Positions 1-64,000 are shown, counted from the stretch's first letter. The stretch: DNA of 64,000 nt from Chthoniobacterales bacterium (GCA_013815325.1 JACDGM010000001.1:33500-97499); one strand, 5' to 3'. Translations and numbers: made by a program. Notes: a model not told the origin generated them from the letters alone.

Positions 1-81
1 TTTACGTTCTCCTTGACGAGCCATAGATTGAAACGTCCCGCATCAATCGAGCGGGTGAAGTAGTCGTTCACCGCATTGGTT

Positions 82-1700
82 TCAAACGCGATGCGGGTGC
101 GCGCGTTTAAATGACCTTCGCGTTGCAGGTCGCTGTGAACAGCGCGTCCCTTGAATTTGAAATACGTCGGATACTGCTTTCCTTCGTAAGGCCTCTCTTC
201 CGCGCCCGTGTTGATGGTCTTGAAAGGATTCGAGGCGCGATTGCCAAACTGGAAAAGATTCGCCAGCGTAGGCGAATGCTTGAGGAGCGATTCGAGGATT
301 TGTTCGAGGGGCTTTTGACTCTTCGATGCGCGATTCAATCTCCTCTCGCCGACGCCGTTCGCAAAGCGCACGAAGGCCAGGGTGGTTCCGCAGCAAGTCT
401 TCCAATTCCCGCTCAACTTCTTTGTGCAGCACTCCACCACGTAGCCGGGCGCGGCTATTCTTTCGGCGAACGAAAGTAGGAATGCCGTACCTCGCTGATT
501 CGATTCTCGTCATCGTCGATTGCACCGGCATAAGTGGGCGGGGCCGCGAGCTGCTGTTCATGAGAAATCCGCCGTGAGATACCCGTGCGTCTGGCCGTTC
601 ACGGTGAAGATGATTCCTTCCGTGCACCGGTAGGTTTCCGCTTCGGCGCGCCCGCCTTCGTCCAGACGCACGCTCAGGCCCGTAAGAGTTGTTTCGTAGC
701 TGCAAGCGTGACCGCCATAGCCGGGACGGTATTCGTGGAGCCGAATCGGCAGCGCGAGTTCCGCCAGGAGCAATTCGAGACGAGCGAGCAAACCGCTCTT
801 ACGGCGGATGTGGGTGCGATGGCCAGGAAGTGAGTATTCGTAGAGCTTGATCAACGTGCCCCATTCGGCATCGCGAACATACGGTTGCCGCGCCATCGAA
901 AATAGAGGCGTCGTCGCCGGGGCAAAAGTCATCACATGGCCATTCTGCGATACTTCGTCTGCACCGACAGGTGCGAGAAGATTGCAGGACGAACTGCGTC
1001 GGGCGCCGTCCCGGTCTTCGCGCCGAACAAGGGTGAATCCCCACTCCTCATCCGTGGAATGCTCGAAATTGCCGTTCAGGATCGCGGGCTGCGCCGGCTG
1101 ATGAGAAGCTGAAAATTCTGTTTGCCGCAGAACTCCAACACGCCTGTTCCACCCATATTGAATTTTCCCTGCACAAACCGGATGCGAAGTTTGTGCGGTT
1201 TTTCGAGCGAGAGAAACGTGTCTGGAAATTTCGAGGCGTTTGTCCTTCGCCCAAGTCTGCGATGCTCAGGCACGGATCGCCGCCTTGACCTTTTACGCCG
1301 GTTGCTGCGAGCGTGATGCCTCGCGCGACTTCGCGCCGCTTCTCGTCCGGCCATGCTTGGACTTGTCCGCTGAAAACGCTGCCTGCCGGATGCCCTTCCT
1401 CAAAAAACCGTGCAACTGCGTTGCGGATATTCTTTGGCGCAGCCGGCGATTCCGTTTGGACTCCGCACGCCATGCACTCCTCCATCAGTCGCATCGACCG
1501 AATTGACCAGCTTCTCTACTAAAGCGGCGTCGGGTCGGTTTTGCTGATTGCCAATGGTCCTGAAATTGTTTTCTCGGTCGCCATAAAGCCGCCAGACCCG
1601 TTTGTTGTCCCATAGTCCGAGGGCACTCAGAATGCCGACAACTTCTACCTCGCTGTCCGCTCGAATGAGCGACAGACACAATTCGCGTTTTTCTTCGTTG
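82..1700 (-). pseudogene. Decayed GHKL/HSP90-like ATPase (hypothetical), broken over several frames
   Basis: Consecutive minus-strand ORF pieces in different frames read as one protein: LYGDRENNFRTIGNQQNRPDAALVEKLVNSVDA (1400-1681), ARGITLAATGVKGQGGDPCLSIADLGEGQTP (1048-1494), FPDTFLSLEKPHKLRIRFVQGKFNMGGTGVLEFCGKQNFQLLISRR (1076-1354), FSMARQPYVRDAEWGTLIKLYEYSLPGHRTHIRRKSGLLARLELLLAELALPIRLHEYRPGYGG (558-935). D-x-G-x-G and GGTG boxes fit a Bergerat fold. Confidence 0.6.
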
Positions 1701-1837
1701 GGATGCGCACAGCGGGCTACTGTCTCTTCACCTCCCGCGTCCCCCTAACGAGATTGTTCCATGCTGGCTTCGAGTTGTGACGCGATTTCTGCGTTGTAGT
1801 TGCCTGACTGATTGCTTTCTCTGGTTTGGTGTTTCAT

Positions 1838-2260
1838 TCACGTGTCTGCCAGCCAGGTGATTTTGATTTCCTTCTCCAGTGCATGGAATTCCCGGTCCCC
1901 AGTGACCAGCTGCGCTTTCTTCTCTCTGGCAAGCGCGGCGGCGAAAGCATCAGCGAGGCTGAGTTTGTAACGCGATTTTAAATCTGCCGCGACTTCCGCG
2001 AGCGCACGTGAGGCGGGGTGGAATTCGATCGGCAGAGCCGGCAGCTCGCCGGCAATTTCCTCCCAGCGCTCTTTGCCGCCTTTTCGCACGACGATATATT
2101 TGACCTCCGCGTAATTGACTTCGGTCATGTGCACTGGCTCGTCGCGAACACCCGCGCGTTCCAAAAGCGTGGCAACCTTCTCCTCCCCCGGCTCGCCCCG
2201 CAGGAATGCCAGCAAGGCATAGCTATCGAGAACGACCCGGCCCGCGCTCATACTTCGCAT
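1838..2260 (-). CDS. vapC: PIN-domain toxin, VapC-like
   Basis: VVLDSYALLAFLRGEPG...LSLADAFAAALAREKKAQLVTGDREF: PIN acidic residues; adjacent to an AbrB-like ORF. Confidence 0.8.
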   Translation of the reverse strand: MRSMSAGRVVLDSYALLAFLRGEPGEEKVATLLERAGVRDEPVHMTEVNYAEVKYIVVRKGGKERWEEIAGELPALPIEFHPASRALAEVAADLKSRYKLSLADAFAAALAREKKAQLVTGDREFHALEKEIKITWLADT

Positions 2261-2513
2261 TTTCCAACGCCTTTTCCGACGCGCTGTGTTCGGCCCATTC
2301 TTCCGGGAGCGGCTTGCTTCCGGCGCGCCGCTTGAGAATCCCGCGTAGGCGGGAAATCGCGTGCTTGGTCACAGGCCGAAGCAGTATTCCCTCGGCTGTA
2401 GCCTGAACGATGGCGCGGGTTCCATTTTCAATGTGAAACTCTCGCCGGAGCCGCGCCGGGATTACGACTTGCCCTTTCGTGGTGAACCAGACGGACTCGG
2501 ACTTCGATGTCAT
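2223..2513 (-). CDS. AbrB/SpoVT-type antitoxin
   Basis: VWFTTKGQVVIPARLRREFHIENGTRAIVQATAEGILLRPV: swapped-hairpin AbrB signature; overlaps the toxin start. Confidence 0.8.
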   Translation of the reverse strand: MTSKSESVWFTTKGQVVIPARLRREFHIENGTRAIVQATAEGILLRPVTKHAISRLRGILKRRAGSKPLPEEWAEHSASEKALENAKYERGPGRSR

Positions 2514-2641
2514 ACTTTGGTTGAATATCCTACTTTTCGCGTCAAGTGTGTCAACACAAGAAACCGCTCAGCCGCACGACGTGAGATGTCGCGTTGCACT
2601 CGACAAAGCGCGATTAAGACGCGATCGGCGTTTGCGACCGC

Positions 2642-3460
2642 ATGACTACCTTCCATCTCCGCGACGCCGAGACCTATCGCGCTGAATACGCCCGTCTGGC
2701 CGACGCGCTCGGGGTTCCGCCGGTCGCGCCGGCGCCGGGCGAGGTGGAGTTCCTCAGTGAGGTCGCGACGCCCGGCCGTTTTCCTTTCGGGATGATGCCG
2801 GCGCCGGATCTTTTCTTTGCCGGCGCGGTCGCCAGCCTGCTGCGCCCGCGGCTCACAATCGAGATTGGAACCGCTTCGGGGTTTTCTGCCTCGGTTTTGG
2901 CCAAAGTCATTGTGCTGCGCTGGCAGGAATCGGGGGAGTTACCGACCGGTCCCATCGTGCACACGATCGATCTGAAGACAGAGGATCAGCGCGACGAAGT
3001 CCGACCGGTAGGCTATGCCATCGAGCGGGTGACGCCTGAGCTGGGCGCGCAGATTGGCGTCCATCCTTTGCGGGACTCATCTTATGTCTCGCAGCTCGTT
3101 CGCGGCGAGGAGCTGACTCTCGCGTTTGTCGACGGCAACCATCAACACCCGTGGCCGCTGCACGATGTGATGCAGCTCCAAACTCTGATGAAGAGCGGTT
3201 GGATTCTCCTCCACGACATCAATCTGCCGGCAATCTCCGGGCAGGCTTACGCGCCGCGGTTTGGGGCGAAGTATGTTTTCGATTTTTGGCCGGAAGAGAG
3301 GGTGGGCGCCGGCAACATCGGCGCGATCAAACTCCCGGATAATCGCAACTCGTTAGGCGATTTGGTGGCCCGACTGCGCGAGTTGCCGTCTGAGGTGAGT
3401 CCAAATGGCTGGAAAAAGCGCTGGCGTGAGATCGACGCGCTAGTCAAAAAACTCCCTTAG
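2642..3460 (+). CDS. Class I SAM-dependent methyltransferase-like protein
   Basis: TIEIGTASGFSASVLAKV motif I and LAFVDGNHQHPWPLHDV. Confidence 0.65.
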   Translation: MTTFHLRDAETYRAEYARLADALGVPPVAPAPGEVEFLSEVATPGRFPFGMMPAPDLFFAGAVASLLRPRLTIEIGTASGFSASVLAKVIVLRWQESGELPTGPIVHTIDLKTEDQRDEVRPVGYAIERVTPELGAQIGVHPLRDSSYVSQLVRGEELTLAFVDGNHQHPWPLHDVMQLQTLMKSGWILLHDINLPAISGQAYAPRFGAKYVFDFWPEERVGAGNIGAIKLPDNRNSLGDLVARLRELPSEVSPNGWKKRWREIDALVKKLP

Positions 3461-3546
3461 GGACGCTCAATGAGCCTGCTGCTGAGATTCGCTTCGGTCG
3501 TGAAGAGACACCGGACCGAGAGTCAAGCGATCTTCCCGGCGATTGG

Positions 3547-3576
3547 AAACTGGACTTGCGGAAGCAAGTCCCTCCG
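3547..3576 (+). repeat. REP-like hairpin element, family 1 (single)
   Basis: aaactggacttgcggaagcaagtccctccg; near-identical to the arms at 6589-6618 and 6638-6667; internal hairpin GGACTTGC-GGAA-GCAAGTCC. Confidence 0.75.
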
Positions 3577-3747
3577 GAGGGAGGAGCTTTCGCCTCCGCC
3601 GTGGACGGGCACGCCGTGGCGCTTCCGCGGGTCCATGTTCTGCGCACCTGCTCGCGCTCTTGCGCAGGCGCGGTTTACCAGATGGAGCAACTCTGAAACG
3701 GTCGTTGAAAACGGTGGCTGAAGCGCCACCCGGTGCTACTTTCCCGC

Positions 3748-4083
3748 ATGGAAAAGCCACAAATCACCGCCTATTTGAAAACCCATTGCGGCTGGAGCGG
3801 CGGCGTCCGCGCCGTGCTCGCCAAATACAACCTTCCTTTCACCGAGAAAGACATCATCCAAAATCCGGCCTTCCGCTGGGAGATGGAGAGCAAGAGCGGC
3901 CAGCCGCTTTCGCCCTGCATCGAGATCAACGGCGAAATGCTGGCCGACGTAAGCGGGGAGGATGTGGAGCGTTACCTGATCGAGCGGAAGCTGACTCAGC
4001 CTAACGATGCTGACGCCGGAGTGCCGATCAACGCCCCCTGCGCCAATGAACAGCACGGCGAACCGGTGAAGATGAAGTTTTAA
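3748..4083 (+). CDS. Glutaredoxin
   Basis: MEKPQITAYLKTHCGWSGGVRAVLAKYNLPFTEKDI...; CxxS-type active site; ORF 3733-4083 with likely start at 3748. Confidence 0.75.
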   Translation: MEKPQITAYLKTHCGWSGGVRAVLAKYNLPFTEKDIIQNPAFRWEMESKSGQPLSPCIEINGEMLADVSGEDVERYLIERKLTQPNDADAGVPINAPCANEQHGEPVKMKF

Positions 4084-4109
4084 GCAGACGCTTTTCGTTA
4101 GGCTATGCG

Positions 4110-4142
4110 AAGACCTTCTCCGACGCCGGAGGAGGTCTTTTT
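4110..4142 (+). terminator. Rho-independent terminator after glutaredoxin gene
   Basis: AAGACCTTCTCC gacgcc GGAGGAGGTCTTTTT stem-loop with T run, 26 nt after the stop codon. Confidence 0.75.
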
Positions 4143-4170
4143 GCTGGGGAGCGCGTGCGCATCACGCGCC

Positions 4171-4193
4171 GTCTCCGGCGCGCCGCCGGAGAC
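4171..4193. repeat. Perfect 10-bp stem hairpin
   Basis: GTCTCCGGCG-CGC-CGCCGGAGAC, intergenic. Confidence 0.6.
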
Positions 4194-4384
4194 TTCCAGC
4201 TTGGAGCGACGGTGAAATCTCCTTGCCCTGAGGAATGCCGGGTATCGGCAGAGCTTTTCGGCGGGGCGCCAAAAAGAGCGTGCGCGGCGCACGCTCGCCG
4301 GATAAAGGCGCGGCTTTGCTCGTTCCCCGGCCGCGATTAAGTTCCCGCCGCGAAGCTTTCTTAACCTTCCTTTCTTGATCATCC

Positions 4385-6571
4385 ATGAAACTTTTTGTGC
4401 GCACCGCCGCCCGAAACAAATCGGGTAAGCCGGGGAAAAAGCGCAAGCACGGCTGGCGCTGGCTGCTGGCGTTTCTGCTCATCGGGCTGCCTGCAATCGC
4501 GCTCATCGCGATTCTGGCGCTCTACGCCGTTTGGGCCCAGACCTTCGACCTGAAGCGCCTCGGCACGATGCCGGAACGCAACACCGTCTTCGACGTGGAT
4601 GGTAAAATCTACAGCCGCCTCGCGGGCGCCAATCGGCTGAAAGTTTCTCTCAAACAAGTCTCGCCGCTCTTTCTCCAGGCGCTGCTCGCGCGCGAAGATA
4701 CTCGCTTCTACGAGCATGGCGGGATCGATTGGCGCGGCGTGGCGCGCGCGCTCTTCCGCGATATAACGAGCGGCTCGGCCAAGGAAGGAGCGAGCAGCAT
4801 TACGCAACAGCTCGCGCGCAACAGCCTCCCGTTAGGCGGCCACACCCTGAGCCGCAAAATGCTCGAAGCGATGGTGGCGCTGCGCATCGAACGCGAGCTG
4901 ACCAAGAATCAAATTCTCGAGCTTTATGTGAATCGAATCTATTTCGGCTCCGGTTGCTACGGGGTCGAGACCGCGTCGCAAGCTTACTTCGGGAAGAATG
5001 CGGCGAAGCTCGATCTGTCGGAGTCCGCCGTGCTGGCGGGATTGATCCGCAGCCCCAATCGGTTCTCGCCTTTGAAGAATCCCAAGGGCGCGGCGCTGCA
5101 ACGCGAAGCCGTTCTTGACCGCCTCAGCGATCTGAAAAAAATTTCCGCAGCGCAGGCCGCGCAGGCAAAGCACGAGAAGATCGCCTCGCACCCGCGCCGC
5201 CTCACCTTGATCCAGGAAAACTACGCGATGGATGCGGTGCAGCGCGATCTCAACGTCCTCCTCACGCCCGACCAGATCGATAACGGCGGCCTTTTCATCT
5301 ACACGACCCTCGATCCGATGGTGCAAAGAGCGGCGACCGACGCGGTGGAAAAACAGCTCGCCAAGGTGGAACGCCAGCCGGGTTTCCATCATCCGTTGAA
5401 ATCGCAATATCACGCGCCGGCTGAGGGCGAAGACAATGCAATGCCCTATCTCGAAGGCGCGCTCGTCGCGATCGATAACGAGAGCGGCGGCATTCGTGCC
5501 CTCGTCGGTGGGCGCGATTATACGCAGAGCAAATTCAATCGCGCGTTGCCGCCCGCGAATCGCCAGATCGGTTCATCGTTCAAACCGTTCGTGTATACGC
5601 TCGCCTTTATGCACGGGTTGCTGCCAGGCGCCGCGGTCAGCGACGGACCGATCCAGCCGGGCGAAATTGCGGGCGCCGGAACCTGGTCGCCGGGAAATTC
5701 CGATGGGCGCTACGGCGGCATCCAACCGGTCTCTTACGGGCTCATCCAATCCCGCAATACGATGAGCGTTCGCGTCGGCGAATTTGCCGGGCTTGACGAC
5801 ACCCAGAAAACGGCGAACACGCTCGGCCTCGGTCCGGACATCCCACACGGCGCGGCGATTTACATCGGCTCGTTTGAGAGTGACCTGAAAGATCTCACCG
5901 CAGCCTACACCGTTTTTCCGAACGCCGGCATTCGCAAACAGGCCTACATCATCGAGCGGATCGACGACCCCGATCATCATCCGATTTATCGCGCAGCCCA
6001 CCTCACGATCCCGGCGCTCGATCCCGGCGCAGCCTGGATGACGACCGAGCTGATGGAGGACGTGATGACGCGCGGGACCGCGTCGAGCGCACGCTCGTTA
6101 GGCTTCAAACTTCCGGCCGCGGGCAAGACCGGAACAACGAACGATTTCAAGGACGCGTGGTTTGTCGGCTTCACCAGCTCGATTACTTGCGGCGTTTGGG
6201 TTGGTTTCGATCAGCCGACCACGATCATTCCGCACGGCTATGGGTCGGCCCTAGCATTGCCGGTCTGGACACAAGTGATGAGCCGCGCGGCAGAGCGCTA
6301 TCCGGCCGAGCGACTGCAGCCGACTGTGACGCTGCAGCACGCGACCGTCTGCTCGATCTCGAACGCGATCGCGACGAGCGGCTGCGTCGCGGCGGGTGCC
6401 GCCTACGACATCAATCTCCCCGTCGCGCGCATCCCGCGCGGCACCTGCCAGGTGCACGGCGGCAGCCCGACATTGCTCGGGCAACGGATCGAGCAGATTG
6501 GGCGCAAAGTGCAGCAGGCGCCACGGAGCATTCTTCAGTCGTTCAAAAGCTTTTTCGGCGGCGGCAAATAA
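4385..6571 (+). CDS. Penicillin-binding protein 1A-type bifunctional transglycosylase/transpeptidase
   Basis: REDTRFYEHGGIDWRGVARALFRD, GASSITQQLARN (GT51); NRQIGSSFKPFVY, GKTGTTNDFKDAWFVG (transpeptidase SxxK/KTG). Confidence 0.93.
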   Translation: MKLFVRTAARNKSGKPGKKRKHGWRWLLAFLLIGLPAIALIAILALYAVWAQTFDLKRLGTMPERNTVFDVDGKIYSRLAGANRLKVSLKQVSPLFLQALLAREDTRFYEHGGIDWRGVARALFRDITSGSAKEGASSITQQLARNSLPLGGHTLSRKMLEAMVALRIERELTKNQILELYVNRIYFGSGCYGVETASQAYFGKNAAKLDLSESAVLAGLIRSPNRFSPLKNPKGAALQREAVLDRLSDLKKISAAQAAQAKHEKIASHPRRLTLIQENYAMDAVQRDLNVLLTPDQIDNGGLFIYTTLDPMVQRAATDAVEKQLAKVERQPGFHHPLKSQYHAPAEGEDNAMPYLEGALVAIDNESGGIRALVGGRDYTQSKFNRALPPANRQIGSSFKPFVYTLAFMHGLLPGAAVSDGPIQPGEIAGAGTWSPGNSDGRYGGIQPVSYGLIQSRNTMSVRVGEFAGLDDTQKTANTLGLGPDIPHGAAIYIGSFESDLKDLTAAYTVFPNAGIRKQAYIIERIDDPDHHPIYRAAHLTIPALDPGAAWMTTELMEDVMTRGTASSARSLGFKLPAAGKTGTTNDFKDAWFVGFTSSITCGVWVGFDQPTTIIPHGYGSALALPVWTQVMSRAAERYPAERLQPTVTLQHATVCSISNAIATSGCVAAGAAYDINLPVARIPRGTCQVHGGSPTLLGQRIEQIGRKVQQAPRSILQSFKSFFGGGK

Positions 6572-6588
6572 GCCGCCTTGGCGGCGCT

Positions 6589-6667
6589 CGGAGGGACGTG
6601 CTTCCGCACGTCCAGTTTGTTAAAGCGTTAGGTTGGGAAACTGGACATGCGGAAGCATGTCCCTCCG
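6589..6667. repeat. Paired inverted REP-like elements (REPIN-like), family 1
   Basis: cggagggacgtgcttccgcacgtccagttt (6589-6618) and aaactggacatgcggaagcatgtccctccg (6638-6667) are inverted copies separated by 19 bp. Confidence 0.8.
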
Positions 6668-6842
6668 AACCGCGGCCTGCGCCACGTCGTTAGGCGAGGA
6701 CGACGCGCTGGCTCCGCGGACGCTCCAACCGCGCGTCGTGTGTTGCGCAAGTACGTTATCTGTCCTGTGATGTTTCTAGCCCGCGCTGTCAGAGCACTGC
6801 TTGGCGGGCGACGATTGACAATTTAGGCCCCAGTATGAGCAA

Positions 6843-7424
6843 TTAAACGGCTTGGTGAAAAGCGAGTTTCGCAAGGTCGCCGGCGGTATCAATATCGATT
6901 TCGCCGTCCGGAAACTCGACGCGCGTGATGTCGTCGGGATGGGCCGCGATGACCGCCTTCGCGCCCTGCGTGTCGGGCAACGAGAGGAGCGCGTCGAAAT
7001 GCGGCCGCGCGAAAAGAGCCGGCACTCCCAGCGTCCCGGCGTAGGCGGAGGCAATGATGGACTTTTCGGTTTGAGCGCGCGCGCTGATCAAGCGGCGAAT
7101 CGCCTCCGCGCTTATCGACGGCTGATCGCAGGCCAGGATAATAACGGCATCACATTCTGTCGCCGCATGGACGCCGGTCCGAATGGAAGTACCAATGCCG
7201 CGCTCCCACCATTCGTTAGGCAAAAGGCGGGCGGACACATCACGCAGTTCCATTTCGACTGCGGCGCGATCACGTCCCACCACTACGAGCACCGGAGAAC
7301 AGCCCGCTGCGAAGGCGGCTTCGGCTGTTCGCCTAACGAGACTTTGCCCCTGGTAGGGCAATAATTGCTTGGGCTGCCCGAGCCGACTCGACCCCCCCGC
7401 CGCAAGCACGAGCGCGGCGATCAT
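6843..7424 (-). CDS. MobA/MocA-like molybdenum cofactor nucleotidyltransferase
   Basis: MIAALVLAAGGSSRLGQPKQLLPYQGQSLVRRT; adjacent to xdhC and Mo-hydroxylase genes. Confidence 0.85.
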   Translation of the reverse strand: MIAALVLAAGGSSRLGQPKQLLPYQGQSLVRRTAEAAFAAGCSPVLVVVGRDRAAVEMELRDVSARLLPNEWWERGIGTSIRTGVHAATECDAVIILACDQPSISAEAIRRLISARAQTEKSIIASAYAGTLGVPALFARPHFDALLSLPDTQGAKAVIAAHPDDITRVEFPDGEIDIDTAGDLAKLAFHQAV

Positions 7425-7518
7425 AAATATTCGGGTGGACGCTTCGCCTGCTCAGTTCGATGAAGCGACTTGGGTAATCGGAGCGGTCGCCCTACAACAC
7501 AAAGCGCGCTCTTCATGC

Positions 7519-8424
7519 CTAACGAACGAGCGCCAGACCCAGCTCGTCTGCAATATGAATCGGCGCCTTTCGCGTGCGCAGCGATTCGACCTTCGCGTCG
7601 GCAAATATCGATTGAATTTCCGTCACGATCGCGAGCGCGATCTGCTCGGGCGACTCCGCGCCGATGTCGAGGCCGGCGGGGGCGAAAAGCTCCGAGCGCA
7701 GCTCCACGCCCTCCGCCATGAGCGCGTGCAGCAGTTGATCCCGGCGGCGGCGCGGCCCGAGCAACGCGACGTAGCGCAGGCCGAGCGGGAGCAGCCTTTG
7801 CAAGGCAGCGTAGTCGCGGCCGTAGTTATGGGTTTTCACGATCGCCGCGGTCCATTCGTCGTGTTCGTTAGGCAAATTGCCGCCTTCTTCGGTCTCGACG
7901 ACTTTCCAGCCGAGCGTGAAGGCAAAGGCGCGCAGAGCCGCGCTGTCGGGTCCTTCGCCGATGAGGAGCAGCTGCAACGGTGGAGGGATCGCCTGGGTGA
8001 AGGCGTCCGCGGGAGCGGCTTCTTTCACGACGATGCGACTGCCTAACGAGTCTCTGCCAAGAAAAACGGTGGCTGCGAAGCAAATGCGCCGCTCTCGGGC
8101 GGCGGCTGCAATCTCATCGAGAAATTCCGGGCGCACATGCTCGATGAAAATGTCGATCGCGCCGTTGCAGCCATAGCGCAGACGGGTATCGAAGCTGAGC
8201 AGGCGCGGTTCGCCGCTCGCCATCACTTCCTGGGCGCGGCAGGCGACTTCTTCCTCGAGACAACCGCCGCTCAACGTGCCGACGCAGCTCCTGTCCGGTG
8301 CGATCAACATGCGCGCGCCCGGCCGGCGATAGCTGGAACCACGCGCCCTAACGAGGGTGGCAAGAGCGAGCGGCTCGCCACGGCGACGCTCGAATACCGC
8401 AATGATGTCGCGAATTTCTTTCAC
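7519..8424 (-). CDS. xdhC: XdhC-family Mo-cofactor insertion/maturation protein
   Basis: LATLVRARGSSYRRPGARMLI...GTLSGGCLEEEV...GCNGAIDIFIE. Confidence 0.88.
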   Translation of the reverse strand: MKEIRDIIAVFERRRGEPLALATLVRARGSSYRRPGARMLIAPDRSCVGTLSGGCLEEEVACRAQEVMASGEPRLLSFDTRLRYGCNGAIDIFIEHVRPEFLDEIAAAARERRICFAATVFLGRDSLGSRIVVKEAAPADAFTQAIPPPLQLLLIGEGPDSAALRAFAFTLGWKVVETEEGGNLPNEHDEWTAAIVKTHNYGRDYAALQRLLPLGLRYVALLGPRRRRDQLLHALMAEGVELRSELFAPAGLDIGAESPEQIALAIVTEIQSIFADAKVESLRTRKAPIHIADELGLALVR

Positions 8425-8440
8425 GGTTGCCCAAAAACGT

Positions 8441-8546
8441 TGTCATCCCGAGCGAAGCGAGGGACCTCACGATTGTTCAAATAGGTTGATGCAATTCGCG
8501 AGGCCGTCGCACGCCCGTGAGGTCCCTCGCTTCGCTCGGGATGACA
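8441..8546. repeat. Paired inverted repeat, family 2 (TGTCATCCCGAGCGAAGCGAGGGACCTCAC)
   Basis: Arm 8441-8470 and its reverse complement at 8517-8546; same family at 57799-57903. Confidence 0.85.
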
Positions 8547-8557
8547 GGTCGGGAGCT

Positions 8558-10807
8558 TCACGAGAGCAACTTGTCGGGCGTGATCGGAAGATCGCGCACC
8601 CGTTTGCCCGTGGCGTGATAGACCGCATTCGCCACTGCCGCCGCGATCCCGGTAATGCCGATCTCACCGATGCCTCGCGCGCCGATTGGATTGAATGCGA
8701 AGTCCGGCTCGCCCACAAAATGCACGTCGATCTGCGGGATATCCGCGTTCGTCGGCACGTGGTAATCCGCGAGATTCGCGGTCGCGGGCAGACCGGTGTG
8801 CGGATCGTAGGCGGTCTCTTCGTGCAAAGCCATCCCGATGCCCATGACGACGCCGCCGAGAATCTGGCTGCGCGCCGGCTTGTAGGTGACGACGCGGCCG
8901 CAGTCGATCACGGTGACGACGCGCGTCACCTGCACGCGCGGCAGAAGCGGATCGATTTTGACCTCGCAAAAATGCGCGCCCCAGGATTGGAAAGCCATCT
9001 TTTCGTTCTCCTCCGGCTCCTCCAGTTTGCTTTCCACTGCGATCGATTCCTTCCCGGCGCGCTGGAGGATGTCGGCGTAACTGTCGGACTTCAAAGGATC
9101 GTTTTTCAATCCGATGCGACCAGGCGCGACCATCGCGATCTCGTTAGGCTGGAGATTGTGGAGGGGCGATTTCGGATCCTTGGTCGCGAGCACTGCAAGC
9201 GCCTGGTGCAGCAGCCCTGCGACCTCGTGAATCGCGGTGCCGACAGTCCCGGTGGAATTCGAGCCGCCGGCGACGGGACCAAACGGGTAATCGGATTTAC
9301 CCAGCTCGAAGGTGACTTTCTCAAAGGGCACGCCGAGCTGCTCGGAAGAAATTTGCGTGAACGCGGTGTAAGCGCCCGTGCCAAGATCGTGCGTCGCGCA
9401 TTGCACGGTGGCGCTGCCGTCGGCGCGCAAGATTGCCTTCGCCGCGGCCGCCATTTTGTGCGCGGGATAAGTGCAGGTCGCCATCCCCCATCCGACAAGC
9501 AGTTCGCTATCGCGCATCGAGCCCGGCTGCGCAGAGCGCTTCGACCAGCCGAACTTTTCGGCGCCGAGTTGGTAAGCTTCCTTGAGATGCTTGGCGCTGA
9601 AGGGCACATCCTTGATCGGGTGGTTGTCCGCGTAATTCGTTAGGCGGAGCTCCACCGGGTCGATCTGGAGCAGATAGGACAATTCATCGAGCGCGCATTC
9701 CAGCGCATAGACCCCGGGACATTCGCCCGGGGCGCGCATAAAAGTGGGCGTGGCGACGTTAACCGGGTAAACGATTTCCTCCACGCGGATGGCAGGGCTC
9801 GCATACATGACAGCAGTGGAGCGCGCGCCGCACGATTCCGTCCACTCGCCCACCGGCGAGGTGAGCGTTTGGCTGACGTGTTGCATCGCCTGCAGCTTCC
9901 CGTCGTGCGTGGCAGCGAGCGCAAGGGTCTGGCTCGTGGGCGTGCGATGCCCGGTCGCGGTAAACATTTCCTTGCGCGGGACGTGAAACTTGACCGGCAC
10001 GCCGACGACTTTGGCCGCCATCGTGGCCAGAAGCTCGTGCGGCCAGACCGCGCCTTTGCAGCCGAAGGCGCCGCCAACAAACGGGCAAATGACGCGCACA
10101 TTTTCCAAATCCAAATCGTAGGTGCGCGCGAGAAGGCTTTGCACTCCCTTGACGAACTGGGTCGCATTCCAAACCGTCAGTTTATCGTCGCCCTCCCAGG
10201 CCGCGATCGTGCCCGACATCTCGATCGGGTTATGCGTTTCCGTCGGCGTGGAGTAAGTCTCGCGCAGCCTAACGAGGCTTTGGTTGGCCAGGGCCGGGTT
10301 CACGTCGCCTTTCTTCGGTTGCACGTTTTCCTCCTGATTTTTTTTCGGCTCTTGCGCCTGCTCCGCCGCCTCGGCCATTGTCAGGGTCGGTTTTTCCGGC
10401 GCGTAGCTGACCCGGACTAACGACGCCGCGTAGCGCGCCTGCTCGAGCGTCTGCGCCACGACGAGCGCGACGTATTGGCCGGCGTAATGAACCTGATCGT
10501 CGCTCAAGGGATTGCGATCTTCGATCCGAATGCCGCTCGCGCGCGTCACTTCTTTTTTCTTGGACTTCGCTTCATCCGGCTTGGGTGCGTTCTGATGGGT
10601 CAGAACTTTGAGCACGCCGGGCGCGGACTCCGCCGCTTTGCTGTCGATCGCGGTGATCGTTCCCTTCGCCAGATTGCTGACCACCGGCCAGGCGTGCACA
10701 CATCGCGGCACTTCAAACTCGACGGCGTATTTTGCCCGTCCGGTCACTTTTAACGGGCCATCCACGCGATTTCTCGCTGGCCCCAGGATTTCTGTATTCG
10801 GCGTCAT
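8558..10807 (-). CDS. Molybdopterin-binding large subunit, xanthine/aldehyde dehydrogenase family (paralog 1)
   Basis: 749 aa; VGGAFGCKGAVWPHELL, RAPGECPGVYALECALDEL, GARGIGEIGITGIAAAVANAV. Confidence 0.92.
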   Translation of the reverse strand: MTPNTEILGPARNRVDGPLKVTGRAKYAVEFEVPRCVHAWPVVSNLAKGTITAIDSKAAESAPGVLKVLTHQNAPKPDEAKSKKKEVTRASGIRIEDRNPLSDDQVHYAGQYVALVVAQTLEQARYAASLVRVSYAPEKPTLTMAEAAEQAQEPKKNQEENVQPKKGDVNPALANQSLVRLRETYSTPTETHNPIEMSGTIAAWEGDDKLTVWNATQFVKGVQSLLARTYDLDLENVRVICPFVGGAFGCKGAVWPHELLATMAAKVVGVPVKFHVPRKEMFTATGHRTPTSQTLALAATHDGKLQAMQHVSQTLTSPVGEWTESCGARSTAVMYASPAIRVEEIVYPVNVATPTFMRAPGECPGVYALECALDELSYLLQIDPVELRLTNYADNHPIKDVPFSAKHLKEAYQLGAEKFGWSKRSAQPGSMRDSELLVGWGMATCTYPAHKMAAAAKAILRADGSATVQCATHDLGTGAYTAFTQISSEQLGVPFEKVTFELGKSDYPFGPVAGGSNSTGTVGTAIHEVAGLLHQALAVLATKDPKSPLHNLQPNEIAMVAPGRIGLKNDPLKSDSYADILQRAGKESIAVESKLEEPEENEKMAFQSWGAHFCEVKIDPLLPRVQVTRVVTVIDCGRVVTYKPARSQILGGVVMGIGMALHEETAYDPHTGLPATANLADYHVPTNADIPQIDVHFVGEPDFAFNPIGARGIGEIGITGIAAAVANAVYHATGKRVRDLPITPDKLLS

Positions 10808-10810
10808 GGC

Positions 10811-12970
10811 TTAAATCAATTTGTCGGGAGTAATGGGAAGATCGCGCACGCGCTTCCCGGTTGCGTGAAAAATTGCGTTCGCAATCGCGGCGGGCGCGCC
10901 GACGATGCCGATCTCGCCGATGCCACGCGCGCCCAGATCGGGCATGTGCGGATCAGGTTCGTCGAGGAAATCGATGTCGAACTCGGGAATGTCGGCGCAG
11001 ACCGGGACGTGATACTCGGCCAGATTGGCATTGACGATCCGGCCGGTTTGCAAATCCGGGATGGTCGCTTCCATCAGCGCCATCCCGAGGCCGAAGATGA
11101 TCCCGCCATAAATCTGGCTGCGCGCGAGGCGCGGATTGAGAATGCGGCCGACGTCGTAAACCCCGGTGGCGCGCGTGACGCGAACTTGGCCTAACGAATC
11201 GACGCGCACTTCGACAAAAAGCGCGCCGAATGAGTGGAAGGAAAACTTTTCTCGCTCCTCCTTATCTGGCTCCGCTTTGGCCCCGGCCTCAATCTGCGGC
11301 TGGTCGCTGCGAGCGAGCGCGTCCTTCAACCCCGCGATGTCGTTAGGCCAACTCCCGGCCAGCTCGACGACTTTTTTCTTTAGCTCCGCGCAGACGGCAA
11401 GAACAGCGCTGCCCACGCTCGCGGTCAGCCAGGAGCCGCCGTTGACCGGCGCTTGCGGAAACTGCGAGTCGCCCAGCTCGAAGTGCACATTCTCCAGAGA
11501 GAGGCCGAGGGCGTGGGCGGCCAACTGCGACATCGTCGTGTAGGTGCCGGTGCCGATCTCGTGCGTCGCGCTCCGAATCGTTAGGAGAGCGTCGGCTGAA
11601 AGAATCGCATGCGCCGCGGCAGGTTGCTGTTTCGCCGGATAAATCGCCGTCGCCATGCCCCAGCCGAGCAGGCTGCCATCTGGCGCGGGCATCGAGCGCG
11701 GTGCCGGTTGGCGTTTCGCCCAGCCGAATTTCTCCGCCCCGCGCGCGTAACATTCCCGCAGCCGCTTGCCTGACCAGGGTTTCTTTTCGAACTCGTCCTC
11801 CTCCGCATAATTCGTTAGGCGGAATTGCAGCGGATCGATCCGCAGTTGGTGCGCCAGCTCATCAACGACGCATTCGAGCGCGAAGACACCGGGCGCTTCG
11901 CCCGGGGCGCGCATCGGACAGGGAGTCGTGTAGTTGAGGTGGACGAGCCGATGACTGACTTCGACCGCCGGGCAGGCATAAAGCATCCGGGACATGTTCC
12001 CGCACGGCTCGGGATATTCGGCGACCGGCGAGCAATGCGTTGTCGTCTGATGATGCAGGGCAGTAAGCTTTCCGTCGTTGCCAGCGGCGACCGCGAACTG
12101 TTGCACCGTTTCGGCGCGCTGCCCGGCGGAGTCGAACATTTGAGCGCGGGTGAACGTGAGCTTGACCGCTCGCCTAACGAGCCGGGCGGCGGCCGCGGCG
12201 AGGAGGGTGTGGCTCCATTGGAAACCTTTCGAACCGAAGGCGCCGCCCACGAATGGACTCACGATGCGCACATTCTCGAGCGGAAGCTGAAAGGCGTTCG
12301 CCACCACTTTTTGCAGTTGTTTGATCCCGCGCGTCGCGTCGTGGAGCAGGAGCTGGTCGGGCGCGGTCCAGTGCGCGGTCGTCGAGTAAGCTTCGATCGG
12401 GTTATGGTTCTCGATTGGCGTCGTGTAGATGACTTCGAGCCGGTACTCGTTAGGCGCGAAAGCGAGCGCCGCCGCCACCTCGCCGCGCGCGACCTGCAGC
12501 TCTTCCGTGCCGACCCATTTCTCCGGCATCGTGGCGTTTTTTTGCGCGGCTGGATCGTCGAGGGTGAGCAACGGCGCCGCCGCTGCGCAATCCGGCCTAA
12601 CGAGTGAGACGGCGTAGCGTGCGTCATCGAGCGATTCCGCGATTACCACGCCGACGTGCTGGCCGACCCAATGCAGCTCGTCATCCTGCAACGGCACGCG
12701 ATTCTCCCCGGGTGAACCTGGTTTCGTGAGATCGGCCGGATAGGGCGGGAAATGGGGCCCGTTCGCGCGCGTCAGGATATCGATCACGCCTGGCGCGGCC
12801 TTCGCCGCGGCCAGGTCCAGAGTCGTTAGGCGGCCCTTCGCGATCGGGCTTTGGATGAGCGCGGCATGAACCAGTTTGGGCAGCGCAAACTCTGCCGCAT
12901 AGCGCGCGCTACCCGTAACTTTGAGCCAGCCATCGACCCGCTTGAGCGGTTGTCCGATCGTCGGGTTCAT
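10811..12970 (-). CDS. Molybdopterin-binding large subunit, xanthine/aldehyde dehydrogenase family (paralog 2)
   Basis: 719 aa; VGGAFGSKGFQWSHTLL, RAPGEAPGVFALECVVDEL, GARGIGEIGIVGAPAAIANAI. Confidence 0.92.
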   Translation of the reverse strand: MNPTIGQPLKRVDGWLKVTGSARYAAEFALPKLVHAALIQSPIAKGRLTTLDLAAAKAAPGVIDILTRANGPHFPPYPADLTKPGSPGENRVPLQDDELHWVGQHVGVVIAESLDDARYAVSLVRPDCAAAAPLLTLDDPAAQKNATMPEKWVGTEELQVARGEVAAALAFAPNEYRLEVIYTTPIENHNPIEAYSTTAHWTAPDQLLLHDATRGIKQLQKVVANAFQLPLENVRIVSPFVGGAFGSKGFQWSHTLLAAAAARLVRRAVKLTFTRAQMFDSAGQRAETVQQFAVAAGNDGKLTALHHQTTTHCSPVAEYPEPCGNMSRMLYACPAVEVSHRLVHLNYTTPCPMRAPGEAPGVFALECVVDELAHQLRIDPLQFRLTNYAEEDEFEKKPWSGKRLRECYARGAEKFGWAKRQPAPRSMPAPDGSLLGWGMATAIYPAKQQPAAAHAILSADALLTIRSATHEIGTGTYTTMSQLAAHALGLSLENVHFELGDSQFPQAPVNGGSWLTASVGSAVLAVCAELKKKVVELAGSWPNDIAGLKDALARSDQPQIEAGAKAEPDKEEREKFSFHSFGALFVEVRVDSLGQVRVTRATGVYDVGRILNPRLARSQIYGGIIFGLGMALMEATIPDLQTGRIVNANLAEYHVPVCADIPEFDIDFLDEPDPHMPDLGARGIGEIGIVGAPAAIANAIFHATGKRVRDLPITPDKLI

Positions 12971-13054
12971 CTCATGCGGGATCCCAGGTGGCCAGCCCGT
13001 TGAACGTAGCGGGTCGCCACGACGGGTCTGCTCTACGCGGGCGGAGCGGGCGCA

Positions 13055-14047
13055 TCACGCCATCGTCGCGACCGTCGTGAGCGCCTGCCGGATGGCGCGC
13101 TTCGCCAGCTCGATCTTAAATGAATTGTATTTGTAGCCTTTGGCGGCGGCCAGCTCGGCCTCGGCCGCGGCGCGGAAGGTGGTTTCGTTAGGCTGCTGCC
13201 CGGCCAGTTTCTTCTCCGCCTGCGTCGCTCGCCACGGTTTGTGGGCGACGCCGCCGAGCGCGACGCGCGCGCTTCGAATCGTGCCGCGATCCATTTCAAG
13301 AATTGCCGCGACACTTACGAGCGCGAAGGCGTAGCTCGCCCGGTCGCGCACTTTGAGATAATGCGAGCGAGTCGCCAAGGGCATCGCGGGCAAATCGACT
13401 GCCGTAATTAATTCGTTAGGCCGAAGATTCGTCTCGATGTTCGGAGTAGCGCCGGGCAGGCGGTGGAAATCGGCGAAGGGAATCGTGCGCTCGCCTTGCG
13501 GGCCTTGCACGCGCACGACCGCATCTAACGCGGCCATCGCCACGCACATGTCGCTCGGATGAGTGGCGATGCATTGCTCGCTCTGGCCGAGAATGGCGTG
13601 GATGCGGTTGTAACCTTCGAGCGCGCCGCAGCCGCTCCCGGGGTTGCGCTTGTTGCACATCGGGAAGGCCGGGTCGTAGAAATAATAGCAGCGGGTCCGC
13701 TGCAGCAGGTTGCCACCGGTAGTGGCGAGATTGCGCAGTTGCGGGCTCGCGCCGGAAAGGAGCGCTTCACTCAAAACCGGATAACGCGCGGTGATGAGTT
13801 GATGCTCGGCCAGATCGGAGTTGCGCACGAGCGCGCCGATGCGAACGCCGCCATTGTTAGGCAACTCCTCAACCTGGGTGAGAGCGAGCCGATTGATGTC
13901 GACCAGTTGCGCGGGCGTCTCGACCCCCATTTTCATGAGGTCGACGAGGTTGGTGCCGCCGCCCAGAAACTTTGCCTGCGCGTTGGCGGCGACGCCCTCG
14001 ATTGCGCTCTGCGGATCGCTTGCGCGCGAATAAGTAAACGGGGTCAT
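13055..14047 (-). CDS. FAD-binding subunit of xanthine/aldehyde dehydrogenase family enzyme
   Basis: [55 protein letters not shown] 13055-14143, likely start at 14047. Confidence 0.9.
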
Positions 14048-14727
14048 GATTTTTGCGCTGGCCCCATTTTGCCGCACGCTTCCTTGATTGCGTCGACGAT
14101 GTTCGGATATGCGCCGCAGCGGCAAAGATTGCCGCTCATCCATTCGCGAATCTGCGCGTCATCTTTTGCGTGGCCTTCCTGCACGCAAGCGACCGCCGAA
14201 CAAATCTGCCCGGGCGTGCAGTAACCGCATTGGAAACCGTCGTGCTCGACGAACGCCGCCTGCATCGGATGCAACTGGTCGCCCTGCGCGAGGCCTTCGA
14301 TCGTCGTGATCTCTTCGCCGTCGTGCACGATCGCGAGCGCAAGGCAGGAATTCACCCGCCGGCCATTGATCAAGACGGTGCAGGCGCCGCATTGCCCGTG
14401 GTCGCAGCCTTTCTTCGACCCGGTGAGCTGTAGATTTTCCCGCAGCAAATCGAGCAGCGAGGTGCGCGGATCAAGCCGCAGCTTGTGCACCGCGCCATTT
14501 ATTTTGAGCTGAACATCAACCATCTTTATTGGATCGTTTGTCGCCCCAGCGCCCGCCGCCTGCGCGCCGGAGAAACCGATGAGATGCGGACCGAGCGTGA
14601 GCGCCGCGCTCGTCCCCGCGACCTTTTTTAGAAATTTCCGACGCGTCTCCAGATTGCCGAAGATGAGCAATTCATCAAGCGGATCGCCTGCCCCGCCCTG
14701 GGCTGGAAGATCGGATTCAGCGGGCAT
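14044..14727 (-). CDS. 2Fe-2S subunit with Tat signal, xanthine/aldehyde dehydrogenase family
   Basis: [16 protein letters not shown] twin-arginine; [43 protein letters not shown]. Confidence 0.93.
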
Positions 14728-14956
14728 GTAGAATTTATTCGCGTTACAGCGGCCTGGAGGATTTGCCGGAAAACATTTTCAACTGGATGAATTGGTCGAT
14801 TAGTCGAAAAGCGCCGCGACAAATTGACAATCAAGGCGTCGAATCCGGTGGCGTTTTTCTCACTCCTTGCCCGTTCGATACATTTGGAATGTCGCGAGAT
14901 CCGGTGGCATTCGAGCCAAGCCACCACCGCAGGAAGCGCGGCGGCGAGCGCCGGAA

Positions 14957-15463
14957 TCAAATGCTGCGCGAATCATAGGCCCAATGGAGAAGAGCTTGCC
15001 TTTGCCCCCGGCGGCACGTGCAGTCACCAGCCCGGCATGCCTTTCTCAGCTGCGCGACATGTCTCCGAATAGCGCGCCACCGTTTGACTTGTCGTTGATC
15101 ATCCAGGCCACGCCGGCCGAGATAGTAGCGGCAATACCATTGGAACCATCCCCGAGGATCTTCCGGATAAATCCAGCCTTTGGCTCGCCAAGCCGCGAGC
15201 GGCTGCGAGGCATTAACCCCAAAATAGTTTAGCTTCGGGTTCCGGTTGTGAGGGGATAGCTTCGCGTGGGCAAACCAATCCGCCGGGAACTCACTCCTGC
15301 AGTCGGTGAGATATCGGCCACCGAAAATACCCAGCTCAAGCATTTCCTTCGGCGTGAGATCCGGACGGAAATCAGCCGCGAAATCTTTGCCACAACGCTT
15401 CGTCAGAAAATAGACGTAGCCTGTCTGCATGAGATCGTTGACTTCGACCGCGATCGGTTTCAT
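14957..15463 (-). CDS. Conserved hypothetical protein
   Basis: MKPIAVEVNDLMQTGYVYFLTKRCGKDFAADFRPDLTPKEMLELGIFGGRYLTDC...QALLHWAYDSR; ORF 14957-15502, start approximate. Confidence 0.6.
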   Translation of the reverse strand: MKPIAVEVNDLMQTGYVYFLTKRCGKDFAADFRPDLTPKEMLELGIFGGRYLTDCRSEFPADWFAHAKLSPHNRNPKLNYFGVNASQPLAAWRAKGWIYPEDPRGWFQWYCRYYLGRRGLDDQRQVKRWRAIRRHVAQLRKACRAGDCTCRRGQRQALLHWAYDSRSI

Positions 15464-15473
15464 TCGGGTGAAC

Positions 15474-16617
15474 TCAAGCAGCGTTGACGTTTGCGACGGC
15501 ATATCGCCGCCCTCTCCATTCCGCCGGCTTTCCGAGGAGACTTCGGAAGAAAGCGTGCCATTGAATCCCGATCAGCGCGACGACGCCTAACGGATGAAGA
15601 AGCGCGCTGAACACCGATTGCTTGAATCGAGGGATCGAAACGAAGCGCGGCAGCAAAACCAGCACTGCGGCGGAGCCCGAGACGACTAGCGCCAGTCGTG
15701 GAATTGAACCCGCAAAAGCAAGAAGGAGAAACGGCAACACCTGGCCGCCGAACAGCACAAAAGACATCGGCAGGATAGCCTTCGGAGCGCCAAGTCCTTC
15801 AGTGGCGTTCTTGCTCAGCCCACGCCAGACCTCCGCATTGGTTCGATACATTCGGCACGTTGCCAGATCTGTCGCGTCGAACAGGTCGGTGCGGAAACCA
15901 GCGCTGCGAAAGGCACGCGGCAACTTTAGGCCGTCGTGCATTTCGGCGCGGAACCCGGCGTGACCGCCTGACGCAAAGTAGGCATCCCGCCGTGTCAAAA
16001 TCAGTTGACCGCAACCGGCGGAACATGCCGGTGATGAATCGCGCCGTCGCATGATGGCCAGCGGAAGAAAGCCCAAAAGCGAAATGGATGAACGGAAGCA
16101 GGAGATGATCGGAGAAGGTTTCGAGCTTTTGGCGAGGGACGCCGCTGACAAGATGAGCGTCGCTCTCCTCCACATAATCAGCCAGGCGGACCAGAGCATT
16201 CGGCGCAAGACGAACGTCGGCATCGAGAAATACGAGCAGCGGATTGCGCGCGAGATTCGCGAGGACGTGACACGCGTGCTGCTTGCCGCACCAATCGTCA
16301 GGCAGTGGCGGTGCAGCCTCGAGGCGCACACGCGAATCGCGTTTTGCATATTCCGCGACGATCTTCGCAGTCGAATCAGCCGAGTCGTCATCGAGCACAA
16401 TCACTTCAAAATCGATGGCCCCATTGGCGAGAACAGCGTCCAGCGTGGGGCGGAGATTGCTCTCTTCATCGCGCGCCGGAATCAGAACCGATACTGCGGG
16501 ACAATCATGTTTTGGATGGTCGCGCAACGGCCGGTAGAGTCCCAGATTCACCAGCAGAAGTGCGCAAGGAATTGCTGCCAGCACGAGAGCAATAAACGCG
16601 AGCGTGGTCCAGATCAT
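15474..16617 (-). pseudogene. Family 2 glycosyltransferase (CrtQ-like), split by one frameshift near 16010-16035
   Basis: N-part (15799-16617): VSVLIPARDEESNLRPTLDAVLA..VIVLDDDSADST..FLDADVRLAP..ARFITGMF. C-part in another frame (15474-16400): AGCGQLILTRRDAYFASGGHAGFRAEMHDGLKLPRAFRSAGFRTDLFDATDLATCRMYRTNAEVW. Confidence 0.75.
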
Positions 16618-17465
16618 TTCGCTCCGTGCTCACGCACAAATGTTTCGCCGCGGAATTTCGCCTTGACGGCGCGATACCAATCGTAGATTCCTCCCTGGCC
16701 CGCGTGACCGCGCAGGATCGTCTGAAAATCATTCGGATCGCGACGTTGCGATTCCGCCGCGAGAGCGTCCTGCACCTCCTCGAGCTTTTGCTCGAACAAG
16801 GTTGTCCAGCTCTCCGCGTCCTTTCTTTCATCAGGCGCGGCGAGTTCGATCGGCTCTCCGAAGCGCACCAGAATCTCCGGTAGCCGTTCCTCCCAAAAAA
16901 CGAACTCCGAGGCCATCGGGAGAAATACCGCCCCTTCAACATGCGTGGCTAGACGTCCCAATCCTATCTCGAAACGGACGGGCCGTTCTCGTGCGTCCGC
17001 AAACCGCCCCTGCGGCGTCAGCGCCAGAATATTACCAGGCCGACGCAGGGTCTTCTCGGCAGTTCGCAAAAAATGAATCGCTCCGCGACCTGTCTTTCGC
17101 TCCACGCCAAAGAATCCCAGCCGCCTGAGAATTTTGTATTGCGTTAAAGCCTCTGCATCGATCGGAGAAAACGCCAGTCGCGACGGGAAGAATTCACTTT
17201 TCAATGCGAGCCACAGCAGTGGATCCCACCACGAAGCGTGGTTCGCGAAAACGACAAGCGGCAACTCGCAATCGCGGGGCGGTAGGCCGGCCAGCGAAAT
17301 GCGAAGCGAATGGAAGTGCCGGCGCAGATATCGCCGTGAGTAGGAAGTAAACCAGCGAGACAGCAACGGCGTCGCGGCGGGAAGCTCATTCCGCCGTTTC
17401 GAACGCGGTCGATCGATTCCGCGAGTAGAAATGCTCGCTGTTGTAACGGATCGCGTGGGCATCAC
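16614..17465 (-). CDS. PlsC-like acyltransferase (CrtO-like position in carotenoid cluster)
   Basis: VVFANHASWWDPLLWLAL (HxxxxD box), ILALTPQGRFADARERPVRFEIGLGRLA. Confidence 0.8.
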   Translation of the reverse strand: MMPTRSVTTASISTRGIDRPRSKRRNELPAATPLLSRWFTSYSRRYLRRHFHSLRISLAGLPPRDCELPLVVFANHASWWDPLLWLALKSEFFPSRLAFSPIDAEALTQYKILRRLGFFGVERKTGRGAIHFLRTAEKTLRRPGNILALTPQGRFADARERPVRFEIGLGRLATHVEGAVFLPMASEFVFWEERLPEILVRFGEPIELAAPDERKDAESWTTLFEQKLEEVQDALAAESQRRDPNDFQTILRGHAGQGGIYDWYRAVKAKFRGETFVREHGAK

Positions 17466-17467
17466 TA

Positions 17468-19006
17468 CTATGCAGGAACCAGCTCGGGCTCGGCCAAGCG
17501 ATTCACCGAATTCTTCTCGACCACGCCGTCCCGATCGAGCGCGTCCGCAGCAATCCAGCCGCTCATCATCACCATGGGCATACCGGGTCCCGGATGCGCC
17601 GCACCGCCAGCGAGATAGAGACCGCGTAGATCCGGCGAACGGTTCCCCGGTTTAAACGCGCCGAGGAATCGCCCGTGACTTGCAAGCCCATAAATCGCGC
17701 CGTTCAAAACATGATAGCGATCGTGAATGTCTTGCGGCGTCAGCGCGCTTTCCATGACGATCCGCTCTTCGATGTCCGGCATTCCACCGGTCCGTTTGAG
17801 TTTATCGAGAATTACTTTGCGATAGGCTGGAAACATCTTTTTCCAGTCGTGATGCGGTCGCAAATAAGGCGTGTGGACCAGAACGTAGAGCGCCTCGCCG
17901 CCAGCAGGCGCGGCCGCCGTTTCGGTGCAACTGGCTGCGGCCAAATAGCAGGTCGGGTCGGGTGCAGGTTCGCCTTTCTTGTAGATCCACTCGAACTCCT
18001 CGTGGGGATTGCGACTGAAAACGAAATCGTGGTGCGCGAGATGGTCGTAGCGTCTGCGCAATCCTAGATACAAAACGACGCCGGAACACGCCGGCTCGTA
18101 CCGACGGCGCTTCTCGAATGCCTTTGCGACGCGGCCGTTGATGAGTTCGCGATGCGTGTGGACGGAATCGCAGTTTGAAATGAGCGCGGCGAGCGGAATT
18201 TCTTCGCCTGTGTTAGTGCGAACGCCCGTCACTCCCTCGGCGTCCGTAAGGATTTTATCAATCGCAGTGTTTTTGCGAATTTCGACGCCTAGTTCCTGGG
18301 CGAGCATCGCCAGCGCACGCGGAACAGCCCCTGTTCCCCCAATTGGATACCAAATCCCTTCGTCGGTTTGCATATGGGCGATGCCGCATAAGACCGCCGG
18401 CGATCCGTAAGGCGACGACCCGACATATTGCGTGAAGTGATCCATCATTTGCGCGACACGCGGGTCCGAAGTGTGCGAGCGAACAACGCCCGCGACGCTG
18501 CGGCCCATCTTCATCGTCATGACGTCGCGGAGCATCTTGGGGTCGAACGATGCCTTCAAATCGAACATGTCACGCAGACCACCGATCGGTTTGTAAAAGA
18601 AGAACCGCTCGGAGATATCGCTCAACTTTTTCGACAGACTGGAAAAACGTTGATAGCTGTCGCCCGCATCATTGCCGGGCGAAAACGTGTCGAGCTTCGC
18701 CGCCATCGCACCGACGTTTTGCACGAGATCGAGCTGCGAGCCGTCCTCGAAAAAGAAGCGCCATTGCGGATCGAGCCTGACGAGATCGACGTAATCTTCC
18801 AGCTGCCGGCCGGCTTCAGAAAAGATGCGGCGTAGGACGGAAGGCAACGTGACGATGGTCGGGCCCATATCGAACCGAAATCCATCCTGCTCGAGGACGG
18901 CCGCCTTCCCCCCGAGCCATTCGTTTCGCTCGAAAAGCGTAACGCGATAGCCGCGTGCAGCCAGCACGCAGGCCGCGGCCAGACCGCCCAAGCCGGAGCC
19001 GACCAC
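17468..19006 (-). CDS. CrtI/CrtN-family carotenoid desaturase/oxidase
   Basis: VGSGLGGLAAACVLAARGYRVTLFERNEWLGGKA dinucleotide fold; GLYLAGGAAHPGPGMPMVMMSG carotenoid-desaturase C-terminal signature. Confidence 0.88.
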   Translation of the reverse strand: MVGSGLGGLAAACVLAARGYRVTLFERNEWLGGKAAVLEQDGFRFDMGPTIVTLPSVLRRIFSEAGRQLEDYVDLVRLDPQWRFFFEDGSQLDLVQNVGAMAAKLDTFSPGNDAGDSYQRFSSLSKKLSDISERFFFYKPIGGLRDMFDLKASFDPKMLRDVMTMKMGRSVAGVVRSHTSDPRVAQMMDHFTQYVGSSPYGSPAVLCGIAHMQTDEGIWYPIGGTGAVPRALAMLAQELGVEIRKNTAIDKILTDAEGVTGVRTNTGEEIPLAALISNCDSVHTHRELINGRVAKAFEKRRRYEPACSGVVLYLGLRRRYDHLAHHDFVFSRNPHEEFEWIYKKGEPAPDPTCYLAAASCTETAAAPAGGEALYVLVHTPYLRPHHDWKKMFPAYRKVILDKLKRTGGMPDIEERIVMESALTPQDIHDRYHVLNGAIYGLASHGRFLGAFKPGNRSPDLRGLYLAGGAAHPGPGMPMVMMSGWIAADALDRDGVVEKNSVNRLAEPELVPA

Positions 19007-19147
19007 AGCGGATGATTTCCAGGGATGCGGCCAGCCGGTTCCGCCAGCCGCGTCCGTACGCCGTGCGAAGATATGCGTCGAACAGTTCCACGTCGCCGTT
19101 CTGCGGCTCGTCGAAATGCCGGTGCGACTTGCCGCGCCGGACGCTGG

Positions 19148-20557
19148 TTACCTTGGGGTCGTCATCTCAAGCAAACCCTCGGCGCCACGCGTTGTGCCGA
19201 AGCCGCTGCGGCCGCGTCCGCCAAACGGTAGGCGCGGATCGGCGGTGGGAACGATGAGGTCGTTGATGACGACAACGCCGGCGCGAACCTTTCCCGCGAA
19301 ACTGTGTGCAGCGGCCGCGTCGCGACTGAAAATCGCTGCGCCTAACGCGTAGGGGCATTGCAACGAGAACGCGAGCGCCTCCGCGTCATTAGCAACCGGA
19401 ATAAGTGAAAGGACCGGCGCAAAAATATCTTCGCAGGCGATCCGCATCGATGATGCTACCGCGCTTAAAATAATTGGAACGGAAAGAAGCTGGCCATCAG
19501 ATTGGATGCTTCCCTTGACGAAATCCGCGCCCGCCACCAAAGCGTCGGTCACGCACCCAAGGCGACGCGGATCGAGGATCAACGAAGTTTCGAAGATGGC
19601 CGCGCGCAGGCGCGTCTCAAGTTCTGAGACGAGGTCACGGTTCACAAAAACGCGTCGGGGTGCAATGCAGGTCGCGCCGTTGTTCAGGCGGAGTCCAAAC
19701 CGAAGCGCGCGCACGACCAAATCGAGGTCAGCATCGGCGCGCACAAAGACGGCGTCACAGCCCGATAGCTCGATCGTTGTCGGCGTCAGCGTTTTCGCGC
19801 ACTGCGCCAGCACCGCTTGGCCCGTGCTCGCGCTGCCAGTCAGAATAACTTTGTCGATGCCGAGTTCGATCGCGGATTGGGCAGCGATCGCCTCTTCCGA
19901 AAGCACGTGAGCAAGATTTTGCGGCAAGCCTGCTCGATGCAAAATTTCGACAAACGCTTGCGCAGCGCGCGATCCGTTGTCGCCTGGTTTGATGAGAACT
20001 GCATTGCGGGCGACGAGCGCCTGGAGGGTCTGAACGGCCGGCAAAAAGAGCGGGTAGTTTCCTGGAGCGATGATGAGAATCAGACCGTGCGGCTCGCGCT
20101 GGATTTCGCTGTGAACGCCGCTAAGCCAGAGGGGGCGCCGCCGCCATCCGAGTCGCCGTCCTCGCAAGATGCGCCCGCTTTCGTCCTCAAGAAATCGGCA
20201 CGCGGCCGCGAGCGGAACGACTTCCGACGTCAGGATTTCAGCCGTCGGACGCTGCCGAAAGTGATTGGCGGCTTCAGTGAGCGATGCTGCTTCTTCGACA
20301 ATGAGCAACCGGGCGCGCCGGATGATTTTTAGTCGCTGCGACAGAGCGCATTCCGTCCAGCCGCATTGTGCGTTCGCGCTGATGCGATCGCCCGCTGAAC
20401 GTTCACGAGCATGGAATTCGCATTTGCTTCTTCTTCCGAAATCAAGAATGGAACGACTACGTTCATGCGAAGGTTGGCTGGGAGTTCTTTTCGGTCCGTT
20501 GAGTCGACGGCGCATTTGCGCTTTCTTGCCAGTCCACATCGAAGCCGAAATCTTCAA
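19148..20557 (-). CDS. Aldehyde dehydrogenase family protein (carotenoid aldehyde dehydrogenase candidate)
   Basis: LILIIAPGNYPLFLPAVQTLQALVARNAVLIKPGD; ILTGSASTGQAV; ELSGCDAVFV; NNGATCIAPRR; PFGGRGRSGFGTTRGAEGLLEMT. N-terminal boundary uncertain. Confidence 0.8.
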   Translation of the reverse strand: MKISASMWTGKKAQMRRRLNGPKRTPSQPSHERSRSILDFGRRSKCEFHARERSAGDRISANAQCGWTECALSQRLKIIRRARLLIVEEAASLTEAANHFRQRPTAEILTSEVVPLAAACRFLEDESGRILRGRRLGWRRRPLWLSGVHSEIQREPHGLILIIAPGNYPLFLPAVQTLQALVARNAVLIKPGDNGSRAAQAFVEILHRAGLPQNLAHVLSEEAIAAQSAIELGIDKVILTGSASTGQAVLAQCAKTLTPTTIELSGCDAVFVRADADLDLVVRALRFGLRLNNGATCIAPRRVFVNRDLVSELETRLRAAIFETSLILDPRRLGCVTDALVAGADFVKGSIQSDGQLLSVPIILSAVASSMRIACEDIFAPVLSLIPVANDAEALAFSLQCPYALGAAIFSRDAAAAHSFAGKVRAGVVVINDLIVPTADPRLPFGGRGRSGFGTTRGAEGLLEMTTPR

Positions 20558-22017
20558 GCAACAGACGCGAACTGATCCGCGCGCTCTCGAAGATTACCGG
20601 TAACCCGCTGCCTGGATGCGTTCCGCCGCCGACGACATAGACACCGTTCAAATCTTCGAATCGATTGTGCGGCCGGAGATGCAACATCTGGTCAAGGGTG
20701 TGGGCCAGATTAAAGGTGGCCCCACGATAGACTTCGTAACGCGTGTCCCAATCCGCCGGCGTAATCACACGCTCGTACCGTATGCGCGATTCGACACCTC
20801 TGAATCCTAACTTCGCAATCTGTTTCAACATCAGGTCGCGAAACGCACTCCGCTCTTTGGACCAGTCCACATTTGAATGTTGGTGCGTAACCGGAGCGAG
20901 AATGTAGAGCGCGCTATGTCCGCGCGGCGCGAGAGTCGAGTCGGTCGCGCTGGCATTCTGGACATAAAATGACGGGTCGCTGCTTAACACATGCCGGTTC
21001 TCGATTTCATCGAGGTTTCGCTCGTAATTTTCCGAGATGTGAATGTTATGATGCGGCAGGTCGTAGCGGCCTTCGATCCCGAGATACATCATGAAAGTCG
21101 AGCAGGAGTACTTTTTTCCAGCCAGCTTCCGATCGGTCCAACGTCGCCGCAGTTTGTCCGGAACCAGCTTCTGCATGGCGCGGGCAAAATCGGCGTTCAC
21201 CACTACTGCGTCTGCCTTGTAAGTTTGGCTGCCGGTGCGAATTCCGGTGGCCCTGCGACCGGCAAAAAGAATCTCTTCCCACCGGTTCGTTTAGGTGAAT
21301 CTCAACGCCCTGCCGGTGCGCGACACGTGCCATCGCGGCGGTGATGGCCCCGCAACCGCCGATCGGATGCCAAACGCCGTGCTCGTACTCGAGAAAGCTC
21401 AGGATACTGAACAAGCTCGGACAGCGGAAAGGCGACATGCCAAGATATTTCGACTGGAAACAAAACGCGAGCCGCACGCGCTCGTCGCTGAAGAAACGCT
21501 TTAGGTAAGTGTCGAGTGATTGGTGCGGCCGCAGCATCGGGAGCATTCGCAAGAGGCGTTTATTGAATACACTTCGCCAGCCCTCAAATGACGTCTCCAG
21601 ACACGGCTCCATCAACGCGAGTTTGGCGCGGTTTTCGAAGAGAAAACGGTGAAACCCTGGAGCGTCATGCGGCGACAGCGCGGAAATTTGCGCTTCCATC
21701 CGCGCAACGTCCGGTGTGCAATCCATTTCTCCGCCACCACCGAATTGGACTCGATACTGTGGATCGAGCCGCACGAGCTCAATCTCTTCGCGAAGTTCCG
21801 CGCCGGCGACGCGGAAAATTTCCTCAAGCACCCGCGGGTAGAGGAAGAAGGTGGGACCAAGGTCGAACTTGTAACCGTCGGCCTCGATGCTCGAGGTGCG
21901 TCCGCCAACAATCGGCAGACGCTCGATGATCTTTACCTTCACTCCCTGGCTTGCTAGCAGAATTGCGGAGGCGAGGCCGCCCGGGCCGGCGCCGATGATG
22001 AGGATCTGTTTCGCCAT
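20463..22017 (-). pseudogene. Second CrtN/CrtP-family carotenoid desaturase, split by a single-base frameshift near 21270-21285
   Basis: N-part (ORF 21046-22068): MAKQILIIGAGPGGLASAILLASQGVKVKIIERLPIVGGRTSS...VEIHLNEPV. C-part (20463-21203, other frame): VNADFARAMQKLVPDK...VYVVGGGTHPGSGLPVIFESARIS. Removing one G from the coding-strand run gtgggaagag restores EPVEEILFAGRRATGIRTGSQTYKADAVVVNADFA. Confidence 0.8.
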
Positions 22018-22276
22018 GGCACCAGCTAAAATCTGGTCCGGATGCCGCACGCCCGGAGCGCGCACCAACCGCGCAGCGCCTCAAAAAGGACGAACGCTCC
22101 GCCCAGAAACAAAACAACGCTCAGGATGAAATGGGGGCGCAGGTAGAGCGCACCGCCGATGAACAGGGGCACCGACGCGACGCCGCGGAGCCAACGGCCC
22201 GTGGTGTTAAGTTTGCTGCGAAGGCGACGCTCGATTTAAGCGGTCGAGCCGAACCGCAGAATGGCTCGCGCATCGA

Positions 22277-22453
22277 TCAGGCGTGATTGATTTGCGTCGC
22301 GATGACTGGGGGTGGCACGAACACGCTCTGAGCGGCCGGTGAAACAAAAACCTCGTAATCCCGGTTCACGAGGAACCAGAGGGTTACGCCGACGATTAAG
22401 CTGGCGAACGCCGCTATCAGAAAAGGACGATCAACTTTTGTGAACATAGACAT
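22277..22453 (-). CDS. Small (58 aa) single-TM hypothetical membrane protein, absent from the supplied ORF track
   Basis: Hand translation: MSMFTKVDRPFLIAAFASLIVGVTLWFLVNRDYEVFVSPAAQSVFVPPPVIATQINHA*; hydrophobic segment LIAAFASLIVGVTLWFLV. Confidence 0.5.
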   Translation of the reverse strand: MSMFTKVDRPFLIAAFASLIVGVTLWFLVNRDYEVFVSPAAQSVFVPPPVIATQINHA

Positions 22454-22625
22454 TTGGGTTGGCGACGGTTTGAAATCGAACGACCGTCGGTGTTTCGAAA
22501 TAGTTTGTCAACTATTTGTCTATGTTTTTTAGTGCCTACTTCCATTATTCTCCTTGCTATGCCTTTTATGATCCGGCGAAGATAATTGAAAACTATTTTG
22601 CATTCTGTCTATGTCATGTCTACAT
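22443..22625. promoter_or_regulatory. Repeated TGTCTATGT-type sites between the carotenoid genes and the CarH-like regulator
   Basis: aaatgtctatgtt (minus strand, 22444-22456), tttgtctatgttt (22515-22527), ctgtctatgt (22605-22614), catgtctaca (22615-22624), in an AT-rich intergenic region. Confidence 0.5.
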
Positions 22626-22638
22626 TTCTAACCCAAGG

Positions 22639-23604
22639 ATGAAACAAGTCGATAACCCCATCCGCGTTGCGTCGGCGCGGAGCGGACTTTCTACACACGC
22701 GATTAGGGTTTGGGAGAGGCGTTACGGCGCAGTCAAACCGAAGCGCACCGGCACGAATCGCCGCCTTTACTCAGACGTTGAGATCGAGCGTCTGACTCTC
22801 CTTCGGCTGGCGACTGCTTCCGGACACAGCATCGGAAATATCGCCACGCTCCCGCTCGCGAAGCTGAAATCGCTTGTCAGCGAAGCCGAGCCTGAAGGAC
22901 GCCGCGCACGGCCAGGCTCCCCGGCGCAGAGTTTTCATGATGCTTGCCTCCAGGCGGTGAAGGCGCTCGATGATCGCCAGTTAGGAGAACAACTGCAGCG
23001 CGCGCTCGTCGCTCTCGGTCAGCAGGGATTACTTCGGCAGCTGGTGGCGCCGCTCGCCCAGAGAACTGGGGAACTTTGGCGTGCCGGTGTCATCACCGCT
23101 GCGCATGAACATTTTCTAACCGCGGCTTTGAAAGTCTTTCTGGGGAACGTTGCGGGGCAGTTTGCGTCTTCACCGATTGCACCTGCCATCGTGATCGCTA
23201 CGCCGGCGGGACAGCTTCACGAACTTGGCGCAGTCATTATCAATGCTGCCGCCGCGCAGCTCGGATGGCGTACTACCTATCTCGGCGCCAGTCTCCCAGC
23301 GGCAGAGATCGCCGGTGCCGCCATCCAAAGCAAGGCCGTCGCGGTAGCACTCAGCATAGTGTATCCCGAAGATGATCCCCATCTCCCTCACGAACTGATC
23401 AGCTTGAAGCATTTTCTTCCGGCAGAGGTCAAGATCCTGAGCGGTGGCCGAGCTGCAGCCGCGTACAGCGAAATACTGACCCGCATCGAAGCGATCCAGC
23501 CCACGGATCTCGATGCCTTCTCGCTGCAGCTCGACGCACTCCGCAAGGCGGCGAGTGGCCGCGAGGTCGGGGTCAATACGCCTTTTCTATCCCGAACTAT
23601 CTGA
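22639..23604 (+). CDS. MerR-family regulator with cobalamin-binding domain (CarH/LitR-like photoreceptor)
   Basis: IRVASARSGLSTHAIRVWERRYGAVKPKRTGTNRRLYSD (MerR HTH); LWRAGVITAAHEHFLTAALK fits W-x9-EH; TPAGQLHELGAVIINAAAAQLGW is B12-domain-like. ATG at 22639. Confidence 0.85.
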   Translation: MKQVDNPIRVASARSGLSTHAIRVWERRYGAVKPKRTGTNRRLYSDVEIERLTLLRLATASGHSIGNIATLPLAKLKSLVSEAEPEGRRARPGSPAQSFHDACLQAVKALDDRQLGEQLQRALVALGQQGLLRQLVAPLAQRTGELWRAGVITAAHEHFLTAALKVFLGNVAGQFASSPIAPAIVIATPAGQLHELGAVIINAAAAQLGWRTTYLGASLPAAEIAGAAIQSKAVAVALSIVYPEDDPHLPHELISLKHFLPAEVKILSGGRAAAAYSEILTRIEAIQPTDLDAFSLQLDALRKAASGREVGVNTPFLSRTI

Positions 23605-23756
23605 ACGGGTCCAGGCGTCTGCCGCCATTGTTTCGCGCCGCTCTGCACGGAAGCGGACGTTGCCGGATGAACCTGCAAATCAATGGACATGTTATGACTT
23701 TCGGCACACGGCTTATGACCGAAGGCATTTTCTCCCTCGTGACCAATAGGGAAAAG

Positions 23757-23827
23757 AGCGGGTGAGGGGAATCGAACCCCCGTATGCAGCTTGGGAAGCT
23801 GCCGTTCTGCCATTGAACTACACCCGC
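23757..23827 (-). tRNA. tRNA-Gly (anticodon CCC)
   Basis: Reverse complement gcgggtgtagttcaatggcagaacggcagcttcccaagctgcatacgggggttcgattcccctcacccgc: 7-bp acceptor stem GCGGGTG/CACCCGC, anticodon loop TTCCCAA, T-loop GGTTCGATTCC. Confidence 0.93.
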
Positions 23828-23870
23828 GGGGTGAGCTGAGAGCTTATAGTTGAGAGTTGAGAGACCGCAA

Positions 23871-24483
23871 CTACTGCCAGGAAATCACGTCGTCGTCTGC
23901 AGTGCCTGTATTCTTGCCCGACGGAGTTGCCGATGAGCTGCCATCCTTGCCAAAGGACCACGCGATCACTCCTAATTGGAGAGGCGCGGCCCCGGCGTCT
24001 TGTGAATAGGGATTGGCAACTTGATTGTTATAGTCGGCATCTATCCGGACGACATAATTCTGGCCCCACGGATCAAAAAACTGCCCGGTTCCCGTAGTGG
24101 TTCCAATACCTGATCGCGGGCTGGCGCTGTCCTTCACGTCAGGCGGTGAAATGAAAACGATTTGACGAGGATTCAACGTTGGTATGGCTTCGACACCGCG
24201 CAAAGGGTCGAAAAGTGTTTGGTTCGTGGTCGGGCTACCTCCCGGTCCCAAAGTCGTTTCGACCGTCGCCGCGGTCGGATACTTGCCGTACTCGGTATAA
24301 AACGCATTCACCGCCGTCACGATCTGCGTCACGTCGTTCTTCGCCTGCGTCCGTTTCGCCTGATCCTGGACGCCTTTGAAGGCCGGGAAGAGAAGCGCGA
24401 TTAAGATCGCTATGATCGTGATGACAACCAGCAGCTCGATCAATGTGAAAGCGCTCTGGGGTTTTGGATTTCCTCTCACGTCC
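23871..24483 (-). CDS. Type II/IV prepilin-like protein (N-terminal methylation motif)
   Basis: MDVRGNPKPQSAFTLIELLVVITIIAILIALLFPAFKGVQDQAKRTQAKNDVTQIVTAVNAFYTEYGKYP; ORF 23871-24542. Confidence 0.85.
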
Positions 24484-25843
24484 ATTTTTGCATCTGCTCG
24501 GGGAAAGGACATTGCGCGCAGTCGGAGTTGTCTTGCAAGCAAAAGTCCTCGTAGATCTGGAGGAGACCCTGCTGCTGCGCCACGGTCTTGAGAAAGCTCG
24601 CCCGGCGCGGGTCGTCCCCGAAGAGTCGCGCGGCGCCGGTTTCCAATCGGCGGTTCGTTAGGCGGGCGGGTAGTTTTTGATAGTCCGGCCAGACTTCGCG
24701 CCCTTGCGCCTGGCGCAACGGGAGGACGACGTTCGCCAGAATTTCGGTGGCGCGCGTCTCACCGATGAGCGCCATTTCGGCGGCGGCCGGAGCCGAGGTG
24801 AGGGTGTAATGAAAGTTCCAATAGGGATGCGCGCAGGAGAGTAAAAAATCGCGCGTCGCCTTGAGATCGTCTTTGCCTAACGACCGCAGGAATTGCGGCC
24901 AATCCGCGGCCAGGGCGGCGAGAGCAGCGAGCCGGCGCTGCGGATGATTGAGCGGCCGCGTTCCACTCAATCGCCAGGTGCGCGGCGGCAGGACGAGACG
25001 CTCCAGCTCGCTCCGGCGCGGCCACCATTTATCCCAGAGAGCGCGCAGATAACTCCGCGTGGCGGCCTCGAACTGCGCCAGGTCCGGCGCAGCAAGGAAA
25101 CCGCCGACGCCAAAGAGGGTGGCTTCGATCTCGTTAGGCAAAGCTCGCAGCACCTTCAGAGGTAGCCGCTGCGCGAGCAGGGTGAAGGGCAATTTGTTCT
25201 GTTTGTAACCGAGCGCGGTGGCCAGTTCCTGGAAGAGCGCTTCGTCGCGACCGTGCAATTCGGCGAGGCGCCCGAGCCGTTGCGCTTTCCGGGCGAGCCG
25301 GAATTGCGCGGCCGCGTCGAGAATATTTCGCACCTTTTCCTCCGGCAGATCGCGCAGCGGCGCCTGACAGCGACCCGGTCGCGCAAGCGGAAGATTCGCC
25401 GCCAGTCCGGCGGGCAACGTCGCGGGATCGACCTGCACTTGCGGCACGTTGCGTTGCGCGCTCGTCCGGCTGAAGAACGCGCGCGGCCCCGCCTCCACGA
25501 AAACGTGAAGGACAGTGTCATCGAAGGCGGGATTGGTAGCGTGCCCGTGGGCTTCCCAATTTTGGTCCGCGAGATCGAACTCGATGCTTCCCCTTACGAT
25601 CTCGCTGTGGCCGATGCGAATCGCGGCGTCGGAAAAATCCGGCCCGGCGGCGCGGTTCCAGGTGCCGAATTGCACGATCTCGACCTCCTCGCCTGCGGTG
25701 CTCGTGAAGCTGCGGCCGAAGTCGCCCGCAAACCAGCGCGCCTGTAATTCCAGCTCGCTGAAATGACGCGGAAGGAGCAGGAGCGGGCGCTCACGAATTC
25801 GAGCGGTTGCCAGCAACTGCGCATAACGCTCTGCGCTAGACAT
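24476..25843 (-). CDS. DUF2851-like conserved protein
   Basis: EEVEIVQFGTWNRAAGPDFSDAAIRIGHSEIVRGSIEFDLADQNWEAHGH; C-terminal CLQDNSDCAQCPFPEQMQKW. Confidence 0.75.
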   Translation of the reverse strand: MSSAERYAQLLATARIRERPLLLLPRHFSELELQARWFAGDFGRSFTSTAGEEVEIVQFGTWNRAAGPDFSDAAIRIGHSEIVRGSIEFDLADQNWEAHGHATNPAFDDTVLHVFVEAGPRAFFSRTSAQRNVPQVQVDPATLPAGLAANLPLARPGRCQAPLRDLPEEKVRNILDAAAQFRLARKAQRLGRLAELHGRDEALFQELATALGYKQNKLPFTLLAQRLPLKVLRALPNEIEATLFGVGGFLAAPDLAQFEAATRSYLRALWDKWWPRRSELERLVLPPRTWRLSGTRPLNHPQRRLAALAALAADWPQFLRSLGKDDLKATRDFLLSCAHPYWNFHYTLTSAPAAAEMALIGETRATEILANVVLPLRQAQGREVWPDYQKLPARLTNRRLETGAARLFGDDPRRASFLKTVAQQQGLLQIYEDFCLQDNSDCAQCPFPEQMQKWT

Positions 25844-26008
25844 TCGCGCAGGCTAGGCCGCGAGGAACACCCGCCGCAAGAGGGAAAGGCGCGGGGCAGG
25901 ATTTGCATTGCATCGCGTCCGGCGCCCCGAGTACACCGCACTTCAATGGCATGCCAGCCGTCAATTGCGCGGCCCACAGCCTACCTAACAAAAGAGAGAA
26001 AGCAAAAG

Positions 26009-26482
26009 ATGAAATCAAAAATCCCACTCATTACTGGCGTCTGCGTCGCGGCGGCCATCGCGCTTTGCGCGGCGCCTAACATCCCCGCCCAGGGCAAAAA
26101 ATCTCCGGCTCCCGAAGCGGCCGCTTCGGCCTCGTCGATGGCGACAGAGACCAGCGGCAAGCCCGCACGTGCCATTCCTTATCGCGGAAAAGTCGCGTCG
26201 GTTGACGCCGCGGCGAAGACTTTCACGATCGCGGGCAAGACGGGCTCGCGCGTGTTCAAGATCACCGATCAAACTCAGATCATGAAACAAGGTGCACCGG
26301 CGACGATGGCCGACATCGTGGCGGACGAAGAAATGCGCGGCTCATATTGGAAGAAGAGCGACGGCTCGCTCGAAGCCAAAAAGGTCAATCTCGGCCCGAA
26401 TACGGACGCCGCGGAAACCAGAAAACGTTCGAAGAAGGAGAAGAGCGCTGATTCGGAAGCGGCGCCGACGGCGACGCCGTAA
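26009..26482 (+). CDS. Exported hypothetical protein
   Basis: MKSKIPLITGVCVAAAIALCAAPNIPAQG signal peptide; RGKVASVDAAAKTFTIAGKTGSRVFKITDQTQIMK; ATG at 26009. Confidence 0.65.
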   Translation: MKSKIPLITGVCVAAAIALCAAPNIPAQGKKSPAPEAAASASSMATETSGKPARAIPYRGKVASVDAAAKTFTIAGKTGSRVFKITDQTQIMKQGAPATMADIVADEEMRGSYWKKSDGSLEAKKVNLGPNTDAAETRKRSKKEKSADSEAAPTATP

Positions 26483-26531
26483 TTCCGATGTAGAGGCGGA
26501 CGTGTCGCCCGCGCGGCTCGAATCGCGACCG

Positions 26532-27953
26532 CTACTTTTCGTTAGCCGCGCGCAAGGCCACGCCCAGATCCTGTACGAAAAGCGCATACTCTCGCGCGCG
26601 TGATTCCTCGTCGGGCTGGCGCAACAGTGACGACGGATGGACCGTCGTCACTACCCGCGGTGCCAAGGCTGATTCCAGCACCCGCCCGCGCTCGCGCGTG
26701 ACGCGGAAAGACGGCCCAAAGAGCGCTTGCGCCGCCGTCGAGCCGAGACAGACGAGGACGCTTGGCCTAACGATTCGCAGTTCCGCTTCGAACCAGGGGC
26801 GACAGGCGGCGATGTCGCGCGAGCTCGGTTTCTGGTGGATGCGGCGTTTCCCGCGCGGTTCCCATTTAAAATGCTTCACCGTGTTCGTCACGTAAACGTC
26901 GGCGCGGTCGATCCCGGCCTCTTCGAGCGCGCGATCGAGCAACTTGCCCGCCGGACCGATGAACGGTTTGCCGCTGAGATCTTCCTGGTCGCCCGGTTGT
27001 TCGCCGAGGAGCATGAGCGTCGCGCGTTTCGGGCCTTCGCCGAAGACTGTCTGCGTGGCATTTTTATAAAGGGGGCAGGCGGTGCAGCCACGCGACGCTC
27101 CGCGCACGGTCGTTAGGCTGGAGGTCTCCGGAACGGGCGCGGGATACCACTCCCCGTCCATTGCGGCTTTTTTTGCTGCGCTTTTTTCCATCATCATCTC
27201 CACCCTCCGCGGCGCCTCGTGCAGGAGCGACGGAATGAGCGTCGCCTCCGGCAGATTACGCCAGTATTTCTTCGGCATCTCCGCCTGCATCGCGTGCACT
27301 TTCACGCGCGCCGGGTTGAAAATATTCGCATAATACGTGCGCCACAGCTCCTCCATCTGGTCCGCGCCGGGGGCATCCGATCGCGGAACGCCAGCGGTAA
27401 ATGAGAGCGTTTTGCCGTTCCAGTGCGCACAACGATCCGGCGTCAGGATCGACCAGCGCATCGAGGCGAAGCGATCGGCGAAGAAGGGCGCGTTCTGCTC
27501 CACGATGTGATGCTGCGGTTCGAACCAGGCGACGAACCATTTTTCCCCGCCATGCTCGACTTCCCGAAACCGCACGAAGGCCCGCATTTTGTGGATGTCC
27601 TGCCTAACGGATTTCTCGAAATCGCCCGCCTGGGCGACGTCGGAATCAACCGCAATCTCAAGCAGGTGCGTTTCGCCGTGAGTCAGCCGCCAGAGGAGCC
27701 GATAAAGGAGCGGCCAGCGGCCTGCTTCGCGATGGAGCGAAACGAGTTTGGCGAGCGCGAGAAAGCGTTTCGGTACGCGGAACTTCGATGGCGGCGTCGA
27801 CGCAGGATCGGCCTCTTCGAAAAGATAGAGCGCCGGCTGGTCCTCGCCGATTTCCTCCCACACGATCTGACCAGGCTCGATCGCGTTCTGCAGCGCGCGG
27901 CGCGCCGCGGCCTGCCAGCGCTCGAAAGTGGGCAGGAATGAAATTTGTTCCAC
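26532..27953 (-). CDS. DNA-metabolism protein fused to UdgX-family uracil-DNA glycosylase
   Basis: C-terminal: CTACPLYKNATQTVFGEGPKRATLMLLGEQPGDQEDLSGKPFIGPAGKLLD..TNTVKHFKWEPRGKRRIHQKPSSRDI; KRRIHQ R-loop typical of UdgX. N-terminal domain resembles the TIGR03915-type DNA metabolism family. Confidence 0.88.
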   Translation of the reverse strand: MEQISFLPTFERWQAAARRALQNAIEPGQIVWEEIGEDQPALYLFEEADPASTPPSKFRVPKRFLALAKLVSLHREAGRWPLLYRLLWRLTHGETHLLEIAVDSDVAQAGDFEKSVRQDIHKMRAFVRFREVEHGGEKWFVAWFEPQHHIVEQNAPFFADRFASMRWSILTPDRCAHWNGKTLSFTAGVPRSDAPGADQMEELWRTYYANIFNPARVKVHAMQAEMPKKYWRNLPEATLIPSLLHEAPRRVEMMMEKSAAKKAAMDGEWYPAPVPETSSLTTVRGASRGCTACPLYKNATQTVFGEGPKRATLMLLGEQPGDQEDLSGKPFIGPAGKLLDRALEEAGIDRADVYVTNTVKHFKWEPRGKRRIHQKPSSRDIAACRPWFEAELRIVRPSVLVCLGSTAAQALFGPSFRVTRERGRVLESALAPRVVTTVHPSSLLRQPDEESRAREYALFVQDLGVALRAANEK

Positions 27954-27959
27954 GCGGTC

Positions 27960-29240
27960 CTAGAATTGACCGCTAACGACCGAGGGCTCGTTCGCGAAGA
28001 GGTCGAGTTGCTTTGGCCTAACGATTAACGATGAGAGCAGGTCGTCGCGCTCGAGACTGCGCGTCTCTGCATTGGAGCCGATGGCGATCACGAAAGGGAG
28101 AAGTTTTTTCAGCGGCAGATGCAGGCGCACCAGATCCTCCAGCCGCAGTTTATGCCAGCGGCGGATCCGCAGGATGCGCTCTACGTTTTTCGTCCCGAGC
28201 CCAGGAACACGAAGGAGCAAATGGCGCGGTGCCTTGTTTAAATCGACTGGGAACAGCTGCCGATGGCGCAGCGCCCAAGCCAGTTTCGGGTCGATTGTCA
28301 GGTCAAGATTCGGGGCCGCTTCCGTCGTCAGCTCATGCGCGGCAAAGCCGTAAAAGCGCACCAGCCAATCCGCCTGATAGAGCCGATGCTCGCGCACGAG
28401 CGGCGGCGCCTGCAGCGGCAGCTTGTTCGACGCATCGGGAATTGGACTGAAGGCCGAATAGTAAACGCGCCGCAATTTCTGTCGCGCGTAGAGCGAGGAA
28501 GCCTGCCGCAAAATCGTCGCGTCCGAAGCGTCGGTCGCGCCGACGATCATTTGCGTGCTTTGGCCCGCGGGCGCGAAGGCGGGCGCTTTGCGTGATTGCT
28601 TGCGTTCCGCTTTTGCTTCATCAATCCGCGTCTTGATGCCGCTCATCGCCCGTTCGGTGTTCTGGAAATTTTTCTCCGGCGCGAGCGTCTGCAAGGCCGC
28701 GGGGGTTGGAAGCTCGATGTTGATGCTGATCCGGTCCGCCCAGCGGCCCGCTTCCTCGATTAAAGCAGGCGACGCTTCCGGAATCGTTTTGAGATGGATG
28801 TAGCCGCGAAACTCGTGCTCGACGCGCAGCGTCCGCGCCACCTGTATCACCTGCTCCATTGTGTAGTCGGGGTTACGAATGATCCCCGAACTGAGAAAGA
28901 GGCCTCCAATGTAATTGCGCCGGTAAAAGTCGAGCGTCAGTTGCACCACTTCCTCAGGGGTGAAGCGGGCGCGCTGCACATTGCTCGAGACGCGGTTGAT
29001 ACAATAGAGGCAATCGTAAATGCAGAAATTCGTGAGCAGAATTTTCAGGAGCGAGACACACCGGCCGTCCGGCGTGTAGCTGTGACAAATGCCGGTGCTG
29101 GTGGTGGAACCGATGCCGCTCGAATTGCGAGAATTGCGCGCCGTCGTTCCGCTGCTCGCACAGGAAGCGTCATACTTCGCGGCGTCGGCGAGGATGGCGA
29201 GTTTGCGGTGGAGTTCATAACGGCGCGCTAATTTCCGCGA
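27960..29240 (-). CDS. Putative DNA modification/repair radical SAM protein; start codon unresolved
   Basis: Track ORF 27960-28979 begins at GTG, but the same frame is open to 29240 and encodes KLAILADAAKYDASCASSGTT...GICHSYTPDGRCVSLLKILLTNFCIYDCLYCINRVSSNVQRARFTPEEVV including the CxxxCxxC cluster. Confidence 0.8.
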   Translation of the reverse strand, partial: SRKLARRYELHRKLAILADAAKYDASCASSGTTARNSRNSSGIGSTTSTGICHSYTPDGRCVSLLKILLTNFCIYDCLYCINRVSSNVQRARFTPEEVVQLTLDFYRRNYIGGLFLSSGIIRNPDYTMEQVIQVARTLRVEHEFRGYIHLKTIPEASPALIEEAGRWADRISINIELPTPAALQTLAPEKNFQNTERAMSGIKTRIDEAKAERKQSRKAPAFAPAGQSTQMIVGATDASDATILRQASSLYARQKLRRVYYSAFSPIPDASNKLPLQAPPLVREHRLYQADWLVRFYGFAAHELTTEAAPNLDLTIDPKLAWALRHRQLFPVDLNKAPRHLLLRVPGLGTKNVERILRIRRWHKLRLEDLVRLHLPLKKLLPFVIAIGSNAETRSLERDDLLSSLIVRPKQLDLFANEPSVVSGQF

Positions 29241-29260
29241 CTAACGCCGAAACGCCAACC

Positions 29261-29525
29261 TCTCGATTTCGACTCCGACGAGATTGATCTCGGCCGGAAT
29301 GAGGAAGAGATGCTCGAGTCGCGTGGGCAGGAGAATATCCTGCGACCGAGCCTTGGCTCACAATGGTTCGTAAAGACTATGCCCTTCCATGTCCCCTGCA
29401 GCCTACCGTCCTTCGCCGAAGACCGTCTGCCCGGCGTTTTATAAAGCGGACAGGCGGTGCAAGCGAGCGCCGCTTCGCGCACCGTCGCTAGGCCAGAGCT
29501 ATCCGGAACGCCGCGGGATGCCACC
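29261..29525 (-). pseudogene. Chimeric scar: parA fragment (29261-29404) joined to udgX fragment (29410-29525)
   Basis: 29261-29404 aligns to parA 31180-31321; 29410-29525 aligns to udgX 27034-27150; both degenerate copies in the same orientation as the parents. Confidence 0.8.
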
Positions 29526-29589
29526 ACAGCTCATCAGCGCTCCTGGCCTAAGGATGATGGGCCCGGCGAGATTTTACTGCGCGTCGCGG

Positions 29590-30510
29590 ATTGGTGAGTG
29601 ATTCCGAGCAGAGCATTTCGCGCCGCCCAATCCCTGATTGCTATGCTCGCTTTCTTCGCTTCTTCGCGCACGGCGCCGTGCGAGGCGTTGCTGATGACCA
29701 ATTCAGAATTGGGGATCAGGTGATTGAGCATCTCTCCCTGTTCGATAGGCGTTAGAGAATCCTCTATGCCGTAGCTCAAGAGCGCCGGCACGCTGATCGT
29801 CGGGAAAAGAGAGGTAAAAGTCGGGGCGGGTTTCTAAAGCCAGCGCACCACCGACCAGCCCTTTGACCGAGGCGGCGAGAATTAAATCGGTAAACGCGGC
29901 GACGAGTGCAGGCGCCCGCAGACGGTCTTCTCCGGTTAGAAATTCCGGCAGCAAAAGTGGCAGGAGAGACGCGACACCCTCCTGTTTCGACTGCACCTAA
30001 TAGCGCCTCCATAAAAACTGTTCGACCGTGGGCGGCGGAAAGGCAACCGGATCGAGCAAGATCATCCCGCGAAAACGCTGCGGGGCCAGCCGATACATTT
30101 CCAGGGTGATCGCCCCGCCCATCGAATGCCCGCCTATGATGGCGCTATCGATCTTGAGGAAATCGAGCAAACCCAGGACGTCGGTCGTGTACAGATGAAT
30201 GGAAGCAAAATCGCTCGGTGCGGTGCTCCGCCCGAAGCCGCGCAGATCGATCGTGATCACCTGGAACTAGCCGCTGAGAAACTGGCGCTCTTTCACGAAG
30301 AGATCGCCGTTAAGCGGATAGCCGTGGATCAAAACCAGCGGCACGCCCTGTCCGGTGATGGTGTAGTAAATTCGCGTCCCGTTGATCTCCACAAATCCGT
30401 CGGTCGATTGGACGTTCGGGGTGATTTCCACCTTTTGCTGCGGCCTGGCCCGGAAGGACGCAGCAAAACGTGAGCAGCAGTGTCGCAAAGCCGATGAGGC
30501 ATGAATTCTT
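29590..30510 (-). pseudogene. Alpha/beta hydrolase pseudogene
   Basis: ORF pieces 30267-30767 (GFVEINGTRIYYTITGQGVPLVLIHGYPLNGDLFVKERQFLSG*), 29997-30260 (VITIDLRGFGRSTAPSDFASIHLYTTDVLGLLDFLKIDSAIIGGHSMGGAITLEMY), 29534-29791 (PALLSYGIEDSLTPIEQGEMLNHLIPNSELVISNASHG). Confidence 0.8.
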
Positions 30511-30621
30511 TTCATTTTTGTTTTGGTTGATTGTTTCGTCTCCGGCAATCGCGGTTCGAAACGATCCCGGCTTATTTTTGTAGGAAGAGATTGGACTTCG
30601 ATTTCCCCCTTTCCTGCTTTC

Positions 30622-31473
30622 CTATTTGGAAAGCCCGGCCTCATCTTCGATTTCGTTACGGCCTGATTCATCCGCCTTCTCTTCTTGCGACACGTTGGTT
30701 GTGTGTCGGCGCAGAAATTCAGCGGCGAGCGCGCGGTAGGCCTTCGCGCCGGCACCATTCGGATCATGCTCGAGGATGCACTTCCCGAAGCTGGGCGCTT
30801 CGCTCAGGCGCACCGTGCGCGGAATGATCGTCTTGTAGACGCGCTCCTGAAAATGCGCCCGCACTTCAGCCACGACCTGACTGCTCAGATTCGTCCTGCT
30901 ATCGAACATCGTCATAAGGATGCCGCCCATTTCGAGCCGCGCATTGGCTCCGGAGTCGCGAATTCGCTCGATTAGCCTAACGATTTGAACGAGGCCCTCG
31001 AGCGCGAAATATTCACACTGAATCGGGGTGAGCAGCTCGTCGGCGGCGGCGAGCGCGTTCGTCATGAGAATGCCTAACGACGGTGGGCAATCGAGCAGGA
31101 TGAATTCGAAAGTTTGATCGTCGCGCAGCACTCGTAAGGCCTGCGCGAGGCGGGTGAGATGATCCGGCATCCGCGCGATCTCGATTTCGACCCCGGCGAG
31201 GTCGATATCGGCGGGAATGAGGAAGAGACGATCGAGGCGCGTGGGCAGGATATTATCCGTGACTGAGCCTTCGCCTAACAATGGTTCGTACAGGCTCGGG
31301 CCTTCCATTTCCTGCAGGCCTAACGAACTGGTGGCGTTGCCCTGCGGATCGAGATCGACGAGCAGGATGCGCCTCCCGCCTTCGGCCAGCGCAGCGGCTA
31401 AATTGACGGCGGTGGTCGTCTTGCCGACCCCGCCCTTCTGATTGGCAATTGCGACGATTTTCATCGGGAGCAA
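30622..31473 (-). CDS. parA: ParA/Soj-family ATPase
   Basis: MKIVAIANQKGGVGKTTTAVNLAAALAEGGRRILLVDLDPQGNATSSLG; ILLDCPPSLGILMTNALAAADE. Confidence 0.92.
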   Translation of the reverse strand: MLPMKIVAIANQKGGVGKTTTAVNLAAALAEGGRRILLVDLDPQGNATSSLGLQEMEGPSLYEPLLGEGSVTDNILPTRLDRLFLIPADIDLAGVEIEIARMPDHLTRLAQALRVLRDDQTFEFILLDCPPSLGILMTNALAAADELLTPIQCEYFALEGLVQIVRLIERIRDSGANARLEMGGILMTMFDSRTNLSSQVVAEVRAHFQERVYKTIIPRTVRLSEAPSFGKCILEHDPNGAGAKAYRALAAEFLRRHTTNVSQEEKADESGRNEIEDEAGLSK

Positions 31474-31478
31474 ACACC

Positions 31479-31564
31479 TGCACCTACACTTTCACATGCA
31501 CTTGAGCGCGGGTCTCTGACCCGCACGGCGCCGCAGCGCCGCTCGGAGTGAATGTGTAAGTGCA
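31479..31564. repeat. Imperfect 18-bp inverted repeat with nested hairpins upstream of parA
   Basis: tgcacctacactttcaca (31479-31496) vs agtgaatgtgtaagtgca (31547-31564), 3 mismatches; nested GCGGGTC-TCT-GACCCGC (31508-31524). Confidence 0.55.
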
Positions 31565-31613
31565 AGCGAGGGCAAAAAAGTTTCATCGCGCGACGATCTG
31601 AGCAAGCACGCCC

Positions 31614-32873
31614 TCACGCCACGACGCGGCCGGTCACTTCTCCAAAGCCAACTCGGCAGCCGTCGCCTTCGCCCCATCCACTTATCGTTAGGCGATCGCC
31701 CTCTTCGAGCCATTTGCGCGTCTCGCCGCCGGGGAGCTGGAGCGGATTCGCCCCGCGCCAGGTGAGCTCGAGCAGGCAGCCGCGCGCGCCATCCTCCGGG
31801 CCGCTGATTGTGCCGCTCGCGAGCAGATCCCCCGGCTGCAGGTTGCAGCCGCCGGCGGTGTGATGCGCCAGTTGTTGCGCAATGCTCCAGTAGAGATTGC
31901 GGCAATTTGAGCGCGTGATGGTTTGCGGGGCGTGCATCGCGGCCGTCTGGAGCTGCGCTTCCAATCTAATGTCGAGAACGAAGTCGTTAGGCGCGCGCAG
32001 GTACGGCAGCGGCTCGGGGTCCTGCGCCGGGAGCGGCCGGCGGAAGGGCTCGAGGGCATCGAGTGTCACGACCCAGGGCGAGATGCTGGTGCAGAAATTC
32101 TTTGCCAGGAAAGGGCCGAGCGGCTGGTATTCCCAGGTCTGGATGTCGCGCGCGCTCCAGTCGTTCATGAGGACGAGGCCGAAGATGTGCTCGGTCGCGC
32201 GCTCGATCGGGACCGGCTCGCCGAGTTCGTTAGGCGGGCCGATCAGGAAGGCCGTCTCCAGCTCAAAATCAAGCGCGCGACTCGGCCCGAACGAGGGCGT
32301 CGCGGCGTCGGGCGACTTGGTCTGGCCCTGCGGCCGCCGGACATCCGTGCCGCTCAGGACGATGGAACTGGCGCGCCCGTGGTAGGCGATCGGCAGCCAG
32401 CGCCAGTTCGGCATGATGGCGTTCTCCGGGCCACGAAACATCGTGCCGACATTGAAGGCGTGGTTGTAGGAGGAATAAAAATCGGTGTAATCGCCGATCC
32501 GCGCCGGCAACTGCAGCGTGACTTCGCTTTGGCGATGAAAGGCGCGCTTTCGCAGCGCGTCATCGTCGCGCAGCGTCGCGGTGTCGGCCGCGAGCAGGTG
32601 CTGCAAAATCTGGCGCGTCTGCTGCCAGGCGGGGCGACCGAGGGCGAGGAAGGCGTTGAGCGAGTCGTGGCCAAAGACAGCAGGATCGCCCAACTCTCCA
32701 CCGCGAAAATGCCCGCCCTCCTCGAGCACCGCGAGGTCGAGCACCAAGTCGCCGATAGCCACGCCCACACGCGCGGGAGCGTCGTTAGGCCGGAAAACGC
32801 CAAAAGGCAGGTTCTCGAGCGGAAAATGTGAGTCGGGCGCGACTTCGATGAAGGAACGGAGTGGAGTGGGCAT
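31614..32873 (-). CDS. fahA: Fumarylacetoacetase
   Basis: RIGDYTDFYSSYNHAFNVGTMFRGPENAIMPNWRWLPIAYHGRASSIVLSGTDVRRPQGQ; SARDIQTWEYQPLGPFLAKNFCTSISPWVVT. Confidence 0.95.
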   Translation of the reverse strand: MPTPLRSFIEVAPDSHFPLENLPFGVFRPNDAPARVGVAIGDLVLDLAVLEEGGHFRGGELGDPAVFGHDSLNAFLALGRPAWQQTRQILQHLLAADTATLRDDDALRKRAFHRQSEVTLQLPARIGDYTDFYSSYNHAFNVGTMFRGPENAIMPNWRWLPIAYHGRASSIVLSGTDVRRPQGQTKSPDAATPSFGPSRALDFELETAFLIGPPNELGEPVPIERATEHIFGLVLMNDWSARDIQTWEYQPLGPFLAKNFCTSISPWVVTLDALEPFRRPLPAQDPEPLPYLRAPNDFVLDIRLEAQLQTAAMHAPQTITRSNCRNLYWSIAQQLAHHTAGGCNLQPGDLLASGTISGPEDGARGCLLELTWRGANPLQLPGGETRKWLEEGDRLTISGWGEGDGCRVGFGEVTGRVVA

Positions 32874-32921
32874 GGCTGGATTTAGAAAAGGGCGATCAGG
32901 ATTACGAGCAGGAGCACGAGG

Positions 32922-33821
32922 TTAAAAAATTCCAAGCGCACGCAGGTCCTCGCGCGGTTCGTCGAAGCTGCAACTGCCTAACGAAGTCACGAGCCGGCGG
33001 CGCCTGGCGATCTGTTCGGTCGTGATTTCCCAGTCGCGCCAGCGCAAGTAGGCGTCGTCGCAGGCGAACGCTCCGGGATCTTCTTCGGCCAGCATTTCCT
33101 CCGTCTGCGCTTCGCTCCAGCCATGTTCCGCGGCGAGAACGCCTGCGCCCAGGACGTTAAGAAAACCATGCATTTTCGTGCCGACGCTCTCGTGAAATCT
33201 TTTCACCGGATGATGCAAACCGGCGGTGAACTTGATCGGCACCTGATGCCTGGCGGCGGCGACGAGGGCGCGCGCGATCTGCGCCCCGCTCGGGAAGGAA
33301 TCTGCCGTCACCCCGCCCGTGCGCAGCTTAAAGCCCGCGCCGCTTCCTTTGAGCGCCGCGATCGTCGACGCGGCGGCATCGGCCGGCGCTTCCCAAAAAA
33401 TCTCGAGCCCCAATCCGCCTAACAATGCGGTCGCGTCGCCCAACGAATTGCAGTCGAGGTCGGGCGGCGCCGGCATCTCGAATTGGACGACCGGCGCACT
33501 CGCGCGGTGGCGCGCGCTGAACTGCCTGATCGTGGCGGCGGCTGATTCCACCGCGGGCTGAAAAGCAGCGGCGTTTTCCGCCTTCGCTCCGAGGGCCGAA
33601 ACTTGCAGCGGGTTGGCTTGATCGAAGCGGTCAAGCATCGCGCCGGCCTCCGCAAACTGCGCCACCGGCAGAATGAAAGCCCCCAGCATCCAGCGATCCG
33701 GCGAGCGCACGTAGGCCGCCTGGTTTTCCAAGGCCGGCGCGAGTGTCAGGCTGGCCGGCGGAAAAAGCCCCGCGTAATCAATCGCGTGGGCGAGCAGGGC
33801 GCGCAGGGATGCAGCCGGCAT
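32922..33821 (-). CDS. Conserved hypothetical protein
   Basis: Uninterrupted 299-aa ORF in operon-like arrangement upstream of fahA; contains one exact and one near-exact dispersed motif. Confidence 0.6.
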   Translation of the reverse strand: MPAASLRALLAHAIDYAGLFPPASLTLAPALENQAAYVRSPDRWMLGAFILPVAQFAEAGAMLDRFDQANPLQVSALGAKAENAAAFQPAVESAAATIRQFSARHRASAPVVQFEMPAPPDLDCNSLGDATALLGGLGLEIFWEAPADAAASTIAALKGSGAGFKLRTGGVTADSFPSGAQIARALVAAARHQVPIKFTAGLHHPVKRFHESVGTKMHGFLNVLGAGVLAAEHGWSEAQTEEMLAEEDPGAFACDDAYLRWRDWEITTEQIARRRRLVTSLGSCSFDEPREDLRALGIF

Positions 33822-33923
33822 GGAGAGAACTCAACGGCGGGTTGGTTGCGCTCGTCAACCCGCGCTTTCCAAGACTGATTTCCGAGAGGCGGTATTTGCG
33901 AAAGCGCCGAGCGGAACCGCGGA

Positions 33924-34859
33924 TCACTTTTTTCCGGTAGCAAAAACCGTTTGGAAATGCGGACTCTCTTTTTCGCGCGAGACGACAGTTACTTCAATGT
34001 CGCTAAAGCCGGCGCTTTCGAGCCATTGGTGCAACTGCACTTCGCTGAAACCGAGCCAGTGATCGGCGTAGAGTTCTCTCGCTTTCTCGAATCGGTGGCT
34101 GAGCAAATCGAGCACCACGATTCTGCCCGTTTTCTTCAAAATCCGGTAGGCCGCGCCAATCGCGCGTTCAGGATGGACCGCGTGGTGCAGTGCCTGACTG
34201 AAAATCACGAGATCGACACTGCTCCTGTCGATCGGCGGTTCCTCGATATCGCCGAGGCGGAATTCGAGATTTTTGAAGCCGTGCTTTTTTGCGAGTTGCG
34301 ATCCGAACTCGACCATCTTCGGTGCGTTATCGATCGCGATAACTTTCCTCGCGGTTTTCGCGAGGAGTTGCGAAAGCGTTCCCTCGCCCGCGCCGAGATC
34401 GGCGACGGTGAGCGGCGGGAGGAGCGCGATCATGGTGTGGGCGAGCGCCTGCCAGGAACGGCCCGGCACATAGCTGCGCCCGAATCGCCCTGCCAGCTGA
34501 TCGAAATATTCGCGCGCCTTATCCTGGCGCTTGCGCAGGACGACTTTGAGCGCGCTGCGATCGCGTTGCGTCTCCCGCATCTCGCGCGCGAGGGTCCGCG
34601 TCAACTCGGCGACTTTCGCCCGCTGTGCGTCGGGGCCGCCCATTGTCGTTAGGCCATAGTAGACATTTTTTCCCGCTCGCCGCGCGGCCACAACTCCCGC
34701 GCGCTTGAGCTGCGCAAGATGGCTGGAGATGCGCGACTGCCCCATCCCGAGGACGTCCTGCAGCTCCGCGACGGATAGTTCCTCCTGTTCCAGGAGCAGA
34801 AGCAAGCGCAGCCGGGTCGGGTCAGCGAGGAGGCGGAGGAAATTTAGAGTTGACGCCAT
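33924..34859 (-). CDS. ArsR-family regulator fused to SAM-dependent methyltransferase domain
   Basis: LRLLADPTRLRLLLLLEQEELSVAELQDVLGMGQSRISSHLAQLKRAGVV; VADLGAGEGTLSQLLAKTARKVIAIDNAPKMVEFG. Confidence 0.9.
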   Translation of the reverse strand: MASTLNFLRLLADPTRLRLLLLLEQEELSVAELQDVLGMGQSRISSHLAQLKRAGVVAARRAGKNVYYGLTTMGGPDAQRAKVAELTRTLAREMRETQRDRSALKVVLRKRQDKAREYFDQLAGRFGRSYVPGRSWQALAHTMIALLPPLTVADLGAGEGTLSQLLAKTARKVIAIDNAPKMVEFGSQLAKKHGFKNLEFRLGDIEEPPIDRSSVDLVIFSQALHHAVHPERAIGAAYRILKKTGRIVVLDLLSHRFEKARELYADHWLGFSEVQLHQWLESAGFSDIEVTVVSREKESPHFQTVFATGKK

Positions 34860-34871
34860 CGGACGCTGACA

Positions 34872-34906
34872 CGATATATCGACGCATCATGATTGGTCAA
34901 TATGAT
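34872..34906. promoter_or_regulatory. Putative operator between the ArsR-methyltransferase gene and metK
   Basis: CGATATATCG palindrome (34872-34881) and ATCAT-N11-ATGAT inverted repeat (34886-34906) in the 86-bp divergent intergenic region. Confidence 0.4.
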
Positions 34907-34945
34907 CAGTAGTGATCCCCGCCGTTTCAGCCTCACCTTCTTCTC

Positions 34946-36145
34946 ATGCTTCGTCGTTTTATTTTTGCTTCCGAGTCAGTCGGTGAAGGTCACCCGGATA
35001 AAGTCTGCGACACCATTTCCGACGCCGTCCTTGATGCCTGTCTCCGGCGGGATCCGAAGAGCCGCGTGGCTTGCGAGACCTTTGCAAAAAGCCACACCGT
35101 GATTGTCGGCGGCGAGATCACCATTCCCACCCTGTCGCCGGGCACCTCGCTTGAATCCGTCGTGCCGATCGATCAGATCGTGCGCGATGCCGTGCGTGAG
35201 ATCGGTTACATGAATGATGACGACGTTTTTCACGCGGACAAGATCGACATCCAAAATATCATTACCAACCAAAGCGTCGACATCGCGCAAGGGGTTGATG
35301 CGCGCGCGGCCGAAGGCAAAGGGCACGCCGAGCAAGGCGCGGGCGATCAGGGATTGATGTTCGGTTTTGCCTGTGATGAGACGCCCGAGCTGATGCCCGC
35401 GCCGATCATGTTCGCGCACCGGCTCGGCCGTGAACTCACGCGCATTCGCAAAAGCGGCCAGGCGCGCTGGCTCCGGCCGGATGCGAAGTCGCAGGTTTCC
35501 GTCATTTACGAGGGCGGCCGGCCGGTCGGCATCTCGAACGTCGTCGTCTCGACGCAACACGCCAAGGACGTGAAGCATTCGGAGATTCGCAGCTTCATCA
35601 TTGAAGAGGTGATCCGCAAAGTCTTGCCTAACGAAATGCTAACCGACGCGACGGAATATCTGATTAATCCAACAGGCAGCTTTGTCATCGGCGGGCCGGA
35701 AGGCGACACCGGCCTGACGGGCCGCAAGATCATCGTGGACAGCTACGGCGGCTGGGGCCGGCATGGCGGCGGCGCTTTTTCCGGAAAAGACCCGAGCAAG
35801 GTCGACCGCAGCGCGGCTTACATGGCCCGCTGGGTGGCGAAGAACGTCGTCGCCGCCGGCCTCGCCACGCGCTGCGAAATCCAATTCGCCTACGCCATTG
35901 GCTATCCCGATCCGGTGAGCATGAACATCAACACTTTCGATACCAACACTGTCCCGGAGGAAGCGATCGAGCACGCCGTGAATCACACTTTTTCATTCAA
36001 GCCCGCGCACATCATCGAGCAGCTCGATCTGCTCCGGCCGATCTATTCCAAGACGACCAACTATGGGCATTTCGGTAAGGACGACCCAGATATCACCTGG
36101 GAAAAAACGGACAAGGCCACCGCGCTAAAGAGAGCCGCCAGTTGA
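34946..36145 (+). CDS. metK: S-adenosylmethionine synthetase
   Basis: [66 protein letters not shown]. Confidence 0.97.
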
Positions 36146-36162
36146 ACTTTCGCTAACAACTT

Positions 36163-37596
36163 ATGAGCACAAAAACCATCATCGGAACTCAGACTAACGA
36201 CTATAAGGTCGCTGACATCGGCCTGGCCGATTGGGGCCGCAAAGAGATTTCCATCGCCGAGAAAGAAATGCCCGGCCTGATGGCGATCCGCGAGAGATAC
36301 GCGCCTGGCAAACCGCTTGAGGGCGTGCGTGTGACCGGCTCGCTGCACATGACGATCCAGACCGCGGTTCTTATCGAAACGCTGATCGATCTTGGCGCCG
36401 AGGTGCGTTGGGCGAGCTGCAATATTTTCTCGACCCAAGACCACGCCGCCGCCGCGATCGCGCAAGGCGGCGTGCCCGTCTTCGCCTGGAAAGGCGAGAG
36501 TCTGGAAGAATATTGGTGGTGCACCAACCAGGCGATTTCCTTCCCGGAGGGCAAAGGCCCGCAGCTGGTCGTCGATGATGGCGGCGACGTGACCTTGCTC
36601 ATCCACAAAGGCTATCAGCTGGAAGAGGGAAGCGATTGGGTGAATTCGGCGAGCGGAAGCAAGGAAGAGCAATGCATAAAGAATCTGCTGCTCGAAGTGC
36701 AGGGCGATAATCCATTTCGCTGGCACGAGCTAGTGAAGGAATGGCGCGGCGTGTCGGAGGAGACGACGACCGGCGTGCATCGCCTTTACAAAATGCAGCA
36801 GCAAAACCAGCTGCTCATTCCGGCGATCAACGTGAACGATTCGGTCACGAAATCGAAGTTCGATAATCTCTACGGCTGCCGTCATTCGTTAGTGGATGGC
36901 TTAAACCGCGCGCTCGACGTCATGATCGCGGGCAAGGTCGCGGTCATTTGCGGCTACGGCGACGTCGGCAAAGGCTGTGCGCAATCGCTGCGCGGCCAAG
37001 GGGCGCGCGTTGTCATCACCGAGATCGACCCGATCAACGCGCTTCAGGCGGCGATGGAAGGCTACCAGGTCACCACGCTCGAAGACACGTTAGGCTGGGG
37101 CGACATTTACGTCACCACCACCGGCAACCTCGACATCATCACGGTCGCGCACATGGAGCGGATGAAAGACCAGGCGGTAGTCTGCAACATCGGCCATTTC
37201 GACAACGAGATTCAGGTCGATCCGCTCAACGACCGCAAGGACGTCGAGCGTCTCAATATCAAGGCTGGCGTCGACAAATATAGCTTTCCCGACGGCCACG
37301 CCATCTTCATGCTGGCAGAGGGCCGGCTGGTGAATCTCGGCTGTGCCACGGGTCATCCGAGCTTTGTGATGTCGAACTCGTTTTCGAACCAGGTGCTTGC
37401 GCAGCTCGATCTCTGGCGGAACAAAGACACCTACAGAGTCGGTGTCTATGTCCTGAGTAAGAAGCTCGACGAAGAAGTGGCACGCCTGCATTTGCAAAAG
37501 ATCGGGGTAAAACTCACGACGCTGACCGAGAAGCAGGCTGAGTATCTCGGGGTGCCGGTCGAAGGACCGTATAAATCAGAGCATTACCGTTACTAA
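36163..37596 (+). CDS. ahcY: Adenosylhomocysteinase
   Basis: [68 protein letters not shown]-terminus. Confidence 0.97.
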
Positions 37597-37693
37597 GAAG
37601 GTCGCGCGCAACTCTGGACGCGCGGATTGGAAGCTGTCTACGAATCCTGAGAAATCTCGTGATCTCCCTGGATTTTCCCGCTACCATACGGGT

Positions 37694-38161
37694 ATGCACC
37701 GTCACATTATCCCTTTGTTCGTGGCATCGCTCTTGGTGACGAGCCAATCGGTGACCTTCGCTTCAGGATCCGAGAGTGCGCCGCCGTCTGTTTCTTACAT
37801 TCCGAGCTTTTACCGCTCAGATTCCGGGTCCCGATCTGCGAGTGTCGCGAAACGTCCCGTGATTGCCGAGGAACCTTACAACCTGGGCAAGGCGCTCTTT
37901 AGCGGGAAATACAATCTCGGAAAACCGAAACTGACCCCCCTCAATATCGAGGAAAAAAGGCAGCGCCTGGTTGCCCTAAAGAAAAGTATCCCCGCGGCAG
38001 AGCAGCAAAATTTGCAACCATCCGAGTTGTCCGGGCACTTGAGCAATCGCGAAATGAATGCACTCGAATACTACCTCCGAGTGCGTTTCAAGAAGTTCAT
38101 CAGCAATTCGCCGACCTGGGCGAACGGGGAACTGCCGCCGAAAACCGCCTTGACTCGTTAG
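37694..38161 (+). CDS. Exported hypothetical protein
   Basis: MHRHIIPLFVASLLVTSQSVTFASG signal-like N-terminus; stop codon lies inside TCGTTAGGC at 38155-38163. Confidence 0.55.
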   Translation: MHRHIIPLFVASLLVTSQSVTFASGSESAPPSVSYIPSFYRSDSGSRSASVAKRPVIAEEPYNLGKALFSGKYNLGKPKLTPLNIEEKRQRLVALKKSIPAAEQQNLQPSELSGHLSNREMNALEYYLRVRFKKFISNSPTWANGELPPKTALTR

Positions 38162-38205
38162 GCGCAGCAAGAAGCGAAATCGTCGGCGACTCCTCCTGCC
38201 GGATT

Positions 38206-39522
38206 TCAAACCTGGGCTTCCGATTTTCGTCGCGGCGGCCAGAAGTTGCTGAGCACGATGAGGAGGAAGCTCCCGAATTCCAGCGGCCGCACCCAGGCCG
38301 GTAACGCATAGAGCGAAAGGGTGGGATCGCCCAGATTCAATCCCGTCGCGTAGCTCAGCGGCACCACGGCCAGGAGGGCCACGCTACGGCGAGTCGGCTT
38401 TGCCGCCACAAAGGGGACGAGCCAGACCAGATACCAGGGATTGAGCACGGGCGAGAGCAGAAAAAACGCAAGCAATACATCGGCCACCGGCGCCTCCTCC
38501 AGGCTCTGCTTTTGCCTGGCCCACCGTGCAAACAAGAGAACCGCGATCAAGGTGAAAACGACCAGCCAGAGGAGGCGCGCCGCGCTCGTCCCGCAGAGTC
38601 CGGCGAGGAGCGCGAAGCCTAACGAATTGAATTCGAAATGACCCGCCATTGCATGCAAGCCTGGCCATTCCACCGACGACCCGAGCGCAAGCAGGGGCGC
38701 GTAAATCAAACCCAAGGCAGCCAAAAAACCCGGAAGGACGAGCATCGGCCGCCGCCAGGCGAGGAACGGGATGGCGAAGATCGCGAAAATCTTTGCGCCG
38801 ACTGCGACGCCCGCGAGCGCTCCGGCGAGGAGCCAGCGTTGGCGGCGCGCAAAAACCCAGGCCATCACGAGCCAGAGCAAGGCCCACGCTTCGGGATGAG
38901 CGTGAAACGCATTCTCCGTCACGACCAAGGGGCACCAACCATAGAACCAGGCCGCCGCCCGCCCGCCGCAGACCGTCAGGAGGAGGAGAATCCCCAAATC
39001 GATGAGCAGAAGAAACAGCTTAAGGGTAAACAGAGATCCGGGAGCGACGGCGGCAGAAGCAGCGAAAAGGAGCTGCGTCACCGGCGCGTAGATCGTCGTT
39101 AGGTGGGGATTGTTGATCTCGTTGAGCGCCTTTTCGATTCCGGGAGGCCGTTGCTCAACGACCGAAAAAAATTCGATTGGCGCGTGATCGTAAGGCGAGC
39201 CGTCCTGAATCGTGCGCCATCCATCCCAAAGGTAGCGCTGGTAGTCATCTTCAAGGGTTGGGGTCGCCCACAAGCCGCAGACGCGAAACGCGAGCGCCGT
39301 CGCCACAATCCAGCGGTTGGCCGGCCAACCGCCGGTCGCGATGTGCAAAAACCAGGCGCAGCTGATCCATCCCACCGCTTGCGCCGTCCACCAAACGGCG
39401 AGGGAAAGACGGCCGGGAGCCAGCGAACAGAAGGACAGAATCGCATAGGCGGCCAAAGCGAGGCCGAAAGGAAATATCGATCGCGGCAGAGCTTTCTGCG
39501 CAACCGGTGGGCTCTCCGTCAT
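38206..39522 (-). CDS. Polytopic membrane protein, DUF2029/mannosyltransferase-like
   Basis: TLEDDYQRYLWDGWRTIQDGSPYDHAP; repeated hydrophobic segments; LLSPVLNPWYLVWLVPF. Confidence 0.7.
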   Translation of the reverse strand: MTESPPVAQKALPRSIFPFGLALAAYAILSFCSLAPGRLSLAVWWTAQAVGWISCAWFLHIATGGWPANRWIVATALAFRVCGLWATPTLEDDYQRYLWDGWRTIQDGSPYDHAPIEFFSVVEQRPPGIEKALNEINNPHLTTIYAPVTQLLFAASAAVAPGSLFTLKLFLLLIDLGILLLLTVCGGRAAAWFYGWCPLVVTENAFHAHPEAWALLWLVMAWVFARRQRWLLAGALAGVAVGAKIFAIFAIPFLAWRRPMLVLPGFLAALGLIYAPLLALGSSVEWPGLHAMAGHFEFNSLGFALLAGLCGTSAARLLWLVVFTLIAVLLFARWARQKQSLEEAPVADVLLAFFLLSPVLNPWYLVWLVPFVAAKPTRRSVALLAVVPLSYATGLNLGDPTLSLYALPAWVRPLEFGSFLLIVLSNFWPPRRKSEAQV

Positions 39523-39689
39523 CGTAACAGGCTAACTCCACTTGTCGTTAGGGGCACGGTTTGTAGACGCTTCTCTCAACGCGACGCCCTGCTCGCCGGC
39601 TCGTCCGGCAACGGCTCAATTGAAACCGCCCGAAAAGCGTGGCCTAACGAGTTATCCTTTAAGGCGTGAGTTATAGAGTAACAGTTTGT

Positions 39690-40157
39690 TCAGATTGGCG
39701 CGGTTGAATAAATGTACGGCTCCGGCAACTGAAAGGCGCTGCGAATCAATTCGATCCTGGGCGGCGCGTCCTCGCTCACGATCACTTCCACGACGTCGAA
39801 GCGAAAAAGGATGTCGGGATTGCCTAACAAACGCAGCCAGGCGAATGCGCCTAACGAAATCCGGCGCTGCTTCTGCCGATTCACCGCTTCGAGCGGCCGC
39901 CCGAAATCTTCCCGAGTGCGTGTTTTCACCTCGACGAAAACAAGCGTGTCGCCGTCGCGGCAGACGAGATCGATCTCGCCGCCGTGCCGCCCGCGGAAAT
40001 TGCGATAAAGGATCTTGAATCGATTCCGGCGCAGAAACCGCCCGGCCAGTTTTTCGCCGTGCACCCCGAGCCGCAGATGCTCCGGGTTAGAACGCGAAAA
40101 GCGGTTGCGCCACCGGCTCAAATGACCGGCGATGAATAGGACAAGGCCCGTGCTCAT
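39690..40157 (-). CDS. YraN/UPF0102 family nuclease-like protein
   Basis: GEKLAGRFLRRNRFKILYRNFRGRHGGEIDLVCRDGDTLVFVEVKTR. Confidence 0.9.
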   Translation of the reverse strand: MSTGLVLFIAGHLSRWRNRFSRSNPEHLRLGVHGEKLAGRFLRRNRFKILYRNFRGRHGGEIDLVCRDGDTLVFVEVKTRTREDFGRPLEAVNRQKQRRISLGAFAWLRLLGNPDILFRFDVVEVIVSEDAPPRIELIRSAFQLPEPYIYSTAPI

Positions 40158-40713
40158 GAAGTCTCTGGAGATGCAGCTCGGTCCCGTAGCCTTTGTGCCG
40201 GCTGAAGCAATACTCCGGAAATCGCGCGCAGAATTCCCGCATCAGCCGATCGCGCGTCACTTTCGCGATCACGCTCGCCGCCGCGATACTGAAGCTCAGG
40301 CAGTCTCCTTCGATAATCGCGGTTTGCGGGAGAGGGAAGGGGGAAACGGGCAGACCATCGATGAGGACGTGGTCTGGCGTCATCGTTAGGCCGGCGAGCG
40401 CGATGCGCATCGCCGCGTGCGACGCCCGCAGGATGTTGATGCGGTCGATCTCGAGATTATCGACCACGCCGACCGCCCAGACGATCTCGGCATGATTCGT
40501 TAGGTAATGATAGATGTCTTCGCGCAGCTCCGGTGAAAGCTGCTTCGAATCTTTTAATTTCCGGTGCCGGAAACGTTCCGGCAAAATGGCCGCCGCCGCT
40601 ACGACCGGCCCGGCAAGGGCGCCGCGGCCAGCCTCATCGATCCCGGCGATCCGGGCGATGCCGATCGCGCGCAGCTTCTTTTCATGGCGGAATCCACAGC
40701 GGCGATAATACAT
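40087..40713 (-). CDS. rnhB: Ribonuclease HII
   Basis: IAGIDEAGRGALAGPVVAAAAIL; IIEGDCLSFSIAAASVIAKVTRDRLM; ORF 40087-40764, start uncertain. Confidence 0.95.
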   Translation of the reverse strand: MYYRRCGFRHEKKLRAIGIARIAGIDEAGRGALAGPVVAAAAILPERFRHRKLKDSKQLSPELREDIYHYLTNHAEIVWAVGVVDNLEIDRINILRASHAAMRIALAGLTMTPDHVLIDGLPVSPFPLPQTAIIEGDCLSFSIAAASVIAKVTRDRLMREFCARFPEYCFSRHKGYGTELHLQRLHEHGPCPIHRRSFEPVAQPLFAF

Positions 40714-40780
40714 TGAGAGAGTGAATGATTGAGTTATCGGGCGATTGAGGCAATCCCAAATCACTCACTCACTCAATCAC

Positions 40781-41119
40781 TCATTCTCTTACCGCCGTCG
40801 CTTCCTTGCCCTTGCGATTGCGCAGGTAATTGAGCTTCGCCCGGCGGGCGCGGCCTTGCTTTTCCACTTCCACCTTCGCGATGCGCGGGGAATGAATCGG
40901 GAAGACGCGCTCGACCCCTTCGCCGTAGGAAATGCGCCGGACGGTAAACGACTGATTCAAGCCGGTGCCTTTGCGGCCGATCACGATCCCGGCGAAAATC
41001 TGGATGCGCTCCTTATCCCCTTCGCGCACGCGGGTGTGCACCCGCACCCCGTCGCCGACCTTGAATTTGGTTACGTCGGTTTTCTGCTGCTCTTTGGCGA
41101 TGGTGTCGATGATGTTCAT
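40781..41119 (-). CDS. rplS: 50S ribosomal protein L19
   Basis: VKVGDGVRVHTRVREGDKERIQIFAGIVIGRKG..FTVRRISYGEGVERVFPIHSPRI..RARRAKLNYLR. Confidence 0.97.
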   Translation of the reverse strand: MNIIDTIAKEQQKTDVTKFKVGDGVRVHTRVREGDKERIQIFAGIVIGRKGTGLNQSFTVRRISYGEGVERVFPIHSPRIAKVEVEKQGRARRAKLNYLRNRKGKEATAVRE

Positions 41120-41323
41120 AGCGCGGTTTCCTCCCAGAATCAGGAATGTCCATTTTCAATCGGCTCCTGGGCAAAATCAACCGCGAATGTCCTTCCTCCA
41201 CTCGTGCTCGTGACTCGTGATGGGACGATTTCCTTCGAATAAGGGCACGAGCACGAATAAGAGCACGAGCCCGCTGCGGATCGGTTGAGCTTTGGCGTTC
41301 GCCCGCTATAGTCACGCTCCACT

Positions 41324-41397
41324 GCGCCCGTAGCTCAACTGGATAGAGTGACAGCCTCCGAAGCTGTAGGTTGCGCGTTCGAGCCGCGCCGGGCGCA
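41324..41397 (+). tRNA. tRNA-Arg (anticodon CCG)
   Basis: gcgcccgtagctcaactggatagagtgacagcctccgaagctgtaggttgcgcgttcgagccgcgccgggcgca; acceptor GCGCCCG/CGGGCGC, anticodon loop CTCCGAA. Confidence 0.95.
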
Positions 41398-41409
41398 CGT
41401 TCCGCTGCC

Positions 41410-41889
41410 AATCTGCAAGAAATGTTTGCCTCCCTGGCAGACTTATTGAAAGCCTCACTGGTGGGCTCAGCATTGGCTCCTGGAAGGGGACGGCCAGGTC
41501 TCTATGACACGAGCAACTTGACCATCGGTCTGAGCAACCGAAGCACGACCTTTCCCGGAGCGATTCGGGGTAAGGCGGTTCTCTCACAAGATCGGGAGCG
41601 GCGGCTAACTCTTACACGGTCTAACTCCTACCCGGGAGGCACGACGGTCGCAGGCGGAGAGCTGGTGGTAAACAACAGGACGACCTCCGCCGCGATCCTC
41701 GGAACCTTCAGCAACCTTTCCGACGGCGCGACGGTCACCATCGACGGAACAATTAAGCCAACTACGAAGAGTGGGAACGACCTGACCTTGACCGTAGTGC
41801 TGTACCACACCGCTTTCAGCCTGGCGCCACGCGCGTCGCCAACCGGCGTGAGAAACTTTGTCGCCAAGACGGCCGAAGGCGACAGTTAG
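41410..41889 (+). pseudogene. Remnant of autotransporter-associated beta-strand repeat protein
   Basis: SNRSTTFPGAIR..LTLTRSNSYPGGTTVAGGELVVNN..GNDLTLTVV; similar to NNRSTTFSGVIQ..NTYSGGTTVSEGTLTIGN in the ORF at 48629-50391; no proper start, directly follows tRNA-Arg. Confidence 0.65.
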
Positions 41890-41898
41890 GATGCTCTG

Positions 41899-42228
41899 TC
41901 AGGCGAGCGCGGCGAGCCGGCTGAGCAGGTCTTTCTTGCTTGTCATGCCAGTAACCTGGTCGCGCAACTGGCCATCCTTGAAAAAAAGAAGTGTCGGAAT
42001 CGCGCGGACGTTATATCGCAAGGAGAGGCTTTGGTTGTTGTCCACGTTGACTTTTGCAACCTTCACGCTGCCCGCTTTTTCCTTCGCGATCTCGTCCAGG
42101 ATCGGCGCAATCATTTTGCACGGACCGCACCATTCCGCCCAGAAGTCGACCAGCACCGGCTGGGAACTTTTGGTTACTTCGTCGTCAAAATTTGCTTCGT
42201 CGATTGTTACCGCAGCAGAGTCTTCCAT
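41899..42228 (-). CDS. trxA: Thioredoxin
   Basis: VLVDFWAEWCGPCKMIAPILDEIA; YNVRAIPTLLFFKDG. Confidence 0.96.
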   Translation of the reverse strand: MEDSAAVTIDEANFDDEVTKSSQPVLVDFWAEWCGPCKMIAPILDEIAKEKAGSVKVAKVNVDNNQSLSLRYNVRAIPTLLFFKDGQLRDQVTGMTSKKDLLSRLAALA

Positions 42229-42235
42229 GATTTTT

Positions 42236-42778
42236 TTAAGAGAAATAAGTCCAGAGTTGAATGAGCAAGGTGAGCGCGGAAACGCCGAGCAACGCCCAGC
42301 AAAAGGTTGCTGGCACCGACTCAACTAACGCTGCCGGAGGCGGACTCGCAACTGAGAGAGGCGCGGCGCGCATCCCGCCGCCCGGCGGAGCGCTGGATGG
42401 TTGAATGTTGCTCAGCCTCACCGTCGCCTTCATCGGCGAATCCTGGGTGACCGCGACCCGCGCTGTCTCCTTGCGCGGGCCGGCGGCGCTTGCGCGATCG
42501 GCGGTATCCAGCGCCGGAGGTGGAATGCCGAGTCTCTGTGGAGTCGCAGGCGCCACTAACGGAGGTGCGGGCGGTGGCGCCGGTGTGGAGGCCTCGGGTA
42601 CCGGCGGCAGGCGAGCGGGCGCCGCCGAGGGGGGACGCACCGGCACTGCTCCTGCGCCGGGAGGACGGCTCGGCAAATTGATTCGCGGCGTCTCTTTCTC
42701 ACCCTCGGGAGTCGACGGCGTCGGCTGGGGCAATGTGATGCGGACGGTCTCCTTTTTCGGTTCGTTCAAATCGGCCAT
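42236..42778 (-). CDS. Proline-rich hypothetical protein with C-terminal TM segment
   Basis: 180-aa ORF, low-complexity P/A-rich, ends FCWALLGVSALTLLIQLWTYFS. Confidence 0.6.
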   Translation of the reverse strand: MADLNEPKKETVRITLPQPTPSTPEGEKETPRINLPSRPPGAGAVPVRPPSAAPARLPPVPEASTPAPPPAPPLVAPATPQRLGIPPPALDTADRASAAGPRKETARVAVTQDSPMKATVRLSNIQPSSAPPGGGMRAAPLSVASPPPAALVESVPATFCWALLGVSALTLLIQLWTYFS

Positions 42779-42859
42779 GTATTAACCTAGAATCTCACTC
42801 GCGAAATTACGAGGCTCTTCTCTGCGCAACACTCAGCAGCCTGTCGATCTTCCCATCCA

Positions 42860-44245
42860 TCAAGCGAGCAGATCGTAGCCGCGAGCTCCGCGGATTTTTC
42901 GCCTAACGAATTCCCCGACTGGCGCCGCCTCCGCAAGGATGACGCGCGGATCAACTTCCGGCGCATCGGCTTCCGTGCGCGCGATCAACGGCTGATCGAC
43001 GAGCAAACGCAGCTCGCGCCCGACCTGCGCCGCGGCGATCTCGCGCGCGATCTTTTGTTGCAGCGTCATGGCCCGGCGATAGCGCGCATTTTTCAGCGCA
43101 GCCGGGATCTGCCCCGGCATCTTCGCCGCGCGCGAGCCTTCCTCTTGCGAATATTTGAAAATCCCGAGCCGCTCGAAACGCACGCGCTCGATGAACTCAA
43201 GGAGCGCTTCAAATTCTGCTTCCGTCTCGCCTGGAAAACCAACGATGAAAGTCGTGCGCAAGGCGATTCCGGGAATGCCGCTTCGCAGCCTAACGATCAA
43301 ATCTTCGATGTGCGCGCGCGAAGTCTCGCGCCGCATCCGGCCGAGCATCGCTTCATCGATATGCTGGAGCGGCATGTCGATGTAGCGCGCGACTTTGCGG
43401 CACTGCGCCATCGTCGCGATGAGCTCGTCGCTCCAGTGCGCCGGATGGGTGTAAAGCAAGCGCACCCAAAAATCACCCTCGACGTCTTCCATTGCGCGGA
43501 GCAGCGCCGTGAGCGTGAGCCCGCGCGAAGAATCGAGCGGCTGGCGCGGACCGGCTTTTTGCGCCCAAAGATCCATCCCGTAATAAGTGGTGTCCTGGCT
43601 GATGAGATTGATCTCTTTCACACCCTCCGCGACGAGGCTGCGCGTCTCAGCGAGGACGGACTCGGGCGGCCGGCTGCGATGCCGCCCGCGCATCTGCGGA
43701 ATGACGCAGAAGCTGCATGGATGATTGCAGCCTTCCGCGATCTTCAGGTAAGCGCTGTGCGCGGGTGTGAGGCGGAAGCGCGGGGTGTCCCAATCGGGAA
43801 TGTAAGTCGGCCGCGCAGTGACCAGATTGAGCGGCGGCAAGCTGGAAGCTTGCGCTGTCACGCGCTCGATGATCGTCCCTAACTCGCTCACTTGATCGAG
43901 CCCGATGAAAGCATCCACTTCCGGCAATTGCGCGCGCAGCTCCGCCGCGAAACGCTGCGACATGCAGCCGCTCACGATCAGCTTTTGGTGCGGCCTTTGC
44001 GCGAGACCACGCTGCTGGTGCGCTTCGAGAATCGCGTCAATCGATTCCTCTTTCGCGGAATCGATAAAGGCGCAGGTGTTGACCACGAGCACATCAGCCT
44101 CCTCGGCGTGCGGGGTGATTCTCATTCCGCGCGCACGTACGCTCCCGAGCATGATCTCGGCATCGACCAGGTTTTTGGCGCAGCCGAGGCTGACCATGCC
44201 CACAGTCGTTAGGCGACTGCTCGCCGCGCGCTCTGCCTGCTTCAC
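42860..44245 (-). CDS. rimO: Ribosomal protein S12 methylthiotransferase RimO
   Basis: VGMVSLGCAKNLVDAEIMLGSV; KIAEGCNHPCSFCVIPQMRGRHRSRP. Confidence 0.93.
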   Translation of the reverse strand: MKQAERAASSRLTTVGMVSLGCAKNLVDAEIMLGSVRARGMRITPHAEEADVLVVNTCAFIDSAKEESIDAILEAHQQRGLAQRPHQKLIVSGCMSQRFAAELRAQLPEVDAFIGLDQVSELGTIIERVTAQASSLPPLNLVTARPTYIPDWDTPRFRLTPAHSAYLKIAEGCNHPCSFCVIPQMRGRHRSRPPESVLAETRSLVAEGVKEINLISQDTTYYGMDLWAQKAGPRQPLDSSRGLTLTALLRAMEDVEGDFWVRLLYTHPAHWSDELIATMAQCRKVARYIDMPLQHIDEAMLGRMRRETSRAHIEDLIVRLRSGIPGIALRTTFIVGFPGETEAEFEALLEFIERVRFERLGIFKYSQEEGSRAAKMPGQIPAALKNARYRRAMTLQQKIAREIAAAQVGRELRLLVDQPLIARTEADAPEVDPRVILAEAAPVGEFVRRKIRGARGYDLLA

Positions 44246-44922
44246 CGGCGCTCCCCTGCCGCGGAAAGGTTAGGCGGCGGGCTTGACGCCGAATCTTCCG
44301 GATGGACCGGTTGCGCGCGCCGCACTTCCGGTTCGGCTGGCGCGAGAGTCGCTGACGGGAGAGGCGTGGTCACCTGTGTCCCTCCCGGTTCGCTCGCCGG
44401 CGTGTCATCCACCGGCTCGGCCCGTGGCGCCACGATCGTGCCCGGCGTCGGCGTGAGCGGCCCCGGCGTCGTCGAAACAGCAGAGGCGGCCGGGCTTCCC
44501 GCGCTCCCCTGCGGTGGCGTGATCCGCTGAAGATTGAGGAAAAACTTGACCAGATACAGTCCGATTATGAGCACGGCCACCGCGATAATGAACGGAAGGA
44601 TCGACGGGCCTTTACGCGATTGCCGGCGCACAATCGGCGGCGGCGCAGAGGGCCCGCTCTCCTGCAAATACGAATAGCCATCCACCGTCACCCGGTCGGA
44701 GATTTCAAACGCATCCAGATAGGGAGTCACATCGACATCGAGAAACTTGCCATAAATGAGAAGGAACCCTTTCGCGTAAGCGAGATTGGCGAAGCTGGAG
44801 AAATCCTCCTGCTCAATTTCCTGAATGCGCGAGGGACGGATCTTGGTCACACGTGAGGCCTCTTCGAGCGTGATCTTTCTGGCGAGACGCGCCTGCTGTA
44901 ATTTTTTGCCGAGCGGTTCCAT
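44242..44922 (-). CDS. RodZ-like helix-turn-helix membrane protein
   Basis: LGKKLQQARLARKITLEEASRVTKIRPSRIQEIEQEDFSSFANLAYAKGFLLIYGKFL; TM ILPFIIAVAVLIIGLYLVKFFL. Confidence 0.8.
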   Translation of the reverse strand: MEPLGKKLQQARLARKITLEEASRVTKIRPSRIQEIEQEDFSSFANLAYAKGFLLIYGKFLDVDVTPYLDAFEISDRVTVDGYSYLQESGPSAPPPIVRRQSRKGPSILPFIIAVAVLIIGLYLVKFFLNLQRITPPQGSAGSPAASAVSTTPGPLTPTPGTIVAPRAEPVDDTPASEPGGTQVTTPLPSATLAPAEPEVRRAQPVHPEDSASSPPPNLSAAGERR

Positions 44923-44936
44923 CGGAATCGGCGGGG

Positions 44937-47369
44937 TCAGACGGCGGCGTCGAGATCGACGAGAATCTCACGCGGCTTCGCGCCTTCGCCGGGTCCCAAT
45001 ATGCCGCGCTGCTCGAGAATATCAACGATCCGGGCGGCCCGCGTATAACCAAGGCGGAGGCGGCGTTGCAGGAGGGAAGTCGAAGCGCGTTTTTCCTGGC
45101 GGATGATTTCGAGGCATTTCTCGACCAGCTCTTCGTCTTCGTCGGTTACGTCCTCGTTAGGCGCGCCGCTCGCTTCCATGCGCTCGTGCATCGCGAGGTC
45201 GAAGGCGGGGGTGCTTTGGGCAGAAACAAAATCGACGAGGCGGCCGATCTCGTCGTCCGTCACGAGCACGCCCTGGGCGCGGATGAGACGCGAAGTGCTC
45301 GGTGGGAGATAAAGCATGTCCCCCTGGCCTAACAATCGATCAGCGCCGTTTTCATCGAGGATGACGCGGCTGTCGATTTTGCTTGCGACTTGGAAGGCGA
45401 TCCGGCTCGGGATGTTCGCCTTGATAACGCCGGTGATGACATCGGCGCGCGGAGTTTGCGTGGCGACGATGAGATGGATGCCGGCGGCCCGCGCCATTTG
45501 CGTGATGCGCGCGATCGCGCTTTCGACGTCGGCCGGCGCCGTCTGCATGAGATCGGCCAGCTCGTCGATGATGATCACGATGTAGGGCATGTGATCGGGG
45601 ATGATGATCTCGTCGTCGCGCGGGACATTGATCGGCGGCGCTGCTTCGCTCGCCATCGCTTCCATCTCTCGCTCGGCATCAAAACCCTTGTCGGCGTCGA
45701 GTTCCTTCTGCGTTTTCTTCGGAGGGCGCGCGTTGAAGCTGGTGATGTTGCGCACCCCGGCTTTGGCGAAAATCTTGTAGCGCTTCTCCATTTCATCGAT
45801 CACCCAGCGCAAGGCGAGGAGCACCTTTTTCGGATCGGTCACGACCGGGATGACGAGATGAGGAAGCGTGTTGTAAACCTGCATCTCGACCACTTTGGGA
45901 TCGATCATGATGAAGCGGAGATGATCGGGTGTGAACCGGTAAAGCATGCTCGCGATGAGCGCGTTGATGCAGACGCTTTTGCCGCTGCCGGTGGTGCCCG
46001 CGACGAGCAGGTGCGGCATCTGCGCGAGATCGGCGATGATCGTTTTGCCGTAAACGTCCTTGCCCAGCGCGATCGGAAGTTTCGCGGTGCTCGCGTTCCA
46101 ATCTTCCGATTGCAACAGCTCGCGCAACGTGACCTTGACTTTGCGGCTGTTCGCCAGCTCGATGCCGACCGTGTCCTTGCCGGGAATAGGCGCGAGGATG
46201 TTGATCCGCTCCGCCCGGGTGGCGCGGGCGAGGTCGCGCTCCAGACTAACGATCTTATCCACGCGCACACCTTTGGCCGGATAGACTTCGTAGCGGGTGA
46301 TGGTCGGGCCTTTGGTGATGTCGCCGGCCGCCACTTGAATGCCGAATTGGCCTAACGTTTCAATGAGCGTCCGTTGAATTTCCGCCAGCTCGGCCGGATC
46401 GACGGCCATGCGGCCTTCGTTGTCATGCTCTTCGAGCAGGTCGATACCCGGCAGCTCGTAATTCTCGCCATCCCAATCGTTCGCCGTCGCGAGGCTGGGC
46501 GCGGACGCGGTTGATTTCTTTCCGCGCTCCAACTCCGCGAGAGACGGTTTTTTCTTTCCAGGCAAGGCGGCCGGCAGCGCGGTGGTATCGACGACTTTCG
46601 GCTCGGGACGATTGGCGAATTCCTCCGGCGTGGCGAGAGCACCTGCCGTCTCGGGAAGCGCCGCGCCCGTCTTGCGCAGCCTTTTCTCGAGAGCGCGCTG
46701 CTGTCTGGCGATCTGTTGCTGGCTGATCTCGATCTGGCCTTTCAAATCGGCGTGGCGCATCCGGCGGCGCAGCAACCAAAGCCGGAAGCCGACAAGCGCA
46801 CGTTTGCTCGCAAGGACGCTTTGCCTAACGAGATGGACCGGCCGCAGCCCGGTCATGAGTATTAGACTCGTTAGGTAAATGCCCGCGAGGACGATGACCG
46901 AGCCTTTGCCGAGAGCGAGGCGGAAAATATGGCGTCCGAAAAAATAACCGACCCAGCCGCCCGGTCCCTGGATTTTGAACTGGCGCCGCCAATCATGCAG
47001 AAACCAGGGCTGTAAATGGAGCAGGCAGGCGCCAGAAGCGATGAAGAGAATGATCCAGCCGAGCCGCCGGTTGACGCCCAGCTCGCCGTGAAAAAGCTTC
47101 GCCCCGCCGAAACCGAGAAGCGTCGCGGCGAGCAGATAGGAGGCGGCGCCGACGAGGAAGTAGCAAATGCCCGCGCCGACGGCCCCGAGCGGTCCGAGGA
47201 AATTTTGCGCGGGGCGATTCGGCGACGAGGTGGAGTTAAGAAGAGGAAACCAAGTCGGGATATCCTTCGGGACGTAGGAGATCAGGGCAAGGAAGAGCAG
47301 TGTGCCGATCCCGAGAAGAATCAGGGCGTAGACTTCGTTCCATGCATTTTGCTGAGTGCGTTTTGCCAC
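44937..47369 (-). CDS. ftsK: FtsK/SpoIIIE DNA translocase
   Basis: HLLVAGTTGSGKSVCINALIASMLYR; VIIIDELADLMQ; C-terminal gamma domain TSLLQRRLRLGYTRAARIVDILEQRGILGP. Confidence 0.95.
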   Translation of the reverse strand: MAKRTQQNAWNEVYALILLGIGTLLFLALISYVPKDIPTWFPLLNSTSSPNRPAQNFLGPLGAVGAGICYFLVGAASYLLAATLLGFGGAKLFHGELGVNRRLGWIILFIASGACLLHLQPWFLHDWRRQFKIQGPGGWVGYFFGRHIFRLALGKGSVIVLAGIYLTSLILMTGLRPVHLVRQSVLASKRALVGFRLWLLRRRMRHADLKGQIEISQQQIARQQRALEKRLRKTGAALPETAGALATPEEFANRPEPKVVDTTALPAALPGKKKPSLAELERGKKSTASAPSLATANDWDGENYELPGIDLLEEHDNEGRMAVDPAELAEIQRTLIETLGQFGIQVAAGDITKGPTITRYEVYPAKGVRVDKIVSLERDLARATRAERINILAPIPGKDTVGIELANSRKVKVTLRELLQSEDWNASTAKLPIALGKDVYGKTIIADLAQMPHLLVAGTTGSGKSVCINALIASMLYRFTPDHLRFIMIDPKVVEMQVYNTLPHLVIPVVTDPKKVLLALRWVIDEMEKRYKIFAKAGVRNITSFNARPPKKTQKELDADKGFDAEREMEAMASEAAPPINVPRDDEIIIPDHMPYIVIIIDELADLMQTAPADVESAIARITQMARAAGIHLIVATQTPRADVITGVIKANIPSRIAFQVASKIDSRVILDENGADRLLGQGDMLYLPPSTSRLIRAQGVLVTDDEIGRLVDFVSAQSTPAFDLAMHERMEASGAPNEDVTDEDEELVEKCLEIIRQEKRASTSLLQRRLRLGYTRAARIVDILEQRGILGPGEGAKPREILVDLDAAV

Positions 47370-47592
47370 CGCGCCTCATAGTAGCCACCAGCCGCCGCCT
47401 TTCAATGCCTCGTCGAAATGCCGGTGACGAATCGGGGTGCAACTCAATTTGCAGATGCGGTCGCGGGCCTAAATCGCAAGAGGGAACAAAAAAAGCGAGA
47501 CATTTTCCGTGTCCGTAATTTTTCCCTTTACATTGACCCGAGTTCCTTCTCATCCTCGTTAAATCATTAAAAGTGTCATCCCAAAAATAAGG

Positions 47593-48609
47593 TTGTATCC
47601 CAGACAAGACCCACCACCCGCCCGCCTTGCTCTGTTTTTAAGCGCGGGCCTGCTGATTTTGAGCGCCGCGCTCTGCCAGGCCCAAACCCCCACACCGACT
47701 CCGCCCCCGCCTGCCGAGCCAAACCCAATGCCCCCCTCCGCAGAACCGCTTCCGCCAGCCTATCAACCCTCGGATTATTCCACCGATATTACGACTTTAG
47801 AGCGTCTGCGCTTTACGCCCCCAGGCGGCGGGCGTTACCCGGCTGTGGTGGTCGCTCATACGGGTGGATACAAATACGGCGATGTTTATGGCGAACCGAG
47901 CCAGCGCTGGGCGGTAAAGACCTGGCCGATGCCGGCTTCCTCGTCTTTTCGATTGATTATCGCCTCGCGCCTCGGGGCCTAATCCTTAATCAGCACATTC
48001 ATGACAAGACCGCAGAAGGAATCGCTTCGGGCCGGCCTCCCCAGCAATCCAACGATCTCAAACAACAGATTCTGGCCGCAAAGTACGATGGCTCGTGCAA
48101 TGGCACCGTCTTTGTCCTCGGCGGGTCCGCCGGCGCGACTCATGCCCTTTGGTGCGCGCTCGATCCAGCCCCGACCGTCCATGGCTGGGGCGTCGCCACA
48201 TTACCCAAAGCAGTCGTCGGACTGTCCGGCCCTTATGACCTGTCCTCGCGCCAGGGAGATAATCCGGATGACGTGCAGGTCTTAGCCGCGGATGTCGATA
48301 ACTATACCAACACAAACGAGGACCCGCCCGGCTACACCTATCAGTATTCCGTTTCGCCCATCGAGCTTGTAGCCGCGGCGACAGGGATACCACCGATCCG
48401 GCTGTATACGACGGACGGTGATCCGGTGCCTCACCAGCAGGCCCGATGAGATGTATCCGGCTTTAGCGGCCAGAGGCGCGGATGTCGTTAAGGTCACTAT
48501 CCAAGGCAGCACTCTGCACGCCTTCGAGTACTGGCACACGATGAACCCCTCGACGGGCAAGTACGTAAGCAACGAGGTGATTGATTTCTTTAAGTCTCAT
48601 CTGCCGTAG
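47593..48609 (+). pseudogene. Secreted alpha/beta-hydrolase-like protein, frameshifted (about 47930 and 48440)
   Basis: AVVVAHTGGYKYGDVYGEPSQRW, then in other frames GTVFVLGGSAGATHALWCALDPAPTVHGWGVATLPKAVVGLSGPYDLS and MYPALAARGADVVKVTIQGSTLHAFEYWHTMNPSTGKYVSNEVIDFFKSHLP. Confidence 0.7.
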
Positions 48610-48628
48610 CCAGCGGGATCATACAGCC

Positions 48629-50391
48629 ATGAACATTTCAACCACAGCCTTATTTTATCGACTGGTTGCCGCGCTGCTGTTCCTCGCAGCGCAGCACCAC
48701 TCACTCGCCGGGAGTGCGACTTGGAGTCAAAATCCGATGAGCACCGATTGGAATACAGCGGAGAACTGGATGCCAACTACCGTGCCGAATAGCCCGTCAG
48801 ACACGGCGACTTTTGGCGCGTCTGATGTAACTACTCTCTCGATCAACACCACGGCCGTTGAAGTTAGCACTATTGTGTTCAACCGCGGTGCTGCTCCTTT
48901 TACAATCACCGTCGACTCAGGAAATGGCATCGTAAATTTGTTTATCACAGGAAACGGTATCGTAAATAATTCTGGAGTTGTCCAATCCGTGGTTGGCGGT
49001 GGACAGGCAGGAGTGTTTTTGTCCAACGGCGCGACCGCGGGCAACCTCACGTTGTTTGGCGGTGATGCGGGACAGTTTTTCTTTATGGACTCAGCGTCCG
49101 CAGGATCCGCAACCTTTGTCGTCACCAGCGATGGAGTTTTCCAAGGGAACCTTTTGTTTTTCGATAACTCGACCGCGGCTGAGGCTACGATCGCGACAAG
49201 TGACTTTGCAATTACAACCTTCGATGGCAATGCTACGGCCGCCAATGGGACATTTACCACCACCACGGGCGGAGGTGTAGACTTCGGAACTAACAGCACT
49301 GCGGCCAACGGGGTCTTTACCTTTAGCGACGGCGGCCGCACAGTGTTCACCCAGTTTGCTACCGCGGCGCAAGGCAACTTCACCGCCGAAGGCGCGAGCG
49401 CCAGCATTGACTTGGGCGGCTACATTGATTTCGCCGGCAGCACCACCGCTGACCAGGGGCATTTTGTCATTAACGGCGGCCGGGCGCAGGGTGCACGGGG
49501 TGCGGTCATGACATTTTTTGAGGACGCCACCGCCGGCAGCGCAAAGATCAAAGCTAATGGCGGAACATCGGGCGGCGAGGGTGGCTCGATCCGTTTTAGC
49601 GCGCAGAGCGATGGCGGGCTGGCGCGCTTCAGCCTTACGGGCAATGGCAATCTCGACATTGGAAACCATGGGACTGGCCTAACCACTATAGGATCGATCC
49701 AGGGCGATGGCCTGGTCTTTCTCGGCGCGCGAGCGCTGGCGGTGGGGAGCAACAATCGCAGCACCACCTTCTCCGGTGTGATTCAGGATGGTGGAATCAG
49801 CCAGGGGACCGGCGGCAGCCTGACGAAAATCGGCACCGGCATCTGGCAGCTGAGCGGCGCTAATACCTATAGCGGCGGAACGACCGTGAGTGAGGGCACC
49901 CTCACGATCGGGAACACGACTGGCTCGGGCACCGGCAGCGGCCCGGTGCAGGTAAACAGCGGCACCCTCACTGGGCCCGGCATTATCGCGGGCGCCGTCA
50001 CCATCGGGAGCGGGAGCGGCACAGGCGCAGTCCTGGCCCCGAGAAGGGGCGAGGCGCAACCGACTGCCTTGACCATGCAAGCGAGTCTGACTTACAAAGC
50101 CGACGCGACCTATCTCTGCCGGCTCAGCACCCAACAAGCAAAGTCGGACGAGGTCATTGCCAACGGAGTCGCGATCGAGAGCGGCGCGCAGTTTACTCTG
50201 CAGGTCGCGGGCCGGAAGAGATTGCCCGCAGGCACGACTTTCACCCTCATCAGCAACACCTCGGCCAACCCAATTGCCGGCGCCTTCGCCAATCTCCCGA
50301 CGGCTCCACTTTGCGCGCGGGCCCAAACACGCTCCAGGCAAGCTATACCGGCGGCGATGGCAATGACCTTATCCTGATCGTGCTGCCGTAA
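48629..50391 (+). CDS. Autotransporter-associated beta-strand repeat protein; C-terminal frameshift near 50300
   Basis: Signal-like N-terminus; LTKIGTGIWQLSGANTYSGGTTVSEGTLTIGN; repeats like STAANGVFTFSDGGRTVFTQFATAAQGNF; shifted-frame tail GSTLRAGPNTLQASYTGGDGNDLILIVLP* ends at 50391. Confidence 0.75.
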
Positions 50392-50413
50392 TTTGAGCCA
50401 ACTTATCGCAGAG

Positions 50414-50535
50414 ATCTTTGTCCTCGGCGGCTCCGCTGGCGCGACTCACGTCCTTGACCCGGCGCCGACCGTGTCCGGCTGAGTGCCGTCAAATTTCCCA
50501 AAGCAGTCGTCGGCCTCTCCGGCCCTTATGACCTG
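50414..50535 (+). pseudogene. Partial degenerate copy of the hydrolase gene segment 48109-48243
   Basis: Shared strings tctttgtcctcggcgg, tccgctggcgcgactca, cccaaagcagtcgtcgg, tccggcccttatgacctg. Confidence 0.8.
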
Positions 50536-50544
50536 ACGATTTGG

Positions 50545-50790
50545 GTCCGGCTGAGCCGGGAGGCGCCGCCGCGCAAAACTTTGCCTTCCGGCTGAGCCAG
50601 ATAGCGACTTCGCGCTACTTCTCGACGTCCGGCTGCGCCGGAAGATGATTTCGCGCTCCTTTTCCGCATTCGGCTGCGCCGGAAGGCAATTTCGCGCTAC
50701 TTTTCGGCGTCCGGCTGAGGCGGAAGACGACTTCGCGCTACTTTTCGACGTCCGGCTGACGCGGAAGACGACTTCGCGCTACTTCTCGAC
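50545..50790. repeat. Tandem array, six contiguous 41-bp units
   Basis: Units at 50545, 50586, 50627, 50668, 50709, 50750; consensus near GTCCGGCTGnGCCGGAAGACGACTTCGCGCTACTTCTCGAC. Confidence 0.9.
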
Positions 50791-50842
50791 GCCCTCGCGG
50801 CGAGCCAGGCGGCCCAGTCAGGCGAGATGCCTAACTTCCAGC

Positions 50843-50955
50843 ATTCGGAACGTAGGAGATCAGGGCAAGGAAGAGCAGCGTCCCCATTTCCGAGAAGGAT
50901 GAAGGCGTAAACTTCATTCCATGCATTGTGCTGAGTGCGTTTGGCCACTACGCCT
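50843..50955 (-). pseudogene. Partial direct duplicate of the ftsK 5' end
   Basis: 50850-50955 aligns to 47272-47376; encodes MAKRTQHNAWNEVYAFILLGNG vs FtsK MAKRTQQNAWNEVYALILLGIG. Confidence 0.9.
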
Positions 50956-51486
50956 CCATTAAGCGCGCCTCTGCCGCTTTCAATTCAATACCGCTGCGGG
51001 AGCGAGCCGGTCGAGCAGCCGGCGCAGGGAAACCTATCCAAAGATCACACCTATTTACACAAATTGGCTGCTTAACTGGGGGGATGCGATCTGCGCAACT
51101 GCGGACGGTGAAATCCTGCGAGTCGTGCCCTCATTCCCTGGTGCCTCTTACCGCAGTGGCGACGCCAAAAAAGCAAAAGTTGACGAATTTTGTTCGCGCC
51201 TTCCAAACCAACCCGCCGGACAGACCTACCTGAGTGGACCCTACCCTTCGTCCGCGCCTCCTTCAATCGGGCTTCGCGCGCCGCTTGCTGGCAACGTTGA
51301 TTCTAGCTCTCACGATTGAGACCCTGTGCGCCGTCTGTGCAACCTGAAAGCTTAACCCCTTCGAACCGCGTTTGGAACAATGTTTCCAACTGCCGACCAC
51401 TATTTTAATGGAGCCGCTGATACGCTCTAGGTCGACATTAACGAAATTTTCTTGACAGTTAAAATCTCGTGACCCTAAGCGTTGGC

Positions 51487-52077
51487 ATGAGAATTGTTAC
51501 AGCTCTCCTTCTGCTTCTCGCAGGCCTCGGCAGCACCTCGGCGGCACCCGCCCCCGAGGAGATTCGGACCGTTAACGATATCCCTGGTTTCTCTGTAAAA
51601 GTCTTGCAGAGAACCCTCAGTTCCACGATCTACAAACACATCCTTGTCTCTCCCATCGAAGGATGGATTGCGGTGCGAGGGCGATTAAGTAACAGGCATA
51701 TTTTCGGAGCGAGAGTAATCCATTCCGAACTTGACGGGATCTACGATAAATACGCCCTGCAGCTTGCCCGAGAGACGCAGATCGCCGGATATTTGTCACT
51801 CGGCAACACCGATCCAACCACCTCCATTGTAATTAATGTGCTCATATACCAGATCGCAGACGGGACAATGGCTCTCTCCTTCCCATATATTGCAGAGGCA
51901 GGCGGTGAGCAGCTGGAGTATTAGGGCGCAACCAAGCTGGCGGTATTGCAATCCAGTGGTCAATGGACTGACCTCAAGCTCCCAGAAGGACCCTTGGGTA
52001 AAGTCTGGGTCGTGCGCGCCGGCCTCGCCAACAACTTCGAGCTCCAGATGAAACTGAACCAGATAGAACCTCATTAG
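51487..52077 (+). pseudogene. Exported hypothetical protein, copy 1, interrupted by a TAG at 51922-51924
   Basis: MRIVTALLLLLAGLGSTSAAPAPEEIRTVNDIPGFSVKVLQRTLSSTIYKH...GGEQLEY*GATKLAVLQSSGQWTDLKLPEGPLGKVWVVRAGLANNFELQ; paralog of 52854-53444. Confidence 0.8.
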
Positions 52078-52289
52078 ACACTCACTGGGAAAGAGTGGCG
52101 CCCTCATTTTCCCCTCCCGGCGTCGGATTTCTCCCAAGCCGAAGAAGTCATCTGACGCGATCGAGGTGTCTCCGTAGACGCTTCGCTCCGCGAAGGCGCG
52201 GCAGGAGGCCTTGAGTGCAAGCCTGCCTCATTCCCGCGTCGCCCAGAGGGCGGCGTCGACAGAAGCGCGCTGCCATCTGGCGTTCGTTA

Positions 52290-52495
52290 GGGCGCGACGC
52301 GAAAGCTGAAGCTGCCCTTGCTCACGTGCATGTCCTGGGCGACCGCGATCCAACCGACTTTATAGGTTCCCGAACCAGGATCTGTGGTCAACGACAGGTG
52401 TAACAAGGACGGTTCCTTCCGATCTGCCGACAGGTCGTGCCGGTCGATTTGCTTCCGGCCTCTTCCGCACCTCGATCGTGCTGAGACCTTGCGGC
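52290..52495 (-). pseudogene. Degenerate CopC-like gene fragment
   Basis: Aligns to 53520-53725: ctgccyttgctcacgtgcatgtcctg, ggttccttc, ctgccggtcgattt, cgtgctgagacct. Confidence 0.75.
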
Positions 52496-52853
52496 CGCGA
52501 TGCAGCCCGATGTTGTCATCCTAGTGATGGGTGACGCTGACTTTGCCTATATCGCGACCAGGCCTCGGCGCTGCGGGATTCGGGTAGAGGTTGCTTCCGT
52601 CGCGCAGAATCTCGGCGGCGTTCTGAAAGCTTCGGCCCAAGCGACGATCGATCTGGCGCCTTTGTTTCGGACCTTCGAGTGTTGGCGGGTAGTGACTCTC
52701 CTGCACCGCCATCGCGGGGAAGCGGACGTAAGACTTACAAAAAGTTCGCGCTCTGGAATGAAAGAAGCGGCATGGCAGGCCGCGATGTGAGCGCGAACCT
52801 GCTTCGAAAACGTCGCTTGACATCGTGCGCGGGAACTCTCTAACGTTTTTCCC

Positions 52854-53444
52854 ATGAAAAACGCTCCTCTCGTTCTTGTGCTGATTGCCTGCCTCGGCAG
52901 TGTTTCCGCGGCCCCCGCTCCCGAAAAAGTGCGAACGATTGAAGAAATTCCCGGCTTCCCCCTACGGGTGCTGAAGCGAACGATCAGCCCCACGATTTAC
53001 AAGCATCTGCGCGTGTCTCCCGTCGAGGCCTGGGTCGAGGTGCGTGCGCGCTTGAGCGGAACGCATCTCTTTGGAGCGCGGGTGATCCATTCCGAAGCCG
53101 ACGGCGCCTACGATGGCTACGCTCTTAGGCTGGCGCGCGAAACGGAAATCACGGGATTTTTCTCCGTGGGCCACATTCACCCCACCACGTCGGTGCTAAT
53201 CAATGTGCTCATCTATGAGATCGCAGATGGCACCATGGCTCTCTCGTTCCCTTATCTGGATGAGGCAGGCGGCGAGCAAATGGGCTATTACGGTGCAACT
53301 ACGCTGGCGACCCAGCAAAGCAATGGCGAGTGGATCGATCTCAAGCTCCCGCTCGGTCCGACTGGGAAAGTCTGGTCGGTGCGAACGCCCGGCCTCGCGA
53401 ATAACTGGGAGCTGACGAGCCTGCTCGATAAGTGTATCGAATAA
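52854..53444 (+). CDS. Exported hypothetical protein, copy 2 (intact)
   Basis: MKNAPLVLVLIACLGSVSAAPAPEKVRTIEEIPGFPLRVLKRTISPTIYKH... Confidence 0.7.
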   Translation: MKNAPLVLVLIACLGSVSAAPAPEKVRTIEEIPGFPLRVLKRTISPTIYKHLRVSPVEAWVEVRARLSGTHLFGARVIHSEADGAYDGYALRLARETEITGFFSVGHIHPTTSVLINVLIYEIADGTMALSFPYLDEAGGEQMGYYGATTLATQQSNGEWIDLKLPLGPTGKVWSVRTPGLANNWELTSLLDKCIE

Positions 53445-53516
53445 CTGGAGCGGGCCGACTATCCTTGATAAGTGTATCAGCGGTCCAGGTAAGTTCCTGG
53501 GAAGAGGCGCGCTCGC

Positions 53517-53882
53517 CTACGGCGTGATCCGAAAGCTGTAGCTGCCTTTGCTCACGTGCATGTCCTGCGCGACGGCGGTCCATGAGACTCTATAAGTACC
53601 GACTCCGAGATTCGGGAGGAGCGATAGGCTTACCAAAACCGGTTCCTTCTTGTCAGCGCGCAGATCCTGCCGGTCGATTTGGTGGCCGGCTTCGTTCCGC
53701 GCTTCCACCGTGCTGAGACCTACCTTGATTGGTTCGGTAAACCAGATCCTAATTTCGTTAGGCAATTCCTTTAGGATCGCGCCATCCTTCGGCTCCGAGC
53801 GGTCGAGCGTGGAATGGGCCAGCGCCGAGGTCTGGAGCGCGAGCAGGGTCAGCGCGGCGGCGAGTGCAGAAAGATGGCTCAC
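53517..53882 (-). CDS. CopC-domain protein
   Basis: AHSTLDRSEPKDGAILKELPNEIRIWFTEPIKVGLSTVEARN...YRVSWTAVAQDMHVSKGSYSFRI. Confidence 0.85.
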   Translation of the reverse strand: MSHLSALAAALTLLALQTSALAHSTLDRSEPKDGAILKELPNEIRIWFTEPIKVGLSTVEARNEAGHQIDRQDLRADKKEPVLVSLSLLPNLGVGTYRVSWTAVAQDMHVSKGSYSFRITP

Positions 53883-54577
53883 TTTCCGAGCAGCACAATC
53901 GGCCCTTCCGCCTTGGTCACGCCACCCTTGCGCTCGAGACTGATGGCGAATCCTTTCGCGCCGAGGACGGGCGACGCAGGTTGGAACGGGACGCGCAGCG
54001 ACCCCTTATTCCCTACGTGAAAGACACCTCCGGCGATCGGGTTCTTAAATCGCGGGTCCACCAGCCAAAGCTGGTAATCGCGGTCAGCGTCGTTGCGCGG
54101 GAGTTGCGTGACTTTCAAAATGCCGCGCTGCTTTTTCTCGTCCCAAACCACGACGGCGTTCGCATCAGGCGCACTCTTTAATTTTGAACTTAGCGACGCG
54201 ATTCGGATTTGGGCGAGGAAGTCTCGTTGTTCGAGGGCCATGACGCGACTGCGCAACCCAGCGCGCTCGGCGACGAGATAAGAGCAGGCCAAGGCGAGGC
54301 AGGCCGCGATCGCCCAAGGGAGCCAGGTAGTCGATCGGCGCAGGAAGGCGACCCTCTTTCCGCGGCTCACCCGGTCGAGCACACGGGCGCGCAGCACCGG
54401 CGGCAGCGCGCGTGACGGAGCCTGGTGCGAAATCGCCGCCGCGGCCGCATCCAGTTCGTCAACCAAAACACGCAGCTCGCCATCTGTTTGCAGACGCCGC
54501 TCAAAGGCCGCAGCCTCCGTTCCCTCGAGGAGTCCGAGGACGTAAAGCGAAGCCTGCTCTTCGAGTTCCTCGTTCAC
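53879..54577 (-). CDS. RskA-like anti-sigma factor
   Basis: GTG start: MNEELEEQASLYVLGLLEGTEAAAFERRL; TM PWAIAACLALACSYLVAERAG; overlaps the ECF sigma gene. Confidence 0.8.
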   Translation of the reverse strand: MNEELEEQASLYVLGLLEGTEAAAFERRLQTDGELRVLVDELDAAAAAISHQAPSRALPPVLRARVLDRVSRGKRVAFLRRSTTWLPWAIAACLALACSYLVAERAGLRSRVMALEQRDFLAQIRIASLSSKLKSAPDANAVVVWDEKKQRGILKVTQLPRNDADRDYQLWLVDPRFKNPIAGGVFHVGNKGSLRVPFQPASPVLGAKGFAISLERKGGVTKAEGPIVLLGK

Positions 54578-55201
54578 GATGAAACCTTTCCGAGCACTTC
54601 CCGCAACACGAGCAGGCCGCGCCGGATGCGCGCTTTCACCGTGCCTAATGGCGTCCCCAGTTTCTCCGAAATCTGCGTTTGCGTGAGCCCTCCAAAAAAA
54701 GCGAGGTCGATCGCTTCGCGCTGATCGGCGCCGAGTTGCGCGAGCGCTGCGTGCACCCGTTCGCGCTCGTCGCGCCGGGCGAGGAGGTTGTCGGCCGGTT
54801 GCGCCGGCGCGGTGGCCGTGATCTCGTCGGGTTCGTTTGCGACCGCTTCGGCGAGACGCGATTGGCGCTGCCGCGAGCGCAGGAAATCGATCGCCTTGTG
54901 GCGCGAGATCATCACCGCCCAAGTGAACAAACTGCTCCGGCTCGCATCGTAGGTCGCGGTTCGTTTCCACATCTGCACGAACGCTTCCTGGAGGACGTCT
55001 TCAGATTCCTTCTGATCGCGCAAGATGGCGTAGATCATGGAAAAAAGGCCGGGCGCAAAACGATCGTAAAAGGCCGCGAATGCCTGCTCGTCGCCTCCGT
55101 TGATTTGGCGCAGCAGCTCGGCATCCGCTTCGTTAGGCGGGCGGCTGGCCGCGCCCTCAGGTTGCGCGGCGGATTTCCGAGGGAGACTGGAAGGTTCCAT
55201 T
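54574..55201 (-). CDS. ECF-family RNA polymerase sigma factor
   Basis: FAAFYDRFAPGLFSMIYAILRDQKESEDVLQEAFVQMWKR; LGTPLGTVKARIRRGLLVLRE; ORF 54574-55302, start approximate. Confidence 0.93.
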
Positions 55202-55529
55202 GCCAAGAAATACGAAGCTGATGGAGGAATAGCGCGCACGCAATCGCGGAGGGACAGGCAAATGTTTGCACGGTTTCGTTTCCACGCGGTCGCCAGCGCC
55301 ACGCCGTCATTGCCTTATCATCAGCCTCACGCGATTAAGACGCGGGAGATCTGCTTGCAGATGCAACGACTGGAGCTGGCAGCTCTGCGGCGGTTGACAA
55401 GCGCGCCGCCTTGCCGTTCAATTGCGCGTCGGTTTGCTGCTGCGCGAGTCTTCTCTTCCGGAGCGCGCCAGTTCCGCTCCCCCGCGCAACTCAGCTCTCT
55501 CCGGCAATTGCGTTTTCAAATCCCATTCC

Positions 55530-56285
55530 ATGTCGGGACATAGCAAATGGTCGAAGGTCAAGCGGGCCAAAGGTGCGCTCGACGTCAAACGCGGCACGAT
55601 CTTCAGCAAGTTTTCAAAGGAGATCAGCGTTGCGGCCCGCCTCGGTGGCGGCGACCCGGAGGGCAATGTCCGGCTCCGCAGCGTCATTGAGATGGCGCGT
55701 GCGCAGAGCATGCCTAACGACAATATCGAGCGCGCGATCAAACGCGGGACGGGCGAAGGCACGGATGCGGCGCACTTCGAAGAGATCGTCTACGAAGGCT
55801 ACGCCCCCGGCGGGGTGGCCGTCATCGTGGAAGCCGCGACCGATAACAAGAACCGCACGGCCGCCGAAATCCGCCGCATTTTTGGCAAGAACGACGGCAA
55901 CCTCGCGGCGAGCGGAAGTGTTTCTTATATGTTTCATAAAAAAGGACAGATCACTGTCCCGCGAGACACGATTAGTGAAGAGCGCCTCTTCGAATTGGCG
56001 CTCGAAGCCGGGGCCGAAGAGTTGACAACGGAGGAGGAACAGTATGTTATCCTCACTTCCCACGATCAGCTCTACGCAGTAGCTGAGGCGCTCAAACACG
56101 CGAGCGTCACCACCGATGGGCAAAAGTTTACTTTCATTCCCGATACCACTGTCCCCGTCATCGACGAGGCTGCCGCGCTCCAGGTCCTGCGCCTCTGCGA
56201 TAGCCTCGAGGAGGACGATGACGTGCAGAACGTCTACTCGAATTTAGATATCCCCGATGAGTTGCTGGCAAGGTTGCCAGCCTAA
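55530..56285 (+). CDS. YebC/PmpR-family regulator
   Basis: MSGHSKWSKVKRAKGALDVKRGTIFSKFSKEI; ATG at 55530. Confidence 0.95.
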   Translation: MSGHSKWSKVKRAKGALDVKRGTIFSKFSKEISVAARLGGGDPEGNVRLRSVIEMARAQSMPNDNIERAIKRGTGEGTDAAHFEEIVYEGYAPGGVAVIVEAATDNKNRTAAEIRRIFGKNDGNLAASGSVSYMFHKKGQITVPRDTISEERLFELALEAGAEELTTEEEQYVILTSHDQLYAVAEALKHASVTTDGQKFTFIPDTTVPVIDEAAALQVLRLCDSLEEDDDVQNVYSNLDIPDELLARLPA

Positions 56286-56334
56286 GCAACGCGGACGGCC
56301 TTTGGCGCAGTTCCGCTTCCAGCCTGTTTTCAAT

Positions 56335-57774
56335 ATGAGCGAAGAAAAGGAAAATCATCCGCCGCAGGTCGAGAGCGCGCCGTATCGCCGGCGATCGCGC
56401 CGCCGTCCGCAGCGCCACCGCAACGAGGCGCCCCGGAGCGGAAGCGCCGCCAACGAATCGGACCCGAACGACAAACCGGAACGCGCCGATGGACCCGATA
56501 TCATGAAGGAAGATTATTCCGAAGAAGGCGAACGCCGGCGTGAAGATGCCGCGGAGTTCGTTGAGATCGCTCAGGAGTCAGGTGAAAACCAGCCGCGGGA
56601 GGAGCAATCTCCCGACGAGCGGCGAGAGCGGGCGCAAGCGGGCAGTCAAAACGGCGCGGAGCTGCCGCGCGAACCAGAGTTCGGCGATGGGATCATTGAG
56701 ATTTCCGGGAAAGGCTTCGGCTTCCTCCGTGACTCGAAACGCAACTTCGTCCAGACGCCCACCGATATTTTCGTGACCCCGGAGATCGTTAGGCGTTTTC
56801 AGCTCCGCGACGGCATGTGGATTTATGGCGAAACCCGCCGCGGCAATCGCGGTCCGCAGTTGACCCGCCTGCTCAAGATCAATGACGACGAGCCTACCAA
56901 ATATCAGGACCTTCGTCCCTTCGAAGAGCTGACCACGATCAACCCGAACAAGCGCATCAAGCTCGAGACGGTGCCAGATCGTTACACCACGCGGGTGATG
57001 GATTTGATGACCCCGCTCGGCATGGGCCAGCGCGGCCTCATCGTCGCCCCGCCGCGCACCGGCAAGACGACGCTCCTCCAGCACATCGCCGATGCCGTCG
57101 TCAAAAATAATCCAGAGATGAAGTTGATCATCCTCCTCGTCGATGAGCGCCCGGAAGAAGTGACAGATTTTCGGCGCTCCTGCCCGAATGCGGAGATCAT
57201 GGCGAGTTCGAATGACAGCGACATCAAAAGTCACACCCGCATCGCGCAACTTGCGATCGAGCGCGCCAAGCGGCTCGTCGAAGCGGGCAAGGACGTCTTC
57301 ATCCTGCTCGACTCGATCACTCGCACCGCCCGCGCTTTTAACAACGCGACCGGCGGCGGCGGACGCACCATGAGCGGCGGCATCGACGCCCGCGCCATGG
57401 AAATTCCGAGAAAGCTTTTCGCCGCCGCGCGCAATACTGAAGAAGCGGGCAGCCTAACGATCGTGGCCACGGCCTTGATCGAAACCGGCAGCCGGATGGA
57501 CGAGCTGATTTTTCAGGAGTTCAAAGGCACCGGCAACATGGAGCTCGTGCTCGATCGCAAGATCAGCGATCAGCGCACCTACCCGGCGGTCGACATTTTC
57601 CTCTCCGGCACGCGGCGCGAGGAGCTGTTACTTCAGCCTTGGGAGCTCGACAAAATCAATCTCATCCGCCGCGGCCTGGCCGGGCACAAGCCAGTCGAAG
57701 CGATCGAGCGTCTGCTCATGTTTGTGAAAAAATTCCCGACGAACGCTCAGATGCTGAAAGAGATTCCGGGTTAA
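56335..57774 (+). CDS. rho: Transcription termination factor Rho with charged N-terminal extension
   Basis: GFGFLRDSKRNFVQTPTDIFVTPEIVRRFQLRDG; GQRGLIVAPPRTGKTTLLQHIA; ITRTARAFNNATGGGGRTMSGGIDARAM. Confidence 0.96.
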   Translation: MSEEKENHPPQVESAPYRRRSRRRPQRHRNEAPRSGSAANESDPNDKPERADGPDIMKEDYSEEGERRREDAAEFVEIAQESGENQPREEQSPDERRERAQAGSQNGAELPREPEFGDGIIEISGKGFGFLRDSKRNFVQTPTDIFVTPEIVRRFQLRDGMWIYGETRRGNRGPQLTRLLKINDDEPTKYQDLRPFEELTTINPNKRIKLETVPDRYTTRVMDLMTPLGMGQRGLIVAPPRTGKTTLLQHIADAVVKNNPEMKLIILLVDERPEEVTDFRRSCPNAEIMASSNDSDIKSHTRIAQLAIERAKRLVEAGKDVFILLDSITRTARAFNNATGGGGRTMSGGIDARAMEIPRKLFAAARNTEEAGSLTIVATALIETGSRMDELIFQEFKGTGNMELVLDRKISDQRTYPAVDIFLSGTRREELLLQPWELDKINLIRRGLAGHKPVEAIERLLMFVKKFPTNAQMLKEIPG

Positions 57775-57798
57775 GCTTTTTCCCACGTGCCCACAGCT

Positions 57799-57903
57799 TG
57801 TCATCCCGAGCGCAGCGAGGGACCTCACAAGCAACCCTGCGCTCAGCCTAACAATGAGCGCGTCGAATTATTTGGGAGGTCCCTCGCTCCGCTCGGGATG
57901 ACA
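57799..57903. repeat. Paired inverted repeat, family 2, with a nested GCTCA-GCCTAACAA-TGAGC hairpin
   Basis: Arms 57799-57828 and 57876-57903; same sequence family as 8441-8546. Confidence 0.85.
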
Positions 57904-57911
57904 AGTTTTTT

Positions 57912-58445
57912 GTGATGCCACCGCGATCCGTCGCTCAGGAAATCGACTGGGAAGTCCTCCCGCCGGAGGAAAAGCAAAAGCGCCAGGAACTGGAGCCGCT
58001 CTTCCGCTGGCTTGCCCTCATCATGGACAACTTCGTTAGGCTGCCGGGCACGAAATTCCGTTTCGGGCTCGACCCCCTCATGGGCCTCATCCCCGGCATC
58101 GGCGACACCGGTTCCACGATTATCTCCGCGATGGCGTTGATCGCCGCCGCGCGCCGCGGACTGCCGAAAATTCTTCTCGCGCGCATGTCGCTCAACATCC
58201 TTATCAACGAAGTCGTCGGCATCATCCCGATCGCGGGCGACGCCTTCTCTTTTTGGTTCAAATCCAACGCGCGGAACTACGACCTGCTCAAACGGCACAC
58301 CGGCGCTTCGCGCTGCTCGACGACGAGCGACTGGATTTTTGTCGCCTTGGTTCTGGCAGCGCTTGTTGTCATTCTCGTCGTGAGTTTGGCCGTGAGTTTT
58401 TGGCTGCTCGCGCAGATCGCGGGCTTGTTCAGGCGCACCGCGTGA
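57912..58445 (+). CDS. DUF4112-like membrane protein
   Basis: FRFGLDPLMGLIPGIGDTGSTIISAMALIAAARRGLPKILLARMSLNILINEVVGIIPIAGDAFSFWFKSNARNYDLL. Confidence 0.85.
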   Translation: MMPPRSVAQEIDWEVLPPEEKQKRQELEPLFRWLALIMDNFVRLPGTKFRFGLDPLMGLIPGIGDTGSTIISAMALIAAARRGLPKILLARMSLNILINEVVGIIPIAGDAFSFWFKSNARNYDLLKRHTGASRCSTTSDWIFVALVLAALVVILVVSLAVSFWLLAQIAGLFRRTA

Positions 58446-61175
58446 CTATTCGACGAGATAACGCAGCCGCAGGGACCGGATGACCTCGCGCGCGCGGCCG
58501 TACGGCAGCCGAAAATCTTCGATCGAGGCGAACTTCATCCGCCGCGCGAACATCGCTTCCTCCTCGCGCGTCGCCGGCAATCTCGAGACCCCGCGGTTCT
58601 GCCAGCGCCGCAGGACCGATTCGCAGGCGCGCAGAAAATTGTAGGCGCTGCGCAGGCTCGCCGCGTCGCTCCTCTCGAGAATTTTCTTCTCCGCCAGCTT
58701 TTCGACGGCGAGAAGGAAATTGGGTTCCCAGATTCCATCGCGCATTTGCAACCCCTGGACCAAAAACTCCGCTTCGATCATCCCTCCGATGCCTGTCTTG
58801 AAATCATAAAAATCATTGCCGCTTCCACGATCGTTCGCGATTCGCACAAGCATGCTTTCGATTTGCCTAACAAGATCAGGCCGGCGACCCGCCGCGCGCC
58901 AGAGCTCCCTGGCCAGCGCCGCAAATTCGTAGCGCAGGGGCCCGCAGATTGCACGGGCGCGGGTTAGCGCCTGCAACTCCCAAAACTGCGCGCGTTTTTC
59001 GTAGTAGCTGCGCAAGGTCTCGAGCGAACAAACCAGCGGCCCTTTCTCCCCTTCCGGGCGAAGACGCGGATCGACCATTGCAAGGCTGCCTTCCGCGGTC
59101 GAGAGCGCTAGCTCGCCGATCAGCTGCTGCGCCGCACGCGGATCTTCCCCGATGAACAAAACATCGAGATCGGCCCCGTAGCCAATCTCGCGTCCGCCGA
59201 ACTTGCCCAGCGCCACGATCGTTAGGCCCTCGTTAGGATCGAGCAACCGATACACGAAAAGCAGACAGGCCTCGGCGAGATCGTTCTGCTCCGCGAGCAA
59301 GACCGGGAGAGGCGCCAACTCCAGCACCTCACGCAAGAGGATGCGGAGCAGCTCGCGTCGCCGATAGTTCCGCACCGGATCGACCCTGAGCGAAGTCGCA
59401 CCTAACGACTGCAACCGCTCGAGATGCAGAGCCACGGTGCGCGAACCGTCGAGCGTCTCACCGCGCGTCAATTCTTCGAGCAGCTGCGGGCGTCGGACGA
59501 GGAGCGCGCCCGCCGCTTCGCTCGCGTCGAAAGTTTTGGCGAGCAGCTCGAGCAGCCGCGGATTCGTCACGAGCAACTCGAAAAGCAAACTGCGCAGCCC
59601 GTAAGCTTCGGCGAAACGGACAAACTGGTTGAGCGCTCCATCGGGATCGGCGGCTTGGGCCAGACTGCTCAGGAGGAGCGGGCGGAGCTTGCGAACAATC
59701 TGCCGGGTGCGCGGCGAGACATGAAAGCCGGCAGCGCCGCGGCCAAGCTGCTCGATCATTTTTTCCGCGCGCGGACGATCGCGAAAAATGCTGAAGTCGG
59801 CGACCGCGGCTTCGTTAGGCAAAGCGGTTTCCACGACGCGCTGAAAAATCGCTCGCACGGCCTGCATCTCCTCGCGCAAGGCCGCGAGGAACGCGGTCTC
59901 TTCGGCAAAACCGAGACTCCGCGCGAGCAACTGCAGCGCCTCGCCCGGCTCCGGCACAGTGTGGGTTTGCTGTTCCGCCTCGATCTGCAACCGGTGTTCG
60001 ACGCGGCGAAAAAATCGGTAGGCCGCTTCCAGCCTGGCCGCGTCCGCCTGCGGAAGAAACTCCAGTTGGGCGATCCCGCGGAGTGCTTTCAGCGTGCTCG
60101 TCTCCTGAAGGAAAGGATGCCGCGCGGCGTGCAATAACTGCAGCGCCTGCACGACAAATTCGATCTCGCGGATTCCCCCCACCCCAAGCTTCACGTTTCG
60201 CTCGAGATGCTCGTGCCCGACGATGTCGCGCTCGATCCGGCGTTTGATCAGCGCAATCTCATCGAGCAAATCGGGCGTCGGATTGCGCGGGAAAATAAAC
60301 GGCTGGTGCTGCCGCAAAAATTCGTAGGCCAGCTCACGATCGCCGCAGATCCAGCGCGCTTTGATCAAGGCCAGCCGCTCCCAGGTTTCGCCAAACCCGG
60401 CGTAATAATTTTCCATGCTGGCGCGCGACCTGACAAGCGGACCGGCGCTTCCTTCGGGCCGCAAACGGAGATCCACGCGGAAGAGCGAGCCCGCCGGATC
60501 GGGAGCCGCAAAGGTCTCGACGATCTTGTTGCCGAGCCGCGTGAACCATTCGTGATAACTGAAGTTCGCGCTCAGCTGGCCTTCTTCGCTGTAAACGAAA
60601 ATGAGATCGACGTCCGAGCTGTGATTGAGTTCGCGCCCGCCCAATTTTCCGAGCCCGAAAATCGCCAGCTCGCTCTTGGGCGCCCCCCAGCGGCGGCGCA
60701 ATTCCTCGTTCCAATGATCGAAGACCGTCGTTAGGCAAATGTCCGCGAGCTGCGACAACTCGACGAGCGTCTCTTCGAGCGGCGCCGCCTCCGTCACTTC
60801 GCGCAGGGCGATGCGCACCATCTCGCGGCCTTTCCAGAGACGGAGGATGCGAAAATTATCGGCCGCGACCGACTGGCGTCCGGCGAGGTTGCGCAGATCG
60901 GTCAGCATCCGTCCGTAGCCGCGACGATCGGCGGCGACATCGGGATGGGCCAGCCAGAGGAGGATTTCCGGCTGTTGCACGAGACGCGCCCGGCAGATGC
61001 TGGAGACAGCAAAGAGATGGCGGAGCGCTTCTTCCCCTAACGGAAAGTGAGAGATCGTTTCCCCAAACGAGGGCGCCTGGGCCGGCCAGGTGGCGGCGAG
61101 CGCGACGAGAGTCTCCTCGACCTGCGCTGATCGAAAGCCGGCGCCGGCCGCGCCTAACGAATCAACCAGCGCCAC
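58446..61175 (-). CDS. glnE: Bifunctional glutamine synthetase adenylyltransferase/deadenylylase
   Basis: IFGLGKLGGRELNHSSDVDLIFVYSEEG; VGGIREIEFVVQALQLLHAARHPFLQ; IVALGKFGGREIGYGADLDVLFIGED. Confidence 0.94.
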   Translation of the reverse strand: MALVDSLGAAGAGFRSAQVEETLVALAATWPAQAPSFGETISHFPLGEEALRHLFAVSSICRARLVQQPEILLWLAHPDVAADRRGYGRMLTDLRNLAGRQSVAADNFRILRLWKGREMVRIALREVTEAAPLEETLVELSQLADICLTTVFDHWNEELRRRWGAPKSELAIFGLGKLGGRELNHSSDVDLIFVYSEEGQLSANFSYHEWFTRLGNKIVETFAAPDPAGSLFRVDLRLRPEGSAGPLVRSRASMENYYAGFGETWERLALIKARWICGDRELAYEFLRQHQPFIFPRNPTPDLLDEIALIKRRIERDIVGHEHLERNVKLGVGGIREIEFVVQALQLLHAARHPFLQETSTLKALRGIAQLEFLPQADAARLEAAYRFFRRVEHRLQIEAEQQTHTVPEPGEALQLLARSLGFAEETAFLAALREEMQAVRAIFQRVVETALPNEAAVADFSIFRDRPRAEKMIEQLGRGAAGFHVSPRTRQIVRKLRPLLLSSLAQAADPDGALNQFVRFAEAYGLRSLLFELLVTNPRLLELLAKTFDASEAAGALLVRRPQLLEELTRGETLDGSRTVALHLERLQSLGATSLRVDPVRNYRRRELLRILLREVLELAPLPVLLAEQNDLAEACLLFVYRLLDPNEGLTIVALGKFGGREIGYGADLDVLFIGEDPRAAQQLIGELALSTAEGSLAMVDPRLRPEGEKGPLVCSLETLRSYYEKRAQFWELQALTRARAICGPLRYEFAALARELWRAAGRRPDLVRQIESMLVRIANDRGSGNDFYDFKTGIGGMIEAEFLVQGLQMRDGIWEPNFLLAVEKLAEKKILERSDAASLRSAYNFLRACESVLRRWQNRGVSRLPATREEEAMFARRMKFASIEDFRLPYGRAREVIRSLRLRYLVE

Positions 61176-61176
61176 C

Positions 61177-62010
61177 TTATTGCGGTGGCGCAGCCATCTT
61201 CACCCGCATCTCGGCGAGCTTGCGGCGCTCGCTCCGGGTCAGGCTGGTGAGGCCGCAGCGGGAGATTTTTTCGAGGAGCGGATCGATTTCCTCGTTCATG
61301 AATTCTGCGACCGACATCTGGCGACGACGCTCGTGCTCCATCTTGCGCTCCCGGAGAAAACGCTGCACGAACGAAACCCGGCCGAAGCCGAGGAGATGCG
61401 CGTAGAGCCAGCCGGCGCAGCAGCCACCCATGTACGCGCTGTGACTAACGACGCCGCGGCGATCGATCGCGAGAAGGAGGCCGCCGAGTGCGAAGACAAG
61501 ATAAGCGAAATGCTTCGCTTTCAATTTCACCGGCAGGAGAAAGAAAATCGCACCCGCCATTTCCAGCTCTGGCAGGATCGTCCCGAAAGCGACGACGACC
61601 GCCGCGACCCCGCCGGAAGCCGCGAGCAAGACGGTCGTGGAAGGCATCAGGAGAAGGTGCCCGAGTTCACCGCCGGCCGCTCCCAAGAGATAGAGATAGA
61701 GGAAATGCTTCTGACCGAGGATCGCCTCGACGTCGCGGCCGATGAAGTAAAGGGCAAGGATGTTGGCGGCGAACTGAAAGATGTTGCCGGGCAAAAAGAG
61801 CGCGCTGAAAAACTGCCAGGCAAATGCCTGATCGATCCCGCGATAACTCAGGCCGAGATACGTCGGGATCGTCGCGGGTTCATAATTCTGGAGGAGCAGT
61901 TGCGCGACGAAGGCGGCGCAGTTAGCGCCAAGCAGCGCGAAAAGAATAACGCGCTGGCGCGATGCCCAAGGCGGCGCGTGCGACGAAGCTCTTCGGCCGG
62001 AAAGGCGCAT
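61177..62010 (-). CDS. Rhomboid-family intramembrane protease-like protein
   Basis: FSALFLPGNIFQFAANILALYFIGRDVEAILG; LLLAASGGVAAVVVAFG; HSAYMGGCCAGWLYA. Confidence 0.8.
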   Translation of the reverse strand: MRLSGRRASSHAPPWASRQRVILFALLGANCAAFVAQLLLQNYEPATIPTYLGLSYRGIDQAFAWQFFSALFLPGNIFQFAANILALYFIGRDVEAILGQKHFLYLYLLGAAGGELGHLLLMPSTTVLLAASGGVAAVVVAFGTILPELEMAGAIFFLLPVKLKAKHFAYLVFALGGLLLAIDRRGVVSHSAYMGGCCAGWLYAHLLGFGRVSFVQRFLRERKMEHERRRQMSVAEFMNEEIDPLLEKISRCGLTSLTRSERRKLAEMRVKMAAPPQ

Positions 62011-62112
62011 GCACGAAATTATCGCAAAGGCTTCCGGTTGTCATTGGGAAAGGGAGAAAGAAGGAGCGAAGCATTACAGCGCGAATCGCGCAGCGGACGA
62101 TAATCGCCAGCT

Positions 62113-62976
62113 TCAAATCGGCGCGAGCACCCTCAGCCGGCGCGGTCGCAGCGTGAATTCCACCGGACAACCGTCAACCAATTCCCCATCGAGCTCCACC
62201 GGCACCTCTTCCGTGCTGCTCACACGCAACCGGCGCGTCTGAAAATATTCCACTTCGCGCGTCGTGATGGCGGAGGTGAAGATGACGTTCTGCAGATACT
62301 TCAGCAGGTCGAGGTAACCGATCTGTTTGAAGACGAGGACGTCGAGCAACCCGTCGTCGATCACAGCATGCTTGAAGAAGGGAAAAGGCCCGCCGTAAAA
62401 GCGGCCATTGCCGACAAGAACAAAGGAGCCTTCCTCCGTCAGCGCATCCTCCGACTCGATGAGGAGACGCGGCGGGCGGCGGCTCGCAATTTGGGCCGCG
62501 GAAATCAAATAACTGAGCGGCCCAAAGTTCCGCTTGAAGGTCCGGCTGGTTTCCTTCACGACCTGCGCATCGAGGCCGACCCCGGCGAGCTGGACGAAAT
62601 GCTTTCCGTTAGCCGTGGGAAGATCGATCAGGCGTGTACGTGCGGCCCGGATGATGTCCCAGCAGCGCCCGAGATCGTTAGGCGGAATGCCCAGCTCGGT
62701 GGCGAAAACATTCATCGTGCCCATCGGCATGAGCCCGAGCGCGGCCTCGGAATCGGCGAGGCCGTTGACCACTTCGTGAATCGTCCCGTCGCCCCCAGCG
62801 GCCACGATTTGCTCGTAACCTTCCGCGACCGCTTTGCGCGCAAGCTGCTCGGCGTCGCCGGCGCGCACCGTCGCGCAGAGGAAGGCGTCGTCGCAGATCG
62901 CGCGGAGCCGCTCCGCCCAACGCCGTGCGCGCTCGCTCCGGGCGGTTGGATTTAGAATGACGCAGGTCTTGGGCAA
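62113..62976 (-). CDS. Diacylglycerol/YegS-type lipid kinase family protein
   Basis: VILNPTARSERARRWAERLRAI; QIVAAGGDGTIHEVVNGLADSEAALGLMPMGTMNVFATELGIP. Confidence 0.9.
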   Translation of the reverse strand: MPKTCVILNPTARSERARRWAERLRAICDDAFLCATVRAGDAEQLARKAVAEGYEQIVAAGGDGTIHEVVNGLADSEAALGLMPMGTMNVFATELGIPPNDLGRCWDIIRAARTRLIDLPTANGKHFVQLAGVGLDAQVVKETSRTFKRNFGPLSYLISAAQIASRRPPRLLIESEDALTEEGSFVLVGNGRFYGGPFPFFKHAVIDDGLLDVLVFKQIGYLDLLKYLQNVIFTSAITTREVEYFQTRRLRVSSTEEVPVELDGELVDGCPVEFTLRPRRLRVLAPI

Positions 62977-63034
62977 GGGACTTGTTAGGCGGCTTTCACC
63001 TTTTCTTCAATCCGGCGGTGCGTAACCTTTGCGG

Positions 63035-64000
63035 GTGAGAAATGTCGGACGCGTTCTGCTTTGGCTTCTCGGCGGCGTACTCGTGATCGCGTGCATCGTT
63101 TTGCTGGGCGTGAACCTCTACGTTCAATCGCAAGGCACGCACCATCGCATTCAGCAAGAACTCAGCCAACGTCTCGGCACGCCGCTGCGCCTGCGCCGGA
63201 TTAGCGTCACTCCTTGGAGCGGATTGAAGCTCAATGGTATTACCATTCCGCAGGAACCAGGCGGGGTTAGCGGCGATTTTCTGCGGGCGCAGACTTTTCA
63301 GTTGCGGGTGCAATTCTGGTCGCTTTTCAGCGATCGGCTCGTGATTCGGCAGGTCTCGTTGATCAAACCGGAGGTGGTTTGGGCGCAAAATTCGGCCGGT
63401 AAATGGCGGCTGCCGGCTTTACCGCCGGAGAAGGCCGTGACTCCCTCGCCTCCTGCGAAGGCAGCCGTGGCCACTCCCGCGACATTGCTCGCGCCCGTGC
63501 CTTCCGCATCGCCCGTGGCCACGGCTCCCGCCCTCTCGCCTAACGACAATAGGACTGCCTTCGCTGAGCAGGCTCAGTCGTTCACGCCGGAGGTGCGGCG
63601 CGTGACTCTGCGCGACGGCGACTTCACTTTTCTCGATTCCGCCGGCCGGGTGGTGGCGAAATTTATGGGCCTCGATTTCACCTCCAGCTTCCGCACCGCG
63701 ACCGCGGTCAAGGGCAGCACCCGCATCGAGAAAATTTCCTTGCGCGATCGCTTCTTCATCGAGCGGCTCGACTCGCCGCTGCACTATGATCCGGAGGAAC
63801 TGAACTTCTCGAACATCTCAGCCGAAGCGGCCGGCGGACAGTTAAGCGGCCAGTTCGAGATGCAGTTGCAAACAGTGGATTCACCGTTTCATGCCAGCGT
63901 AAAATTCCGCGACCTGCAGGCCGAGAAATTGATGGCCAACGCCGGCGGCCCGCCAGGCATGATCGAAGGCCGGCTGGAGGGTTTCCTCGACGCCGCCGGC
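63035..64000 (+). CDS. AsmA-like/translocation-assembly-type protein, open at window end (not in ORF track)
   Basis: GTG start: MRNVGRVLLWLLGGVLVIACIVLLGVNLYVQSQGTHHRIQQELSQRLGTPLRLRRISVTPWSGLKLNGITIPQEP..., no stop to 64000. Confidence 0.7.
   Translation, partial: MRNVGRVLLWLLGGVLVIACIVLLGVNLYVQSQGTHHRIQQELSQRLGTPLRLRRISVTPWSGLKLNGITIPQEPGGVSGDFLRAQTFQLRVQFWSLFSDRLVIRQVSLIKPEVVWAQNSAGKWRLPALPPEKAVTPSPPAKAAVATPATLLAPVPSASPVATAPALSPNDNRTAFAEQAQSFTPEVRRVTLRDGDFTFLDSAGRVVAKFMGLDFTSSFRTATAVKGSTRIEKISLRDRFFIERLDSPLHYDPEELNFSNISAEAAGGQLSGQFEMQLQTVDSPFHASVKFRDLQAEKLMANAGGPPGMIEGRLEGFLDAAG

Follow-up and report, generated by a model that had tools for sequence, protein, structure and literature searches.

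The window, a 64-kb stretch of DNA from a Chthoniobacterales bacterium, contains 60 exact copies of the non-palindromic 9-mer GCCTAACGA, 26 on the plus strand and 34 on the minus strand, the first beginning at position 3350 and the last ending at 63546. On recount, copy number, strands and span all agreed exactly with an earlier, sequence-only reading of this DNA. The massive over-representation claimed there was also borne out, since in 100 dinucleotide shuffles the word occurred 0.43 times on average and three times at most. One-mismatch copies, put at about 29 by that reading, numbered 41 in our count, and sites with at most one mismatch totaled 101, versus 12.4 in the shuffles. No 9-mer in the window was more over-represented than GCCTAACGA, and it overlaps the other strongly enriched words. 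No longer consensus was detected in the flanks of the window copies, where information was almost nil.

The copies fall into three motif-rich blocks. Block 1 (3350-13421) holds 22 copies, which start at 3350, 4095, 6095, 6687, 7213, 7865, 9141, 9637, 11340, 11812, 12447, 12823, 13185, and 13413 on the minus strand, and at 3999, 7331, 7517, 8041, 10267, 11189, 12172, and 12595 on the plus strand; the plus-strand copy at 3999-4007, with the strict core CTAAC at 4001-4005, may serve as an example. Block 2 (24655-46831) holds 26 copies, with starts at 24655, 25131, 27110, 31685, 31984, 32227, 32782, 34646, 38155, 40383, 44206, and 45154 (minus strand), and at 24875, 26765, 28016, 30975, 31072, 31318, 32976, 35626, 38617, 39642, 39849, 42901, 43288, and 46823 (plus strand). 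The 12 copies of block 3 (53755-63546) start at 53755, 55130, 56786, 58033, 59219, 59812, 60728, and 62675 on the minus strand, and at 55712, 57452, 61152, and 63538 on the plus strand. No two window copies lie within 60 bp of each other, which rules out transcription terminators formed by inverted pairs. In a very motif-rich segment at 8558-14143, two paralogous genes for molybdopterin-binding subunits (aldehyde oxidase/xanthine dehydrogenase type) precede a gene for an FAD subunit.

Between the blocks lie two deserts devoid of exact copies, as had been noted earlier. The first (13422-24654, 11.2 kb) has a GC content of 0.585 and the second (46832-53754, 6.9 kb) of 0.582, compared with 0.601 for the contig. 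Desert 1 contains genes for an acyltransferase, an FAD amine oxidoreductase, an aldehyde dehydrogenase, and a MerR/B12-binding regulator, with a pilin-like gene at its edge; a PATR autotransporter-like ORF (48581-50377, plus strand) lies inside desert 2. Among the four longest deserts on two contigs of the source genome (G000), GC content was below that of the own contig in every case, and the genes in the longest deserts of this genome look accessory, as judged from gene content. The cluster at 14957-23604 in desert 1, which comprises the amine oxidoreductase, aldehyde dehydrogenase, acyltransferase, and regulator genes, resembles a light-regulated carotenoid-type pathway and was probably acquired.

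To follow the word beyond the window and into related genomes, as the sequence-only reading had proposed, patterns were counted over whole genomes; finer analyses covered ca. 0.5 Mb of G000. In G000 (4.15 Mb, 209 contigs), 2,754 copies were found (1431 and 1323 by strand), while the reversed word used as a control occurred 66 times (34 and 32 by strand), a genome-wide excess of ca. 40-fold. The word occupies ca. 0.6% of the bases of G000 (range here 0.6-1.0%). Among 147 Chthoniobacterales genomes from 13 families, enrichment was confined to the family of the window, which we take to be UBA10450 of GTDB, where 29 genomes carried 60-4,605 copies, with 1,980 and 4,605 in two genomes of the window's own genus. 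In the remaining 12 families, counts were 0-30, mostly lower than for the reversed word, and in a 241-genome sample of Verrucomicrobiota the word was near absent beyond the window's family. Ordinary base composition therefore does not explain an enrichment seen in one family and nearly nowhere else. The sole modest excess outside the family was seen in three genomes of genus g75, family f18 (G361, G364, and G373; 61-133 copies, strand-balanced). Relatives of a window protein came from soil MAGs labeled Chthoniobacterales, Spartobacteria, or Candidatus Udaeobacter. In ca. 40-kb samples of ten genomes from other Chthoniobacterales families, no comparably strong word was found, the best z being ca. 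10 in G056 of family f12. In that genome (L161-L162), ACTGAACAC and CAAGGGGGC each occurred in 8 separate 500-bp bins of 40 kb and are possibly another dispersed repeat. Overlapping ACGTCCA words in two further loci (L018 and L006; palsa_1414 and palsa_1379) suggest a heptamer tandem repeat.

Strand polarity of the KOPS/Chi type, which the sequence-only reading had set against an uptake function, was absent at every scale. Neighboring sites had the same and opposite orientation in 210 and 201 cases, respectively (G000), the G-rich and C-rich strands carried 413 and 404 copies (four genomes), the split over a whole 180-kb contig stretch was 52/52, and strand heterogeneity between contigs gave p=0.24. 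A polar signal guiding FtsK or RecBCD/AddAB would also be a short, over-represented, dispersed word, and an ftsK gene with alpha, motor, and gamma domains (44937-47369, minus strand), which bears on this explanation only, lies within the window. Since GCCTAACGA is unpolarized, we reject a KOPS/Chi role as highly improbable.

Copies were found both in coding and in intergenic DNA. Those in coding sequences used all four stop-free frames (PN, LT, SLG, and VR) and never the two stop frames, which rules out a protein-level repeat or codon artefact as their source. We therefore conclude that selection acts at the level of DNA. Variants affecting the core (C3 T4 A5 A6 C7) occurred at 0-3.6 times expectation, and favored variants at the edges (positions 1, 2, 8, and 9) were enriched 6-16 times; dispersed sites accept C or A at position 1 and A at position 2, and reject T at position 2. 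The same strict CTAAC core with graded edges was obtained in a relative, G019. Gaps shorter than 100 bp between copies were fewer than expected in G000 (18 versus 37) and in G019 (1 versus 7), and were also depleted in G064, but not in G107. Upstream of the word only a weak pyrimidine preference was seen, with no AT-rich flanking segments. In pooled genomes there was no bias to gene ends (p=0.11); a difference between upstream and downstream positions was seen in G019 only.

When window sites were aligned to five relatives (77.5% identity), 42 of 45 pairs were ungapped; thus, the word arises by substitution, not insertion. Exact conservation, at 19 of 45 pairs (42%), compared with 12-13% for control 9-mers, was 3.4-fold above background (nominal p=6e-7, the 45 pairs not being independent). 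A tiny mobile element or a repeat family would also account for a high copy number, but the flanks of GCCTAACGA are without consensus and alignments to site-less relatives contain no gaps. An origin by insertion is thereby refuted, and we give this explanation almost no chance.

A blind k-mer scan of loci from relatives, combined with whole-genome counts, revealed a second dispersed word, AGATCGACA, extended to AAGATCGACAW (word B), which is unrelated to GCCTAACGA (word A); the two have no common core (CTAAC versus GATCGAC). Word B was counted 4,941 times in G019 (2454/2487 by strand), 1,190 times in G103, 973 in G008, 892 in G119, 743 in G076, and 634 in G143; the remaining genomes of the window's family had 64-350 copies, and other Chthoniobacterales 0-126. 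Directly after AAGATCGACA, 96% of the copies in sampled G019 DNA had A or T. G019 holds both words, with 1,802 copies of GCCTAACGA besides its 4,941 of AGATCGACA, and the two lie nearer each other than in shifted controls (p=0.004). On a contig of this genome (C5, L100-L107), two copies of word B often followed each other on the same strand at a distance of 15-16 bp (AAGATCGACAW-N4/5-AAGATCGACA), and word B was denser between genes (3.3/kb versus 1.4/kb), unlike word A. Dialects of word A were also observed: genus g8 has a weaker variant, CTAACGAGA, and in G107 GT is preferred after GCCTAACGA. In a GlnE tree, word A characterizes a single well-supported clade; a separate 27-row clade has word B, which fades along the tree, and L032 of this second clade has both. 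The sequence-only reading had mentioned neither word B nor any dialects, and it had not noticed that GCCTAACGA is limited to one family or matches attC (see below).

Machinery for DNA uptake is encoded throughout the order. ComEC and DprA, which that reading had named as genes to look for, were both found, ComEC in 135 of 144 Chthoniobacterales genomes (27 of 28 in the window's family) and DprA in G000. G000 also encodes five PilT-family ATPases over the cut-off and four more distant ones, two PilQ-like secretins below the curated cut-off, and eleven N-methylated pilins. These competence genes are present order-wide and so do not explain the restriction of GCCTAACGA to one family. The ComP-like minor pilin that was likewise to be looked for was not identified. 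The pilin/pseudopilin-like gene at the edge of desert 1 (23871-24542, minus strand; N_methyl, T2SSG-like) matched ComP_DUS (PF16732) with an E value of 0.0035 and 18.6 bits, the cut-off being 27.3. Because this match is sub-threshold and the pilin family is spread through the whole order rather than being specific to the motif-bearing family, a role of the gene as ComP is not supported; its sequence makes it a candidate T4P/T2SS component. Among the ten proteins scanned, mostly pilin candidates, no ComP orthologue (PF16732) was found, and no receptor candidate had a distribution that follows GCCTAACGA. The machinery genes are thus present but do not single out a receptor.

To our knowledge, genome-encoded uptake words are documented only in Neisseriaceae and Pasteurellaceae. 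With the DUS/USS class as a whole, GCCTAACGA shares over-representation, lack of polarity, independence from the encoded peptide, a graded core, an origin by substitution with subsequent conservation, and the presence of uptake machinery. Like the Neisseriaceae DUS (ATGCCGTCTGAA and its dialects, receptor ComP), it occurs in thousands of unoriented copies making up about 1% of the genome (PMC3630211), and has a strict inner core with weaker flanks. Clade-coherent dialects, two of which can occur in one genome, are also common to both, and DUS dialects have a strict core in common (PMC3630211). DUS dialects vary by one to a few bases around this one core, CTG, whereas words A and B share no core and are unrelated. 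The DUS is absent from recently acquired genes (PMC2397512), to which the low-GC deserts with their accessory-looking genes may correspond here. GCCTAACGA differs from the DUS in sequence and phylum: it lacks CTG, is not of the ATGCCGTCTGAA type, and comes without a ComP orthologue among the proteins scanned. The Pasteurellaceae USS (AAGTGCGGT / ACAAGCGGT) resembles it in having a 9-bp core, a density of about one per kb, clade-specific variants, and an origin by substitution, not insertion (PMC1626085). In contrast to the USS, GCCTAACGA has neither the GCGGT core nor AT-rich segments 2 and 3, and shows no bias to gene ends; word B is followed by a nearly fixed A/T.

Clustered same-strand copies of GCCTAACGA in G078, G045, G103, and G151 corresponded to integron cassette arrays. 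The attC sites of this lineage start [GA][CT]CTAACGAGAACAAGATCAGC, and positions 1-9 of the commonest form are identical to GCCTAACGA. The consensus [GA][CT]CTAACGAGAACAAGATCAGC...GGTTAGGC is common to two Chthoniobacterales families (L192, which is G078:C27:12001-24000, L193, L194, L195, and L240 at 1-2400), and the same attC is present in the integrons of G000, where two IntI genes are over the cut-off (C30 and C179), and of G107. Word B has CAAGATC in common with the same 22-bp attC arm. Random expectations were 0.0005 for the identity with GCCTAACGA and 0.02 for the word B overlap, both judged post hoc. Dispersed copies of GCCTAACGA had an R' partner in 7-10% of cases versus 11-13% for random positions and 89% for true attC, which rules them out as attC sites, and GAGA after dispersed copies was not above the composition expectation. 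Thus, attC opens at its 5' end with the same 9 bases, but the dispersed word is without the hairpin, the R' box, and the degeneracy of integrase sites.

An integron-driven origin, which equates the word with the attC R'' box and two further bases, spread or bound by the integron integrase, draws on these two sequence matches and on the finding of IntI above the cut-off in 28 of 61 family genomes, among them G000, G064, G107, G099, and G019. Besides the missing R' partner and GAGA excess, the tolerance of dispersed sites (C/A at 1, A at 2, no T at 2) differs from that of attC, which varies G/A at position 1 and C/T at position 2, and of IntI core sites, RYYYAAC (PMC3053210). Further evidence against it comes from single genomes: G078 (family f6) has attC arrays but only 27 copies of the word, IntI is present in G103 and G045 although their counts are just 160 and 222, and G058 has 459 copies with no IntI over the cut-off. 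We consider this origin very unlikely, and it comes third among the chief rivals to an uptake word. Second is a site by which a restriction-modification or methylation-based defence system marks DNA as self. GCCTAACGA is non-palindromic, as would suit a methyltransferase of type I/III or the BREX-like kind; however, genomes usually avoid restriction targets instead of being enriched for them 40-fold, and a strict 5-bp core flanked by graded edges does not resemble what a methylase recognizes. We regard this explanation, too, as quite unlikely.

The foremost rival, though still an improbable one, is a chromosome-organizing or nucleoid-associated protein that binds GCCTAACGA and whose thousands of sites would be maintained because chromosome structure is under selection. 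Unoriented, dispersed sites in coding and intergenic DNA, avoidance of close pairs, and recognition through a strict core would all be consistent with it. Against it stand copy numbers that range from 1,980 to 4,605 in a single genus and from 60 to 4,605 across the family, the dominance of an unrelated word in sister genera, the co-occurrence of both words in one genome, and the lack of the word in low-GC stretches, which should have no less need of a structural site. We know of no nucleoid protein with a motif of the GCCTAACGA type.

Taken with the motif, distribution, tolerance profile, turnover, dialects, and machinery genes established above, these considerations lead us to the conclusion that GCCTAACGA is probably a DUS/USS-like uptake word with dialects, which evolved in one soil Chthoniobacterales family independently of Neisseriaceae and Pasteurellaceae. 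The suggestion of a DUS-like signature made in the sequence-only reading is thus partly supported: it withstood each refuting test applied here, the word being genome-wide, present in relatives, and unpolarized, with a strict core, a substitution origin, and competence genes in the host, but no ComP-like receptor was identified. Points against an uptake word are the order-wide spread of the competence genes, the missing bias to gene ends, the attC identity, and the presence of two unrelated words in one genome. Competence, a receptor, and uptake bias are what we infer for organisms known here from genomes and MAGs alone. In the proposed mechanism, a surface or pilus-associated receptor would bind DNA carrying GCCTAACGA, the CTAAC core being required and the outer bases tuning affinity; bound DNA would be imported by type IV pilus retraction and ComEC, and recombined into the chromosome by DprA and RecA. 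We propose that word-creating substitutions would spread, and broken copies be replaced, because word-bearing fragments are imported and recombined more often. In vertically inherited genes the word would thereby accumulate until it reached about one copy per kb, recent acquisitions would lack it, and drift of receptor specificity within the family may have produced the dialects (GCCTAACGA and the weaker CTAACGAGA) and the unrelated word AAGATCGACAW. There is also a small chance that integrons seeded the code: a receptor favoring attC-bearing cassettes would have become a self-reinforcing genome-wide code, coupling transformation to cassette capture.

In the open literature searched, no uptake word was described for Verrucomicrobiota, and none of the papers listed for the 9-mer was relevant. 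If GCCTAACGA is an uptake word, its independent origin in an abundant, mostly uncultured soil phylum, with Candidatus Udaeobacter among the relatives, would mean that kin-biased uptake evolves repeatedly, and would allow one to predict natural transformability among soil bacteria and the tag needed on DNA offered to them. Whether uptake words spread by drive or by selection is an old question, for which it provides a replicate, and receptor switching would become open to direct study, given that one family, and even one genome, has two unrelated words. The attC coincidence offers a testable link from integrons to transformation; were the code seeded by integrons, free cassettes and kin DNA would share one entry tag.
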